Origin: a virus
Virus record (IMG/VR): IMGVR_UViG_3300046011_008672
Coordinates: 1 to 43,879 of that record
Length of the DNA: 43,879 nucleotides
Strand: one strand, 5' to 3'
The notes beneath the pieces were generated by a model. That model was not told the origin of the DNA. It did no database searches and saw nothing but the letters and a program-made list of their open reading frames with translations. The position numbers and the translations under genes were made by a program. Shown here piece by piece: positions 1-43,879 of the stretch. How positions within the stretch are numbered: the stretch's first letter is position 1; the number at the start of each line of letters is the position of its first letter.

Positions 1-54
1 GAGAGCCCGAGCTTTGGTTACGAATGAAATTTTTTTGATTGCGGAGAAACGGCG

Positions 55-465
55 ATGCCAGAAATGACAGGCGGTTTTGACATAGAGTCGGGTGGTTATG
101 CAATTGGATGGCTGCATGAGGTATGTGATGCAAAATCATCAGCAGCCCGAGTATTGCGCCAGTTATATCCTGGCGGTGCTGCTTGTGCCAGTTGTGGCCA
201 ACCGATTCAGGGACGGCGTGCGCTTGAGACCTTCTGGCGTGGCGATCGCACCTGGTGCTCTTCTTGCGAGACCAAGTTTTCCCCCCGTGCCGGTACCATA
301 CTTGCTGACGCCCACATGACTTATGCTCAGTTTGAAATTTTACTGCTTACCATGGGACTAGGTTGTGATCAGCGCACTATTGCAATCATGACCGGTCTCC
401 ACTGTGACACCGTAAAGGTATGGTTCAGCAAAATCAAGTTCTGGGAGGGACAAGGTACGCTATGA
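55..465 (+). CDS. Zinc-ribbon / helix-turn-helix phage protein
   Basis: A 136-residue protein. Two CxxC pairs (CASC near residue 44 and CSSC near residue 68) form a probable zinc ribbon, followed by a helical C-terminal half with an HTH-like segment around residues 100-130. This resembles the N-terminal DNA-binding part of IS1/IS1595-type transposases, but no catalytic domain follows. It is more likely a phage DNA-binding regulator, which is an inference. GGAG lies 8 nt before the ATG. The stop overlaps the next start (ATGA), so it begins a tightly packed early operon. Confidence 0.6.
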   Translation: MPEMTGGFDIESGGYAIGWLHEVCDAKSSAARVLRQLYPGGAACASCGQPIQGRRALETFWRGDRTWCSSCETKFSPRAGTILADAHMTYAQFEILLLTMGLGCDQRTIAIMTGLHCDTVKVWFSKIKFWEGQGTL

Positions 466-788
466 GCCTCTTTGACGGCATACCGCTGGATTATGAAGAG
501 GCTCCACGTCCTGCAGCGCTTGTTTCACGTCCTGCAGAGCTTCAGTACCTGCTTACCGTGCGGCGTGCCAGCAATGGTCAAGAGATCCTATTGTGCAACA
601 TCATCCCACCACCACCAGCTGCCATTGCCGAAGCTGCCCGGCGTGGCCTTGCCCTGTTTGTCTTTAACGAGATTGATGCCATACGCAAGGCTGCTGCCGA
701 TGATCCCCGTGCCGTTGAGCTTATCATAGAAACCCGCCGTGTCATGGGCTACGGCGGCCCGATAGAATATAGCAAGGTGGCCCCATGA
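462..788 (+). CDS. Hypothetical early phage protein
   Basis: A 108-residue protein of unrecognised family. The ATG at 462 overlaps the upstream stop and is preceded by GGGAGGGA at 443-450, so I prefer it to the in-frame ATG at 420, which lies inside the upstream gene. The protein has a proline-rich centre and a helical C-terminal half. Its stop overlaps the primase start, so it is probably translated together with the replication genes. No function is assigned. Confidence 0.6.
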   Translation: MSLFDGIPLDYEEAPRPAALVSRPAELQYLLTVRRASNGQEILLCNIIPPPPAAIAEAARRGLALFVFNEIDAIRKAAADDPRAVELIIETRRVMGYGGPIEYSKVAP

Positions 789-3184
789 GTTACGGATATT
801 CAAACTACGATGATGTTATAGGGCAACTGCGCGACCACGGCCTGATGGTAGAAACACTTGCCATTGATACCCCGCGCGTCCAGCGCTGCACCACGCAAGA
901 CAACCAGCGTGAGAAACGGGGCTGGTACTGGCTTAACACCATCACCATTGATGCAGATCCGTACATAGTCGGAGCCTTTGGCATCTACCAGGGTAACGAC
1001 AACGGTAAGCAAAAGGTCGTCTTGTCCAAACAGCAATCAGAACGCCTCACACCAGAACAGCGTAAAGCCTTAAAAGCCCAGCAGATGGAAAGCCAGAAAA
1101 GGGCAGAAGCAGAGCGCAAGCGCCAGGCAGACAAAGCAGCTGACAAAGCCAAAGCGGGCTGGCAAAAGTGCGCCACTGAAGGGGAGAGTTCTTACCTTAC
1201 CCGTAAACAAGTACAGGCCCACGGCGTAAGATTTGGCAAAGGCGGAACGCTGGTTGTGCCTCTCACCGATGAAAGCGAAAGAATCAGAGGACTTCAGCTG
1301 ATCATGCCCAAAGATCACCCACGGGCGATCAAGATCGGAAGAGACAAAGACTTCTGGCCCTACGGCATAGCCAGTGGCGGCACCTGGCACTTAATCGCCG
1401 GACACCCCCGCACCATACTGCTGCTGGCAGAAGGTTACGCCACCGCTGCAACCCTGCACGAAGCCACCGGCTACCCGGTAGCGGTCGTCTGGTCAGCTAA
1501 CAACATCATGGCCGCAGGCCAGGCCCTTGCCAAAAAGTACAAGCGTGCGCGGATACTGATCTGCGCTGATGACGACTGGCTGCAGAAATGCACCGCCTGT
1601 AAAGAATACACGCAAGTAACCGGTGGGGATTGTGTCCACTGCGGACAGCCTCACCGCCAGAAAAACGCTGGTGTATCCTGCTCGGAAGCAGCTGCAATAA
1701 CTGTCAACGGCAGCTGGATAGCGCCGAAATTCAGCCAACAGCTCCCCACTGACAAAAAAGGTCCCACTGACTTCAATGACCTGCACTGCCTTGAAGGCCT
1801 GCACCTGGTAACTGATCAGATCATCGGCAAGCTATCAGCCCTAGGCTGGCTGAAAGAGCCGCTGCGCGGCGATACAATCACAGGGAGCAGGGAAAATCGT
1901 CAAGCTCTTCAATCAATGCTTACTATTGATGAGGGGTTAGAGCGGTTCAGCCTGATCTATGGCGGCAAAGGCACCATGTTTGACCACCACGAACATATCC
2001 TAGTACCCAAAGCTGACGTACTTGACATCCTTCCGGAACACGGCTGGCGTGATATGCGCCCCCATAAAAAGGTTGCAAGACTGGATGAAGTAGGTTTTGA
2101 CCCGTCCGGCACAGATCCACGCATTATCTGCAACCTGTACGGTGGCTGGCCCACCAAACCAAAACAGGGCGACTGCTCCAAACTCCTCCAATTGCTGCAA
2201 TACCTCTGCAGCAACGAACAAAACCCTAATGAGGTCTATCAGTGGGTGCTGCGCTGGCTGGCCCTGCCAATACAATACCCCGGCGCAAAGATGCGTACCG
2301 CACTGATCCTGCACGGACCGCAAGGCACCGGGAAAAACCTCTTCTTTGAATCCATCATGGCGATTTACGGCGAATACGGACGGATCGTTGACCAGGCTGC
2401 CATTGAAGACAAGTTTAACGACTGGGCCAGCAAGAAACTGTTCATGATCGCCGATGAAGTGGTTGCCAGAACAGAACTGTTCCATGTCAAAAACAAGCTT
2501 AAAGCATTTGTCACCGGCGAATGGATCAGGATCAACCCCAAAAACGTTGCTGCTCACGATGAGCGCAACCACGTCAACATCGTATTTCTATCCAACGAAT
2601 CAGTACCGCTGGTACTGGATCATGATGACCGGCGCTACATGGTCATGCATACCCCAGAAAAGCTTGAGGCTGATTTCTACCAACAGGTAAGGGATGAACT
2701 TGCTTCAGGCGGCATAGCCGCTCTGCACGACCACCTCTTACAGGTAAATATGGAAGGCTTTGACGTTCACAGTAAGCCACCTGCCACCAGGGCAAAACAG
2801 CAACTGATAGAGGCCAGTCTAGACAGCGTAGGCAGCTTTGTTAGGGATTGGTATCAGGGTGAAATACCAAAGGCACCGTTCTGCCCTTGTTCATCAGATC
2901 ACCTGTATCAGGTTTACCGAAGATATTGCGACCGGACCGGGGAGCGATTCCCGCGCAAGCAAAACCTGTTTAAGGGCGATATCAATATGATCCCTGGCTG
3001 GAAGGTGGGCACAGCCAACACCACAGATCCTATTACCGGCCTGCACAAAAGTCGGAAAATGGTTCAGCAGCCTGACCATATGCTGGCACCTGAATACCAG
3101 AGAGGGAACAAAACGGCTGGTTGTTGGCTCCATGAATGCTGTCAGACTTTTGCTTTAGAAGGTGAATTTCCACTTAACAGCTAA
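785..3184 (+). CDS. Toprim primase fused to D5/DUF5906-type helicase
   Basis: A 799-residue replication protein. The N-terminal half carries a Toprim domain with the acidic motif LLLAEGYATA and a later ILICADDD, interrupted after the DDD by a CxxC...CxxC zinc finger at about residues 270-290. The C-terminal half is a superfamily 3-like ATPase with Walker A GPQGTGKN and Walker B LFMIADEV. The architecture fits phage and satellite primase-helicases of the P4 alpha / DUF5906 type, which prime and unwind DNA at an origin. No DNA polymerase gene is present, so host polymerase is presumably recruited. The iteron-like repeats lie immediately downstream. Confidence 0.9.
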   Translation: MSYGYSNYDDVIGQLRDHGLMVETLAIDTPRVQRCTTQDNQREKRGWYWLNTITIDADPYIVGAFGIYQGNDNGKQKVVLSKQQSERLTPEQRKALKAQQMESQKRAEAERKRQADKAADKAKAGWQKCATEGESSYLTRKQVQAHGVRFGKGGTLVVPLTDESERIRGLQLIMPKDHPRAIKIGRDKDFWPYGIASGGTWHLIAGHPRTILLLAEGYATAATLHEATGYPVAVVWSANNIMAAGQALAKKYKRARILICADDDWLQKCTACKEYTQVTGGDCVHCGQPHRQKNAGVSCSEAAAITVNGSWIAPKFSQQLPTDKKGPTDFNDLHCLEGLHLVTDQIIGKLSALGWLKEPLRGDTITGSRENRQALQSMLTIDEGLERFSLIYGGKGTMFDHHEHILVPKADVLDILPEHGWRDMRPHKKVARLDEVGFDPSGTDPRIICNLYGGWPTKPKQGDCSKLLQLLQYLCSNEQNPNEVYQWVLRWLALPIQYPGAKMRTALILHGPQGTGKNLFFESIMAIYGEYGRIVDQAAIEDKFNDWASKKLFMIADEVVARTELFHVKNKLKAFVTGEWIRINPKNVAAHDERNHVNIVFLSNESVPLVLDHDDRRYMVMHTPEKLEADFYQQVRDELASGGIAALHDHLLQVNMEGFDVHSKPPATRAKQQLIEASLDSVGSFVRDWYQGEIPKAPFCPCSSDHLYQVYRRYCDRTGERFPRKQNLFKGDINMIPGWKVGTANTTDPITGLHKSRKMVQQPDHMLAPEYQRGNKTAGCWLHECCQTFALEGEFPLNS

Positions 3185-3412
3185 ATATTACCGGTAATAT
3201 TACCGCTTATATTACCGGATAAGTTGCTGACTACATTAATATATTACCGTATTACCGCTAAAAGCCTCCCGCACGTATGCGCGAGAGTAAAAATATAACA
3301 CCACAATACATAACGCTCACGCGCGTATATATAACCGGTAATACGGTAATATAGGTAATATCAAATAGTTAAGCGGTAATAAGCGGTAATATTTGTATAC
3401 AACCGGTAATAT
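3185..3412 (+). repeat. Inverted iteron array, probable replication origin
   Basis: This non-coding gap holds about eleven copies of an 8-bp element. The left half has ATATTACC at 3185, 3197, 3209 and 3241, plus a partial copy at 3250. The first three are spaced exactly 12 bp apart. The right half has the reverse complement GGTAATAT (or one mismatch) at 3337, 3345, 3354, 3375, 3385 and 3405. The two halves face each other across a GC-richer centre near 3270-3325. Placement between the primase-helicase and clamp genes suggests an origin with iterons for the primase or an unknown initiator. A regulatory role is the alternative. Confidence 0.65.
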
Positions 3413-3429
3413 TTAAAAAGGAGTAGCAA

Positions 3430-3696
3430 ATGCAAACTGAAATCAAAGAATTGAACGTAACAATCAAAACACTCTGTGTTGACGGTAAAAAAATGACAGT
3501 GGCTATGCTCAAGCAGATTCCAGAGTGCGTTTTTGATGAATCTTGTCTGGTGCTGGGTAAAGTCAAATACAAATTAGAATTCCACGACGAATGGCTGCTG
3601 GTGGTTAAGAAGAGTGCTCTTTGTAAGGTGTGGTTCGGTTATGTGCGCGACAAGGACGCTATTGCTAACGCCCAGCACCTCTACATTGCAGTTTAA
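3430..3696 (+). CDS. Hypothetical protein
   Basis: An 88-residue protein of unrecognised family. It has a good ribosome binding site (AAGGAG about 6 nt before the ATG) just downstream of the iteron array. It ends 9 bp before the clamp gene, so the two are probably co-transcribed. The sequence alternates charged and hydrophobic residues with no membrane segment or clear motif. Confidence 0.55.
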   Translation: MQTEIKELNVTIKTLCVDGKKMTVAMLKQIPECVFDESCLVLGKVKYKLEFHDEWLLVVKKSALCKVWFGYVRDKDAIANAQHLYIAV

Positions 3697-3705
3697 GGAG
3701 CCACC

Positions 3706-4860
3706 ATGCACTTCACCATTCAAAAAACACTATTCAGCAACGCCCTTGCCCGTGCCGCCGCCATTGCCGGAACCCGCTGCACCATGCCGGTACTGGCATG
3801 CGTACTGATCAAAGTAGATGAATTCGGCTGCCGGATCATAGCCACTGATCTTGATGTCAGCTTTGAAACCTACGTCGAGCACACCGATGATTATCTGCTT
3901 GATGGCCTGCAGACCCTCACCCTCTGTCTGCCTGCCAAGTTGCTGGCTGATGTAGTTAAATCAGTTCCGGCTCCTGAAGTTTGCCTGGAACTGGAAGACA
4001 ACCAGGTCACCATATCCGGCGGAACCGCCTCGTTCACAATCTCCCCGGTAGAACCGGATGAATTCCCCGAGCTGCCAGAAGTCAAGGGAGAACAATTTGA
4101 CCTTACTGCATCATCCCTGGTTGAGATCCTGCAGGATGTAGCCTACTGCCAAAGCAAAGACGCCAGCAAATACAACCTGTGCGGATGTTTTCTGAAGATA
4201 GAGCCTAACCAGGAAGAAGAACTATTCCTCACTGCAGTTGCCCTCGATGGTCACCGCCTGGCACTCTCAACCCTGCCCCTGCCAGGGGATCCACGCCCCG
4301 TACCTGCAGATCTGGCCAAGGGCATCATTGTCAGCACCAAAGGCGTCGCAGAAATCTGCAAAACCAAAGGCGTCGCCCCGGTCGTACTATCTATTGCCGG
4401 AAACAACCTTTGTATCGCTACCGATGCAGAAAAACTCTATATCCGCCTGATTGACGGAACCTACCCGGATGTAGATCGGGTTATTCCGCAAAATCATCCA
4501 CATAAGATCGAGATCAAGCGTGAAGCCCTCATAGACGCCCTGCAGCGGGTAAAGATCATCACCAGCAAAGACAATCCCGGTGTCAACTTCAGCACCTCAA
4601 TAGACTGCCTTAAGCTGTGCACCAGGCGTAAGGATGCAGGATCCTCTGCTTCAGATAAGGTATCTGCCTGGTTACCACAAGAACCGGTCCGCTTTACAGC
4701 AAAAGCAGATTATCTACTTCAGGCGCTTGAACACCTGACATCTGCAACCATCCAGATCCACTGCACCGCTGATGGTATGGCGCCGCTCTTAATCACCAAA
4801 CTGGGTACCGGTGAACCGCTGGCCGTAATCATGCCCATGCGTCCGGATGAGGTGGAGTAA
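3706..4860 (+). CDS. dnaN: DNA polymerase III beta sliding clamp
   Basis: A 384-residue protein with the full length and pattern of a bacterial DnaN. The N-terminal domain begins MHFTIQKTLFSNALARAAAI. It is followed by a CTMPVLACVLI segment and a LFLTAVALDGHRLALS stretch typical of the clamp middle domain. The C-terminus ends in LITKLGTGEPLAVIMPMR, matching the usual clamp tail. It would encircle DNA and tether polymerase III to the phage template. AAGGAG precedes the start. The stop overlaps the next start (TAATG). Bacterial-type clamps are uncommon in temperate lambda-like phages. Confidence 0.93.
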   Translation: MHFTIQKTLFSNALARAAAIAGTRCTMPVLACVLIKVDEFGCRIIATDLDVSFETYVEHTDDYLLDGLQTLTLCLPAKLLADVVKSVPAPEVCLELEDNQVTISGGTASFTISPVEPDEFPELPEVKGEQFDLTASSLVEILQDVAYCQSKDASKYNLCGCFLKIEPNQEEELFLTAVALDGHRLALSTLPLPGDPRPVPADLAKGIIVSTKGVAEICKTKGVAPVVLSIAGNNLCIATDAEKLYIRLIDGTYPDVDRVIPQNHPHKIEIKREALIDALQRVKIITSKDNPGVNFSTSIDCLKLCTRRKDAGSSASDKVSAWLPQEPVRFTAKADYLLQALEHLTSATIQIHCTADGMAPLLITKLGTGEPLAVIMPMRPDEVE

Positions 4861-5708
4861 TGGCAACCGACTTCGTGCAAATGGACCTGCTTGCCTGGGC
4901 CGGAGTTCATCCAGAGCAGCAGGAGCCGTCTCAATACCCGTTCGGTGATCGCTCTGTTGATGATCCGGATCCGGTTGCCGATATCGGAATTCCGGCATCA
5001 GAGCCAACTCTTGCTGATCTTTGTCGCTCCTGTAAGGCGGCACACCCCGGATGCGATAAGTGCTGCAGTCAGTGCACTGATCGTTGCAATGGTGGCCAGC
5101 GCTGCAGTTGGCCTGGTGTACCGGTTGATGTTCCTGCAGCTCAGCCAACAACCGATGAATACCGCGATAGCATCTGTGGTGAATGGCGCTTCTGCGACTA
5201 CCAGGACATCTGCTTTACTCCTGAAAATGAATCTGCCGGCATCTGTTTCCGGAGTGAACCACTAAAACTCCCTGAATCAGTATCCAGCCAGTTCACCCGT
5301 GATCAGAAAAAACTGCTGGCTGCCGGTTTTATGCTGGTCAGGTACAACCGTGAAGCCAAATTGATAGAAATATCTCTTCCGGATCCGGCTGATGGATGGG
5401 GGCAATTACCGCAATTTGCCACCTATGCTGCTGCAGAAAGAAAATTGAAAGAAGTCAAGGAAGCAGGACGCATAGAAACCGATCTGACGGGCAGAATAGT
5501 TATGTCCGGATGGAATCAGCCAAGCGGACTACTTAAGAGCGGTTTTGAATTCTACCGCGTGTATGGCTTCAAAAAATACGAAACAAACTTCTGTATCAAG
5601 GTAGGCAGCAAAAACTGGAGCAACCTGGCAAAGTACTCCAGCAAAGAAAAACTGCAGAACGCCTGGGGTGAACTAATGAACAACGACCCGAAAGCTTTGG
5701 AAGGATGA
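4860..5708 (+). CDS. Cysteine-rich hypothetical protein
   Basis: A 282-residue protein starting at an ATG that overlaps the clamp stop, which implies translational coupling. Residues of about 45-85 carry a dense run of cysteines (CRSC, CDKCC, CTDRC, CSWPG), probably binding one or more metal ions. The C-terminal 150 residues are mixed alpha/beta with many lysines and aromatic residues. I do not recognise the family. A DNA-binding or replication accessory role is suggested only by its neighbours. Confidence 0.6.
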   Translation: MATDFVQMDLLAWAGVHPEQQEPSQYPFGDRSVDDPDPVADIGIPASEPTLADLCRSCKAAHPGCDKCCSQCTDRCNGGQRCSWPGVPVDVPAAQPTTDEYRDSICGEWRFCDYQDICFTPENESAGICFRSEPLKLPESVSSQFTRDQKKLLAAGFMLVRYNREAKLIEISLPDPADGWGQLPQFATYAAAERKLKEVKEAGRIETDLTGRIVMSGWNQPSGLLKSGFEFYRVYGFKKYETNFCIKVGSKNWSNLAKYSSKEKLQNAWGELMNNDPKALEG

Positions 5709-5713
5709 TAGCC

Positions 5714-5986
5714 ATGCAATCAGAGCAAATGGAACTCACAAGGCATAATGAAGATGAACTCTGTAATTTGAAATCATGTCCATTTTGCGGAACAAGGGCA
5801 AAACATATGCTCGAAATAACTCTTTATAAAAAACCTGATGACAAATTTAGGGCCAATGTTTTTTGTTTTGGCCGCGCTTCTCACGGACCAAGTGTCCATG
5901 CTGAATGCCAAGAAGAAGCGTGCGATTCAGCTGCTGATCTGTGGAATGCACGCTTTAAGCAAAGAAAGCATGTAAAGGAAAATTAA
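5714..5986 (+). CDS. Lar-family restriction alleviation protein
   Basis: A 90-residue protein with the Lar signature: an N-terminal CPFCG zinc knuckle, a central strand-rich region and a C-terminal CxxxACDSAADLWNAR segment ending in the conserved A...WN. Lar proteins of lambdoid prophages reduce type I restriction of incoming or host DNA. GGAAGG at 5699-5704 is 9 nt from the ATG at 5714 but abuts the ATG at 5705, so I chose the former. The 5705 start overlaps the upstream stop and remains possible. Confidence 0.7.
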   Translation: MQSEQMELTRHNEDELCNLKSCPFCGTRAKHMLEITLYKKPDDKFRANVFCFGRASHGPSVHAECQEEACDSAADLWNARFKQRKHVKEN

Positions 5987-5987
5987 A

Positions 5988-6281
5988 ATGGCCTATTTCG
6001 CAAACGGAACCGAAGGAATGAACCTCGATGAACAATGTCACAATTGTATACATGGGTTAAATGAAGAAGCCTACTGCCCTATATATCACGCCCAGATTGA
6101 ATTTAACTACGATCAGCTGGAAAACCAAAAGCTGCAGCAATGCCTAAATATACTGATTAGCAAAAAAGGCGACTGCAAAATGAAAGAAACGCTAGATAAA
6201 TTAAACCTGCTGAAAAATCAAACAAGCAACAAGTGTGACCTAGAGCTATGGGAACAGGAACAAACCGACAGGGGCCTTTAA
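5988..6281 (+). CDS. Hypothetical protein with N-terminal Cys cluster
   Basis: A 97-residue protein with a CxxC...C...C arrangement in the first half (CHNC, later CPIYH and QQC) and a helical, lysine-rich C-terminal tail. It starts 2 bp after the previous stop, with AAGGAAAA upstream. It may be a small zinc-binding early protein. The family is not recognised. Confidence 0.5.
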   Translation: MAYFANGTEGMNLDEQCHNCIHGLNEEAYCPIYHAQIEFNYDQLENQKLQQCLNILISKKGDCKMKETLDKLNLLKNQTSNKCDLELWEQEQTDRGL

Positions 6282-6293
6282 GGTACCGTAATA

Positions 6294-6452
6294 ATGCGTT
6301 GGACTGGAGGATATGTGAGCAGAGATTACCCAATAACTAAATGTCCCAAGTGCGGCAGCCAAAACTTTGAACGGATTACTATTAAGCTGAGACCTATCAT
6401 TATTCACGGGATCAAGTGTTACCACTGCGGCTATGAGGGAGGTAAACAATGA
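6294..6452 (+). CDS. Small zinc-ribbon protein
   Basis: A 52-codon frame ending at 6452. It contains CPKCG, then after about 22 residues CYHCG, which is a classic two-knuckle zinc ribbon. A GTG at 6315 preceded by GGAGG at 6306-6310 is an alternative start giving 45 residues. The stop overlaps the ATG of the first DGR target (ATGA at 6449), so the two may be translationally coupled. It is probably a small DNA- or RNA-binding regulator. Confidence 0.5.
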   Translation: MRWTGGYVSRDYPITKCPKCGSQNFERITIKLRPIIIHGIKCYHCGYEGGKQ

Positions 6453-7189
6453 TACATAGCAAGACCTGCCTAAATCAAATAAGGGAAACTGACAAGTGTA
6501 TATGTGGTGCATGTGTGGGCCCTAACAACAGAAAGGAAAATCTAATGCAACCAATCGCAACCGTTATTAACAACAACCAACCAAGCTGGACCAACATTAT
6601 TGAGACGGCCCCCAATGTAACCCTTGAGGTAGGCACACAACTGTTTCTAGCTGAAGATTGCAAGAAAAAAAATGTGGCAGATCTGCCACAAATCGGCAGC
6701 GTCTTAGGCGGTGGCTTCTTCGGCGGTGAAATGATCATCGCTGGACAGCGTTATGCCCTAATTGTCGCCCCTAAATCTGAAGGCGAAAAGATGGAGCTGG
6801 AATACAAATCAAACGATCGCAGCACAGCTGACGGTACTGACAGCGACGATGACGGCCTGATCAACACCAACCTCATAAACGATGAAAACCACCCTGCAGC
6901 ACGCTTCTGCCGGTCACTCACTGTCGGAGGCCATGACGACTGGTACCTACCCTCACGTGATGAGCTGATGATGTTGTGGCGCAACCTGGGCCCACGCCGA
7001 AAAAATGTTCCAGAACTTTTCCGTGAGGATGCCACAGAAGCGTTTAACACTGACTGGTACTGGTCCAGCACCGAACTCGCCCAGTACTCAAGCGATGCCT
7101 GGATCGTGGGTTTCTTCAATGGCACCCAGGGCAACTACGATAAGGACTACGATTGTGGAGTCCGGGCAGTCCGCAGAATCCAAATTTAA
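6449..7189 (+). CDS. DGR1 target protein 1 (DUF1566 / C-type-lectin fold)
   Basis: A 246-residue protein. Residues of about 85-246 match the DUF1566 (Lcl C-terminal) pattern: YALIVAPKSEGE, a DGTDSDDDGLINT acidic loop, HPAARFCRSL, DDWYLPSRDEL, YWSSTE and a GVRAVRR C-terminus. DUF1566 domains adopt a C-type-lectin-like fold that serves as a DGR variable scaffold. Residues 210-243 are the variable repeat. The N-terminal 75 residues, with a C-rich CICGAC motif, are absent from the paralogue downstream. No signal peptide is visible. The start at 6449 has GGGAGG 6 nt upstream. An internal ATG at 6545 is an alternative. Confidence 0.88.
   Translation: MIHSKTCLNQIRETDKCICGACVGPNNRKENLMQPIATVINNNQPSWTNIIETAPNVTLEVGTQLFLAEDCKKKNVADLPQIGSVLGGGFFGGEMIIAGQRYALIVAPKSEGEKMELEYKSNDRSTADGTDSDDDGLINTNLINDENHPAARFCRSLTVGGHDDWYLPSRDELMMLWRNLGPRRKNVPELFREDATEAFNTDWYWSSTELAQYSSDAWIVGFFNGTQGNYDKDYDCGVRAVRRIQI
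7078..7177 (+). repeat. DGR1 variable repeat 1 (VR1)
   Basis: This 100-bp stretch aligns without gaps to the template at 8312-8411. I count 12 differences and all fall on template adenines (A to G, T or C). The final 27 bp (7151-7177) are identical and form the GC-rich initiation-of-homing segment. The repeat encodes residues 210-243 of the upstream DUF1566 target. Confidence 0.95.
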
Positions 7190-7225
7190 CAATTTAACCA
7201 TTTATCAATTTAGGGAGGTGCCGTC

Positions 7226-7750
7226 ATGGCAAAGAAAGTAGCAGTACCCCAGATAGGTGCAGCATTCGGTGGTGGGTTTTACGTAGGCAGCATGGAACTT
7301 GATGGCGTCAAATATGCCCTGGTGGTTTCACCAAAAGCCCAGGGTGAGAAGATGGGGCTGCAATACAAAAAGAGCAAGCTCAGCACTGCTGATGGTGCTG
7401 ACGCAGACGATGATGGCTTTTACAACAGCTGCCTGCTGGATAATGCCAACCATCCTGCAGCACACTTCTGTATCAGTCTTCAGATCGGTGAATATGATGA
7501 CTGGTACCTGCCTTCCCGTGATGAGCTGATGCTGATCTGGATGGCCCTGGGGCCAAACCGCAACAAAATCCCTGATCTGTTCAAGGCCGGTGCTGCAGAA
7601 GCGCTTGAGGGAAAATGGTACTGGTCCAGCACTGAATTCGCCCAGTACTCGGACGATGCCTGGATCGTGGGTTTCACCAATGGCGGCCAGGACTACTACG
7701 ATAAGGGCTACGATTGTGGAGTCCGGGCAGTCCGCAGATTAAAACTTTAA
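7226..7750 (+). CDS. DGR1 target protein 2 (DUF1566 / C-type-lectin fold)
   Basis: A 174-residue paralogue of the preceding target, consisting of little more than the DUF1566 domain: GGGFYVGSMEL, YALVVSPKAQGEK, an acidic DGADADDDG loop, HPAAHFC, DDWYLPSRDEL, YWSSTEF and GVRAVRR. Residues 138-171 are variable repeat 2. AGGGAGGTG lies about 8 nt before the ATG. The 36-bp spacer after target 1 resembles the spacer after this gene, so the duplication included flanking DNA. No signal peptide or membrane segment is seen. Confidence 0.88.
   Translation: MAKKVAVPQIGAAFGGGFYVGSMELDGVKYALVVSPKAQGEKMGLQYKKSKLSTADGADADDDGFYNSCLLDNANHPAAHFCISLQIGEYDDWYLPSRDELMLIWMALGPNRNKIPDLFKAGAAEALEGKWYWSSTEFAQYSDDAWIVGFTNGGQDYYDKGYDCGVRAVRRLKL
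7639..7738 (+). repeat. DGR1 variable repeat 2 (VR2)
   Basis: This 100-bp stretch aligns without gaps to the template at 8312-8411. It has 14 differences, all at template adenines, including one silent TCA to TCG. The last 27 bp (7712-7738) match exactly. Five variable codons carry the same substitution as VR1 (template codons 3, 6, 20, 21 and 24, counting the GCC at 8314 as codon 1). Confidence 0.95.
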
Positions 7751-7789
7751 CTATTTAACTATTTACCAATTTCAGACAGGAGCAACACC

Positions 7790-8143
7790 ATGGCCCTGGC
7801 CTCAACACTCCCCATATACCGAGTTACCTACGAGCTGCTGCAGGTAGTCACCCGCATAACCAAAGATATGCCACGGGACTACAAGCAATCACTAGGCAAC
7901 AAGATTCGTGAGGAATGTGTTGAGCTGACCGTGTTGATCTACCGGGCAAACTGTTCCCGTGAAAAGCGTCCACACATTGAAGCTCTGCAAGAACATCTGC
8001 AAGTGGCAACGCTTTTGATCAGGCTGTCAAAGGATATGCGGCTGATCAGCACGGGGCAGTTTGCCCAGACTATCCAACTAACTGACCAGATCGGACGGCA
8101 GGCATCCGGTTGGTTTAAATCCGCATCGTCGCCTGCTGCATAG
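7790..8143 (+). CDS. avd: DGR1 accessory variability determinant (Avd)
   Basis: A 117-residue, almost entirely helical, basic protein between target 2 and the template repeat, which is the position of Avd in most DGRs. Its pattern (an N-terminal YRVTYELLQVVTRITKDMPR helix, then KIREECVELTVLIYRA and HLQVATLLIRLSKDMRLIS) fits the four-helix-bundle Avd family. This family forms a pentameric barrel, binds the reverse transcriptase and template RNA, and is needed for mutagenic retrohoming. AGGAG precedes the ATG. The following 168 bp before the template has no convincing gene and probably belongs to the DGR RNA. Confidence 0.88.
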   Translation: MALASTLPIYRVTYELLQVVTRITKDMPRDYKQSLGNKIREECVELTVLIYRANCSREKRPHIEALQEHLQVATLLIRLSKDMRLISTGQFAQTIQLTDQIGRQASGWFKSASSPAA

Positions 8144-8311
8144 CCGTCATGGCGGCTATGCCTGTGCGAAATAATCTGGTCGTGCCCCTGGGGAATGCCC
8201 CACGGTTATGCGCCGGCAACGAAACCAGCAGGAAAGCCTGCAAGGTCGTGGCGCAGTTTCATAATGGATCGGTACCGCCTTCTGTTGTGCAACGTGATCA
8301 GCACGACATAA

Positions 8312-8411
8312 CGCCCAGAACTCAAACAATGCCTGGATCGTGGGTTTCAACAATGGCAACCAGAACAACAACAATAAGAACAACGATTGTGGAGTCCGGG
8401 CAGTCCGCAGA
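8312..8411 (+). repeat. DGR1 template repeat (TR1)
   Basis: The adenine-rich, non-variable template for VR1 and VR2. Read in the target frame it has 12 AAC/AAT codons, the codon type that can yield many amino acids without creating stops when A is mutated. It ends at the shared 27-bp segment 8385-8411, and the target frame then meets TAA at 8415-8417. The region 8144-8421 between avd and the RT is the expected DGR template RNA. A GCAGG/CCTGC hairpin with loop AAAG lies at 8228-8241 upstream of it. Confidence 0.95.
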
Positions 8412-8421
8412 TCATAACGAT

Positions 8422-9534
8422 GTGGATGTAACGGTTGATGAACTGCTCTGCGCCTATTACGACTGCCGTAGACGCAAGCGCAACACCATCAACGCATTGC
8501 GGTTTGAAACCAATTTAGAAAGCAACATCATGGGCCTGTACCGGGAACTGGTAGACGGCAGCTATCGCCCCGGTACATCCATCTGCTTTGTTGTCACCAG
8601 ACCTAAGCCGCGCGAGGTATGGGCTGCAGACTTCCGTGACAGGGTTGTGCACCATCTGCTTTACAACCGTATTGCAGATCGTTTCCATAACTCGTTCATG
8701 GCTGATAGCTGCGCCTGCATACCAGGAAGAGGCACGATGTACGGAGCAAAGCGGCTTGAACACAAAATCAGAAGCATCACACAAAACTGGTCACGGAAAG
8801 CCTATTACCTGAAGCTGGATATAGCCAACTTCTTTGTCAGCATCAACAAGAACATCCTGCATGATCTGCTGGCCAAGAAAATAACTGAACCGTGGGTCAT
8901 GTGGCTGGCCGAAACAATCCTTTTTCATGATCCACGGCAGGATGTAAAAATTAAGGGCAGCCGGGGACTACTACAACTAATTCCAAAACACAAGAGCCTG
9001 TTCAGTCAACCGACCCACCTGGGTCTTCCGATCGGCAACCTCAGTAGCCAGTTCTTTGCCAACGTCTACATGGATGCACTTGATCAGCACGTAAAACACC
9101 AGGTTAAGGCACAGCATTACATCAGATACGTAGATGACATGATTCTGCTGCACGAAGATCCGGCCTGGCTTAACAGCGCTACTACAGAAATAGGAACTTT
9201 TGCGTCGACCAAATTGGGACTCAAACTCAACCCGAGTAAAACCATCATCCAACCTATTAACCGTGGGGTTGATTTTGTTGGCCAAGTCATCAAGCCCTGG
9301 AGAAGGATTATGAGAAGAAGTCTACTAGACAATGCAACAGAGTCCATCATCAGTAAAAACAGTGAAGACCTGATGATGAGCGCCAACAGTTATTTAGGGC
9401 TACTCAGACAGTCCACTCGCAGCCACCATGCCCGTGCACGGCTGGCAAGGATAGCAATCGTCAAGGGGCATTGTGTGGATGGCGGGTTCAGGAAGATTTT
9501 CAGAAAAGGGCAAAAGCAAGGAATGCAATTATGA
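8422..9534 (+). CDS. DGR1 reverse transcriptase
   Basis: A DGR-type reverse transcriptase of about 370 residues from the GTG at 8422. Motifs include RDRVVHHLL, YLKLDIANFFVSI, GLPIGNLSSQ at about 201-210 and the catalytic YVDD at 236-239. IGxxxSQ in place of QGxxxSP is diagnostic of DGR RTs, which copy the template RNA with errors at adenines. The same frame is open back to ATG codons at 8353, 8329 and 8149, but those would translate the template region out of its target frame, and none has a good ribosome binding site. The true start is therefore uncertain. There is no maturase or endonuclease domain, so it is not a group II intron. Confidence 0.93.
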   Translation: MDVTVDELLCAYYDCRRRKRNTINALRFETNLESNIMGLYRELVDGSYRPGTSICFVVTRPKPREVWAADFRDRVVHHLLYNRIADRFHNSFMADSCACIPGRGTMYGAKRLEHKIRSITQNWSRKAYYLKLDIANFFVSINKNILHDLLAKKITEPWVMWLAETILFHDPRQDVKIKGSRGLLQLIPKHKSLFSQPTHLGLPIGNLSSQFFANVYMDALDQHVKHQVKAQHYIRYVDDMILLHEDPAWLNSATTEIGTFASTKLGLKLNPSKTIIQPINRGVDFVGQVIKPWRRIMRRSLLDNATESIISKNSEDLMMSANSYLGLLRQSTRSHHARARLARIAIVKGHCVDGGFRKIFRKGQKQGMQL

Positions 9535-9797
9535 TTCAACTACCGACCATGATCAAAATCAACGAAAAGCATACTCGTGCTGTCAATAAATATGACTGGT
9601 CTGGTTATAGCACAGCAGACATGAAACAGGCTTTGTTCGGAGAATTGATTGAACTGTACGATGCCTATTTTGAAAATAAGATCCACGGCCCCCACGGGGT
9701 AATTGATGAGGCCTATGATGCCATCGCCGTGCTGTTGCGCATTATTGAAACACTGGAGGGGGAAAAGAATGCAAGCAATAAAAACCCTACTGTTTGA
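9531..9797 (+). CDS. MazG-like nucleotide pyrophosphohydrolase
   Basis: An 88-residue helical protein whose ATG overlaps the RT stop (ATGA). The pattern FGELIELYDAY...H...EAYDAIAVLLRIIETLEG resembles the EExxE...ExxD metal-binding helices of small MazG/phosphoribosyl-ATP pyrophosphohydrolase-like proteins, which hydrolyse (d)NTPs. The assignment is moderate because the protein is short and the acidic motif incomplete. Overlap with the DGR1 reverse transcriptase suggests co-translation. Confidence 0.5.
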   Translation: MIQLPTMIKINEKHTRAVNKYDWSGYSTADMKQALFGELIELYDAYFENKIHGPHGVIDEAYDAIAVLLRIIETLEGEKNASNKNPTV

Positions 9798-9942
9798 CCC
9801 CCGCGTCTTCAGCTACATCATCATGGGGCTCTACCTGCTCAATGCCCTGCGATGGGCCTATGAACGCAAACCGGCTGATGTCTGCTACTGGCTCTCAGCC
9901 CTGGCAATCACCGCAACCGTAACCTTTGGGTATAAACACTAA
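9769..9942 (+). CDS. Small membrane protein
   Basis: A 57-residue protein with two hydrophobic segments (around residues 15-27 and 39-53) separated by a charged RWAYERKPAD loop. GGAGGGGG is placed about 7 nt before the ATG at 9769. The start lies within the end of the MazG-like gene, and the stop overlaps the next start. It is a possible holin or membrane accessory; no family is recognised. Confidence 0.5.
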   Translation: MQAIKTLLFDPRVFSYIIMGLYLLNALRWAYERKPADVCYWLSALAITATVTFGYKH

Positions 9943-10601
9943 TGTCAACCACCCACGCCACAGACCTGCAGGCCATCCTTGACGCTGCTATTGCCACCGC
10001 CAAGGCTAACCCCACTGCTGCCAACATCAGCACAGTGGAAAAGGCCCGTAAAGCACTGGATGACTACAGCAATCAGGGTGGTGCTGCTGGCGAAAAATTC
10101 AAGACTCAGGCAGCGGCTCTGCTCTATCTGCAGCGCACCTACAAAATCGAGAAAAGCAAACTCTCTGCAGATGTCCAGTCTGGCAAAGTACCCCGCAAAG
10201 ATGGCACCTTCTCTGCCAAGGATCTGGACTACTACGCCAACGCCGTACGGCTGGATCCTAAAACCAGTGAACCACAACAAAGCAGTGATGGCCTGTCAGA
10301 CGACATCAAGCGCGAGACCGCCCGTAAACTCAGAATAAACAACGAAGAACGTGAAGGACTGCTGATAAACCGGCTGGAAGAAGAGGCAAGGGACGCGAAG
10401 CTCTGGTCAGCTGTTAAATCAGATATTGAAAACCACGCCCCTGTCATTGTGCATGAACTAATAAACCGGCTGCTGCCCATTATCGAAGACGATGAACTGC
10501 GTGCCAGGGTGTTGTCACTAACCCATGAACTGCGGCTGGTATATGAGGATGCCATTGCAGATATCTTTGACCGTTACGCAAAGATAGAGGGCGAAGAGTG
10601 A
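9942..10601 (+). CDS. Probable terminase small subunit
   Basis: A 219-residue protein immediately upstream of, and overlapping, the large terminase gene. The centre (KDLDYYANAVRLDPK) and the following charged helical region (KRETARKLRINNEEREGLLINRLEEEARD) recall the coiled-coil half of Nu1-like small subunits, which recognise the cos or pac site and recruit the large subunit. Family assignment rests mainly on position and this helical pattern. Confidence 0.65.
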   Translation: MSTTHATDLQAILDAAIATAKANPTAANISTVEKARKALDDYSNQGGAAGEKFKTQAAALLYLQRTYKIEKSKLSADVQSGKVPRKDGTFSAKDLDYYANAVRLDPKTSEPQQSSDGLSDDIKRETARKLRINNEEREGLLINRLEEEARDAKLWSAVKSDIENHAPVIVHELINRLLPIIEDDELRARVLSLTHELRLVYEDAIADIFDRYAKIEGEE

Positions 10602-12475
10602 GCATAGCAACCCTGCCCATACCTTCGGCGCCAGCGCCCAGGGCAGCAGAACGCAAGGTCTTTGCCAAGCGTAAGCGTTTGCCAGGGCCCCAGTGGTTTG
10701 AGCGCAATATCAACGTACCGGTCGGCAGCCGTCAAGGCCTCTACCGCAACCAGAACAACCCTGCCATGTGGGGCGTGCTGGATTGGGCCACCCGCAGCCA
10801 TGTTCGTACAGTGGTACTGGCCAAAGGCATCCAGATCGGAGGCACCCTTGCCTTTTACGGCCTGCTGCTGCGCGAAGGTGAATACACCAGCGACAATGCC
10901 TTAATAGTTGTTGCTGATGAACGCACCCTTAAAAAACTGATCAAAAAGCGGCTGCATAAGATGATAGACAGCAGCCCGTCCCTGTCAGCTATTAAATCAG
11001 CAAACCCTGATGATACCACCATGTATAGCGTTACCCTGGGTAACGGCTTCACCATTGAAGGCGGCTGGGCATCATCAGAAGTATCAGTATCGTCTGAATC
11101 CTACCGGGTAGTTATTCTGGATGAGATCAGTAAATACAAAACCCGTGGCAACATTGAGGATGCAAAAAGCCGCACCACCGTCTTTCCGGACACACACAAG
11201 ATTTGGATACTCTCCAGCCCCGGAATAGACACCGATGATCCGGAAAACCGTGATCCCCTGATGGTAGAGGCTGAAGCATGTGACGTCATGCTTGAATTCC
11301 ACGCCAAATGCCCTGATTGCGGCAAAGAACAGGTCATGACCTTTGACCGGTTCGGCTGGCCCGGACAAGTTAACCTTGAAGGACAGACAGAGGCAGACCC
11401 CAAGGCAATCCGCCGCAACCGCTCTGCCTGGTACCAGTGTGAACACTGCAACAGCCGTTGGAACGACTACAAGCGGGATAAAGCCATACTGTCAGCCATG
11501 AAAACCGGCTGGCAGCCAACCGATGGCTGTGACATCGAGCGCCCCCAGTCAGTCTACTTCCACTTTCCGGCCTGGCTGTCTCCCTATGTCAGCCTGTCAG
11601 AAGTAGCGGCCAGCTGGCTGGAAGCCCAGGGGGATGAAGAAAAACTGCGCAAGTGGCACAACCGCTTTGCCGGGGTAAGCCACAGATCAGAAAAGAAAGC
11701 TCTGCCCCACTCAACCATTATGAGGCTCAAGGATGATCGACCTGAAGGATTGGTGCCTTCCGTGCCCATTGCTGCCATCACCTGTATTGCTGACATGCAG
11801 AAGCGCGGTTTTTGGTACAAGGTCACTGCTTGGGGTTATGGTCTCCAGCAGGAAAGCTGGCTACTGAAAGCCGGTTTTATTGATTCATTTGACGCCCTTA
11901 AACAGATCATGTTTGAAAGCCAATACCAGGATATATCCGGCAACAACTACAACGTAACCCTGCGCGGTATGGATTCCGGCGGTGGCGAAGGCGAAGAACA
12001 CCAGGATCTGTCCCGTACTGCCGAGGCATACCTGTTTGCAGCTGCAAACCCTGGGGTATTGCTCTTTAAAGGTCGCCGCCGTCTTTCCCGCAGCTTCAAC
12101 GTAACCGATATAGACCGACTGCCGGGCACTAACAAGCCGCTGCCGGGATCGGCCAAGCTCTACACCCTCAACACCACTTTCTTTAAAGACAAGCTAGCTG
12201 CCAAACTGCTGGTATCCTCTGACGATCCGGGAGCCTATCACCTGCATAAAGACACTGATGAAGACTTTGCAAAGCAGATGTGCTCAGAAACCAAGAACGA
12301 ACAAGGCGTGTGGGTATGTCCAAAGGGCAAAGACAACCACTACTTCGACTGTTCAAGCATGGAAATGGCTTTGATAGAGATCTCCCAAGTAAAATTCTGG
12401 CCAGAGCCTGGCCAGATTCCGGCAAATCAGCCCAGGAAGACACAACAACACAGAAACGATAACAGGAGGTGGTAA
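10598..12475 (+). CDS. Terminase large subunit, GpA family
   Basis: A 625-residue protein with the lambda gpA-like organisation. An N-terminal ATPase has a degenerate P-loop region near LAKGIQIGGTLAFYG, a VIVADE segment and a Walker B in YRVVILDEISKYK. A zinc-binding insert (CPDCG...CEHCNSRW) lies at about residues 240-290. The C-terminal nuclease has GMDSGGGEGEEHQD and DNHYFDCSSMEMAL. It packages DNA into the prohead and cuts at packaging sites, working with the portal. The stop lies just before the next ribosome binding site, AGGAGGT. Confidence 0.92.
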   Translation: MSIATLPIPSAPAPRAAERKVFAKRKRLPGPQWFERNINVPVGSRQGLYRNQNNPAMWGVLDWATRSHVRTVVLAKGIQIGGTLAFYGLLLREGEYTSDNALIVVADERTLKKLIKKRLHKMIDSSPSLSAIKSANPDDTTMYSVTLGNGFTIEGGWASSEVSVSSESYRVVILDEISKYKTRGNIEDAKSRTTVFPDTHKIWILSSPGIDTDDPENRDPLMVEAEACDVMLEFHAKCPDCGKEQVMTFDRFGWPGQVNLEGQTEADPKAIRRNRSAWYQCEHCNSRWNDYKRDKAILSAMKTGWQPTDGCDIERPQSVYFHFPAWLSPYVSLSEVAASWLEAQGDEEKLRKWHNRFAGVSHRSEKKALPHSTIMRLKDDRPEGLVPSVPIAAITCIADMQKRGFWYKVTAWGYGLQQESWLLKAGFIDSFDALKQIMFESQYQDISGNNYNVTLRGMDSGGGEGEEHQDLSRTAEAYLFAAANPGVLLFKGRRRLSRSFNVTDIDRLPGTNKPLPGSAKLYTLNTTFFKDKLAAKLLVSSDDPGAYHLHKDTDEDFAKQMCSETKNEQGVWVCPKGKDNHYFDCSSMEMALIEISQVKFWPEPGQIPANQPRKTQQHRNDNRRW

Positions 12476-12477
12476 AC

Positions 12478-12678
12478 ATGGCAAAAGCGAAGGAAGCACC
12501 GGATACGGCAGACATTCTAGTGGGCATGAAGGCTATCTGCAATTATCTGCGCAGGAGTGAAGTAACGGTGCTTAAGTGGCGAAAAGAATATGATGATTTC
12601 CCGGTTAAAAAAGACGGCCAGCTAACAGCCACCAGATCAGCTCTCCAGAAGTGGATTTATGCAACATTTGGAGGGTAG
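12478..12678 (+). CDS. Small winged-helix DNA-binding protein
   Basis: A 66-residue protein from the ATG at 12478, preceded by AGGAGGT at 12464-12470. The sequence GMKAICNYLRRSEVTVLKWRKEYDDFPV...ALQKWI is a MerR/Nu1-like winged-helix DNA-recognition domain. In lambda such a domain sits at the N-terminus of the small terminase Nu1. Here it is a free-standing protein directly after the large subunit. It may contribute packaging-site recognition or regulate late genes; both are inference. Confidence 0.6.
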   Translation: MAKAKEAPDTADILVGMKAICNYLRRSEVTVLKWRKEYDDFPVKKDGQLTATRSALQKWIYATFGG

Positions 12679-12692
12679 ATCTGGGGCACGAG

Positions 12693-12717
12693 CAAGGCGG
12701 CTTAACTAGCCGCCTTG
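12693..12717 (+). other. Hairpin after the terminase operon
   Basis: A perfect 9-bp inverted repeat (CAAGGCGGC / GCCGCCTTG) with a 7-nt loop lies 15 bp after the HTH gene. No T-tract follows, so it may be an RNA-stabilising or regulatory structure rather than a simple terminator. The rest of the gap up to 12903 has no gene. Its last part (about 12820-12890) is A/C-rich with several near-repeats of CAAAAACACCC. Confidence 0.5.
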
Positions 12718-12903
12718 GTTAAGCTTGTAGGTTCGCACGAATTTCGTGAAGTAGTCGAGGATTCGGAAGACAGACGCCTTGAAAAACAAAGGAAAACACC
12801 GCCAGTTTTTAGACTGTCAACCCCCAAAAACACCCATAAAATACCTCAAAAACACCCAAAAGATACCCCAAAAAAGCCGTTAATTTTACGTTACATTAAA
12901 AAC

Positions 12904-12939
12904 AACCCCTTATGATGCTTACCATCATCGGGGGTTTTT
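12904..12939 (+). terminator. Rho-independent terminator before gpW
   Basis: A two-part stem, AACCCC/GGGGTT outside and ATGATG/CATCAT inside, with a short internal mismatch, is followed by TTTTT. It ends 2 bp before the ATG at 12942. A terminator abutting a start codon is unusual and could instead control initiation of the gpW-like gene by occluding its ribosome binding region. Confidence 0.65.
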
Positions 12940-12941
12940 AA

Positions 12942-13181
12942 ATGGCGCTTTACACACTGGCAGAACTTGAGACCGAAATAACCACCTGGAAGGCTGCGCT
13001 TTCCAGACTGAACCATCAGGCCGTGGTGAAGATCGGTGACAACGAGATCCATGCCCGCGACATTGATAAAGTCCGCTCTCACCTGCAATGGCTTGATCAG
13101 CAGCGTGATTCTGCCTTAGTCTGCTCAACCCCTGCCCCTGCTGTTGGTCGCACCTATGCCAGAACCGGACGGAACCGCTAA
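12942..13181 (+). CDS. gpW-like head-tail joining protein
   Basis: A 79-residue basic protein located between terminase and portal, exactly where lambda gpW lies. The pattern of an N-terminal helix (LAELETEITTWKAALSRL), a short hairpin (VVKIGDNEIHARDI) and a second helix (VRSHLQWLDQQRDS) matches the gpW fold. gpW plugs the portal after packaging and provides the tail attachment surface. The stop and the next start share TAATG. Confidence 0.75.
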   Translation: MALYTLAELETEITTWKAALSRLNHQAVVKIGDNEIHARDIDKVRSHLQWLDQQRDSALVCSTPAPAVGRTYARTGRNR

Positions 13182-14746
13182 TGGGTATCATCACCAACAT
13201 AGAGCGGGGGCTTGATCGTGCCATTGGCCTGTTTTCCCCTGGCTCTGAAGTCAAGCGGATTCTGCTGCGTCAACAGGCAGAAAAAGCCCGTATGTATGCC
13301 GCTGCCAAAACAACCCGCTCCACTGGTGGCTGGTCGCCTGTTGGTCAGGATGTCAATACCCTGATCCGTTCCAGCTCTGTTCAAATCCGCAACCGCTCCC
13401 GTCAGCTTGTCCGTGACTTCGCTTATTTTGCCCGTGCCGTTGATATTCTGGTTGATTATACCGTGGGAACCGGCGTGCAACTGCAAAGCCGTGTGACCCG
13501 TGGCGTTGATGCTGAGACGGGAAAGAGCCGCCTGCATACCGCAAAAATTAACGAGATTGAAACCGCTTGGTGGCGCTGGATGGAAGAGGCTGATGCCTCA
13601 GGCCGTTTGCACTATCACGAGCTTGAACAACTGGCAAAACGGCAGGATGTAGAATCAGGTGAGTTTCTGTTTGTAAAGGTGAATCTGCCGGACAAGAACC
13701 GCTTTTTGCCCTTTGCCCTTATCCCCTATGAATCTGACTGGCTTTGTTCCGATTACATTAATCCGCAATCCGGCAACGTGGTTGATCAAGGTATTGAAGC
13801 TGATCCGGCAACAGGCCGGGTTATCGCCTATCACTTCAGGGTGCCTGATGGTTTTAACAACCTGACCGGCGGACAGAAAAGCCAGCGGATTCTGGCTGAA
13901 AACGTGATCCACGGATTCAAGACACTGCGCCCTGGACAGATACGGGGAATCTCTCCCTTTACTACAGCAATCCTGCTGGCTGATGACCTGCACGAATACT
14001 TAAACGCAGAGATTGACGCTGCCAAACATGCTGCAAAGCGTTTGGCTGTTGTCACCACCAGCGATATTGCCGGATTCCAGAACATGCGAGCCACAACCGA
14101 TGCCGAAACCGGAAAGCGGATTGAAGAGCTTGAAAACGCCTTTATCGAATACCTGCGCCCTGGTGAAACTATCACCTTTGACGGCAGCAACCGACCCGGC
14201 GACACCTTTGAACCATTTACCCGCCTGGTGTTGCGGATGGTAGCGGTATCAACCGGCGTTACATACGAACTGCTGACCGGAGATTATAACGGGATCAACT
14301 ACAGCAACTTGCGCGGTATCCGCAACGATTTTATGAAGATCATTGCACCGCTGCAGCAACGGCATATTCGCCAGTTCTGCCAGCCGGTATTCAGGGCGTT
14401 TCTTGATTCTGCAGTGCAATCAGGCCGTATCAGCTTGCCTGGATATTTCAGCAACCCTTACCCTTGGCAAGAATGTACCTGGCAGCCGCCCGGTGTTGAG
14501 AGCATTGATCCGCTGCGTGAAGGTAAAGCCTACATCGACCAGATCAACAGCCTGCTGAGAAGCCCGCAAGAGATCACCGCCAGCCGTGGCCGTGATTACG
14601 AAGAGGTGCTGAACGAGATTGCAGAAGCCAAACGGATGGCAGATGCACGGGGCTTGTCACCTGCTGATGTAAAAACCGCTCTGGCAAATGCACCCTCTGC
14701 CGTAGATCCGGCAACCAACGGAAAAGGAGCAACCACAAATGACTGA
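13181..14746 (+). CDS. Portal protein, lambda gpB family
   Basis: A 521-residue portal protein. Characteristic stretches include RQLVRDFAYFARAVDILVDYTVGTG near the N-terminus, GEFLFVK, GISPFTTAILLADDLHEYL and TGVTYELLTGDYNGINYSNLR near residue 370. The dodecameric portal forms the DNA entry channel and binds terminase and gpW. Its 3' end overlaps the capsid gene by 8 bp. Confidence 0.93.
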   Translation: MGIITNIERGLDRAIGLFSPGSEVKRILLRQQAEKARMYAAAKTTRSTGGWSPVGQDVNTLIRSSSVQIRNRSRQLVRDFAYFARAVDILVDYTVGTGVQLQSRVTRGVDAETGKSRLHTAKINEIETAWWRWMEEADASGRLHYHELEQLAKRQDVESGEFLFVKVNLPDKNRFLPFALIPYESDWLCSDYINPQSGNVVDQGIEADPATGRVIAYHFRVPDGFNNLTGGQKSQRILAENVIHGFKTLRPGQIRGISPFTTAILLADDLHEYLNAEIDAAKHAAKRLAVVTTSDIAGFQNMRATTDAETGKRIEELENAFIEYLRPGETITFDGSNRPGDTFEPFTRLVLRMVAVSTGVTYELLTGDYNGINYSNLRGIRNDFMKIIAPLQQRHIRQFCQPVFRAFLDSAVQSGRISLPGYFSNPYPWQECTWQPPGVESIDPLREGKAYIDQINSLLRSPQEITASRGRDYEEVLNEIAEAKRMADARGLSPADVKTALANAPSAVDPATNGKGATTND

Positions 14747-16685
14747 TCAACTGGCCTACCGGTCTTTAACTATTGAGAAAAACGACAGCGGCACGCCTTC
14801 AACACTGGATATTGAGAACCGTTCTGTTGAGGCGATTGGAGCAACAGAAACCCCGGTGCTTGAGCGTGATTATGACAGCTGGGAACTGTATCCAACCGTG
14901 CTGCTGATGTCTGGCTGCCAGATCCCGCCTAATCGGCAACTGCCACTGTTAGACACTCACAGCCGTTACAGCACTGCTTCTGTTATCGGCAGTTATCGTG
15001 ATGTTCGTATTGAGGGCAATCAACTGCTGGGCAGAGCTGTTTTCTCAAAAGCGCCTGAAGCGGAAGGCCCCTGGCTGAAGACTATGGAAGGCCACTTGAC
15101 CGATTACAGCGTTGCCAGAAAAGACCTTGAGGCAACCATTATCCCAGCCAACCAGACCGGCATGATTGAGGGCAGAACTTTTCAAGGCCCGGTGAAGGTC
15201 GTTACCAAATGGATTCCACGCGAAATGTCAAGCTGCCCCATTGGAGCAGATGAAAACGCTAAAGCACGGGCGGCCACGGCACAGCCCGAAAACCAAGCAA
15301 AGGAGAACGTAAACATGAGTACAGAAACTCAGAACCGTGGCCTCTCCGCAGAGACCACACAACCGCAGATCCCGGCTGTAGACCTTGAGGCAGTACGGGC
15401 AGAGGCAGTACGGGCAGAACATGCACGGATTACAGAGATTGATGCAATGTGCAGCCGCTCTGATATCCCGGCAGACAAAAAGGCAGACCTGATCAAGCCC
15501 GGCGTAACGGTTGATGCAGCCCGTAAAGCGGTGCTTGATATCATCCTGGAGCGTTCCGAAGCACAGAACCCCGGCGTTAAAACCACCACACAGACTGACA
15601 GCCTGCGTACTCTGGAGATGGGCGCTGATGAGCGTGATAAATTCCGCTCTGCTGCTGAGGATGGTCTTTTGATCCGTTCCGGCAAAGCCCCTAAAGAAGC
15701 CGCTGCCGGTGCAAGAGACCTGGCTGGTTATAGCCTGCGTGAGCTTGCCCGTGAATCTTTGAGAATGGCCGGACAATCACAAGGCGGCGATGCAATGGGC
15801 ATGGTTGGCCGTGCTCTTACAACCTCTGATTTTCCGATGATCCTTGCCAACATTGCCAACAAGAGCCTGTTTGCAGGCTATGAAGCAGCAAGCGAAACCT
15901 GGCAGAAGTGGTGCGGAACCGGATCAACTTCTGACTTTAAAACCAACACCGTTGTCCGTGCTGGCGAGATGGCAGACCTTGATCAGATCCGTGAGGATGA
16001 TGAATACAAGTACGGTGCCCGTTCTGAAGCCCAGGAGCAGTTCGCTATCGCCACGTATGGCAAGCTGTTTATGATCTCCCGTCAGGCCATTATCAATGAT
16101 GATCTGGGTGCGCTGACCGATATCCCTGCAGCACATGGCGAAGCAGCAGGCCGCAAGTTGGGTGATATTGCCTATGCAGTGCTGACCGCAAACGCAGCCA
16201 TGGGTGACGGAACCGCACTGTTCCACGCCAACCACACCAACCTTGGCACTTCTGGCGTTATCGGCACCACCACCATTGCAGAGGCTATCAAGCTGATGGC
16301 GCTGCAAAAGGATATCGGCGGAAAGCGCCGTCTGAACATTGCCCCTAAATATCTGATCACCTCCCCTGCACTGGCACAGGCTGCACAGACCTTCTTTAAC
16401 TCCAGCATGATAGGTACTCAGGCACTGCCTAACCAGGTCAATATTTATGCCGGGCTGCTTGATCTGGTCTTTGAGCCACGCCTGTTTGATGACTCTGCAA
16501 CCGCCTGGTATCTGGCAGGGGATAAAGGCAAGACCGTCAATATGTACTTCCTGAACGGAAACCAGACCCCATACATGGAGACCAAGCAGGGCTGGAGCGT
16601 TGACGGCGTGGAGTACAAGGTACGAATTGACGCAGGTGCAAAGGCCATTGACTGGAAGAGCCTGTTTAAGAATGCCGGGGCTTAA
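14739..16685 (+). CDS. Prohead protease fused to major capsid protein
   Basis: A 648-residue fusion. Residues 1-165 look like an HK97-type (S78/U35) prohead protease, with LLDTHSRYSTASVIGSY supplying a candidate catalytic His and LTDYSVAR a candidate Ser. Residues of about 190-290 form a helical scaffold-like linker. Residues 340-648 are the capsid domain with AIATYGKLFMISRQAIINDD, GTALFHANHTNLGT and a YLAGD...VNMYFLNGNQTPYME tail. An in-frame ATG at 15315 with AAGGAGAA before it could yield scaffold-capsid without the protease. Confidence 0.88.
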   Translation: MTDQLAYRSLTIEKNDSGTPSTLDIENRSVEAIGATETPVLERDYDSWELYPTVLLMSGCQIPPNRQLPLLDTHSRYSTASVIGSYRDVRIEGNQLLGRAVFSKAPEAEGPWLKTMEGHLTDYSVARKDLEATIIPANQTGMIEGRTFQGPVKVVTKWIPREMSSCPIGADENAKARAATAQPENQAKENVNMSTETQNRGLSAETTQPQIPAVDLEAVRAEAVRAEHARITEIDAMCSRSDIPADKKADLIKPGVTVDAARKAVLDIILERSEAQNPGVKTTTQTDSLRTLEMGADERDKFRSAAEDGLLIRSGKAPKEAAAGARDLAGYSLRELARESLRMAGQSQGGDAMGMVGRALTTSDFPMILANIANKSLFAGYEAASETWQKWCGTGSTSDFKTNTVVRAGEMADLDQIREDDEYKYGARSEAQEQFAIATYGKLFMISRQAIINDDLGALTDIPAAHGEAAGRKLGDIAYAVLTANAAMGDGTALFHANHTNLGTSGVIGTTTIAEAIKLMALQKDIGGKRRLNIAPKYLITSPALAQAAQTFFNSSMIGTQALPNQVNIYAGLLDLVFEPRLFDDSATAWYLAGDKGKTVNMYFLNGNQTPYMETKQGWSVDGVEYKVRIDAGAKAIDWKSLFKNAGA

Positions 16686-16701
16686 TAGCACTCACCCCTG
16701 A

Positions 16702-16726
16702 CCCCTCTCCCGAAATGGGAGAGGGG
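16702..16726 (+). terminator. Strong hairpin between capsid and decoration genes
   Basis: A perfect 10-bp stem (CCCCTCTCCC / GGGAGAGGGG) with a 5-nt loop lies between the capsid gene and the decoration gene. No T-run follows, so it may act as an mRNA stabiliser or processing site that tunes the capsid/decoration ratio rather than as a full terminator. It also resembles short palindromes dispersed in some bacterial chromosomes. Confidence 0.55.
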
Positions 16727-16753
16727 AACTAAAACAACTAAGGAGAAAATCCA

Positions 16754-17077
16754 ATGAAAACATATCTGCAAGATGGAACCAGAATTGATTTTACTGCCGG
16801 TGCTGATGTTGCCTCCGGTGCTGGCGTGCTGATCGGTGTACGCATGGGTGTTGCCGTTAGTGACGTGCCTAACGGCGCTGTTGGCGTTGCCGCTATGTCC
16901 GGCGTTTTTGAACTGCCTAAACTCTCAACTGATGTGGTCGCAATCGGCGTGCTGCTGTACTGGGACAACACCAACAAGCGGATCACCGTCACCTCATCCG
17001 GCAACACTCTGGCCGGTTATGCGTTTGAGGCCGCAGGCAACGGCGTTGCAACCGTTAAGATCAAAATTAACGCCTGA
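16754..17077 (+). CDS. Capsid decoration protein (DUF2190-like)
   Basis: A 107-residue, small, glycine- and valine-rich beta protein (FTAGADVASGAGVLIGVRMGVAV, then YWDNTNKRIT and TLAGYAFEAAGNGVATVKI). This is the DUF2190 pattern found next to capsid genes. These proteins bind capsid vertices or faces and stabilise the shell. AAGGAG precedes the ATG, and the stop overlaps the next start (TGATG). Confidence 0.85.
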   Translation: MKTYLQDGTRIDFTAGADVASGAGVLIGVRMGVAVSDVPNGAVGVAAMSGVFELPKLSTDVVAIGVLLYWDNTNKRITVTSSGNTLAGYAFEAAGNGVATVKIKINA

Positions 17078-17367
17078 TGCAATTTAGCCCCGCCGACATA
17101 ACCGCCATGATTGACGCCATGGGCCAGCCGGTAACCGTGGGGCTTGCACAGACCACCGCAGTATTCAACACCGGCCCCCGTGAAGTGGCCCGCAACGGCA
17201 TGACGGTTTACACCGACACCCCCACCCTGCTGGTATCAGTAGCCGTGGGGGATCTGGTGGAAAAGAATCTTACCATCATCACGGTAGATGATGTTGATTA
17301 TCAGGCATTTGAAAAAGTGCCAGACGGCTCCGGCTTTGTAGAGCTGGACCTAACGAGGGACTTCTAA
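17077..17367 (+). CDS. Head-tail joining protein (gpFII-like)
   Basis: A 96-residue protein with an N-terminal helix followed by a compact beta domain (VTVGLAQTTAVFN, LLVSVAVGDLVEKNLTIITVDDVDYQAF...GFVELDL). This is the usual form of small head-tail joining or Gifsy-2/gpFII-like proteins placed after capsid genes. It probably completes the head-tail connector. Confidence 0.7.
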   Translation: MQFSPADITAMIDAMGQPVTVGLAQTTAVFNTGPREVARNGMTVYTDTPTLLVSVAVGDLVEKNLTIITVDDVDYQAFEKVPDGSGFVELDLTRDF

Positions 17368-17594
17368 TGGTCACTGATGCTGCAAAAATGGCGCTTGGTC
17401 TTACCGGCACTGCAGCAGTATGTGCAGAAATGATAAATAGCCCGGTCATGATAGCTGCAACACAAGTGATTATTGTTACAACTTGCGTTGTGGTCATGGC
17501 TCACATTCTCATTGGTTGCTTCAAAGCAAACCGCAAAGGCAAGCGCAAACAGGAGGCTCGGCGTGGAAGAGCTGACAAAACTGATGCCACCTGA
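17367..17594 (+). CDS. Membrane protein, candidate holin or lysis accessory
   Basis: A 75-residue protein with two closely spaced hydrophobic stretches (around residues 9-24 and 27-50) and a strongly basic C-terminus (KANRKGKRKQEARRGRADK). It is the first gene of a lysis-type cluster that continues with another membrane protein, lysozyme and spanins. Topology and position fit a class II holin, but no conserved holin motif is recognised. Confidence 0.5.
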   Translation: MVTDAAKMALGLTGTAAVCAEMINSPVMIAATQVIIVTTCVVVMAHILIGCFKANRKGKRKQEARRGRADKTDAT

Positions 17595-17820
17595 TGTCGG
17601 CTGGAAAGTCGCTGGCTGGTCGTTCACTGCTGCGATAACCATGGGCACCATGCTCTATAAGGGAGTATGGAAGCGGATTAACCAACTGGCTGAAGAACAG
17701 GACGAAACCCGCACTGATGTAGACAGGCTGATAGGTGCCTGTGGCGTAAACCACCCCAAGCAAACGCCCTGGGCAGGTTCAGAACGCAGAAAATCAAAAG
17801 AGGATACAGACGATGAATAA
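17563..17820 (+). CDS. Second membrane protein of the lysis cassette
   Basis: An 85-residue protein from a GTG at 17563 with AGGAGG at 17551-17556, clearly better than the upstream in-frame ATG at 17473 that lies inside the previous gene. One hydrophobic segment (VAGWSFTAAITMGTMLYKGV) is followed by a charged coiled-coil-like tail. It overlaps both neighbours. With the preceding gene it could form a holin/antiholin or two-component holin, which is an inference. Confidence 0.55.
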   Translation: MEELTKLMPPDVGWKVAGWSFTAAITMGTMLYKGVWKRINQLAEEQDETRTDVDRLIGACGVNHPKQTPWAGSERRKSKEDTDDE

Positions 17821-18286
17821 AACACGAATCGGCATAGCCTCTTTAATGCTTTCCGCCCTAGGGATGATTGGCATAGCCAACCACGAGCAGTTTGTAGGCC
17901 ACACCTACAAAGACGCGGTGGGTGTCAACACTATTGGCTACGGCACCACCGCTGGTGTCAAACCTGGCCAGACCATTACGCCAGAACGTGCCCTGATCCG
18001 GCTGGGTCAAGATATCGGCCAGTTTGAAAAGGGAATAAAAGCCTGTCTGCCTGTAGACCTGCCCTTACATCAGTATGAATGGGATGCCTATGTTTCCCTC
18101 GCCTACAACATCGGCACCGGAGCTTTTTGCCGGTCCAGCATTGTCCGCAAGCTGAAGCAGGACCCGTCTGATTATGCCGGTGCCTGTGAATCTATCCTGC
18201 TGTTTAACAAGGCAGGCGGCAAAGTCTTAAAGGGACTGGTGGTACGCAGGCAGGCTGAATACAAGCTGTGTAAAGGTGAAAAATGA
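17813..18286 (+). CDS. Signal-anchor-release lysozyme (GH24 endolysin)
   Basis: A 157-residue phage lysozyme. Catalytic positions match the T4/P21 family: Glu25, Asp34 and Thr40 with NTIGYGTT following. The N-terminal 22 residues are weakly hydrophobic and rich in Gly, Ala and Ser, which is the mark of a SAR endolysin that is exported by Sec, held inactive in the membrane and released on depolarisation. It cleaves peptidoglycan, which favours a pinholin among the adjacent membrane proteins. Confidence 0.9.
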   Translation: MNKTRIGIASLMLSALGMIGIANHEQFVGHTYKDAVGVNTIGYGTTAGVKPGQTITPERALIRLGQDIGQFEKGIKACLPVDLPLHQYEWDAYVSLAYNIGTGAFCRSSIVRKLKQDPSDYAGACESILLFNKAGGKVLKGLVVRRQAEYKLCKGEK

Positions 18287-18432
18287 GTGTTGGAAAATTC
18301 TGTAAAAAATGCAGCCGGTTCACTGCCGCTAAAAACTGGTGCGACCGACACGGCAAGTACGTTACCGGCTGGACTGATATGTGTGATGAAGAAAAAGCAG
18401 AGCGGGCAGAAAGAATCAAAAATGCTGGCTAA
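18283..18432 (+). CDS. Small Cys-rich protein
   Basis: A 49-residue frame whose ATG overlaps the lysozyme stop. It contains CKKC near residue 7, then C and H further on, and a third C at DMCDEE, which may form a zinc site. The C-terminal third is a highly charged helix. No known family is recognised. It is kept because of its start/stop overlaps with both neighbours. Confidence 0.5.
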   Translation: MSVGKFCKKCSRFTAAKNWCDRHGKYVTGWTDMCDEEKAERAERIKNAG

Positions 18433-18505
18433 TGTCTGCCAGAACTGCGGGGCACCTCTTTGTTGAGGCGAAGTCTGTGACCGGTGCGGTCACTACAACG
18501 GGTGA
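18422..18505 (+). pseudogene. Mini zinc-ribbon frame interrupted by an in-frame TGA
   Basis: A 28-codon frame from the ATG at 18422. Before an in-frame TGA at 18464-18466 it encodes CQNCGAPLC. After it the frame continues GEVCDRCGHYNG to a second TGA at 18503. Together the two parts make a complete CxxC...CxxCG zinc ribbon, so the stop splits a recognisable domain. A 17-nt hairpin with a GGTGC loop begins 10 nt after the first TGA. A nonsense mutation is the simplest explanation; readthrough or selenocysteine insertion is a less likely one. Confidence 0.4.
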
Positions 18506-18508
18506 ATC

Positions 18509-18883
18509 ATGGAAGCAGCTCTTATTATCATAGACACCTTTATTGCCACCAAGCCAGTCCGCTGGCTGCTGTTGGTGCTTACCACCACCCTATTGGTGGT
18601 GACCGGGGTTAGCCTGGTACGTCAAAAAGCATTATCACTGCAGCTTTCTGCCGCAAAAGGTGACGTTGCTGTTTATGCCGCCTCACTTGGCGCACAAAAC
18701 GCTGCCATAGTAAAGCAAGGCGAAGCCATGCAGCACATGCAAAAACAGTCTGAAAACGCCCGCAATGAAGCAGCCAGAATCAGGCAGGCATGGCAACAAC
18801 GTGAAAAGCAGTTAAACGAACTGAAACTGGTGGGTGATTGCCCGGACATGGTGCAACAAGTCCTTGCCGAGGTACGCAAATGA
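18509..18883 (+). CDS. Inner-membrane spanin (Rz-like)
   Basis: A 124-residue protein with one N-terminal transmembrane helix (about residues 18-38) and then a long alanine- and glutamine-rich coiled coil (residues 45-110) ending near a CPDMV segment. This is the architecture of Rz i-spanins. It spans the periplasm and pairs with the overlapping outer-membrane lipoprotein to fuse the membranes at the end of lysis. Confidence 0.8.
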   Translation: MEAALIIIDTFIATKPVRWLLLVLTTTLLVVTGVSLVRQKALSLQLSAAKGDVAVYAASLGAQNAAIVKQGEAMQHMQKQSENARNEAARIRQAWQQREKQLNELKLVGDCPDMVQQVLAEVRK

Positions 18884-19128
18884 ACTATACAGCGCTGATC
18901 ATAGTAGCCCTGCTTATGTCAGGCTGTGCCTGCCAGCCGGAAATAGTCTACGTTCCTGTGCCAACCTGTGCTGAACCACCGGCAATGACTATGCCAGATC
19001 TTGCTGTTGATCGCTTGCCGCGCCAGCCGGAAACAGCAGAAGGATTAAAAGCCCTGGCTGTTGATCACCTGAAACTTAAAGCGACACTTGAACAATGTAT
19101 CATTAACCTAGAGGCATACCGTAAATGA
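18880..19128 (+). CDS. Outer-membrane spanin lipoprotein (Rz1-like)
   Basis: An 82-residue protein starting at an ATG that overlaps the i-spanin stop. A short hydrophobic signal ends in the lipobox LMSGC at about residues 11-15, followed by a proline-containing periplasmic segment (VYVPVPTCAEPPAMTMPD) and a helix. The downstream overlap with the tail terminator gene shows that the lysis cassette is embedded in the structural operon. Confidence 0.8.
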   Translation: MNYTALIIVALLMSGCACQPEIVYVPVPTCAEPPAMTMPDLAVDRLPRQPETAEGLKALAVDHLKLKATLEQCIINLEAYRK

Positions 19129-19541
19129 GCGCGCATCGTCCCGCCATACTTGAGGCATTAAAAGCACTGCTAGTAACCGGATTACCAGACTTGTCAGGCC
19201 GGGTATATCTGCCATGGGAGCCACTGCCAGAAACCGGCACGCAGCCCCTGGTCCAGTTTGATGTGGATGACAGCCAGATTGATGATTCAGAAACAATAGG
19301 CAGCTGGGTACAGACCATGCCGGTACGGATCGGCTATATCCGGTACGGAAAGTTTGATTACGCTGCCACCTGGCAGCAACTTAACACCATCACCGGCCTG
19401 ATCCGCAACGCCAGCATAAGCGGTATACAGCGGATAGATATAACCGGAGCAGCAGACAACATAACCGAGGCAGGTAATAAGATACTCTGGCCGCATCTGG
19501 CTGTAGATGTTGTCTACCTAACTGCAGCAGGCGAACTTTAA
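19125..19541 (+). CDS. Tail terminator (gpU-like)
   Basis: A 138-residue protein. The form (an N-terminal helix AILEALKALLVTGLPDLSGRVY, then strands with LVQFDVDDSQI and VRIGYIRYG) and its place before the tail tube gene match the tail-terminator/gpU class. That class caps the growing tail tube and joins it to the head. It overlaps the o-spanin stop. Confidence 0.65.
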   Translation: MSAHRPAILEALKALLVTGLPDLSGRVYLPWEPLPETGTQPLVQFDVDDSQIDDSETIGSWVQTMPVRIGYIRYGKFDYAATWQQLNTITGLIRNASISGIQRIDITGAADNITEAGNKILWPHLAVDVVYLTAAGEL

Positions 19542-19560
19542 ACAAAAGGAGGGCTAAATA

Positions 19561-20523
19561 ATGGCCCAAGCACAAGGAAGCAAAGCATATTTGGCCCTGC
19601 AAAAAGAAACCACATTCGGGGTTGATCCTGGCGTACCTGCCCTAATCAAGATCCCGTTTTCATCTGAATCTATCGGCAGGACTATCGGGCTTGAAACCAA
19701 TGACCACATCACCGGCAACCGCAACAACAGTGCCCCGGTACGAGGCAACACTGACGTAAACGGCAGCATCGGCTTTAACCTGGGGGCCTACCCCGGAGAA
19801 CTGCTGCTTGGCGCTTTGGGTTCTGTCAACACCACTGGGGCCGGTCCATACGTTCATACACTTAAAGTCGGAACAAGCTTGCCCAGCTTTACGGTAGAAA
19901 AAGGCTTTTCAGATATCAGCCAGTTTTTCAAGTACAACGGCTGCAAGGTCAACAAATTCAGCCTTACCTCTACCCCTTCAGGTTTTCAAAAAGCATCCAT
20001 TGATATCATGGGTGCCAAAGAAACCGCCAGCGGCACCAGCTTTGACGCAATTGCTACTGATCTGGGAGACACACCCTTTGATGGCTTTCTGATCAGCAGT
20101 GTGCTTGAAGGCGGTGGCGCTATTACCGGGATAACCGAAATCAGCCTGATGATTGAAAACGATCTTGATGGTGACACCTTTACCCTGGGAAGCCAAGGTA
20201 CCCGTGGCAGCATCAACGAAGGCAAGGCAAAAGTGTCAGGCACCATCAAGGGATTTTTTGAAAACCTTACCCTCTACAACAAGGCAGTAAACCAGACTGA
20301 ATCAAGTCTGCTGGTTACTTACCAGCGCGGAACTGGTGCAGGTTCTGCCGGTAACGAGTTTTTGAGCTTTGAAGTGCCAGAACTGGTCTACAGCGTAAAG
20401 ACCCCGGCTGTATCAGGCCCCAAAGGTATTTATTACGAACTGGAGTACCAGGGCTACTACGGTGATGATGCTGATGCCAGCGCACTGGTGGTCACCCTTA
20501 AAAATACTCAGGTAACACTGTAA
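19561..20523 (+). CDS. Major tail tube protein
   Basis: A 320-residue protein, mostly beta, with the tail-tube opening SKAYLALQKETTFG, a GSIGFNLGAYPGELLLGALG segment and a C-terminal YYELEYQGYYGDDADASALVVTLKN. This pattern is typical of lambda gpV-like or Phage_tube_2 proteins, which stack as hexameric rings to form the tail tube. AAAGGAGG lies upstream of the ATG. Confidence 0.88.
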   Translation: MAQAQGSKAYLALQKETTFGVDPGVPALIKIPFSSESIGRTIGLETNDHITGNRNNSAPVRGNTDVNGSIGFNLGAYPGELLLGALGSVNTTGAGPYVHTLKVGTSLPSFTVEKGFSDISQFFKYNGCKVNKFSLTSTPSGFQKASIDIMGAKETASGTSFDAIATDLGDTPFDGFLISSVLEGGGAITGITEISLMIENDLDGDTFTLGSQGTRGSINEGKAKVSGTIKGFFENLTLYNKAVNQTESSLLVTYQRGTGAGSAGNEFLSFEVPELVYSVKTPAVSGPKGIYYELEYQGYYGDDADASALVVTLKNTQVTL

Positions 20524-20537
20524 AAGGAAGGATAGCC

Positions 20538-20888
20538 ATGTACCACTATGAAATAAACGGCAAAACTTTTACCCAAAAGAAACTGGTGCTTGGCCAGATC
20601 GGCGCTTTGGCGCAGCTGCTGGTCGGTATCCGTATGATGTCAATTGATCCCCTGGGGCTTATTGCAGCCCTGGGGGAATCCCTGCCGCAAGCCCTTGCCA
20701 TTGTGCTGGTGCCTGAAGGCGTCCATCCGGCAGACAAGGATTTGTTGGCTATGGGGCGTGATCTGTACGAAGCAGAACCGGAAACCGCCCTGCAGGTGGT
20801 GGCTGATTTTTTCGACTGCAACCCGCTGCCTTCACTTTTGGGGAAGATAGCGGGGCTGGTGGAAAAGTTCAATCAGGTGACTGGGTAG
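20538..20888 (+). CDS. Tail assembly chaperone G
   Basis: A 116-residue acidic, helical protein between the tail tube and tape measure genes, the fixed position of tail assembly chaperones. AAGGAAGG precedes the ATG. A second frame without its own good start continues in the -1 frame past its stop, the standard G/GT arrangement in which a minority of ribosomes shift to make an extended protein. Confidence 0.8.
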   Translation: MYHYEINGKTFTQKKLVLGQIGALAQLLVGIRMMSIDPLGLIAALGESLPQALAIVLVPEGVHPADKDLLAMGRDLYEAEPETALQVVADFFDCNPLPSLLGKIAGLVEKFNQVTG

Positions 20889-21154
20889 AGCAACTGGCCT
20901 GCGTTCTGGCTGATGGAGATATCACCAAACGCAGGCAGATCATCTGGGAAACCACCCCGGATGATTGCAAACCGTACTTAGAGGCCAGAAACCGACAAAT
21001 GTTGTTTCGTGAGGCCGTCATAGCGTTTTTGGGTGCAGGCAATACCAGCGCCTTAACTGATGAGCAAAAAGCATACTGTGACGCCTGCAAAAAAGCCGGA
21101 TTTAACGATTGCGAAAACTGCGACCCCGCAGAGATAGGGAAAATAGATGGCTGA
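20861..21154 (+). CDS. Tail assembly chaperone T extension, made by -1 frameshift
   Basis: An open frame in -1 relative to G from before the G stop up to TGA at 21152-21154, overlapping the tape measure start by 8 bp. It encodes about 95 residues including DWVEQLACVLADGDITKRR and a Cys-rich end (CDACKKAGFNDCENCD). GGAAAAG at 20861-20867, read G GAA AAG in the G frame, is the likely slip site. The GT fusion recruits tail tube subunits to the tape measure. Confidence 0.75.
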   Translation, partial: GKVQSGDWVEQLACVLADGDITKRRQIIWETTPDDCKPYLEARNRQMLFREAVIAFLGAGNTSALTDEQKAYCDACKKAGFNDCENCDPAEIGKIDG

Positions 21155-23531
21155 CCAGAAAATGCAAATAGTCATCACCGCACTGGATGAAACCCAGCGG
21201 GCCTTTGCAAATCTTAAAGGGGCGCTTAACCAGGCCCAGGGGCAATTCAGAGATCTGAACACGCAGGCATCCAGTTCTCAAAAGTCCGTTAATTCGCTGG
21301 CCGGATCGTTTGCGTTATTACAAGCGGCACTGCCTGTTGCGGTCATCGCTTCATTTACAAGATCGGTTGTTGATGCTGGCTTGGCTTTTGACAGGGTACA
21401 GTCTGTGCTTAAGGTTTCAACTGGCACAGCAGAAGCCGCAGCTAGAGAACTACAGTTTATTCGCAACGAGGCCAACCGGCTTGGACTTGATGCTGTAGTA
21501 ACGGCTGATTCGTATTCAAAGTTTCTCACCGCAATCAAAGGCACCGCAGTTGAGGGGGAACCAGGTCGTAAGGTGTTTATTGGTATCTCTGAGGCAATGT
21601 CAGCACTTAAGAAAAGTTCTGATGAAACCAGCAGAGTTTTTGCCCAGATCCAACAGTCATTCGCAAAAGGCAAACTTGAGCTTGAGGATCTGAAGATAAT
21701 TGCCGAGGCTGGCGTGCCTATTTTTGGGATGCTGGCTGAGGCGATGGGTAAAACAAAGCCAGAGATTATGAAAATGATATCTGACGGTAAGCTGATGGCT
21801 GACGAGGTGTGGCCAAAAGTTGCTGACCAAATGCACAAAACATTTGGCGTAGCCGCAGTTGAGTCTGCCAATAGCGCCCAAGGGGCAATAAACAAACTTA
21901 AAAACGAGTACAACACTGTTCTTGAGATGGGCGCAAAAGAGTTCATGCCAGGCTTTACCAATGGGCTGATAGCCATTAAATCTGCCATTTATCCGGTTAT
22001 TGCAGAAATAACCCGCCTTGCCATGCTGGTGGATAAAGCAGGTGGTACGCTTACCACTTTTGGCATGATCGCGTCAAAAGCAGCAGAGTTGCTGGTGCGT
22101 TTCGCTACTGTTGGTCAGTTTGGCGATTCTTTTAAGAACATGGCGGATAAATTCAGCCAGTGGAACAAGATGTATGCAGAGAAATACACTGAAGGAGATA
22201 GACGCCTTACGGATCTGGCAAACAAATCTCTTGGCCTGGGCGGAGTCGATACAAATAGAACAAATGACGAACTAGCTACTGACGCAAAAAGAAATGCCCA
22301 GGTAAAGGCCGCTGAAGAGGCTGCCCGTAAACGTGCTGAAGCTGCAAAGAATGCCAGCAAGGTTAAGGCTGAAGCCGATGCCTGGACCAAGTCTGGCAAA
22401 AAATGGGCAGATCATTATTATAAAGAAGAGCAATCTGCTAGCGACTCTCAAGTAAATTTCAGTATCAAATCACAAAGTGGAACCTCTCAAAAAATGGCAC
22501 AGCTCGAAAAGGAGAAACAAGGATTTATTGATAATTGGGCTATGCGAGCAACCACAGAAGAAGAGTACCAAAACCGGATAGACCAGATTAACAAGGTACA
22601 TTCTGAATCCAGATTAAAAGTGGCCACCGACCATGCAAAAAATATTAAAAAAGAAGCTGCAGCTGCATCAGAATCTACACTGACCCTGCAGTCTGCAAAA
22701 ATAGCAGAGCAGGAGGCAGCCGGTACCATAACCGCAACCGCCGCCATGCAGCAGCAGGTCATGGTAATGCAGCAAAAAAGCCAGCTGATGGCAGACCAGC
22801 TTCACAGCATGCCTAAAGATACCGTCGGAGAAGTGGCAGCCTATAACAGCCAAGCCGAGGCATTAAGCAGGGTAAACACAGAGCTTAACAGCATGAACAA
22901 AACCCTGCGCCTGCGTGAAGGATGGGAAGGCTTAAAGCAGGGCCTGCAGGAGTATGCTGATATGGCCTCAAATATTGGCCAGCAGATTAGTGATGCCGTT
23001 AAGGGTGCTTTTCAAGGGCTTGAGGATGCCATTGTCAACTTTGTTAAAACCGGCAAGCTCAACTTTAAAGATCTGGCTGATAGCATCATTACGGACTTGA
23101 TCCGTATAGCGGTGCGGTCTGCCATTACCAAGCCGCTGGCTGAAGCCGCTGGCAGTCTGTTTTCTGGCTTTTTCGCCAAGGGCGGTGCCTTCGACGGCGG
23201 GGTACAAAAATTCGCAACCGGTGGCATTGTTATGAGCCCCACCCTGTTTGGCATGGCCGGTGGTGCTGGCCTGATGGGTGAGGCTGGTCCTGAAGCTATC
23301 ATGCCGCTGGCCCGCACCAGTTCCGGTCATTTGGGAGTTCGCACTGCAGGCGGTGGACAGCAGGCTATGAGTGTGCAGGTAAACGTCATCAACCAGAGCA
23401 GCCAGAACGTCAGCGCAAAATCCGGCCCCATGCAGTTTGATGGCAAGTCATTTGTTATTAACACCATCCTGCAGGATGTGCAGAATAATGGACCGCTGCG
23501 CGGCCTGATGGCTGGCGGAGGTGCCTACTAA
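21147..23531 (+). CDS. Tape measure protein (gpH-like)
   Basis: A 794-residue protein that sets tail length. The N-terminal tape measure domain runs to about residue 220 (AFDRVQSVLKVSTG, LEDLKIIAEAGVPIFGMLAEAMGK). It is followed by hydrophobic helices around 270-310 and a long Ala/Lys/Glu coiled coil (380-600). The typical C-terminus has FATGGIVMSPTLFGMAGG and GEAGPEAIMPLAR. It is probably cleaved or ejected during infection. Confidence 0.92.
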   Translation: MADQKMQIVITALDETQRAFANLKGALNQAQGQFRDLNTQASSSQKSVNSLAGSFALLQAALPVAVIASFTRSVVDAGLAFDRVQSVLKVSTGTAEAAARELQFIRNEANRLGLDAVVTADSYSKFLTAIKGTAVEGEPGRKVFIGISEAMSALKKSSDETSRVFAQIQQSFAKGKLELEDLKIIAEAGVPIFGMLAEAMGKTKPEIMKMISDGKLMADEVWPKVADQMHKTFGVAAVESANSAQGAINKLKNEYNTVLEMGAKEFMPGFTNGLIAIKSAIYPVIAEITRLAMLVDKAGGTLTTFGMIASKAAELLVRFATVGQFGDSFKNMADKFSQWNKMYAEKYTEGDRRLTDLANKSLGLGGVDTNRTNDELATDAKRNAQVKAAEEAARKRAEAAKNASKVKAEADAWTKSGKKWADHYYKEEQSASDSQVNFSIKSQSGTSQKMAQLEKEKQGFIDNWAMRATTEEEYQNRIDQINKVHSESRLKVATDHAKNIKKEAAAASESTLTLQSAKIAEQEAAGTITATAAMQQQVMVMQQKSQLMADQLHSMPKDTVGEVAAYNSQAEALSRVNTELNSMNKTLRLREGWEGLKQGLQEYADMASNIGQQISDAVKGAFQGLEDAIVNFVKTGKLNFKDLADSIITDLIRIAVRSAITKPLAEAAGSLFSGFFAKGGAFDGGVQKFATGGIVMSPTLFGMAGGAGLMGEAGPEAIMPLARTSSGHLGVRTAGGGQQAMSVQVNVINQSSQNVSAKSGPMQFDGKSFVINTILQDVQNNGPLRGLMAGGGAY

Positions 23532-23872
23532 TGGCAACATGGCCCACACTAAGCCGTCAACCGGTCTACCCGATTGAAGAAAAAACAACTGACAACCTGA
23601 TTAAAACCGAATCAGAGGCAGGTTATCAGCAGACCCGTCCGCGTCACACCCGCGTCATACGCACCTTTAAGCTGTCCTACAAGGCGCTTACTGATGCAGA
23701 TAAAGTGCTGCTTGATACCTTCTTTTACACATCCACCAACCACGGCAGCACGATCTTTGCCTGGACGCACCCCATAACCGCAGCCAGCCATAATGTGCGG
23801 ATCAAGCCTATTACCTGGCAGGGTGTGCGCTACAACCAGTGGGGCACAGAAATAGAACTTGATGAGGCGTAG
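23531..23872 (+). CDS. Minor tail protein M-like
   Basis: A 113-residue beta protein whose ATG overlaps the tape measure stop. The sequence TWPTLSRQPVYPIEE, the central RTFKLSYKALTDADKVLLDTF and the later FAWTHPIT...VRIKPITW match the gpM / minor tail family. Its position after the tape measure is as in lambda. It forms part of the tail tip complex. Confidence 0.85.
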   Translation: MATWPTLSRQPVYPIEEKTTDNLIKTESEAGYQQTRPRHTRVIRTFKLSYKALTDADKVLLDTFFYTSTNHGSTIFAWTHPITAASHNVRIKPITWQGVRYNQWGTEIELDEA

Positions 23873-23875
23873 CCC

Positions 23876-24487
23876 ATGAGACCATTACCCCCTGCACTTT
23901 TACGGGCTGCCAACCGGATGGATCAGCCAGATCCGTGGCTGGTGCTGCTGGATATAGCCATTGAGGGCGAAGACACCATGTACCTGGTCAACAATAACGA
24001 AGATGTTGTTTTTGATGGCCGCACCTATATTGCCTTTGCCTTTACGGTAGATCAGCCCAAAGAGAGCAGCAAGGGTGAAATCCCCAGCATACAACTGCAG
24101 GTGGCCAACGCTACCCGCACCCTGCAGACTTATGTTGAACAGTATCAGGGTGGGGTCGGTTCATCGGTTACCATCCGCATTGTAAATGCCGGTTGTCTAG
24201 CAGAAGACTATGCAGAACTGACAACAGTAATGCAGGTGCTGGCCTGCAGGTGTACGGCACAATGGGTGACCTTTACCCTGGGTGCTATAAACCCGCTTAA
24301 CCGCAAGTTTCCGCCTGATCAATACATTGCCATGCACTGCCGCTTTACCTTTAAGGGGTACCACTGCGGGTATGCTGGAGCTGCCACCACCTGCAGCCGC
24401 ACCCTTGATAATTGTCAGCTGCTTGGCAACAGCAGCCGTTTTGGCGGGTTTCCTGGACTGGATGGAAGGGGAATTAGACTGGTATGA
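23876..24487 (+). CDS. Minor tail protein L-like (probable Fe-S protein)
   Basis: A 203-residue tail tip protein. The N-terminal two thirds are beta. The C-terminal domain has the spaced cysteines CRFTFKGYHCGY...TTCSRTLDNC characteristic of gpL, whose lambda homologue binds an iron-sulphur cluster, followed by RFGGFPG. The stop overlaps the next start. Confidence 0.88.
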   Translation: MRPLPPALLRAANRMDQPDPWLVLLDIAIEGEDTMYLVNNNEDVVFDGRTYIAFAFTVDQPKESSKGEIPSIQLQVANATRTLQTYVEQYQGGVGSSVTIRIVNAGCLAEDYAELTTVMQVLACRCTAQWVTFTLGAINPLNRKFPPDQYIAMHCRFTFKGYHCGYAGAATTCSRTLDNCQLLGNSSRFGGFPGLDGRGIRLV

Positions 24488-24882
24488 CAAGCCCCCCCAA
24501 TTACATTGATTTACTGGGCAAGCCGTTTGAATACAGTGGCCGTGGCCCTGAAGCCTTTGATTGCTACGGGCTGGCAGTAGAACTGTACCGGCGTGCTGGC
24601 ATTACCCTGCCAGACTATGCCAGTGATCCTGATCCAGCCTTTCAGGGTAATGGTTTCCTGCACGGCGCAGAGCATTACTTTGATCGTGTGGCCCAGCCTG
24701 AGCTGTTAGATATTATACTGTTTCAGGTAATGCCCCGCTACATTACCCATTGTGGTGTCTATGTGGGTCATGGCCGCTTTGTACATATTCTGCAAAAAAC
24801 AAGTGTCACGTGTGAAGAGCTGGCAAGCCCGGTCTGGCAGCACCGCCAGCGGGGTGTATATCGGTTCAGGGGGCTACTATGA
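24484..24882 (+). CDS. NlpC/P60 tail tip peptidase (gpK-like)
   Basis: A 132-residue NlpC/P60 domain protein. The catalytic Cys lies in FDCYGLAVEL (about residue 27) and the His in THCGVYVGHGRF (about residue 85). It probably hydrolyses peptidoglycan cross-links during DNA entry. The N-terminal JAB-like half seen in lambda gpK is absent, leaving only the peptidase. Confidence 0.88.
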   Translation: MTSPPNYIDLLGKPFEYSGRGPEAFDCYGLAVELYRRAGITLPDYASDPDPAFQGNGFLHGAEHYFDRVAQPELLDIILFQVMPRYITHCGVYVGHGRFVHILQKTSVTCEELASPVWQHRQRGVYRFRGLL

Positions 24883-27800
24883 GCGGTCAAACCATTACCC
24901 TGACCAAAGTATATAACCCGCTTGACAGATCTGATCAGGACATTATCCAGTGGCAGTATCAGCCAGGCTCTACAGTAGCTGATCTGCTTGATAATACCGG
25001 AACAATAATCACTAAGCGTGAAGGCCACCAGCTGGTGGTGTCCGTTAATGGCCAGGTAATACCCGCTGATCAGTATGACCAGACGCACCTGGTGCCAGGG
25101 CAATGCGTTACCCTTGTGCCGGTACTGACTGGCGGCAGTACAGACAGTAAAAACGTTCTGCGCACTGTTGGCCTGGTGGTACTTGCGGTTATCGCAACAG
25201 TGGTTTCGGTGTTTGTACCTGCCCTATGGCCAGTAACCGGCTTTTTATGGAAGATGGCCTTTTACTCAGCAATAATGACAGTTGGCATGGCCATTTATGG
25301 TGCTTTTGCTGGTGGTGGTTCAGCTCAAGCTCCTTCCCTTAATGGTTATCAGGGGGCAGACCAATCCAACAGCTACAGCTGGAACCCACAGACAACCCAA
25401 CAGCAAGGCATACCAATACCGTGGTATTACGGCACCTGCAAGGTAACCGGAAACGTTATAGGTGTATGGCGTGAAAGTATTGGCAACCAGCAGTATCTGA
25501 ATGCCCTGATATGCGTTGGCGATGGCGTACTATCCGGCATTACCGATATTATGCTTAATGACCAGCCGCTGGCCAATTATACCGGTATTGAGCTGCACAC
25601 CCGTCTGGGGTATCTGAGTCAGGCGGTTATACCCAACTTTGGTGATACAGTCACAGAATACGCCCAGGGCACAAAAGTAAATTACGGGACGCCTGTTTTA
25701 TACACCACCATTGGCGCTGATTTTGACGCCCTGGAAGTGGAAGCCGGTTTTCCAAACGGGCTTTATTACTATGATGATTACGGTAACCTGCAGCCATTGG
25801 CGGTAAACTTCCAGATAAGTGTCAGGAAGCTGGGAACAACACCATGGACAATTATTACCAGGCAGCCCAGCACCACAAAAGTATCAGCTGGCGGTTATTG
25901 GTCAGCCGGTCAGTGGGTAACTGAATATTATGATGAATACGGGAGCCCTGGCCCTGCTACCTGGATAGAATATGCAAACGGTGGTACCAACCCTAACAGT
26001 TATTATGACGGTCAGAGTTATGATGGTTGGAGAGCCTGGCGCTGGATAGGCGACCCCATTCGTGTTGTAGATATCATGCTTGATTATGTGACGGCGTATG
26101 CTGGCCAATCAGGAGCCATACGCTACAACTACCGTGCTAATGGCCTTGAGCAAGGGCAGTACGAAATTCAGGTCAGCAGATTATCCACTGATTACACAGA
26201 CACCAGACATGGCGATGAATTTTATCTGATGGCGGTTCGTGAGGTTGTGCTTGATGACTTCACGTATCCAGGCACCGCCTTAATAGGGTTGAGGGCCTTA
26301 GCTACAGACCAGCTGTCAGGCAGTTTTTCATTCTCTTGCCGCACCACAGGCAAGATGTGCCGAGTGCATACTGGTGCCGCCTGGACAGTGGCAGCCACCA
26401 GCAACCCTGCCTGGGTCTGTTTTGATATCCTGACCCAGCCGGTTTTTGACAACAGCTTTAATGTGCTGGAATACCGCGCCCATAATCCAGATAACCTTGA
26501 TCTGGCACGATGGGTAGAATGGGCGCAGTATTGTGATGATCTGGTACCGGATGGATCAGGGGGAACTGAAAAGCGTTTAACCTATAATGGCGGCTTTGAT
26601 AGCTCACAAAGCATGTGGGATGCAGCCCTTAGTGTTGCCAGAACCGGAAGGGCGACCCCGTACTGGAGAGGCACAACCGTGACGGTTGCCATTGACAAGC
26701 CATCCAGCCCGGTGGCGCTTATCAGTGTTGGCAACATCGGCCTTGATTCATTTGAGGAAACGTTTCTTGGCATGGATGACCGTGCCGGTTCAATAGAAGC
26801 CGATTTTCTTAATATTGAAAAAGACCTTGACCGCGACAAGTTCACTGTAATTAACCCAGATGCACCACCTGAATGGGGATCTGCCAGCCTTCCCATGCAA
26901 GGGGTTATACGGCCCAGCGAGGTCTGGCGGCACTGCAGGTACCACCTTGCCACCACACAGAACCTTACGCGCGTAGTAACTGTGCAGATGGATACCGATA
27001 GTATCGCTTTTACGTTGGGCGACATCATACAAGTGCAGCATGATGTGCCTATGTGGGGCGAAGGTGGCAGAATTGTATCAGCCACCACCACAACGCTGGT
27101 GCTGGATAAGCAGGTGACCATTGCCGTAGACAAAACCTACAGCATAATGCTGCGCCTGCTTGATGGCACCATTGTAGAGCGAACAGTGGTAACCCCGCCA
27201 GGCACAACCGACACCATCACTATCAGTACCCCTTTTACTGCAGCACCAGACCCGTTTGACGTGTACGCCTTTGGAGAAGTTGAAAGCAGTGTAAAGCCTA
27301 TGCGTGTTGTGGGTATTGACTCTGCCGGTGATCTGAAGCGTAAAATTACCCTGACTGACTACAACGAGACAGTATACAACGCCGACCTGCTGCAGCCGGT
27401 GCTGCCAACGGTTAATTATAGTGGTCTGGGGCTGCCTGCTGTGCAAGGCCTAATTCTTTCAGAGCGACTGGTGGCTGGCTTATCAGGGGCTATTACTTCC
27501 GTAATTGACGTGTCCTGGCACCCGGTAAACGATTCGCTAACAAAGTATGTAGAAATATTTATAAACGGCGCATCATATAGTAAATATGAAATAAACATAA
27601 ATACGGCGGCAATACCTGTATCTACAGGCATTGCCGCCGTAACTGCCCGCACCGTTGGATATGCTGGAAATGCGCAATCTTTATCTGTGGCCACCAGCGC
27701 CAGCATACTTGTCCTCGGCCTATCCGCCCCACCACCAGACGTAACCGGTACACGCATCAACTGCATAGACACCCAGGCGCACCTATCCTGGGCGCCGGTT

Positions 27801-28775
27801 TCAGACATTGGCCTTTCACACTACACCGTAAAATTCAGCCCGGCGGTTGATGGTGCCAGCTGGTCCAGCTCTGTTGCCCTGGTGCCGCAAGTATCTGGCA
27901 ACAGCATAACCGTACCGGCCATGGTTGGCAGCTACCTGATTAAAGCCATACGCTACGGCGGCAGCGAAAGCACCAACGCTGCAATGGTAACCAGCTCTAT
28001 TGCCGGAATTGCCGGGCTTAATGCTGTTGAACTGGTTGATCCCGCCCCTGTCTGGTCTGGCACTCACGCCAGCACCACCGTTGTAGATGGCGTACTAAGA
28101 CTAGCCAGTGCCGATACCTTGTCAGACTGGACAAGCCTTGCCGCTGTTAAATCACTGGCCTACGGGCTTAATGGCTACGCGCAATCAGGCAGCTATCAAT
28201 CTGACACAGTAATTGATCTGGGTCTGATCTATACATCCCGCCTGACAGCCCAGATGCAGGCCACTGGAAACAATACGCTTAACGTGATGTCGGGATGGTC
28301 TACGCTTTCATCAGTGGTGCGGCTGTCTGGTGCAGAACCAGGGGAATGGAACGCGGTGCTGCAGGTAAGCACCACGCAAGAAGATCCGGCACTTGATAAC
28401 TGGTCTGCCTGGCAGGAATTTATTGTCGGTGATTATTCTGCCCGTGCTTTCCGTTTCAGGTTGCTGCTGTATTCGTACCGCCCGGAGATCCTGGTGCAGA
28501 TCCCTGCCCTGTCCATCAATATTGATATGCCAGACCGGATTATCAGCGCCCAAGATATTACCTGCCCCGCTGCAGGCCTGCGGATTGATTTTGTGCCGGG
28601 GTTCAGATCGCTGAAAGCGCTGGCCATAGACGGACAGGATATGCTTGCCGGAGATTATAAAACGGTTACCGGTAAAGACGAAACCGGCTACACCCTACGA
28701 TTTTTTAACAGCGCCGGAACCGGCGTTGAGCGCACTTTTGACGCAATAGCAACCGGATACGGACAGGAGGTTTAA
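24879..28775 (+). CDS. Tail tip host-specificity protein (gpJ-like)
   Basis: A 1298-residue central tail fibre/tip protein. The first 80 residues are a ubiquitin-like, gpI-type domain, followed by a hydrophobic double helix (about residues 95-145) as in gpI. The gpJ body starts near QQGIPIPWYYGTCKVTGNVI, with baseplate-hub domains and fibronectin-type-III-like repeats after about residue 830. It anchors the downstream tail fibre and binds the host receptor region. The gpI part appears to be fused to gpJ. Confidence 0.88.
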   Translation: MSGQTITLTKVYNPLDRSDQDIIQWQYQPGSTVADLLDNTGTIITKREGHQLVVSVNGQVIPADQYDQTHLVPGQCVTLVPVLTGGSTDSKNVLRTVGLVVLAVIATVVSVFVPALWPVTGFLWKMAFYSAIMTVGMAIYGAFAGGGSAQAPSLNGYQGADQSNSYSWNPQTTQQQGIPIPWYYGTCKVTGNVIGVWRESIGNQQYLNALICVGDGVLSGITDIMLNDQPLANYTGIELHTRLGYLSQAVIPNFGDTVTEYAQGTKVNYGTPVLYTTIGADFDALEVEAGFPNGLYYYDDYGNLQPLAVNFQISVRKLGTTPWTIITRQPSTTKVSAGGYWSAGQWVTEYYDEYGSPGPATWIEYANGGTNPNSYYDGQSYDGWRAWRWIGDPIRVVDIMLDYVTAYAGQSGAIRYNYRANGLEQGQYEIQVSRLSTDYTDTRHGDEFYLMAVREVVLDDFTYPGTALIGLRALATDQLSGSFSFSCRTTGKMCRVHTGAAWTVAATSNPAWVCFDILTQPVFDNSFNVLEYRAHNPDNLDLARWVEWAQYCDDLVPDGSGGTEKRLTYNGGFDSSQSMWDAALSVARTGRATPYWRGTTVTVAIDKPSSPVALISVGNIGLDSFEETFLGMDDRAGSIEADFLNIEKDLDRDKFTVINPDAPPEWGSASLPMQGVIRPSEVWRHCRYHLATTQNLTRVVTVQMDTDSIAFTLGDIIQVQHDVPMWGEGGRIVSATTTTLVLDKQVTIAVDKTYSIMLRLLDGTIVERTVVTPPGTTDTITISTPFTAAPDPFDVYAFGEVESSVKPMRVVGIDSAGDLKRKITLTDYNETVYNADLLQPVLPTVNYSGLGLPAVQGLILSERLVAGLSGAITSVIDVSWHPVNDSLTKYVEIFINGASYSKYEININTAAIPVSTGIAAVTARTVGYAGNAQSLSVATSASILVLGLSAPPPDVTGTRINCIDTQAHLSWAPVSDIGLSHYTVKFSPAVDGASWSSSVALVPQVSGNSITVPAMVGSYLIKAIRYGGSESTNAAMVTSSIAGIAGLNAVELVDPAPVWSGTHASTTVVDGVLRLASADTLSDWTSLAAVKSLAYGLNGYAQSGSYQSDTVIDLGLIYTSRLTAQMQATGNNTLNVMSGWSTLSSVVRLSGAEPGEWNAVLQVSTTQEDPALDNWSAWQEFIVGDYSARAFRFRLLLYSYRPEILVQIPALSINIDMPDRIISAQDITCPAAGLRIDFVPGFRSLKALAIDGQDMLAGDYKTVTGKDETGYTLRFFNSAGTGVERTFDAIATGYGQEV

Positions 28776-28778
28776 CAG

Positions 28779-30119
28779 ATGAGCCAGTTTGATTTTGGTA
28801 CCATAAACCCTGATTTGCAATCAGGTACGCAGTTAGCCAGCGACATGAACAGCTGGCGTGACGCGCTGCACAGCATGCACCGGGGCAGTAGTAGGCCGTC
28901 ATATATTGTGGCAGGCATGATGTGGATTGATGATACCACCAATCCCTGGCTGATTAAGATGTACAGCGGCACGACTGACACGGTTCTGGCCAGCTTTAAC
29001 ACTACAACCGGGGTGTTTGGCGGTTCTGCCAACGGCCTGGCCACCCTGGGCAGTGACGGTAAAGTACCCTCCGGGCAACTGCCGGATATGACGCCTGACC
29101 CTTACGCCTTCTTTAAAGCCTCCTCCGCCTCAGTAGCCTTCACCAAAACCGCAGCCGCTACCGCCAGCGTCAAGGCCGGAACAAAGATAATGGTAGGCAC
29201 CACCCTTGTTACCTTTGCCATTGCCACCGCAATTATCATGCCCACGCTGACAGGCGGCACAGACTACGCCATTTACGCCTGTGATGATGGAACATGCCGC
29301 GCTGATGCATCGTTTACCAACCCTACCGGATACACCACAGTCAACAGCCGGTTGATAGGCGGTTTCCATTACGGGCTTGTGGCTGCTGGCACTACTGTGG
29401 CGGGTGGATCATTCGCCACCACAGGCAACGGCATGATCTGGACGCAGACCGATGTTGACCGTATTGCAGGTATCAACGAATTTTCGTTATGGGACCTGAA
29501 GTGGCGTCCGCAGTGTGACCCTAAGGGCATGGCCTTGGTTTCTGGTCGTATCTGGGTTGATATTTATTTCTGTGGCACCAACCACACCACCAACGGCACC
29601 AGCAAGGCAGGCACCGACATTGCCAGCGGAACGGTGCTACCTAAAAAGCCGCTTGAATTTGGCGGCAACGGCACCACAACGTATGCCGCGCCTAAATGGT
29701 GGGATTTTGTCGAGATCGTCAACGCCTACAAAAAGCGGTTAATGCGTGAGCAAGAATTTGTTCTGGCAGCCTTTGGCGTAACTGAAAATCAAAGCATAGA
29801 TGCTGTGGCGTCAACTTATCCAACCACCCAGCGCAATGCTGGCTACACCAGCAAATATGGCATAGAGCAAGCCAGCGGTCATCACTGGACATGGGGTGAT
29901 GATACCGGCCAATATGGTGAATCGTGGGCGTATGCAGACGTTAACGGCGGTCGTGGTCAGCTCTATACGACCAACTACACCACAAAAGTAATTCTAGGCG
30001 GCGGTCGTACGAGCGGAGCCTATTCCGGCTCCCGTTGCTCGTCTTGGGTCTACGACCCGTGGAGCGTCGATTGGTACTTTGGCGTTCGGGCCGCCTGTGA
30101 CCACCTGGTTTTGGTTTAG
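28779..30119 (+). CDS. DGR2 target: tail fibre / receptor-binding protein
   Basis: A 446-residue protein directly after gpJ, with GGAGG before the ATG. The N-terminal part (RPSYIVAGMMWIDDTTNPW, then NGLATLGSDGKVPSGQLP) is a fibre-attachment motif common in phage fibres. The C-terminal 150 residues resemble the C-type-lectin-like domain of DGR receptor-binding proteins (HHWTWGDDTGQYGESWAYAD, then RCSSW and YFGVRAACDH). Residues 407-441 are the variable repeat. Changing these residues should alter receptor choice, as for Mtd of Bordetella phage BPP-1. Confidence 0.9.
   Translation: MSQFDFGTINPDLQSGTQLASDMNSWRDALHSMHRGSSRPSYIVAGMMWIDDTTNPWLIKMYSGTTDTVLASFNTTTGVFGGSANGLATLGSDGKVPSGQLPDMTPDPYAFFKASSASVAFTKTAAATASVKAGTKIMVGTTLVTFAIATAIIMPTLTGGTDYAIYACDDGTCRADASFTNPTGYTTVNSRLIGGFHYGLVAAGTTVAGGSFATTGNGMIWTQTDVDRIAGINEFSLWDLKWRPQCDPKGMALVSGRIWVDIYFCGTNHTTNGTSKAGTDIASGTVLPKKPLEFGGNGTTTYAAPKWWDFVEIVNAYKKRLMREQEFVLAAFGVTENQSIDAVASTYPTTQRNAGYTSKYGIEQASGHHWTWGDDTGQYGESWAYADVNGGRGQLYTTNYTTKVILGGGRTSGAYSGSRCSSWVYDPWSVDWYFGVRAACDHLVLV
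29998..30101 (+). repeat. DGR2 variable repeat (VR3)
   Basis: This 104-bp segment at the 3' end of the tail fibre gene aligns without gaps to the template at 30502-30605. There are 12 differences at template adenines and one at a thymine (T to G at 30053). The last 21 bp (30081-30101) are identical and GC-rich, acting as the homing initiation segment. Similarity stops at 30102, just before the gene end. Confidence 0.95.
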
Positions 30120-30134
30120 TCGAGCGAAAGCGAG

Positions 30135-30488
30135 ATGTCTGGCCATGATCCACACAGGGCTTTGTCGATAGTTGAGCGTTATGAAGGTGCGCTCAACTAT
30201 CTGTACCCGATTTTGCTGAATGTCAGCCACAAGCATAGGGTGCTGCGTGACGAAACCCTGCGGGTGATGCTGGCGCAGGTAGGGCTTTTTAACGATGCGG
30301 CAAAAAGTAATCAGGTTTCACGCCTGCATATAGCCGATGCAGGTTTAGCAACAATCAGAGGATTTCTTCGCCTGTTGGCTGATCCATCAAGAAAGCTGTT
30401 GTCGCGCCGCCAGTATGAGGTTGCCAGTGTTCATCTGGCAGAAACAGGCGCGATGTTGGGCGGATGGATCAAGGCGAAGGATAGGTAG
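30135..30488 (+). CDS. avd: DGR2 accessory variability determinant (Avd)
   Basis: A 117-residue helical basic protein between the target and TR2. Helices such as ALSIVERYEGALNYLYPIL, RDETLRVMLAQVGLFNDA and QYEVASVHLAETGAMLGGWI fit the Avd four-helix-bundle family. It shares little obvious sequence with the DGR1 Avd beyond length and helical pattern, so the two DGRs are not recent copies. The stop at 30488 is only 13 bp from TR2. Confidence 0.82.
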   Translation: MSGHDPHRALSIVERYEGALNYLYPILLNVSHKHRVLRDETLRVMLAQVGLFNDAAKSNQVSRLHIADAGLATIRGFLRLLADPSRKLLSRRQYEVASVHLAETGAMLGGWIKAKDR

Positions 30489-30501
30489 AGATGGGGCAAA
30501 A

Positions 30502-30605
30502 GCGGCAATCGTACGAACGGAGCCTATTCCGGCTCCCGTTGCTCGAATTGGAACAACTACCCGTGGAACGTCAATTGGAACATTGGCGTTCGGGCCGCCT
30601 GTGAC
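30502..30605 (+). repeat. DGR2 template repeat (TR2)
   Basis: The non-variable template for VR3, with 8 AAC/AAT codons in the target frame against S, G, V, Y and D codons in VR3. It ends with the 21-bp identical segment 30585-30605. It lies in the 277-bp gap between avd and the RT gene and was presumably transcribed as part of the DGR RNA. The rest of the gap (30606-30765) shows no convincing gene. Confidence 0.95.
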
Positions 30606-30765
30606 GACAGAACAATTTTACCATGCTGCAACAGCTACGGCGAAGGCAGCAGACCTTATATGTGGTCAGCCCGTCTCTGCCTGCTTAGGCAAACACACTA
30701 CACGGTCTGGAGAGCGGCGAGTAGGAAGCATCGAAACCCGCGCCAGCAATAAAGGATTTAACCCA

Positions 30766-31740
30766 ATGGGTAAGCGATATAAAAACCTCTATCACCAGAT
30801 ATGCCACCCTGACACCCTTTGGGCTGCCTATCAAAGGGCCGCTGCCGGTAAGCGCCGCAGCATGGGATATCTGCATTTTAAACAGCAAGAGGCGGCGAAC
30901 ATTGCCAGACTATCAGCCAGCCTGAAAGATGGCAGCTATCAACCAGGAGAGCAACGCACCTTTACTGTGTACGAACCAAAGAAAAGACAAATATCAGCCC
31001 TGCCGTTTTCAGATCGTGTTGTACAGCACGCTCTGGTTGCAGTGATCGAGCCTATATTTGACCGGGCTTTTCTTCCACAAAGCTACGCCTGCAGAGTAAA
31101 CAAAGGCACCCACCGTGGAGCCATTAAAGCGCAGGCCACCATGCGGCGGATGCAACAGCAGGGGCAAGGCTGGTTTCTAAAAACCGACTTCGCAGGCTAC
31201 TTCAAAAATATAAACCTTGAAGTTCTACACAAGGAGATCCGCCGCAAGATCAGCTGCCCGGCAACCCTTGATCTTATCACCAAGTTTCACAGCAACACCG
31301 GAACCGGACTGCCTATTGGTAACCTTACCAGCCAACTGTTTGCCAATGTGTACGGCAACATTCTTGACAAGTATCTGGTGCATGAGCTGGGTCGCAGCAA
31401 CTTTATCCGCTACATGGACGATGCAGTTATCTTTAGCCACAGCAGGCATTACCTTGAAACGCTGCGTTATGGCCTGAAGTGGTTCTGTAAATCGGTGATG
31501 AAGCTGGACTTCAGCCGCTGGATGATTGCGCCTTTTCAGCAGGGCTTGAACTTCCTTGGCTACCGTATCTGGCCAACCCATAAACTACTGCGCCGATCAT
31601 CTGTTGCGCGGGCAAAGAAAACCATCAAACGCCTACAAGGGCAGCCTGACAAACTCTGTAAATTTATAGCCAGCTGGCGCGGTCACGCACAGTGGGCAGA
31701 CAGCCGCAACCTATTACACGCATTGGAGGTGTACGCATGA
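30766..31740 (+). CDS. DGR2 reverse transcriptase
   Basis: A 324-residue DGR reverse transcriptase from the ATG at 30766, which has AAAGGA about 9 nt upstream. Motifs are LYHQICHPDTLWAAYQRA at the N-terminus, SDRVVQHAL, FLKTDFAGYFKNI, GLPIGNLTSQ at 181-190 and catalytic YMDD at 216-219. It differs from the DGR1 enzyme in length and in much of its sequence. The frame is open upstream into the template, but starts there would not be sensible. The stop overlaps the next start. Confidence 0.93.
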   Translation: MGKRYKNLYHQICHPDTLWAAYQRAAAGKRRSMGYLHFKQQEAANIARLSASLKDGSYQPGEQRTFTVYEPKKRQISALPFSDRVVQHALVAVIEPIFDRAFLPQSYACRVNKGTHRGAIKAQATMRRMQQQGQGWFLKTDFAGYFKNINLEVLHKEIRRKISCPATLDLITKFHSNTGTGLPIGNLTSQLFANVYGNILDKYLVHELGRSNFIRYMDDAVIFSHSRHYLETLRYGLKWFCKSVMKLDFSRWMIAPFQQGLNFLGYRIWPTHKLLRRSSVARAKKTIKRLQGQPDKLCKFIASWRGHAQWADSRNLLHALEVYA

Positions 31741-32135
31741 ACTATTATCATCCACAGACATTGGAGTATATCAGAAACCCGCTGCCAGCCGTGGCAGATT
31801 GGGCGAACGCAACGGCACTGCCTGTGCCGGAGTATGACCCGCAGACGCATAGCTGCCGTTTTGTGGAGGGGGGGTGGTTGGTGGAGGTAAACGAAGCTCC
31901 GCCCGTCCAGCCAACCACTGTTTCACCTCGGCAGATCCGGCAGGCACTTACTGCAACCGGTATGCGCACACAAGTAGAAACCGCCGTTGCGTCTGGCGAT
32001 CAGGACTTGAAGGACTGGTGGGAGTTTGCGACTGCGGTAGAAGAGAATCACCCGGAGGTGATAGGCATGGCTACTATGTTGGGCCTGACTGACACACAGC
32101 GACACGACCTGTTTGTGCTGGCTGCAAGCAGGTGA
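31737..32135 (+). CDS. Tail-fibre-associated protein
   Basis: A 132-residue protein from the ATG overlapping the RT stop, with GGAGGT 6 nt upstream. The N-terminal half (NYYHPQTLEYIRNP, YDPQTHSCRFVEGGWLVE) resembles the small proteins encoded after phage tail fibres, and the C-terminal half is a helical domain (SPRQIRQALTATG...LFVLAA) seen in phage tail accessory proteins. A chaperone or assembly role for the fibres is an inference. Confidence 0.55.
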   Translation: MNYYHPQTLEYIRNPLPAVADWANATALPVPEYDPQTHSCRFVEGGWLVEVNEAPPVQPTTVSPRQIRQALTATGMRTQVETAVASGDQDLKDWWEFATAVEENHPEVIGMATMLGLTDTQRHDLFVLAASR

Positions 32136-32347
32136 AACAGTTCCTGATTGCGATAGATCAGGCGCTGAACGTGCCGTTTGGATCAGGCTGGGCTGATGAA
32201 ACAATATCAGCCTGGGCGTGGCGCACTAATCACTGGTTGCGACCATGGATTGATCGGCTGTTCTGGTTCGATCCTGATCACTGCAGGACATCGTATGAAT
32301 CAGAGCAAGAACGGATGCAACTACCACCTGAATATAGGGAGCGGTAA
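32132..32347 (+). CDS. Small conserved phage protein
   Basis: A 71-residue protein from a GTG overlapping the previous stop. The pattern FLIAIDQALN...WADETISAWAWRT...W...IDRLFWFDPDHC resembles short unnamed phage proteins encoded near tail fibre or lysis genes. It is tryptophan-rich and amphipathic. No function is assigned. Confidence 0.55.
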   Translation: MKQFLIAIDQALNVPFGSGWADETISAWAWRTNHWLRPWIDRLFWFDPDHCRTSYESEQERMQLPPEYRER

Positions 32348-35300
32348 ATGGCAACAATTACTACAAATACCTTCCTTGACGGAGGAACCGCCCGAACAGC
32401 TGGTGAAGCGTTTGCTATCGGTAACGGTGCAAGGTTCACTATCCGCACTGACTCCAGAATCCACGCCAACGCTCCTGCCAGTTTCACAGGGTCATTAGGT
32501 TCTCCTACCTTTACCGACATTGGTGGTGAGATCTACATTGATTCGTCAGCAGTCAGGGAGATAGCCTACACAGGAGGTACAGGTAATGCGCCAGCTATCG
32601 GTACATCTATCACGCAGGGAGGTGTGGCTGGTTATTATCTCGGCTGTTGGGCCTCTATTGGTTCTGCTCCTACTGCCGTCGGTGCTGCGATACCTGCTTC
32701 TGGCATTATCAAACTTAGGGAAGTAACCGGCGGTTCTTTTGCGGCTGGTGCTTTGGGCGGTATATCTGCAACCTGCTCTGGTGCTGATATACCAAGCTGG
32801 ATAGAAATAGCATGGGATGCAGCCGTCAACTTTATAGTTGGTCGAGTAGGCAAGTTCACCACCAGAGACGGCGGCAACAAATATCAGATCGGTGTGACAA
32901 ACGGTGCTGTAGGGCAATCACTTCTTATCCCTACCACCTCATCAGTACAGACAAACAACTTCTGCCCCGGTGCATGGGTAGAGACTGCTTCAGGATCAGG
33001 AGAATACGAGTTCTGGCAGGGTCTGTCCTCTGCTGCAAACGGGTGGGTTCGTTCTGCTCTGGGTTTTGCAGAAGGCTACACAGATGCCCGTGGTAAGTTC
33101 TGCAAGACCTTTGCTGGCGGTACAGTTCAGTTTGGTGAAGCATCTTCGATGGCTGGAACCTACGCACTGGTAGCAGGGCAGGCTTCGACTTACGTTGGCA
33201 TTGCCCATACCACAGGCTGCGTTTATACGCTCACCTCAAACGTAGTCACTGTAACCACTGGAACTATTGCCCACCTGTTTGAAGCAGGGCAATCTGTCTA
33301 CCATGACTTCACTACAGGCACAGCACCAGACGGAACCTACACGATTGTAGAAGTCCTAGATGCCTACAACTACACCATTAACGTAACTGCTGCTAACACC
33401 ACTGGAAACGTAACTGTTCGTCCCGGTGTTACTGTTACTTTCACAGCACACGGACTAAACGAAGGCGAGAGCATTTACGCTGACTTCACTTCAGGTACTG
33501 GTGTGGATGGTGTGTATCCAATCTATGCCGTAACTGGTGCTAACACGTACCTGATAGCCTATCCTCATGCAGCAGCCCTGACTTCTGGTGCAGTAACCGT
33601 CAACAGCAAAATCCAGATTACCGCTACTGCTCACACAATGGCTATCGGCAACGAAGTTTACTGCGACTTCACTTCAGGAGGTGCAACAGACGGCAGATAC
33701 ATTATGAGAGCCGTTGCTGCCAACACCATTGACATCAACTACCCGTTTGTTACCGGCATGGCTGTGGGCAACGTAACGCTGAAATGGACTATCGGGCATG
33801 TGCCTCCTACTGGCTGTAAAGTGCTTATCTCCAATATCTTGTGGGCAGAAGTGGCTACCGCTTCAAGGGCAACCAACAGCGTACCAAACGCCACCATAGC
33901 CTCACGTCCTGAGTTCACCACTACGACTGCAGGGGCTATTGATCTTGAGGGGCTTTACGTTCTGTCAGGGCGTTCTTTGTTCGATCAGGCATATTCGGTA
34001 AGAATCAGACGGTGTGCTTTCTCTGAGAGCTTTCAGGTTACCGAGTGTGCAACTGCTCTTGATGTAGAGGATGTTGGCGTAGGGATGTATTCGGCACAGG
34101 ATGCCAGAGCATTGCAACTCACCTCAAACTTTGCTGGTGGCACTGTCAGCAACATCGTTGCAGGCCGGGCATTGCTCGGCACAACAGACCACTCCGGCGA
34201 AATACTGTACTGTGCAGGGCAGACACTTAATAACATCACCAGCGGTATCATCAACTATGCACGTTCAACTGGTATTGCCATGAACATCGGCACATGTCAG
34301 AACCTGACCTTTAACGGGCTGAACGTGTTCAACGGCAACGTCCCTATTGCAACATCTGTTGGTATCACCATCAATGATCTTGATTATGTTGACCGCTTGA
34401 TAGGGCATACCAACCTGACCACACCTTACTATTGTGTAACTGTAGCAGCAGGGTGTGACCGTATTACTGTTGACGGAATCACAACAGGTCTTAACGGTGC
34501 AGTAGATGATTGCCATCCTTCCAGCGGTCTAGTCAGTTACACTGCTGCAACAAACATTAAAATACGCAATGTCGGTTCAGCCGCAAACTACTGCAAAACA
34601 GGCGTTTGGTGTCCTGGCCTATACGCCACTGCAACTGCGTTTGTGACTGGTGGTAATAACAATACAGTGAAGATACAAAAAGCATTCGTTGGCAAGCTAA
34701 AGACCGGACTGTTTACAACCATCAACAGCGATAAGAATATGTTGCGTGAACAGGTCCTGTCTGTAAACCCTTGGATACACTCTACAAAGACAGCCCGTGG
34801 TGAATTGTGTGCGTGGCTGAATGCTGATACCAAGGGACTGCGTACAGGTATCTTCATGGCTACCGCTCAGACTTCTGTGTATGGCACTCACTGGATAGAG
34901 CAGTTTCAGGGCGGCAGATATGGTGCCGTGATTCTGGTAATGAACGAGCCAACCGCAGAGACAGCAGCTTACTGGTCTAACCCTGCTGGAGTAGCCAAAT
35001 TTAACTCTGCCGGTGGAATCGAAATGAGAGCCATAGGTGCAGAGGCTATATGGGAAATGCCTTACTTCGCTCAAGGGCATACCGGATTCGCCAACATCAC
35101 ACCAGTTATGACTGGTGGCACGATAGGTAACTACACCCTGACCTACCAGATTGACAAGGGTGCGGGCTGGAACGGTACGTGGTTGACACTGAATACCACT
35201 AACCTGACTGCCGAAACAATCAGCCCGACTACAGGGTTTAAGCTGAAGATCAGGATAGTGACAGCTATTGCAAACGCTACTGCTATTACGTTCTTGAGAG

Positions 35301-35614
35301 TGGCAACAGCGACTACGAAGGCGGCACAGGAAGCTATTGCGTATCCGTTGGATGTGAACAACTTCACGCTCACCGGATTACAATCAGGTTCAGATGTCGT
35401 AATTCTTGCAGCTGGAACCGAAACAGTATTGGCAACGGTAGAAGATTGGGCAGGGACAAGCTGGACATACCAGTACGAAACTCCGCAGGCCGTTGACGTA
35501 TCTGTCTATAAGGCTGGCTATTTCCCTTACACCACTATCCGTAATTACATGCTGCCAAGTGCAGACAGTTCCGTACCACTTACCCAAGTAGCAGACCCAA
35601 GTCTAGTAGCATAA
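32348..35614 (+). CDS. Large tail fibre / spike protein with internal repeats
   Basis: A 1088-residue protein. At about residues 300-480 it contains three imperfect repeats, each with a D-F-T-[ST]-G-x5-DG-x-Y core (DFTTGTAPDGTY, DFTSGTGVDGVY, DFTSGGATDGRY) followed by a beta strand. The next 250 residues are rich in N, T and G with short strands, suggesting a beta-helix. The C-terminal region has lectin-like beta structure. This suggests a trimeric tail fibre or spike. It is not variable by any template found here. Confidence 0.7.
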   Translation: MATITTNTFLDGGTARTAGEAFAIGNGARFTIRTDSRIHANAPASFTGSLGSPTFTDIGGEIYIDSSAVREIAYTGGTGNAPAIGTSITQGGVAGYYLGCWASIGSAPTAVGAAIPASGIIKLREVTGGSFAAGALGGISATCSGADIPSWIEIAWDAAVNFIVGRVGKFTTRDGGNKYQIGVTNGAVGQSLLIPTTSSVQTNNFCPGAWVETASGSGEYEFWQGLSSAANGWVRSALGFAEGYTDARGKFCKTFAGGTVQFGEASSMAGTYALVAGQASTYVGIAHTTGCVYTLTSNVVTVTTGTIAHLFEAGQSVYHDFTTGTAPDGTYTIVEVLDAYNYTINVTAANTTGNVTVRPGVTVTFTAHGLNEGESIYADFTSGTGVDGVYPIYAVTGANTYLIAYPHAAALTSGAVTVNSKIQITATAHTMAIGNEVYCDFTSGGATDGRYIMRAVAANTIDINYPFVTGMAVGNVTLKWTIGHVPPTGCKVLISNILWAEVATASRATNSVPNATIASRPEFTTTTAGAIDLEGLYVLSGRSLFDQAYSVRIRRCAFSESFQVTECATALDVEDVGVGMYSAQDARALQLTSNFAGGTVSNIVAGRALLGTTDHSGEILYCAGQTLNNITSGIINYARSTGIAMNIGTCQNLTFNGLNVFNGNVPIATSVGITINDLDYVDRLIGHTNLTTPYYCVTVAAGCDRITVDGITTGLNGAVDDCHPSSGLVSYTAATNIKIRNVGSAANYCKTGVWCPGLYATATAFVTGGNNNTVKIQKAFVGKLKTGLFTTINSDKNMLREQVLSVNPWIHSTKTARGELCAWLNADTKGLRTGIFMATAQTSVYGTHWIEQFQGGRYGAVILVMNEPTAETAAYWSNPAGVAKFNSAGGIEMRAIGAEAIWEMPYFAQGHTGFANITPVMTGGTIGNYTLTYQIDKGAGWNGTWLTLNTTNLTAETISPTTGFKLKIRIVTAIANATAITFLRVATATTKAAQEAIAYPLDVNNFTLTGLQSGSDVVILAAGTETVLATVEDWAGTSWTYQYETPQAVDVSVYKAGYFPYTTIRNYMLPSADSSVPLTQVADPSLVA

Positions 35615-35626
35615 AGGAGAACCGCC

Positions 35627-36982
35627 ATGGCTATGATAACAAGCCCTGCTGATCTAATTGTAGGAACGAACCTGACCTTTGATTTTGTGGCCCGTACCTT
35701 TGAACTGCCAGATGGTGGCTCACTGGTTGCGAAAGACGGCGTTGATATGAACGTGTTGTGGAGTAAGTTTGTCGCCCTCTGGGACACAGCACCATACAAG
35801 CCCTATCCTTTCCCTATGAACAAAGTGGATAACAAGTCCGGCCAGTACGTATTTGGTCGTGACCCCGGCGGTAATAACAACGGTTGGAAGCCGGGAAGCG
35901 ACGCAACCCGTAACAAGCTGCGTAACGGCGGGGCAAAAGAATATTCATCGGCTGGCGTGCTGAACAGGGAATATTTCTGTGCTGTCAACCAAGGGTCTGT
36001 CCCTGCTGGCTCGCAGTGCTACTATCAGAAAGTGTCTGGTGGTGCTGCTATTGATTACCCGTTTACTGATCTTCCCAACGCAATGGTTCAGGTTTTTGGC
36101 GATGCAAGCAACGGCAATTTCGACAGCCGGACATTCTTCAAAACTTTCAACCGTACTCAGGGTTACACATATGATGATGTTTCGCTTGACGACATCAACG
36201 AGGCAGGTACAGGGGCTTGGAAACTTCCGTTCTCTTTCTCAACCTCTGCTGACCTGAAGATCAGTGATGACGATGCAACTGTTTCGACTACTGCCCCCTA
36301 CACGTCAATCACAATAGGCTACTACACCGCTGACCAGAACAAGACTATTGGTGCCGGGTCGTATCCGTTCAGAATGGTGATAGACAACTCAGTTGGCGGT
36401 TCTCTCCGTGAAGTCTATACCAAAATGCAGTACCTGCTTCGTCAGAACAGCGACATCAACGAGGACGGAGACTCTGGCGTTGTAACTGGTAAAACCGCTG
36501 ACCTGATCTGCTGGTTCGTTGGTGATACCCTGTACTCAAGAGCGCACTTCGTCCCTGCTGCTGCTGACTTGAACTCAGTTGTGTTCATTGACAAGAACAG
36601 TGTGGAGCGTATTTATCCCTACGCCTCTGCCGGTACGTTTAACTTTAACACTCCGCTGACGGCCGGTGGAACAGGTTCTGCTACGCTATTCTACAAGACC
36701 ACTCCAAACGGGGATGATTACGCAGAAGGCACTGCAATAGTAGTCAAGGACAAAGATGGTAACGACATCGACTTCACGATTACCGGCGCGAGCATCCCGT
36801 TCTCATTTGATTATTCCAGCAACACCCAAGGCGGGTACGCTGGCGCAACAGACCGTAACGTAGTGCTTGTGTGGGGCAATCCCGATAACGCAAAGCCGGG
36901 CATCTCTGAAGGCACTATCACCCAGAGCAAGGGTATCTCTATTTCAGCCGTTGCAGAAGTTGACCCATCATACATCTCTTAG
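35627..36982 (+). CDS. Virion-associated beta-rich protein
   Basis: A 451-residue protein following the spike gene, with AAGGAG before the ATG. It begins with TSPADLIVGTNLTFDFVARTFELPDG and has a beta-rich middle and an Ig-like C-terminal part. The family is not recognised. The position among tail fibre genes and the lack of any signal peptide suggest a structural or tail accessory role. Confidence 0.55.
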   Translation: MAMITSPADLIVGTNLTFDFVARTFELPDGGSLVAKDGVDMNVLWSKFVALWDTAPYKPYPFPMNKVDNKSGQYVFGRDPGGNNNGWKPGSDATRNKLRNGGAKEYSSAGVLNREYFCAVNQGSVPAGSQCYYQKVSGGAAIDYPFTDLPNAMVQVFGDASNGNFDSRTFFKTFNRTQGYTYDDVSLDDINEAGTGAWKLPFSFSTSADLKISDDDATVSTTAPYTSITIGYYTADQNKTIGAGSYPFRMVIDNSVGGSLREVYTKMQYLLRQNSDINEDGDSGVVTGKTADLICWFVGDTLYSRAHFVPAAADLNSVVFIDKNSVERIYPYASAGTFNFNTPLTAGGTGSATLFYKTTPNGDDYAEGTAIVVKDKDGNDIDFTITGASIPFSFDYSSNTQGGYAGATDRNVVLVWGNPDNAKPGISEGTITQSKGISISAVAEVDPSYIS

Positions 36983-36992
36983 AGGATAGATA

Positions 36993-37583
36993 ATGTTTAT
37001 CTTTGATGGCCCAAACAAACGAATACATATGGACCCTGCGTTTTCCGTTAATGGCGTGTTCTCGTTCTCTGTGCAGCAGCTTTGGAGTCGGTGGGTGGAC
37101 TGGCAGGCAGAGAACAAACAATACCCGTTTGCATTCAGTATCATCATGGTGCCTAAGCCTGACGGCGGATTCATCGGGCCATATATGTTTTTGAGAAACG
37201 ATCTGGGGTGGAGAGGTGTACCACCTCCGATTGACGGTTGCACTATTCAGATAACCAGCGGCTCGTTCTACGGGATGTCTGGTAGCCTGCCAGTAATGGT
37301 AAACCTGCCCGGACAAGAGACTGATCTGGTTATCGTTCAGGCGGATATTGTGAATACGGTAGTGACCAGCGGGACGCCTGCACCAACAGCAAACGAAGTG
37401 GCAGCAGCGGTATGGGCGCACAGTTCCGGCGCTATGGTAGTCGCCAGACTGGCTGAAGCCTGGGGCAGGCTGGGGCTTGATCCTTCTACTCCACTGGTTA
37501 CAGGCCAGACCAGTATTACCTTTGGTGATGTTGTTATGGCCTTAACCGGTGATGCAACCAGCACCACGGTAACCAGGCAATGA
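36993..37583 (+). CDS. Virion-associated hypothetical protein
   Basis: A 196-residue protein with an N-terminal beta domain (FDGPNKRIHMDPAFSVNG, VQQLWSRWVDWQ, FLRNDLGWRGVPPP). A low-complexity linker with PTANEVAAAVWAH follows, and the C-terminal region resembles segments of other phage tail-associated proteins. Family and function are unknown. Its stop overlaps the next start. Confidence 0.5.
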   Translation: MFIFDGPNKRIHMDPAFSVNGVFSFSVQQLWSRWVDWQAENKQYPFAFSIIMVPKPDGGFIGPYMFLRNDLGWRGVPPPIDGCTIQITSGSFYGMSGSLPVMVNLPGQETDLVIVQADIVNTVVTSGTPAPTANEVAAAVWAHSSGAMVVARLAEAWGRLGLDPSTPLVTGQTSITFGDVVMALTGDATSTTVTRQ

Positions 37584-37876
37584 TAAACGCTCGATCATTG
37601 GCCACGCTTGGAATCGGTTTTAGTGCTCTGGCAATAGCTACCCTTGGGGTTATTGCTGAAACGCAGCCACAGGATGTCGTCACCGCCATAGAAATAACCG
37701 CAACAGCCTGGCCGGTGATCAGCCTGGTAGCAGCCTGCGCAGGGATATCAATTGACGCTGCCTACAGCACCATCACCACCATTGCGGCCATGGCCAGCAT
37801 AACAACACTGGCAGTCTGGCCAACCGTTACAACCACTACTGAATACCCGACTATTGAGGTGACCCGTGACCCCTGA
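37580..37876 (+). CDS. Small hydrophobic protein
   Basis: A 98-residue protein rich in Ala, Thr, Ile and Val with three hydrophobic stretches (about residues 9-27, 43-58 and 66-83). It could be membrane-bound or a beta-rich virion protein. The family is not recognised. It overlaps both neighbours by a few bases, so it belongs to the tail operon. Confidence 0.45.
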   Translation: MINARSLATLGIGFSALAIATLGVIAETQPQDVVTAIEITATAWPVISLVAACAGISIDAAYSTITTIAAMASITTLAVWPTVTTTTEYPTIEVTRDP

Positions 37877-38180
37877 TACCATACCCGAATTAACTGAATA
37901 CCAGGTAACCGCAACATTCAAAGCCGCTGATGGATCAGAAGCCACACCATCATCTGCCAGTTACCGTCTGATTGATGCCGGAACAGATACCGAGATCATA
38001 CCAGTGACCACGATAACCATAACCGGACCAACGGCAACCATAACCATACCTGCCGCCAGCAACACCTGCCAAACGCCCGGCAGCCGGGTTGAGTACAAAC
38101 AACTGATCATCACGGCCACTGATCTGGCCCAGGTGGAGCACCTCTACAGGGTTGAAAGAGTGCCTGCGCCGACACCTTAA
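37866..38180 (+). CDS. Ig-like domain protein, last gene of the structural operon
   Basis: A 104-residue beta protein starting at a GTG with GAGGTG upstream. The pattern LTEYQVTATFKAADGSEATP...YRLIDAGTDTEI...TITGPTATITIPAA suits a single Ig-like or fibronectin-like domain as found in phage surface proteins. It is the last rightward gene before the attachment site. Confidence 0.5.
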   Translation: MTPDTIPELTEYQVTATFKAADGSEATPSSASYRLIDAGTDTEIIPVTTITITGPTATITIPAASNTCQTPGSRVEYKQLIITATDLAQVEHLYRVERVPAPTP

Positions 38181-38211
38181 AAATTTGTTGCTAAATGTTG
38201 CTATAAAAAGC

Positions 38212-38249
38212 ATAAAGGGTTTGCAGAAAAAAGTCTGCAAACCCTTTAT
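38212..38249. terminator. Bidirectional terminator beside attP
   Basis: A perfect 16-bp stem (left arm 38212-38227, right arm 38234-38249) with a 6-nt A-rich loop. Ends of T on one strand and A on the other mean that it would terminate rightward structural transcription. It also sits just downstream of the leftward tRNA 3' end, like a tRNA terminator carried along with the attachment core. Confidence 0.85.
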
Positions 38250-38252
38250 TTA

Positions 38253-38297
38253 TGGTCGGTGCGAAAGGATTCGAACCTTCGACCCCTAGACCCCCAG
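38253..38297 (-). tRNA. 3' half of tRNA-Pro(GGG), attachment core
   Basis: Read on the minus strand, this is the 3' part of a tRNA-Pro: anticodon loop containing GGG, the 3' anticodon strand, variable loop, T arm with TTCGAAT and the acceptor strand CGCACCG-A-CCA. The 5' half is missing: before the anticodon loop the sequence no longer pairs. A partial tRNA next to a phage integrase is the standard identity segment that restores the host tRNA gene after integration. It is not a functional tRNA by itself. Confidence 0.85.
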
Positions 38298-38327
38298 CTT
38301 TGTGTAACGTGACGCAACTAACTATAA

Positions 38328-39356
38328 TTATTTACTGTTATGAGTAGCAACTTTAGCAACGTCTCTATCTACAAGCTTTGCAGCTCCTCTTCTAGTGTGA
38401 GATGTAACAAGCTTGATGTAGTTACGAGTTTGCTTGATATCTGCATGACCCATCAACTCCTGGATCACTGCCAAATTTTCACCGCCCTCAACCAATGCCG
38501 TTGCAAAGCTGTGGCGGAACAAATGGTTGTAGACCCGCTGGGATACTTCTGCTTTTTCTACTGCGGATTTAAGTTGACGTCGGATGTCTTTGTAAGGAAG
38601 CATGGTTTTAAGATTGGGAAATAGATAGCCGCTTGGCCTAACTTTCTTAGCCCCTTTAATTCTTTCCTGGAGCTCTTTGAGTTCTATTGGGGCCACACGC
38701 CACTTTCCGCCTTTACCCCATACTCTTACATAGCTGCCATCTTTTGCAGCGTCTATGGATTTCAGGTTCATTGCTTCATTGCGTCTCAGTCCGTTGTATT
38801 CCATGAGCTGGACCAATTGCTTAATCGGATACGGAAGTAATGCTACAATCTTATCCATATCATCCATGCTAAGTGGTTCAGGTGGCGGAGGTTCGCAGTC
38901 TTTTTTTCTAAATTTAGTGATAGTTAATGTTGACCCACAGTAATTCAAATATTTAGCTAAGTATGACAGCTCACGGTTGATGGTTCGGCGTCCTATGTTT
39001 TTACCGGTTGACTTTGCTTTTTGCATGAGACGGTGGGCCTTGTATTGCTCAATTATCACTGGGGTGATGTGCCTTATTTTCATTGTATCAAAGAAAGGCT
39101 CTATCTGTTTCCACGCCCACTCAAAGTCACCGTATGTTGACTCCATGACCTCATTTTTGTAGGCAATGCGGAACTCTGGCAGTTTATCTAAAAAACCCGG
39201 GTCAGTGGTATCGGTGAGGCCCCGCAGCTCCCGCTCGTACATCAGAGCGTCATCCCGGCCACCAGGATATGGGATGTATTCCGGCTTGCCTTTGCGCCCG
39301 TGGCTGATCTTGATCATCTGCCAGCCGGGCTTTGTTGGGTGGTTGTAGACGCTCAT
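38328..39356 (-). CDS. int: Tyrosine recombinase integrase
   Basis: A 342-residue phage integrase. It has an N-terminal arm-binding region, a SAM-like core-binding domain (ESTYGDFEWAWKQIEPFF) and a catalytic domain with Arg in NGLRRNEAM, Lys in WGKGGKWR, the HLFRHSFA box, Gly-His in LMGHADIKQT and the nucleophilic Tyr in RNYIKLV. It probably inserts at tRNA-Pro. The start is 8 bp after the lipoprotein stop, so it is translated from an operon with it. Confidence 0.93.
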   Translation of the reverse strand: MSVYNHPTKPGWQMIKISHGRKGKPEYIPYPGGRDDALMYERELRGLTDTTDPGFLDKLPEFRIAYKNEVMESTYGDFEWAWKQIEPFFDTMKIRHITPVIIEQYKAHRLMQKAKSTGKNIGRRTINRELSYLAKYLNYCGSTLTITKFRKKDCEPPPPEPLSMDDMDKIVALLPYPIKQLVQLMEYNGLRRNEAMNLKSIDAAKDGSYVRVWGKGGKWRVAPIELKELQERIKGAKKVRPSGYLFPNLKTMLPYKDIRRQLKSAVEKAEVSQRVYNHLFRHSFATALVEGGENLAVIQELMGHADIKQTRNYIKLVTSHTRRGAAKLVDRDVAKVATHNSK

Positions 39357-39363
39357 GGCTATA

Positions 39364-39849
39364 TCACCATGTCTGGTTTTTTGATTTTATATGCCACTCG
39401 ATTGCATCGGCATACTGTTTTAGTTTTGGCTGCATTTGCGTCCAAGCTTCTTGGTATATTGATTCATATTTATTGCCATAAAGATCGTTTAATCCAAAAT
39501 TTTCAAAACTAACACGCGTTCTGTTATCTTTAATATCTTGAATGATTGTAAATCCTATTGGAACTGGAACAGAGCCCAAGCTGCTTTTATGGTAAATAAT
39601 ATCATTGCCTTTTGCTATAATCTTACCTTCATTTTTATTTTGATACTCTATTGCCTGTTTTGATGAATGAAATGATATTGCGTACCATTGTAAAGATCTT
39701 TCATAAATGGATTGTGCATTTAAACCTGGTAATTCTATCACTCGTTCATAGTTGGCGCTTTTAGGGTCCATCTGAGTGGTAGTAATACGAGGTGATGCGC
39801 ACCCGGCTAACCCCATAACTACAGCAGCTAATAGAAAAAGTTTTTTCAT
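39364..39849 (-). CDS. Lipoprotein with DUF4468-like domain
   Basis: A 161-residue protein with a signal peptide and the lipobox GLAGC at about residues 13-17. The rest (YERVIELPGLNAQSIYERSL, KIIAKGNDIIYH, ...IKDNRTRVSFENFGL) resembles DUF4468-type lipoprotein domains. It lies directly upstream of int on the same strand and is thus likely to be expressed in the lysogen. A lysogenic-conversion or superinfection-exclusion role is an inference. Confidence 0.65.
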   Translation of the reverse strand: MKKLFLLAAVVMGLAGCASPRITTTQMDPKSANYERVIELPGLNAQSIYERSLQWYAISFHSSKQAIEYQNKNEGKIIAKGNDIIYHKSSLGSVPVPIGFTIIQDIKDNRTRVSFENFGLNDLYGNKYESIYQEAWTQMQPKLKQYADAIEWHIKSKNQTW

Positions 39850-39916
39850 GTTGCCACCCCGCTTTGAAATTCTTCAGTAAATAACTGTTGTCAATAAACC
39901 AGGTGCGGCATGTCGT

Positions 39917-40393
39917 TTATTCAGTCCTTTGTATATCTATATCCATGGGAGACACGTTATGGGTAATCCTGTATTTTTTATGCTGGTCTGTAGATACAGT
40001 AAACTCTCTTATAATATCCCTGTCAGACCGGCAGCCCCATGTGCCTTCGTGATCTTGCATGGATGCTTTTATTGTTAGTTCTCCGGCAGGGACTTTAATA
40101 GTTATGCGTTCTTTTATACCTATCCTGGCTACCTTCTGACCGTTAATAAAAAGTAGATCAAAGCAGCTTGAATCTACAAAGTTATCATCACGGGTGATGC
40201 TGATGGTGGCGTAATTTGATGGCGGGATGGTGTATGCAAACAGCCGGTTTGCGGGTATCTCAATAACATCTGTTTCAGCAGCTGGATTGCTCCGGCAATC
40301 ATCAAGCAACCCGCATTTGATTATGCCGCAACCACTCAAAAGAAGTGATAATGCGGATATAAACATCATTATTGTTACGTTGAGTATTTTCAT
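39917..40393 (-). CDS. Second lipoprotein of the lysogeny operon
   Basis: A 158-residue protein with a hydrophobic signal peptide and the lipobox LLSGC near residue 22, followed by several cysteines (CGLLDDC) and a beta domain (ATISITRDDNFVDSSCFDLL...GQKVARIGIKERITIKVPAGELTIKA) that resembles PEGA/DUF2846-like surface domains. It is transcribed together with the first lipoprotein and int. Its function is unknown. Confidence 0.6.
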   Translation of the reverse strand: MKILNVTIMMFISALSLLLSGCGIIKCGLLDDCRSNPAAETDVIEIPANRLFAYTIPPSNYATISITRDDNFVDSSCFDLLFINGQKVARIGIKERITIKVPAGELTIKASMQDHEGTWGCRSDRDIIREFTVSTDQHKKYRITHNVSPMDIDIQRTE

Positions 40394-40464
40394 GGTTTCG
40401 TATTTGCCTCCATATTCAGATTCCTATTCTTGCCTTATTTGTCTTGCCGTTGTATATACGCCAC

Positions 40465-40605
40465 ATGCCTAAGCTCAAGCTGTCACTTGTGCAGATTAGA
40501 GTTACGGACGAAGAAAAGGACCTGCTGCAACAACTCGCTGATAAAAATAATATGTCGGTTTCTGCTTACTTAAGATTTTTAATTCACCGCGAGTCACGCC
40601 ACTAG
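40465..40605 (+). CDS. Small ribbon-helix-helix protein
   Basis: A 46-residue frame whose sequence (LSLVQIRVTDEEKDLLQQLADKNNM...SAYLRFLI) has the strand-helix-helix pattern of Arc/CopG-like DNA-binding proteins. It lies on the plus strand between the lipoproteins and the repressor. It may be a second regulator of the lysogeny switch or of int. No strong ribosome binding site is visible. Confidence 0.55.
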   Translation: MPKLKLSLVQIRVTDEEKDLLQQLADKNNMSVSAYLRFLIHRESRH

Positions 40606-40631
40606 CCTTAACCTGTCTGATTTAATCCCTT

Positions 40632-40664
40632 GTAATAACAACGTAATGACAATGTAGTGACAAA
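40632..40664 (+). repeat. Three tandem 11-bp repeats
   Basis: Three adjacent copies of GTARTRACAAN (40632, 40643 and 40654) lie between the RHH gene and the repressor gene stop. The 11-bp period is one DNA turn, so a protein could bind all three on one face. The nearby RHH protein is an attractive candidate binder, by inference only. Confidence 0.5.
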
Positions 40665-40738
40665 CCGTATAGGGGTTTTCCCCCTGGTACTTCGCATTTG
40701 ACCTATAGACGGCAGTTTGATTGGAAAATATTAATAAA

Positions 40739-41107
40739 CTATGCTGCTTTAGTTGTGTCTATTTTTAGATCTTCCGCGTCTGCTTGTTTTTCGAACTGAG
40801 TGAAGCGCCTCACTTGTCTGGCAAGCCCAGGATCGCCTTTGATCATTTCCAGTATGGCTTGTTCATCATCTGATAGTATTTGGTATGATTCAGGATGTTC
40901 GCTAACGAGAGGTATTTCTGATTGTATAAATACTGCAGGGTTGATGCCGTATGCCGCGGCTATTTTGTAAATGGTGCCAACCTGCACATCATAATAGTCG
41001 TACATCATTTTATTGACCAGCGCCTGGCTGATACCGCACTTACGGGCAACAGCGGATTGAGACCCGCATTCTTTAACTTTTTGCCTTATGTAGTCTATGA
41101 CTTTCAT
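40739..41107 (-). CDS. CI-like repressor
   Basis: A 122-residue protein with an N-terminal XRE helix-turn-helix (VKECGSQSAVARKCGISQALVNKMM) and a short C-terminal tail (YQILSDDEQAILEMIKGDPGLARQ) in place of a peptidase domain. It probably keeps the lysogen silent by binding the palindromic operators at 41149-41161 and 41381-41395. There is no LexA-like self-cleavage domain, so induction must work in another way. The ATG is only 7 nt beyond the -10 box, so its mRNA would be almost leaderless. Confidence 0.8.
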   Translation of the reverse strand: MKVIDYIRQKVKECGSQSAVARKCGISQALVNKMMYDYYDVQVGTIYKIAAAYGINPAVFIQSEIPLVSEHPESYQILSDDEQAILEMIKGDPGLARQVRRFTQFEKQADAEDLKIDTTKAA

Positions 41108-41114
41108 AATTCTA

Positions 41115-41165
41115 ATTTTACGCTGTTAAAAAGATATTGACAATCAAATAACACGGTGTTAATAA
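41115..41165. promoter_or_regulatory. Divergent switch promoters with shared -35 region
   Basis: Minus strand: TTGTCA (plus coordinates 41138-41143), exactly 17 bp, then TAAAAT (41115-41120), driving the repressor. Plus strand: TTGACA (41137-41142), 17 bp, then TAATAA (41160-41165), driving the Cro-like gene. The two -35 boxes overlap almost completely, so both promoters cannot be occupied together. A palindromic operator lies at the plus-strand -10. Confidence 0.8.
41149..41161. promoter_or_regulatory. Operator palindrome in the switch
   Basis: A perfect palindrome TAACAC-G-GTGTTA overlaps the rightward -10 box. A second perfect copy occurs at 41381-41395. A half-site, CGCTGTTAA at 41121-41129, lies between the -10 and -35 of the repressor promoter. 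They are probable binding sites for the CI-like and Cro-like proteins. Confidence 0.75.
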
Positions 41166-41174
41166 GTGAACACT

Positions 41175-41375
41175 ATGAAATTTAATGGCGAAAAAATACA
41201 CCAATTGCGGTGGGAACAAAGATTGTCGCTCAAGCGGGTATCAGAGCTAATGGGTGGCGCATGTACGCCTATGGCTATTAACAATTGGGAGCGAGGCAAT
41301 ACGGCTCCGGATGCTAATAAACTTGGTCAGCTGGCCTCTGCTTTTGGTGTTGAGGTCGGCTTTTTTTTTGATTGA
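41175..41375 (+). CDS. Cro-like regulator
   Basis: A 66-residue XRE-family DNA-binding protein (EKIHQLRWEQRLSLKRVSELMG, then AINNWERGNTAPDANKLGQLASAFGVEVGFFF) divergent from the repressor, in the place of Cro. The GTG at 41166 is an alternative start. The ATG at 41175 lies near the predicted transcript start, so a near-leaderless mRNA is possible. It would shut off the repressor during lytic growth. Confidence 0.78.
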   Translation: MKFNGEKIHQLRWEQRLSLKRVSELMGGACTPMAINNWERGNTAPDANKLGQLASAFGVEVGFFFD

Positions 41376-41380
41376 TATTA

Positions 41381-41395
41381 TTAACACGGTGTTAA
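41381..41395. promoter_or_regulatory. Second operator palindrome, abutting a start codon
   Basis: The perfect palindrome TTAACAC-G-GTGTTAA ends one base before the ATG at 41396. It extends the core of the operator at 41149-41161. Binding here would block initiation of transcription or translation of the early gene that follows. Confidence 0.75.
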
Positions 41396-41611
41396 ATGGC
41401 AACTACCCTTGACGATATAGCAGCACGCCTTGACCGCCTTGAAGCGATGCTTATGCAGGCTGGTTTGGTAACTATCCAGCCACAGCCGGTGTTGAACGAG
41501 GTTGACCGCATTAAGCAGCAGGCGCTGCAGTTAGCAAAGCAGGGTAAGCGTCACGAGTCTATTGAGTTGATGAGATCTATCACTTCTACCAGGAGGACAA
41601 GCCATGCGTGA
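41396..41611 (+). CDS. Small early protein
   Basis: A 71-residue helical protein with a leucine-rich N-terminus (LDDIAARLDRLEAMLMQAGL) and a later EVDRIKQQALQLAKQGKRHESIELMRS repeat-like helix. It may form coiled coils. It begins directly after the second operator, so it is likely controlled by the switch. The family is not recognised. Confidence 0.5.
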   Translation: MATTLDDIAARLDRLEAMLMQAGLVTIQPQPVLNEVDRIKQQALQLAKQGKRHESIELMRSITSTRRTSHA

Positions 41612-41891
41612 TTACAAGGTGTATCTGCCGCATCATCACCAGTTTGAACCGGTTGGAGACAAGACAAGTTTGTTTATGGCTGCGGTTATGTTGGTGCTGT
41701 TGATTGGTTTGGTGTGCTGGTCGTGCGTTGATGGTTTGGTTAAGACCGCCGAGATCCAGGAGCAGTTCTACAGCCAGCCTGTTACGGTTACATATGACCG
41801 CCCTGCAGCTTATCGGCTGCAGACCCCTACCGCTGATCAGATGGATCATGTTGAGGCGCTGTTGGTGTTGCAGCCAATGGTTAGGCGGTGA
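41604..41891 (+). CDS. Membrane protein of the early operon
   Basis: A 95-residue protein with one strong transmembrane helix (about residues 21-40, TSLFMAAVMLVLLIGLVCWS) and a C-terminal periplasmic or cytoplasmic tail. AGGAGG lies upstream of the ATG. The start overlaps the previous gene. Its function is unknown. Confidence 0.5.
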   Translation: MRDYKVYLPHHHQFEPVGDKTSLFMAAVMLVLLIGLVCWSCVDGLVKTAEIQEQFYSQPVTVTYDRPAAYRLQTPTADQMDHVEALLVLQPMVRR

Positions 41892-41895
41892 TGTT

Positions 41896-42105
41896 ATGGC
41901 CCAGCGAGGTGAGTCAGCAAGAACGGATATGTTTGACGTGTTGGGCTATAGCTGCCTGTGTAGCTGGTGCAAGATGTCAGCGGGTTGCGTTGACTACAAC
42001 CGCCACCATTATGAGTCGATCATGAATCGGATCAACGGGTATCCAGTTAGCTGCAGCAATCATGTGCCTGAGTATTACAGGGGCATTGATGGGGTGAGGC
42101 CTTAA
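41896..42105 (+). CDS. Cysteine-rich early protein
   Basis: A 69-residue protein from the ATG at 41896. It carries CLCSWC and GC in the first half, then H and C residues in a YESIMNRINGYPVSCSNH segment, suggesting metal binding. The ribosome binding site is weak. The open frame upstream of 41896 is a shadow of the previous gene. A terminator follows the stop. Confidence 0.45.
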   Translation: MAQRGESARTDMFDVLGYSCLCSWCKMSAGCVDYNRHHYESIMNRINGYPVSCSNHVPEYYRGIDGVRP

Positions 42106-42111
42106 CACTTA

Positions 42112-42151
42112 CCCGGCGGGCGTTCCTCCTTCCCTCCTGCCGGGGCTTTTT
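42112..42151 (+). terminator. Rho-independent terminator
   Basis: A 9-bp GC stem (CCCGGCGGG at 42112-42120 with CCTGCCGGG at 42136-42144, one G-T pair) separated by a 15-nt loop and followed by GCTTTTTAT. It closes the first early transcript. Confidence 0.75.
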
Positions 42152-42171
42152 ATCTATTTATGAGGTGTAGC

Positions 42172-42318
42172 ATGGGTTTTATTTCGGAGCCATGGGAGTT
42201 TGCCAAGGAAGTGAATACTGTCTGGTTTCGCAATTTGCAGACTGGCTTTTGTTTCCATTGCAGCGTTGAGGAATTTGGAGACGTGATCCACCAGCTGGCG
42301 GTTAAACATGGCCTGTGA
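42172..42318 (+). CDS. Small early protein
   Basis: A 48-residue frame from the ATG at 42172, preceded by GAGGTG. The ATG at 42160 is in frame but has no ribosome binding site. It has a CxxC (CFHC) and a helical end, but no family is recognised. The stop overlaps the start of the next gene at 42308. Confidence 0.4.
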   Translation: MGFISEPWEFAKEVNTVWFRNLQTGFCFHCSVEEFGDVIHQLAVKHGL

Positions 42319-42973
42319 GTTATCTGCACGAGTTGCGCCTGGTGATGCCAAGTGTTTGCAGTATCGGCAAAGCGGGTCTTATACATGCCGTTGGTGTGAA
42401 GAGTTTGCGCCTGTTTCTGAATGTGTTGAGCCCGTCATAGAGGTTATTAGGCCGGTGGAGGTTGTGGATATGGCCGCAAGAGCAAAGACAGTTTCTGGGG
42501 TTAAGAAGGGCGATAAGTTTATTTGTCCGGAGTGTAACAAGATGCGGGTGTACGAGTCTAACGGCAAGTGTGGCTCATGTAACCATAGGGCTCGCCTGGC
42601 TCTGAAGTTGAGGTCTGGGGTTGTGCCGGTATCTGCGAAAAAGCCCGCGCCTAAAAATCCTGTTGCTACTGATCATGAGCCTGATTATTTCGGTTCTGGT
42701 GTTCTGCCTACGGGCCCAGTGGTCAAGGCGTCTGCTGAATATACTGACCTCAACACTGATGTTGTGAGTGTGTCTGCCTCGTTTGGCAAGGTTACGAATG
42801 CTGTTGGTGACAAGGCGGCTTTCGGGGTTGATCCGGTTATTGTTATGGCGCTTCGTGATGCCTGGGCTGAGGTGGAGCAGAGTTGGTTAATTGATCTGTC
42901 AGGGGTTAAGCCAGGCACAGCTATATGCTATGCAGCTAAGATGCTCGATGCTTTGAAGGGCTTGGGATACTAG
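42308..42973 (+). CDS. Zinc-finger early protein
   Basis: A 221-residue protein with a CxxC-rich N-terminus (CRWC), a zinc ribbon ICPECNK...CGSCNH around residues 73-95, a basic stretch RARLALKLRSG and a disordered P/K/V-rich linker. The C-terminal domain (VDPVIVMALRDAWAEVEQSWLI) is helical. It may be a transcription or replication factor. The family is not recognised. Confidence 0.5.
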   Translation: MACELSARVAPGDAKCLQYRQSGSYTCRWCEEFAPVSECVEPVIEVIRPVEVVDMAARAKTVSGVKKGDKFICPECNKMRVYESNGKCGSCNHRARLALKLRSGVVPVSAKKPAPKNPVATDHEPDYFGSGVLPTGPVVKASAEYTDLNTDVVSVSASFGKVTNAVGDKAAFGVDPVIVMALRDAWAEVEQSWLIDLSGVKPGTAICYAAKMLDALKGLGY

Positions 42974-43105
42974 CCATGTGGATCTTGACTCAGGCATCAC
43001 GCAGCGCAGCTGCGCACTCAGGTCTTTCAGTGTCCCGCCGTTCTGCCCTCCCCCCCTCCCACCAGGTAGGAAAAGAAACCGTCCATCATCCTGTAGGGGG
43101 CGGAC

Positions 43106-43759
43106 ATGTCTAGCCCTGGATTTGTATCGATAAAGCTGGAAGGTGTTGACAAGTTATTGAAGAGCCTGGACCCACAGAAGGTACAAGGTGCAGCGAAGGC
43201 TGCAATAGGCCGTACCAAGACATCGGCGAGGTCTGAGGCCAGCAAATTAATTACCAGTGTCTGGAATATAGGCAAGCGCAACCTGGAGACGATGGCAACA
43301 GGCAAGCCACGTATAGAGGTGTCTGGAGGTGTTGGCAATGATCTGTCGGCTACTATTACATTCTGGTCTGGCGGCATCAGTCTTGTGTACTTCGGAGCTA
43401 AAGAGTTCCGTTTGACTGCAGCACGATCAAGGCAGACTGCTAGGCGTGGTGGACAGGCTTACAGCAAGGGCGCTAAGACGTTGGTTGGTATACGAGTGCA
43501 GACGCTGAGAGGTGGGCCTACTGCTATGCTGCGGCAGTTCTTCTCTACTATGAGATCAGGTCATAAGGGTGTATTCAGGCGCGATCCTGCTGGTGGCAAG
43601 ACCAAGGCAGGTAATGCGAGAATCATAGAGAGCAGCGCCGTTGGTATTGCAACTATGGTGAACCAACCACGGGTGTTGCCAAAGCTTAAGCAGCATATCC
43701 TTGACACCTTCCAGAAGCGTTTTACGCATGAGCTCAAGCAGCGAGGGGTGATTGGCTGA
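43106..43759 (+). CDS. Minor tail protein Z-like
   Basis: A 217-residue protein with the features of lambda gpZ (Minor_tail_Z): an N-terminal LEGVDKLLKSLDPQKVQGAAKAAIGRTKTSARSEASKLI, a central beta segment, FFSTMRSGHKGVFRRD and a C-terminal RFTHELKQRG. gpZ helps join tails to heads. In lambda it lies between FII and U. Here that place holds the lysis genes and this gene is next to the early region instead. GGGGGCGG precedes the ATG at 43106. Confidence 0.75.
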   Translation: MSSPGFVSIKLEGVDKLLKSLDPQKVQGAAKAAIGRTKTSARSEASKLITSVWNIGKRNLETMATGKPRIEVSGGVGNDLSATITFWSGGISLVYFGAKEFRLTAARSRQTARRGGQAYSKGAKTLVGIRVQTLRGGPTAMLRQFFSTMRSGHKGVFRRDPAGGKTKAGNARIIESSAVGIATMVNQPRVLPKLKQHILDTFQKRFTHELKQRGVIG

Positions 43760-43879
43760 TGCCCCCCTCTCCCCCTTTACGGGTATCCACACCAGATATA
43801 GTGATGATCATGAACAGCACACACTATGTAGTTGTATATGTATCACGGGTCCTCCCTGGTCCTAGCTCCCTGCGTTCTC
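43760..43879 (+). other. Right end of window, no clear gene
   Basis: The final 120 bp contains a C-rich stretch and a short frame beginning with the ATG at 43810 that stays open to the end. It has no ribosome binding site. I see no repeat shared with the left end. The window ends are consistent with an arbitrary cut in a circular genome but do not prove it. Confidence 0.4.

Follow-up and report, generated by a model that had tools for sequence, protein, structure and literature searches.

The diversity-generating retroelements (DGRs) described in phages rely on one reverse transcriptase (RT) and one template, even where two targets are served. Their reported frequency is 0.18% of phage genomes and about 1% of a slurry virome (PMC7981956), and viral RT clades 1, 4 and 6 have mostly tail targets, those of clade 3 being mixed (Roux et al., PMC8144416). 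Bordetella phage BPP-1 carries a single DGR with the order mtd, avd, template repeat (TR) and brt. Burkholderia phage Magia, Shewanella phage QDWS and the Pseudomonas phages Cruim01 and Haboob likewise have one DGR each and no second RT. Genomes with several DGRs have been reported for Nanoarchaeota, Bacteroides sp. 1_1_14 and Trichodesmium erythraeum (PMC4372165, PMC3521204, PMC8867640).

Unlike the phages named above, the one analysed here carries two DGRs. Its sequence is an IMG/VR record of 43,879 bases, the whole of which is referred to as the window. By gene content it is a temperate tailed phage, coding for a primase, terminase, portal, head protease, endolysin, tape measure, gpJ-like tail protein, tyrosine integrase and regulators; the gpJ and tape measure genes point to a siphovirus-type tail. 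Matches to PF00078 reveal two reverse transcriptases. The first-pass annotation had placed two separate cassettes, each with target gene(s), avd, TR and RT, at 6449–9534 (DGR1) and 28779–31740 (DGR2), and both are indeed present there. A scan of the whole window, on both strands, for TR/VR-type repeats with mismatches on A in one copy gave exactly three pairs, TR1–VR1, TR1–VR2 and TR2–VR3 (VR, variable repeat), and no sign of a third DGR. The features of the two cassettes, and of the gene preceding the second, are the following.

6545–7189, plus strand: DGR1 target 1, Lcl_C / C-type-lectin-like, carrying VR1 (PF07603, E 7e-14; ORF open from 6449)
7078–7177, plus strand: VR1 (12/12 repeat-core mismatches at TR1 adenines, p 8e-7)
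7226–7750, plus strand: DGR1 target 2, Lcl_C / C-type-lectin-like, 174 aa (PF07603, E 3e-12)
7639–7739, plus strand: VR2 (14/14 repeat-core mismatches at TR1 adenines, p 5e-8)
7790–8143, plus strand: avd1 (PF22296, E 2e-16; phrog_3206, E 2e-33)
8312–8411, plus strand: TR1 (repeat scan, adenine mismatches against VR1 and VR2)
8422–9534, plus strand: RT1, YVDD, 370 aa, GTG start (PF00078, E 2.6e-18; phrog_1423, E 4e-111; type-a clade)
24879–28775, plus strand: gpJ-like tail protein, directly upstream of DGR2 (phrog_31, E 3e-138)
28779–30119, plus strand: DGR2 target, Mtd orthologue, 446 aa (1yu0, E 4.7e-75; PF21916; 46% identity to BPP-1 Mtd in alignment)
29998–30101, plus strand: VR3, at the 3' end of mtd (12/13 repeat-core mismatches at TR2 adenines, p 4e-9)
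30120–30135, plus strand: possible degenerate post-VR hairpin TCGAGC-GAAA-GCGAGA, directly after the mtd stop codon (from the sequence)
30135–30488, plus strand: avd2 (PF22296, E 3.5e-23; BPP-1 Avd 4dwl, E 3e-24)
30502–30605, plus strand: TR2 (repeat scan, adenine mismatches against VR3)
30766–31740, plus strand: RT2, YMDD, 324 aa, ATG start (PF00078; 47.5% identity to BPP-1 bRT (brt); type-b clade)

DGR1 sits between the replication genes and the terminase (10598–12475), outside the tail module, and comprises in order two Lcl_C/C-type-lectin targets, avd1, TR1 and RT1. The frame of target 1 is open from 6449, but the more likely start is the ATG at 6545, with a Shine–Dalgarno sequence at 6533–6538. 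For target 2, an AlphaFold run with eight input sequences gave a pLDDT of 63, and the 71-sequence model, with a pLDDT of 96, was used. A Foldseek comparison of this model with the PDB returned as top match 8q4e, the C-terminal domain of Legionella Lcl (E 3e-6), with C-type lectins next and weaker. Taken together, AlphaFold and Foldseek predict a C-type-lectin fold for the DGR1 target; the variable codons of target 2 lie in its C-terminal part, at residues 141–162. DGR1 combines a DGR-clade RT with intact catalytic motifs, adenine-biased VRs, an Avd, a lectin-fold target and ongoing VR change, and it is of the type, found in proteobacterial phages and prophages, whose targets are small Lcl_C proteins. 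Upstream of the GTG start, the RT1 frame has no stop codon back to 8149 and takes in TR1, and many relatives have an equally long frame; because the stretch 8149–8421 is open, TR1 could be translated as an N-terminal extension of RT1 if an upstream start were used. In another record (G012, L094), an RT1-type RT at 18337–18998 is spread over two frames, owing to either a frameshift or an assembly error.

DGR2 begins 4 nt past the end of gpJ and has the order Mtd orthologue, BPP-1-like Avd, TR2 and RT2. Judged by its sequence it is a BPP-1-type cassette, with a brt-clade RT, an Mtd with the VR at its 3' end and an Avd orthologue. The picture of two DGRs drawn in the first-pass annotation holds, although the Mtd/BPP-1 type of the second had been missed. 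The segment at 30120–30135 folds no better than shuffled sequences; if tandem G–A pairs are counted, it may represent a vestige or variant form of the BPP-1 post-VR hairpin.

The view that two independent DGRs serve two unrelated protein classes is supported by the RT clades, the Avds, the templates and the targets. RT1 and RT2 are 33% identical and differ in length and motif, as had been noted; in an alignment of 17 DGR RTs both retain every invariant position, catalytic aspartates included. Placement in an RT tree, which had been proposed as a check, put them in different, well-separated clades of a FastTree phylogeny of 340 RTs, RT1 with Magia and Cruim01 (127 tips, support 0.98) and RT2 with BPP-1 (95 tips, support 0.91); for each, the closest RTs come from other phages, which have a single DGR. 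BLASTP gave no alignment between Avd1 and Avd2, though PF22296 matches both, in agreement with the earlier opinion that they are not recent copies. The templates are unrelated, as had also been stated, the longest exact match between a TR and a non-cognate VR being 5–7 nt. A recent duplication of one DGR is ruled out by the low RT identity, the separate clades and the lack of an Avd alignment.

DGR1 is active in nature at VR1, where a second contig gives direct evidence of mutagenic retrohoming. This sibling of the window phage (IMG/VR contig 3300044910_000508) has a gap-free alignment of 18,757 bp with positions 6992–25748. The two differ at 14 sites, every one of them inside VR1 and opposite a TR1 adenine; were 14 changes placed at random, the log10 P for the observed clustering would be about -38. 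TR1 is identical in the two siblings, as is VR2 (7639–7739), and one of two targets that share a TR can therefore change without the other. No sibling covering DGR2 was found in our collection by protein search and exact 26-mers. The adenine bias between TR2 and VR3 suggests that DGR2 is active in the window phage. In a close relative from the RT2 clade, two contigs (L103 and L498) differ at seven VR positions, 7/7 of them opposite TR adenines.

Three other explanations of these data were considered. The window is a metagenome contig, and its continuity is backed by a single sibling contig only, which might suggest a chimera joining two phages. However, this independent contig runs unbroken from 6992 to 25748, that is from DGR1 through the packaging, head and tape measure genes into gpJ, and DGR2 follows at a distance of 4 nt a gpJ that forms one intact frame of 1298 aa from 24879, with a continuous phrog_31 match. 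A chimeric join is for these reasons extremely improbable, and the existence of three further phages with the same pair, one of them with terminal repeats, also argues against it. Alternatively, DGR1 alone could be active and DGR2 a decaying remnant, as the failure to find a sibling with DGR2 and the degeneration of the post-VR3 hairpin relative to BPP-1 might indicate. We regard this as improbable: neither truncation nor loss of conserved residues is seen in RT2, Avd2 and Mtd, the pattern of VR3 mismatches at TR2 adenines is accompanied by no other decay, and the RT2-clade relative shows adenine changes confined to the VR.

The cassettes could also form one functional system, in which a single RT or Avd serves both templates; the first-pass annotation had allowed for such cross-talk, and both RTs do belong to one DGR superfamily and are 33% identical. 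Yet both cassettes have an intact RT, Avd and TR of their own, the Avds give no alignment and each RT type is found alone in many phages. Since the identity of the TRs to the non-cognate VRs extends over at most 7 nt, leaving no usable homology, the template-level part of the proposed cross-talk is unlikely, and a single shared system is very improbable. By far the most probable explanation, in which we have high confidence, is that a temperate phage harbours two DGRs that are autonomous and differ in ancestry, each with its own repeats, the pairing having resulted from cassette exchange.

Such a two-DGR phage is new, each of its DGRs alone being of a known kind, and the pairing is rare but recurrent. 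RT1 and RT2 readily find each other in sequence searches, and none of the GenBank phage records matched, 115 with RT1 and 154 with RT2 as query, had a second RT place. Our IMG/VR sample contained 216 records with DGR-like RTs, 174 of which were at least 20 kb long; it was aimed at these two RT families, and other pairings would therefore be missed. Besides the window, three of the 174 contigs (about 2%) are dual-DGR phages.

G053 (3300013131_000005): RT1-type and RT2-type, separate TR/VR sets; 123-bp direct terminal repeat, circularly complete
G087 (3300029199_000279): RT1-type and RT2-type, separate TR/VR sets
G109 (3300032024_000106): RT1-type and RT2-type, separate TR/VR sets

The search for similar pairs recommended earlier thus yielded three, on unrelated backbones. 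The expectation of a rare arrangement was borne out by these counts and by the GenBank phages; its recurrence had not been foreseen. In all three phages two or three VRs belong to the RT1-type DGR, most of them located in Lcl_C-type proteins of about 200 aa (for one G053 target Pfam gives no match, and the two G109 matches lie below the curated cut-off), and the RT2-type DGR serves an Mtd protein. The RT1-type DGR of G109 serves three VRs, at 47–157 of L426 and at 555–663 and 9182–9296 of L428. The four dual phages share little outside the cassettes, the TerL and portal of the window being 23–25% identical to those of G109 only. All eight RTs of these phages (8/8) are nearest to RTs from records in which no second RT was seen, and the pairs were therefore probably assembled separately, some of these neighbours being fragments or bacterial contigs. 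The nearest neighbours of the RT1-type enzymes are from Gallionella/Sterolibacterium for G053, Rhodospirillales/Magnetospirillum for G087 and Gammaproteobacteria including Pseudomonas for G109, which suggests that the dual phages infect different hosts. The dual share of about 2% is of the same order as the reported DGR frequencies, and no excess of pairing over chance is claimed.

Two further records were rejected as dual phages. G148 has two adjacent RT2-type RTs (L429, 12433–14177) downstream of the only TR/VR set found, possibly a tandem duplication or a split RT; the second RT of G145 fits the whole RVT_1 profile (E 7.7e-47) and was read as a non-DGR kind. As for prophages, profile coordinates from 38 bacterial genomes with RT1-type RTs placed no RT2-type RT near an RT1-type one. 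Polaromonas sp. OV174 (G198 contig 50; L371) has two RVT_1 matches like the RT1 type, at 87001–87663 and 119990–120652; lying about 33 kb apart, they could belong to one prophage with two RTs or to two prophages.

Under the explanation by two autonomous DGRs, RT1 and Avd1 would copy TR1 with adenine errors and the cDNA would retrohome into the two small C-type-lectin targets; RT2, Avd2 and TR2 would likewise diversify the receptor-binding protein of the Mtd type whose gene directly follows gpJ. Each DGR would act on its own repeats only, presumably with no cross-use of RT or Avd, so that tail-tip binding and a second function could vary separately. This second function may be ligand binding by the Lcl_C targets, probably not in the tail. 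The pairing would have been assembled by cassette exchange and probably arose in at least four phage backgrounds. Its occurrence in three other unrelated viruses indicates that two kinds of protein can be randomised separately by one virus, and finding the pair in four unrelated phages suggests that DGR cassettes are mobile modules, more than one of which can accumulate in a genome. It is possible, though we offer it only tentatively, that two hypermutation systems of different clades are kept as a functional pair in some temperate phages, the BPP-1/Mtd type for receptor binding and the other for small non-tail lectins, for example in lysogeny or inter-phage conflict. A dual phage makes it possible to test, within one cell, the specificity of a DGR for its own RNA and Avd, and to test whether tail and non-tail proteins are diversified on separate schedules. 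It also opens to study what the small and widespread Lcl_C proteins targeted by the second DGR type do.

Neither the open-access papers searched, in their main text, nor the GenBank phages with DGR-RT matches included a phage with two DGRs. DGR2 resembles the BPP-1 element in gene order, tail-module position, target, Avd and RT (matches listed above). The window Mtd differs in following a gpJ tail protein and in its N-terminal region; where BPP-1 has a perfect 8-bp post-VR hairpin with GAAA, the hairpin at the same place in the window phage is weak. DGR1 is closest to the elements of Magia, QDWS and Cruim01/Haboob, whose RTs share 54–58% identity with RT1. The neighbourhood of the Magia RT, which as in DGR1 is apart from the tail genes, contains an Avd gene and small proteins with a lectin fold whose annotation marks them as possible targets. 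Like the window phage, the Quimbyvirus and tentaclin phages (nd4, nd12) diversify two functionally different targets (PMC8008677, PMC10743442), but they use one RT and one TR for both, whereas the window has two RTs, two Avds and two TRs, of different clades. The several-DGR genomes of Nanoarchaeota, Bacteroides sp. 1_1_14 and Trichodesmium erythraeum are cellular, unlike that of the window phage, and the RTs of the nanoarchaeon DUSEL4, which are similar to one another, may go back to a single acquisition, whereas those of the window fall in different clades.

Follow-up and report, generated by a model that had tools for sequence, protein, structure and literature searches.

Diversity-generating retroelements (DGRs) in which a single template repeat (TR) serves several paralogous targets are already in print (Schillinger et al., 2012, PMC3521204; Yan et al., 2019, PMC6642488), and one template with two paralogous targets is, by the accessible parts of these papers, a known arrangement. 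According to the available portions of the second, 28.6% of DGRs have several VRs and 79.9% of those have one TR, a Vibrio cholerae case has two DUF1566 targets, and a clade of multi-VR DGRs was noted from the reverse transcriptase (RT) tree. Two targets on one TR are also described, in the accessible text, for phages nd4 and nd12 (tentaclins, PMC10743442). How a target is told from its template, and how new targets are gained, has been worked out mainly for BPP-1, with a hairpin after the VR being central: as stated in the available text of Guo et al. (2011, PMC3240598), efficient homing depends on a GC-rich hairpin/cruciform that follows the VR and has a loop of 4 nt.

Here we analyse a stretch of 43,879 nucleotides, namely, positions 1 to 43,879 of the IMG/VR virus record IMGVR_UViG_3300046011_008672 (hereafter, the window), from a phage that encodes an integrase. 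Like the multi-VR DGRs of PMC3521204 and PMC6642488, the locus termed DGR1 has one TR, several paralogous targets and independent adenine changes; unlike them, as far as the accessible parts of both papers go, it is tied to the RT-15 class and to an octad array specific to VRs. With BPP-1, as described in the available text of PMC3240598, it shares Avd, adenine mutagenesis, an IMH at the 3' end of the VR and a downstream element, but VR1 and VR2 lack the GC hairpin and have an AT-rich octad array, and the RNA families differ (RT-15 in DGR1, Phage_DGR in BPP-1). The targets of nd4 and nd12 differ in topology, by the accessible part of PMC10743442, whereas DGR1 has paralogous targets that share a fold. 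Magia (Burkholderia phage, MT701587) and Cruim01 (Pseudomonas phage, PP179333) carry RT-15 DGRs that belong to the family of DGR1; the Cruim01 record labels RT-15, and in the Magia record two lectin-fold proteins are already marked as possible targets of a DGR. Magia (L011) has a third VR at 7488–7578, in the second of tandem genes, annotated only as a hypothetical protein.

Anatomy of the two DGRs in the window

DGR1 comprises the following features (matrix scores are explained below).

6449–7189, + strand: target 1, Lcl_C (DUF1566), 246 aa as longest ORF (PF07603, E 7e-14)
7078–7177, + strand: VR1, 3' end of target 1; 12/12 mismatches to TR1 at adenines
7178–7211, + strand: octad array after VR1, TTTAACAA TTTAACCA TTTATCAA TTT; proposed target mark
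7226–7750, + strand: target 2, Lcl_C, 174 aa (PF07603, E 3e-12; AlphaFold2 pLDDT 94.7; PDB 8q4e)
7639–7738, + strand: VR2, 3' end of target 2; 14/14 mismatches to TR1 at adenines
7739–7772, + strand: octad array after VR2 (matrix 16.2 in register, 21.4 one step on)
7790–8143, + strand: Avd accessory protein, 117 aa (bAvd PF22296, E 2e-16; PHROG 3206, 'Avd protein of DGR')
8127–8313, + strand: RT-15 structured RNA, directly 5' of TR1 (Rfam RF03018, 145.8 bits vs gathering 82)
8312–8411, + strand: TR1, template repeat; 12 AAY (Asn) codons in the VR frame
8422–9534, + strand: reverse transcriptase RT1 (RVT_1, E 3e-18; PHROG 1423, E 1e-110)

The original prediction, made from the letters of the window, was that VR1 and VR2 both align to the single TR1 over 100 bp with 12 and 14 differences, all at template adenines, and that the final 27 bp are the same in the three copies. 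A fresh, ungapped alignment returned exactly these figures: VR1 differs by 5 A>T, 6 A>G and 1 A>C, and VR2 by 4 A>T, 9 A>G and 1 A>C, with 26 of 26 mismatches on template adenines and none on a non-adenine template base, and the shared 27-bp end is unchanged despite the adenines within it. TR1 holds 35 adenines (35% A), and the simple binomial chance of 26 out of 26 is 0.35^26, or about 1e-12. Homology ends sharply at 8411 in TR1, 7177 in VR1 and 7738 in VR2, and the 12 AAY codons of TR1 take the same reading frame in target 1 as in target 2. Only three A-biased repeat pairs were found in the whole window, on both strands, namely, TR1/VR1, TR1/VR2 and the unrelated pair 30500–30605/29996–30101.

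The two targets, predicted to be DUF1566 paralogs, indeed both match Lcl_C (PF07603) and are 58% identical ahead of the VR. The best PDB match to the model of target 2 is 8q4e, the C-terminal domain of Legionella Lcl (E 1e-6), animal C-type lectins being weaker matches. Viral matches of target 2 include DUF1566 domains within long tail-fibre-like proteins; targets 1 and 2 are free-standing, and their genes are located outside the tail module. That they are putative interchangeable binding tips or displayed lectins is, in our judgement, an even bet.

RT1 adjoins TR1, is homologous (33% identical) to the BPP-1-like RT2 listed below, and includes in its translation IGNLSSQ, which we take to be the SQ motif of DGR-type reverse transcriptases. 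Its start is likely the GTG at 8422. The longest ORF, 8149–9534, stays open through the RT-15 RNA and TR1, and tblastn similarity to Shewanella and Burkholderia phages extends through this RNA/TR stretch, probably because the RT-15 RNA is conserved. RT matches of 1.8–1.9 kb in three related loci (L002, L004 and L015) suggested an insertion in the RT, a candidate that was rejected, as blastn aligns the cassettes without a gap; we take the long matches to arise from the query ORF, which starts in the RNA/TR and also matches VR2.

With adenine-specific TR/VR pairs, an RT beside the TR, an Avd, lectin-fold targets bearing the VR at their 3' ends, an unmutated IMH and an RT-15 RNA above its gathering score, DGR1 is very probably a DGR with two paralogous Lcl_C targets on one template. 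Judged by sequence, it would be an active DGR of the RT-15 class, on a movable cassette in an integrase-bearing phage. Elsewhere, at 3706–4860, the phage encodes a DNA polymerase processivity factor (PHROG 947, E 2e-63).

The second element, DGR2 (28779–31740), is a complete BPP-1-type DGR, with Phage_DGR RNA, a BPP-1-like RT and an Mtd-like target.

28779–30119, + strand: Mtd-like tail protein, DGR2 target (mtd_2nd, E 9e-22; PHROG 11262, tail protein), directly after the tail-tip gene
29996–30101, + strand: DGR2 VR; differs from TR2 at 13 adenines and 1 non-adenine
30135–30488, + strand: DGR2 Avd (bAvd, E 4e-23)
30500–30605, + strand: TR2, from the A-biased repeat-pair scan
30625–30747, + strand: Phage_DGR RNA of DGR2 (Rfam RF03022, 73.7 bits vs gathering 50)
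30766–31740, + strand: RT2, BPP-1-like reverse transcriptase, 48% identical to BPP-1 brt

The whole-window scan gave no cross-match between a VR of one DGR and the TR of the other. The non-adenine mismatch of DGR2 is a T in TR2 and a G in the VR, inside the repeat. After the DGR2 VR there is no perfect stem of at least 5 bp, the DNA fold has z 0.39 against shuffles, and imperfect stems may be present. A search of 49 RT-15 records with RT2 gave two matches, neighbouring pieces that we take to be one RT.

Targets per template in the RT-15 class

A first scan of 13 related loci found 12 with one TR and two or three VRs, whereas the exception, L007, has an RT that is more distant (45%) and lacks an RT-15 match. 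Scanning with the RT-15 core motif returned at least 119 loci, 90 of those listed having enough sequence to be assessed. By the strict VR count, and with loci of the same phage left unmerged, at least two VRs share one TR in 81 of these 90 assessable loci among the matches listed: 64 have two VRs, 16 three and one four, and the others have one (6 loci) or none (3 loci). Mismatches fall at a template A in 2925 of 2980 cases (212 VRs of the class, among the matches listed). Two or more targets per template are nearly the rule in the RT-15 class; this class-wide rule, as well as the clean natural phage pair of the next section, goes beyond what we found in print.

Of the nine loci below two VRs in the strict count, three (L037, L115 and L124) show a second one under a relaxed search. 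Two more, L092 and L110, are identical across the shared stretch to L106, in which a VR lies remote and inverted; a remote Lcl_C gene, likewise inverted, is present in the L092 record. In L078 one VR was found. Three others (L043, L074 and L107) retain the RT-15 RNA and Avd, whereas the TR is truncated and the RT is without a match, and they appear to be dead DGRs in which the RT has been replaced by another gene while the target genes are still adjacent. In L106 (1455–1559) and in the L092 record, the second target lies about 6.8 kb off, on the strand opposite to the TR.

The targets were placed in a tree by a quick method, the careful search being unfinished. In this quick tree, the proximal and second targets of Pseudomonas-type loci form separate groups (31 proximal rows, support 98), and two targets have therefore long been maintained there. 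The target pair of the Geobacter group (the window, L003, L004, L005 and L015) forms its own lineage (10 rows, support 100). Outside the cassette (about 6551–9516), blastn gives no match to the contigs of L003 and L005 and one 879-bp match to that of L004; since the flanks are almost unmatched outside DGR1, the cassette travels. The closest cellular copy that we found is in a Geobacteraceae MAG.

Separate rewriting of the VRs

The original prediction also held that the two targets draw on a common source of mutations yet evolve separately, and named a VR1 or VR2 that is invariant in all related genomes as an outcome that would speak against it. VR1 does vary. The whole 18,757-bp contig that contains locus L002 (termed L156) matches window positions 6992–25748 (18,757 bp) without a break and with 14 differences, all 14 at template-adenine sites of VR1; VR2, the TR, the RT and all else are identical. 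These differences alter 10 residues of target 1. A phage pair that over 18.8 kb differs at 14 VR1 adenines only provides clean natural evidence that targets on one template are rewritten singly. Between near-identical genomes of this phage, no change was seen in VR2; its divergence from TR1, together with its relatives, suggests that VR2 is active too.

Among the near-identical related locus pairs listed, which are not independent of each other, VR sites at template adenines differ in 360 of 1843 cases. The corresponding figures are 23 of 4079 for the remaining VR sites, 4 of 3072 for the TR and 861 of 168,157 for the flanks; in many near-identical pairs the VRs are without any change. Independence of the VRs within a genome was evaluated from 98 loci with at least two VRs. 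In 90 of these the two VRs are distinct, and for 87 there were other genomes of similar TR to compare with. The share of identical mutated sites was higher within the genome than the between-genome mean in 41 of the 87, with a mean excess of 0.001 of adenine sites. This result supports the view that the VRs of one genome behave like independent draws from a shared template and, with the rewriting of VR1 only in L156, bears out the separate evolution that had been predicted.

Gene conversion between VR1 and VR2, by which they would share changes and not evolve separately, could be suspected from the window itself, where both have the same base at 5 of 7 jointly mutated sites (75 nt tested). As a general explanation it is ruled out by the 87 genomes, in which VR sharing within a genome equals that between genomes, and, with VR1 alone changed between L156 and the window, we regard it as highly improbable. 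We hold a comparably dim view of ordinary recombination, which would have imported a homologous VR1 with no retrohoming. Donors do exist, because DGR1 cassettes move between phages (89% identity to L004 over 6551–9482, with flanks almost without blastn match), but an imported tract would need ends exactly at the VR edges: over 18,757 bp every difference lies at one of the 14 template-adenine sites, and both versions of VR1 still differ from the TR at adenines only. A chimeric assembly, joining two DGRs from different phages, is also unlikely, if less so. Both DGR types were seen together in no other record searched (Phage_DGR RNA in 0 of 50 other RT-15 records, many of them fragments, by the same search that detects it in the window; RT-15 in 0 of 14 RT2-like records), and no contig was found that covers window positions 25748–31740. 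However, L156 matches 6992–25748 unbroken, and DGR2 lies directly after the tail-tip gene gpJ (24879–28775), within the tail module.

The reading we prefer for VR1 and VR2 is rewriting from the shared template. The transcript of the RT-15 RNA and TR would be copied by an Avd/RT complex, with random bases placed opposite template adenines, and the cDNA would replace either VR1 or VR2, each in an event of its own. As many as 12 positions with Asn codons could thereby be altered on the C-type-lectin face of either target, for which a binding function seems plausible.

An octad array 3' of the VRs

Comparison of 200 distinct TR/VR pairs shows that roughly half of the adenines are mutated up to some 21 bp ahead of CGCAG and hardly any from there on, the figures being 66 of 173 pairs at −23, 9 of 180 at −20 and 0 of 200 at the A within CGCAG. 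The last ~25 bp, which stay unmutated (IMH) and are common to the TR and both VRs, could not alone tell target from template; since TR and VR are alike in the IMH, we infer that the two must be distinguished by something beyond the repeat. The array starts exactly beyond the repeat end. Its class-wide consensus in VR flanks is CGCAGATT-NNNN-A-TTTAAYNM-TTYATYNA-TTT, with TT pairs 8 bp apart, and conservation extends to about 31 nt from the start of CGCAG and no further. Once 5 mis-anchored of 168 VR flanks (two of L024, one of L102 and two of L112) had been dropped, TT was present at each of the three phased positions in 56 of the 66 VR flanks that are non-redundant, versus 0 of 20 TR flanks, and the two post-stop TT positions co-occur in 59 of the 66, compared with a shuffled mean of 2.1 and a maximum of 8. 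Remote targets also carry the array. Of 225 targets, 218 have a stop codon that starts at offset 15 or 18, ahead of the conserved offsets 20–31.

An independent matrix, built from 61 flanks that do not belong to the Geobacter group, was scored on both strands of the window. In register, at 7180, the VR1 flank scores 21.4, rising to the window's top score of 26.2 one step further, and the TR1 flank scores −15.3. The three best sites of the window are all in the flanks of VR1 and VR2, and two unrelated sites (16.7 and 16.5) outscore the in-register array of VR2. Under the same matrix, 11 of 11 VR flanks of the Geobacter group score at least 15.1 and 6 of 6 TR flanks −15.3 or less; in a held-out test on other phages, 74% of VR flanks exceed 8 bits. 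The exact composite pattern occurs in 79 stretches of the viral collection, a pattern that contains the IMH end and hence is no blind test of the array alone. In 62 further loci there are 64 pattern sites, of which 36 follow a VR detected with its TR and 0 follow a TR only; when inspected by eye, 24 of the other 28 come after a readable Lcl_C-like end, and 4 (L170, L172, L211 and L213) are out of frame upstream.

Within 80 nt after VR1 or VR2 no GC-rich hairpin with a stem of at least 7 bp was found, and the DNA 3' of both folds no better than shuffles (z −0.7). Across the class, a GC hairpin lies within 80 nt of 67 out of 109 proximal VRs as well, those listed being mostly of the Pseudomonas type, and part of the class may still benefit from a hairpin. 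Guidance by base pairing would call for a sequence complementary to the array within the RT-15/TR RNA; the longest match there is 6 nt, with nothing notable, and this candidate was rejected.

On these sequence patterns, we lean towards the array being a target mark, in which about three 8-bp AT-rich steps 3' of each VR would take the role of the GC hairpin of BPP-1. It is somewhat probable that RT-15 DGRs recognise their targets by this sequence-specific AT-rich 8-bp array after the IMH, and not by a hairpin of the BPP-1 type. The array might then be read by the Avd/RT complex or serve as a strand-opening site, and we give slightly better than even chances to the array alone separating target from template. 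A lesser, albeit still sizeable, chance goes to the array having no part in homing and being either a signal for translation, termination or mRNA stability or a remnant inherited through gene duplication. It does overlap the stop codon, is often just upstream of the next start codon, and some VRs are followed by terminator-like hairpins. Yet the array keeps a fixed position at the VR end even among phages whose targets share only about 30% identity, and at remote targets too, its conservation stops at offset 31 with the remaining flank unconserved, and it is absent after the TR.

If the array does mark targets, any gene end with an IMH and an array could become one, which would explain the presence of two to four targets, some of them kilobases away or inverted. 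One template would serve a growing set of targets wherever IMH and array are copied, including the other strand, and perhaps also targets in phages that have lost their RT. A short conserved array that follows almost all VRs, but none of the TRs, of a large phage DGR class would offer a testable second answer to how targets are discriminated and gained, and a portable tag for programmed diversification. No array of this kind was found in the accessible parts of open-licence PMC papers, including PMC3240598, PMC12875486 and PMC3521204, and a VR-specific octad array, absent after the TR, is apparently new with respect to print.

Target gene ends with the array and no RT1 match occur in 8 of 23 records searched (L170, L172, L176, L181, L197, L200, L208 and L223). 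Several of these are short contigs, yet L200 is 56.5 kb and L208 37 kb, and they possibly hold orphan targets served in trans. In L007, the locus with the distant RT and no RT-15 match, the VR flank within 5204–6014 reads CTTTAACCTTTTCACTTTTAAG, which resembles the octad array.

Follow-up and report, generated by a model that had tools for sequence, protein, structure and literature searches.

Bipartite integrases of the lambda type are generally known to act on an attP in which two arms flank the core and carry short direct repeats spaced by about one helical turn. Islands and prophages whose tyrosine integrase targets a tRNA gene, with the crossover in the anticodon loop, constitute Islander class A, and integrase genes that overlap attP are known in other elements (PMC4383910). 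The window, by which we mean the whole stretch of 43,879 nt analyzed here, is an entire IMG/VR record, classed as linear. An earlier sequence-only reading had placed in it the 3′ half of a tRNA-Pro(GGG) gene near int, flanked by paired repeats, and had taken the locus for an attP. Both parts of this reading were borne out, and the features of the site are as follows:

38187..38203, plus strand: tail-side arm, two copies of GTTGCTA at 10-bp spacing, 49 and 59 nt from the core
38212..38249, minus strand: Rho-independent terminator 3′ of the tRNA end, a hairpin that separates the tRNA end from the tail-side arm
38253..38297, minus strand: attP core of 45 nt, the same as the 3′ part of the host tRNA-Pro(GGG) from the anticodon loop to CCA
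38291..38297, minus strand: CTGGGGG, the 7-nt anticodon loop, at which we infer the crossover (overlap) region to lie
38298..38302, minus strand: CAAAG, the phage half of the core, with AAAG just ahead of the core in five of five related phages
38345..38360, minus strand: int-side arm, two copies of GTTGCTA at 9-bp spacing, 54 and 63 nt from the core
38328..39356, minus strand: int, tyrosine recombinase integrase of 342 aa (phrog_1, 7e-37; PF00589, 3e-24)

The core occurs in the window as a single exact match on the minus strand, where none would be expected by chance, and all of its letters (45/45) match the host tRNA; in Trichlorobacter thiogenes, whose tRNA-Pro(GGG) is 77 nt long, they correspond to positions 33-77. 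The 32 nt upstream of the core agree with this tRNA at only 9/32 positions, and no intact tRNA gene was found in the window. The span of 38187-38360 given in the sequence-only reading is correct for the repeats, while the core proper is confined to 38253-38297. The comparison of attB, where the anticodon stem–loop reads CTAGA-CTGGGGG-TCTAG, with attP, which reads CAAAG-CTGGGGG-TCTAG, showed that the identity of the two sites begins exactly at CTGGGGG, and this boundary fits a crossover that is likely located in the anticodon loop.

A search for host tRNA-Pro genes sharing the 45-bp core, which had been proposed with the earlier reading, covered 84,980 genomes and found the exact core in three of them: Trichlorobacter thiogenes, a Trichlorobacter MAG and a Geobacteraceae MAG. 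In all three the core sits within an intact tRNA-Pro(GGG) gene, and in other members of the order it differs at several positions. Because the exact core is restricted in this way, the host is likely Trichlorobacter or close kin, with tRNA-Pro(GGG) as the probable attB. No close relative of Int was found in these three genomes, no lysogen of the window phage itself was found, and megablast of window positions 20001-43879 against 50,697 phage records gave no DNA match. The exact core is also present at 8617-8661 of a 50.9-kb viral contig (L003), where it lies beside a different integrase, P4-like by inspection, which indicates that unrelated integrases share one attB. In several Geobacter-group loci (L108, L113, L117, L121, L124 and L126) a terminator lies 3′ of tRNA-Pro(GGG), and after it comes a direct repeat with 10-11-bp spacing, which starts about 44-47 nt from the tRNA end and differs in its motif (TAGCAAC, TTAGACA, TTTAACC, TGGGAC, TAGGGCAC); the 3′ flank of tRNA-Pro in L007 is similar by eye. 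The flanks of the L108–L126 set look like attL of other elements, and tRNA-Pro(GGG) may be an integration hot spot.

Relatives of the integrase were sought in 141 genomes of the same order. The catalytic set of Int (R191, the K in GKGGK 214-218, H278xxR281, H304 and Y313, assigned by inspection) follows the order R...K...HxxR...H...Y of tyrosine recombinases and lies within the phage integrase domain. A full-length Int that is 68-72% identical to that of the window was found in 3/141 genomes, and a broken copy in a fourth. On the evidence of their junctions, the Int relatives (about 70% identical) in genomes G100 and G112, which belong to the same order as the host, are integrated in tRNA-Pro(GGG). 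In G112 both junctions are on one contig (C102), with the intact tRNA-Pro(GGG) at 46399-46475 and the displaced core at 85658-85702 beside int, so that the two cores are 39.2 kb apart. In G100 the intact tRNA-Pro (C18:22654-22730) has phage DNA on its 3′ side and host MerR/IHF-like sequence, named by inspection, on its 5′ side, the displaced core (C14:12042-12086) follows int, and the two cores are identical over 45 nt. A near-empty site, reached through the tRNA flank, was found in G084, where tRNA-Pro is directly followed by sequence that is 86.7% identical over 166 nt to the outer flank of the G100 attR. The gene beyond this attR was also tried as a route to the host locus and was rejected, as it belongs to a paralogous family and no tRNA-Pro lay beside the two loci checked. 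The search for attL/attR junctions in lysogens thus succeeded for the relatives and gave none for the window phage. A pattern scan for more displaced cores returned one remnant (G104:C92) and one chance match (G234). The former (L131, core at 1505) is an attP-like module that has arm sites to either side and no adjoining int reading frame, possibly a decayed phage remnant.

The relatives also provided the evidence on the arms. The GTTGCTA copies are located at 38187-38193 and 38197-38203 and, as reverse complements, at 38345-38351 and 38354-38360. The sequence-only reading had given GTTGCT at 38187 and 38197 and AGCAAC at 38346 and 38355; these positions are exact, while the full conserved unit is the 7-mer GTTGCTA rather than the hexamer. 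The int-side pair lies within the 3′ coding end of int (codons 332-337), and hence attP overlaps int. The arm distances of 63/54 nt on the int side and 49/59 nt on the tail side are the same in the window, G100 and G112, and in the two prophages the copies are divided so that the tail-side pair is at attL and the int-side pair at attR. Contig C21 of a further genome, G091, and the viral contig G002 (apparently one and the same phage) have the same arm geometry, with all four copies carrying CCGCTA. This joint switch strongly supports the prediction that the repeats are arm-type sites, and chance would not explain a change of all four copies together. The view of the repeats as integrase arm sites is hence backed both by the equal distances in the relatives and by their covariation. 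An exact IHF consensus (WATCAANNNNTTR) was not found within 200 nt of attP, where a degenerate site is possible. IHF is not required by all bipartite integrases.

The N-terminal part of Int, through which binding to the arms would be expected, was modeled as a β-β-β-α fold resembling arm-binding domains, with three strands and a helix in residues 1-45 and a pLDDT of 77-86 for residues 1-40. The mean for the whole model was poor (61.8), and a fold search was dropped for this reason; lambda Int was not among the sequence matches of Int to solved structures. The turn between β2 and β3 reads SHGRKGKP in the Int proteins of the TTGCTA type versus FHGKE-KP in the CCGCTA type. We therefore put forward, at a little under even odds, that in this Int family the arm geometry stays fixed while the four arm copies switch sequence together (TTGCTA to CCGCTA) and the β2-β3 turn changes to match, a link that is drawn from two arm types and from a model fairly confident for about the first 40 residues only. 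If true, this would be a natural series from which to read the evolution of arm-site specificity and the way in which phages with a common attB avoid cross-excision.

Two rival explanations of the site were weighed against these data. The GTTGCTA pairs could be chance repeats, as the single hexamer GTTGCT occurs 45 times in the window, and as the quadruple arrangement, which arose in 3/20,000 shuffles of the 251-nt stretch, is matched by two other window stretches that pass the same loose shuffle test. That test is for this reason weak alone, and the real evidence is the conservation in the relatives: base-exact positions in three phages whose Int proteins are about 70% identical, and the joint change in another lineage, make chance repeats very improbable. 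The half tRNA could likewise be a decayed, phage-carried tRNA gene with no tie to integration, considering that phages can carry tRNA genes and that the window holds no intact one. This explanation is refuted for the relatives, which are integrated at exactly the same segment with equal arm geometry, and for the window it is scarcely credible. The exact core, the integration of relatives in tRNA-Pro(GGG) and the conserved arms together make the assignment of the site as attP of a temperate phage well supported.

The sequence-only reading had also concluded, from the internal position of attP, that the genome is circular or excised, which is overstated. In the linear virion DNA of lambda-like phages attP is internal, and hence its position alone is not proof of a circular or excised molecule. 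Other features of the window are the following:

55..465, plus strand: 136-aa gene, the first after the left end, preceded in relatives by the Neck1-like gene
785..3184, plus strand: DNA primase; in the viral contig L065 it comes after homologues of the window-end genes
10598..12475, plus strand: terminase large subunit, about 10 kb from the window break
40739..41107, minus strand: HTH regulator, candidate lysogeny repressor
43106..43759, plus strand: Neck1/minor-tail-Z-like gene, the last before the right end; next to the 55-465 homologue in G100

The window has no direct end repeats of at least 8 nt, and hence no terminal overlap. In G100, the homologues of 43106-43759 and 55-465 are neighbors in the same orientation, 200 nt apart. 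The viral contig L065 has, in unbroken order, a 42308-like gene, a neck-like gene, a 136-aa gene, a 420-like gene and primase, with a corresponding gap of 198 nt; here the neck-like and 136-aa genes were matched by position, length and inspection, and the other three by tblastn. The genes at the two window ends are thus adjacent in both relatives. If joined, the window ends would leave 174 nt between the genes, about 25 nt less than in the relatives, and a few bases may be missing. In the relative contig G002 attP is also internal, and 80 bp are common to the two ends, though within a tandem repeat. Scans of other viral contigs found neither the joined window ends nor relatives of the 136-aa protein. 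With about 10 kb between it and the terminase genes, the break is off the usual cos position and so is not an obvious packaging end. The Neck1/minor-tail-Z-like gene is situated in the early region before primase, away from the head–tail genes, and this position is kept in G100 and L065. Two observations support the proposal that the genome is circular or terminally joined and that the cut is arbitrary: the order of genes across the ends, as seen in two independent relatives, and the distance of the break from terminase. It is very likely that the record is a nearly complete map of a genome that we infer to be circular.

The sequence picture would be the same for a replicating circle, for DNA from virions and for a tandem prophage. 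That what was sequenced was linear DNA from virions, or a concatemer, with packaging ends elsewhere, is compatible with the attP assignment and is suggested by the lambda-like terminase and portal, since the virion attP of such phages is generally known to be internal, and by the missing end repeats. The window ends lie away from the terminase genes, the relatives continue across them, and we regard this origin as possible, at odds clearly short of even. A contig derived from two tandem prophages with a common att site would have attP as its central junction, and the sequence of such a junction is that of attP. Both host DNA and a duplicated gene set are absent from the 43.9 kb, and the window ends adjoin in relatives; these observations make tandem prophages the less likely source, and an improbable one.

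Taken together, we estimate at about 90% the probability that the locus is the attP of a temperate Trichlorobacter/Geobacteraceae phage whose Int acts via the GTTGCTA arms and the anticodon loop, and that the window represents almost all of a circular map. According to this proposal, the N-terminal domain of Int would bind the GTTGCTA arm pairs and Int would recombine CTGGGGG of attP with the same segment of the host tRNA-Pro(GGG). The phage core would supply a replacement tRNA 3′ half together with the terminator, equivalents of which are present in G100, G112 and G091. The tRNA gene would be restored at the tail-side junction, where the phage terminator would serve it, and the displaced host 3′ half would be left beside int. 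The cut in the circular map would fall after the Neck1-like gene and before the 136-aa gene.

The phage also carries two diversity-generating retroelement (DGR) cassettes:

6449-9534: DGR 1, with reverse transcriptase (RT) at 8149-9534 (the ORF start is too far upstream) and template repeat at 8312-8418
7078-7177 and 7639-7745: variable repeats of DGR 1, in two paralogous target genes
28779-31740: DGR 2, with RT at 30415-31740, template repeat at 30502-30608 and variable repeat at 29998-30104

The mismatches of the DGR 1 variable repeats fall at template adenines in 12/12 and 14/16 cases, and those of the DGR 2 variable repeat, which is at the C-terminus of a tail protein, in 12/14. The same phage from a second metagenomic sample (L053) differs from window positions 6992-22472 at 14 of 15,481 positions. 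All 14 are within 7085-7146, in the first variable repeat of DGR 1, and all 14 at template adenines, while the second variable repeat is unchanged. This confinement provides strong evidence for DGR 1 being active in nature. The DGR pair and the pattern in L053 are more striking than attP itself, which is an ordinary docking site and textbook phage biology apart from what it adds on the host, the map and the arm series. Through it, an uncultured metagenomic phage can be assigned a likely host and a temperate lifestyle, along with an exact site of integration and a circular map that is almost complete. The related attP sites, whose arm repeats covary, could serve as a set for studying arm-site recognition by integrases.

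Compared with its closest kin, the G100 and G112 prophages and the G091/G002 contig, the window shares an Int that is 68-72% identical, the same tRNA target and the same arm geometry, while the other genes are largely different or distant and the arm copies of G091/G002 are CCGCTA versus GTTGCTA in the window. The site matches Islander class A in that the tRNA 3′ part within attP begins at the anticodon loop, the gene is restored and the fragment is displaced to the other end. Nothing essential differs from that class, the particulars being the target, tRNA-Pro(GGG) of Geobacterales, and the terminator beside the core. The site is like the lambda type in its two predicted flanking arms with direct repeats about one helical turn apart and, as far as the model indicates, in the arm-binding-like N-terminal domain of Int, while it differs from that type in having two copies per arm, an int-side pair within the int coding sequence and no exact IHF consensus.
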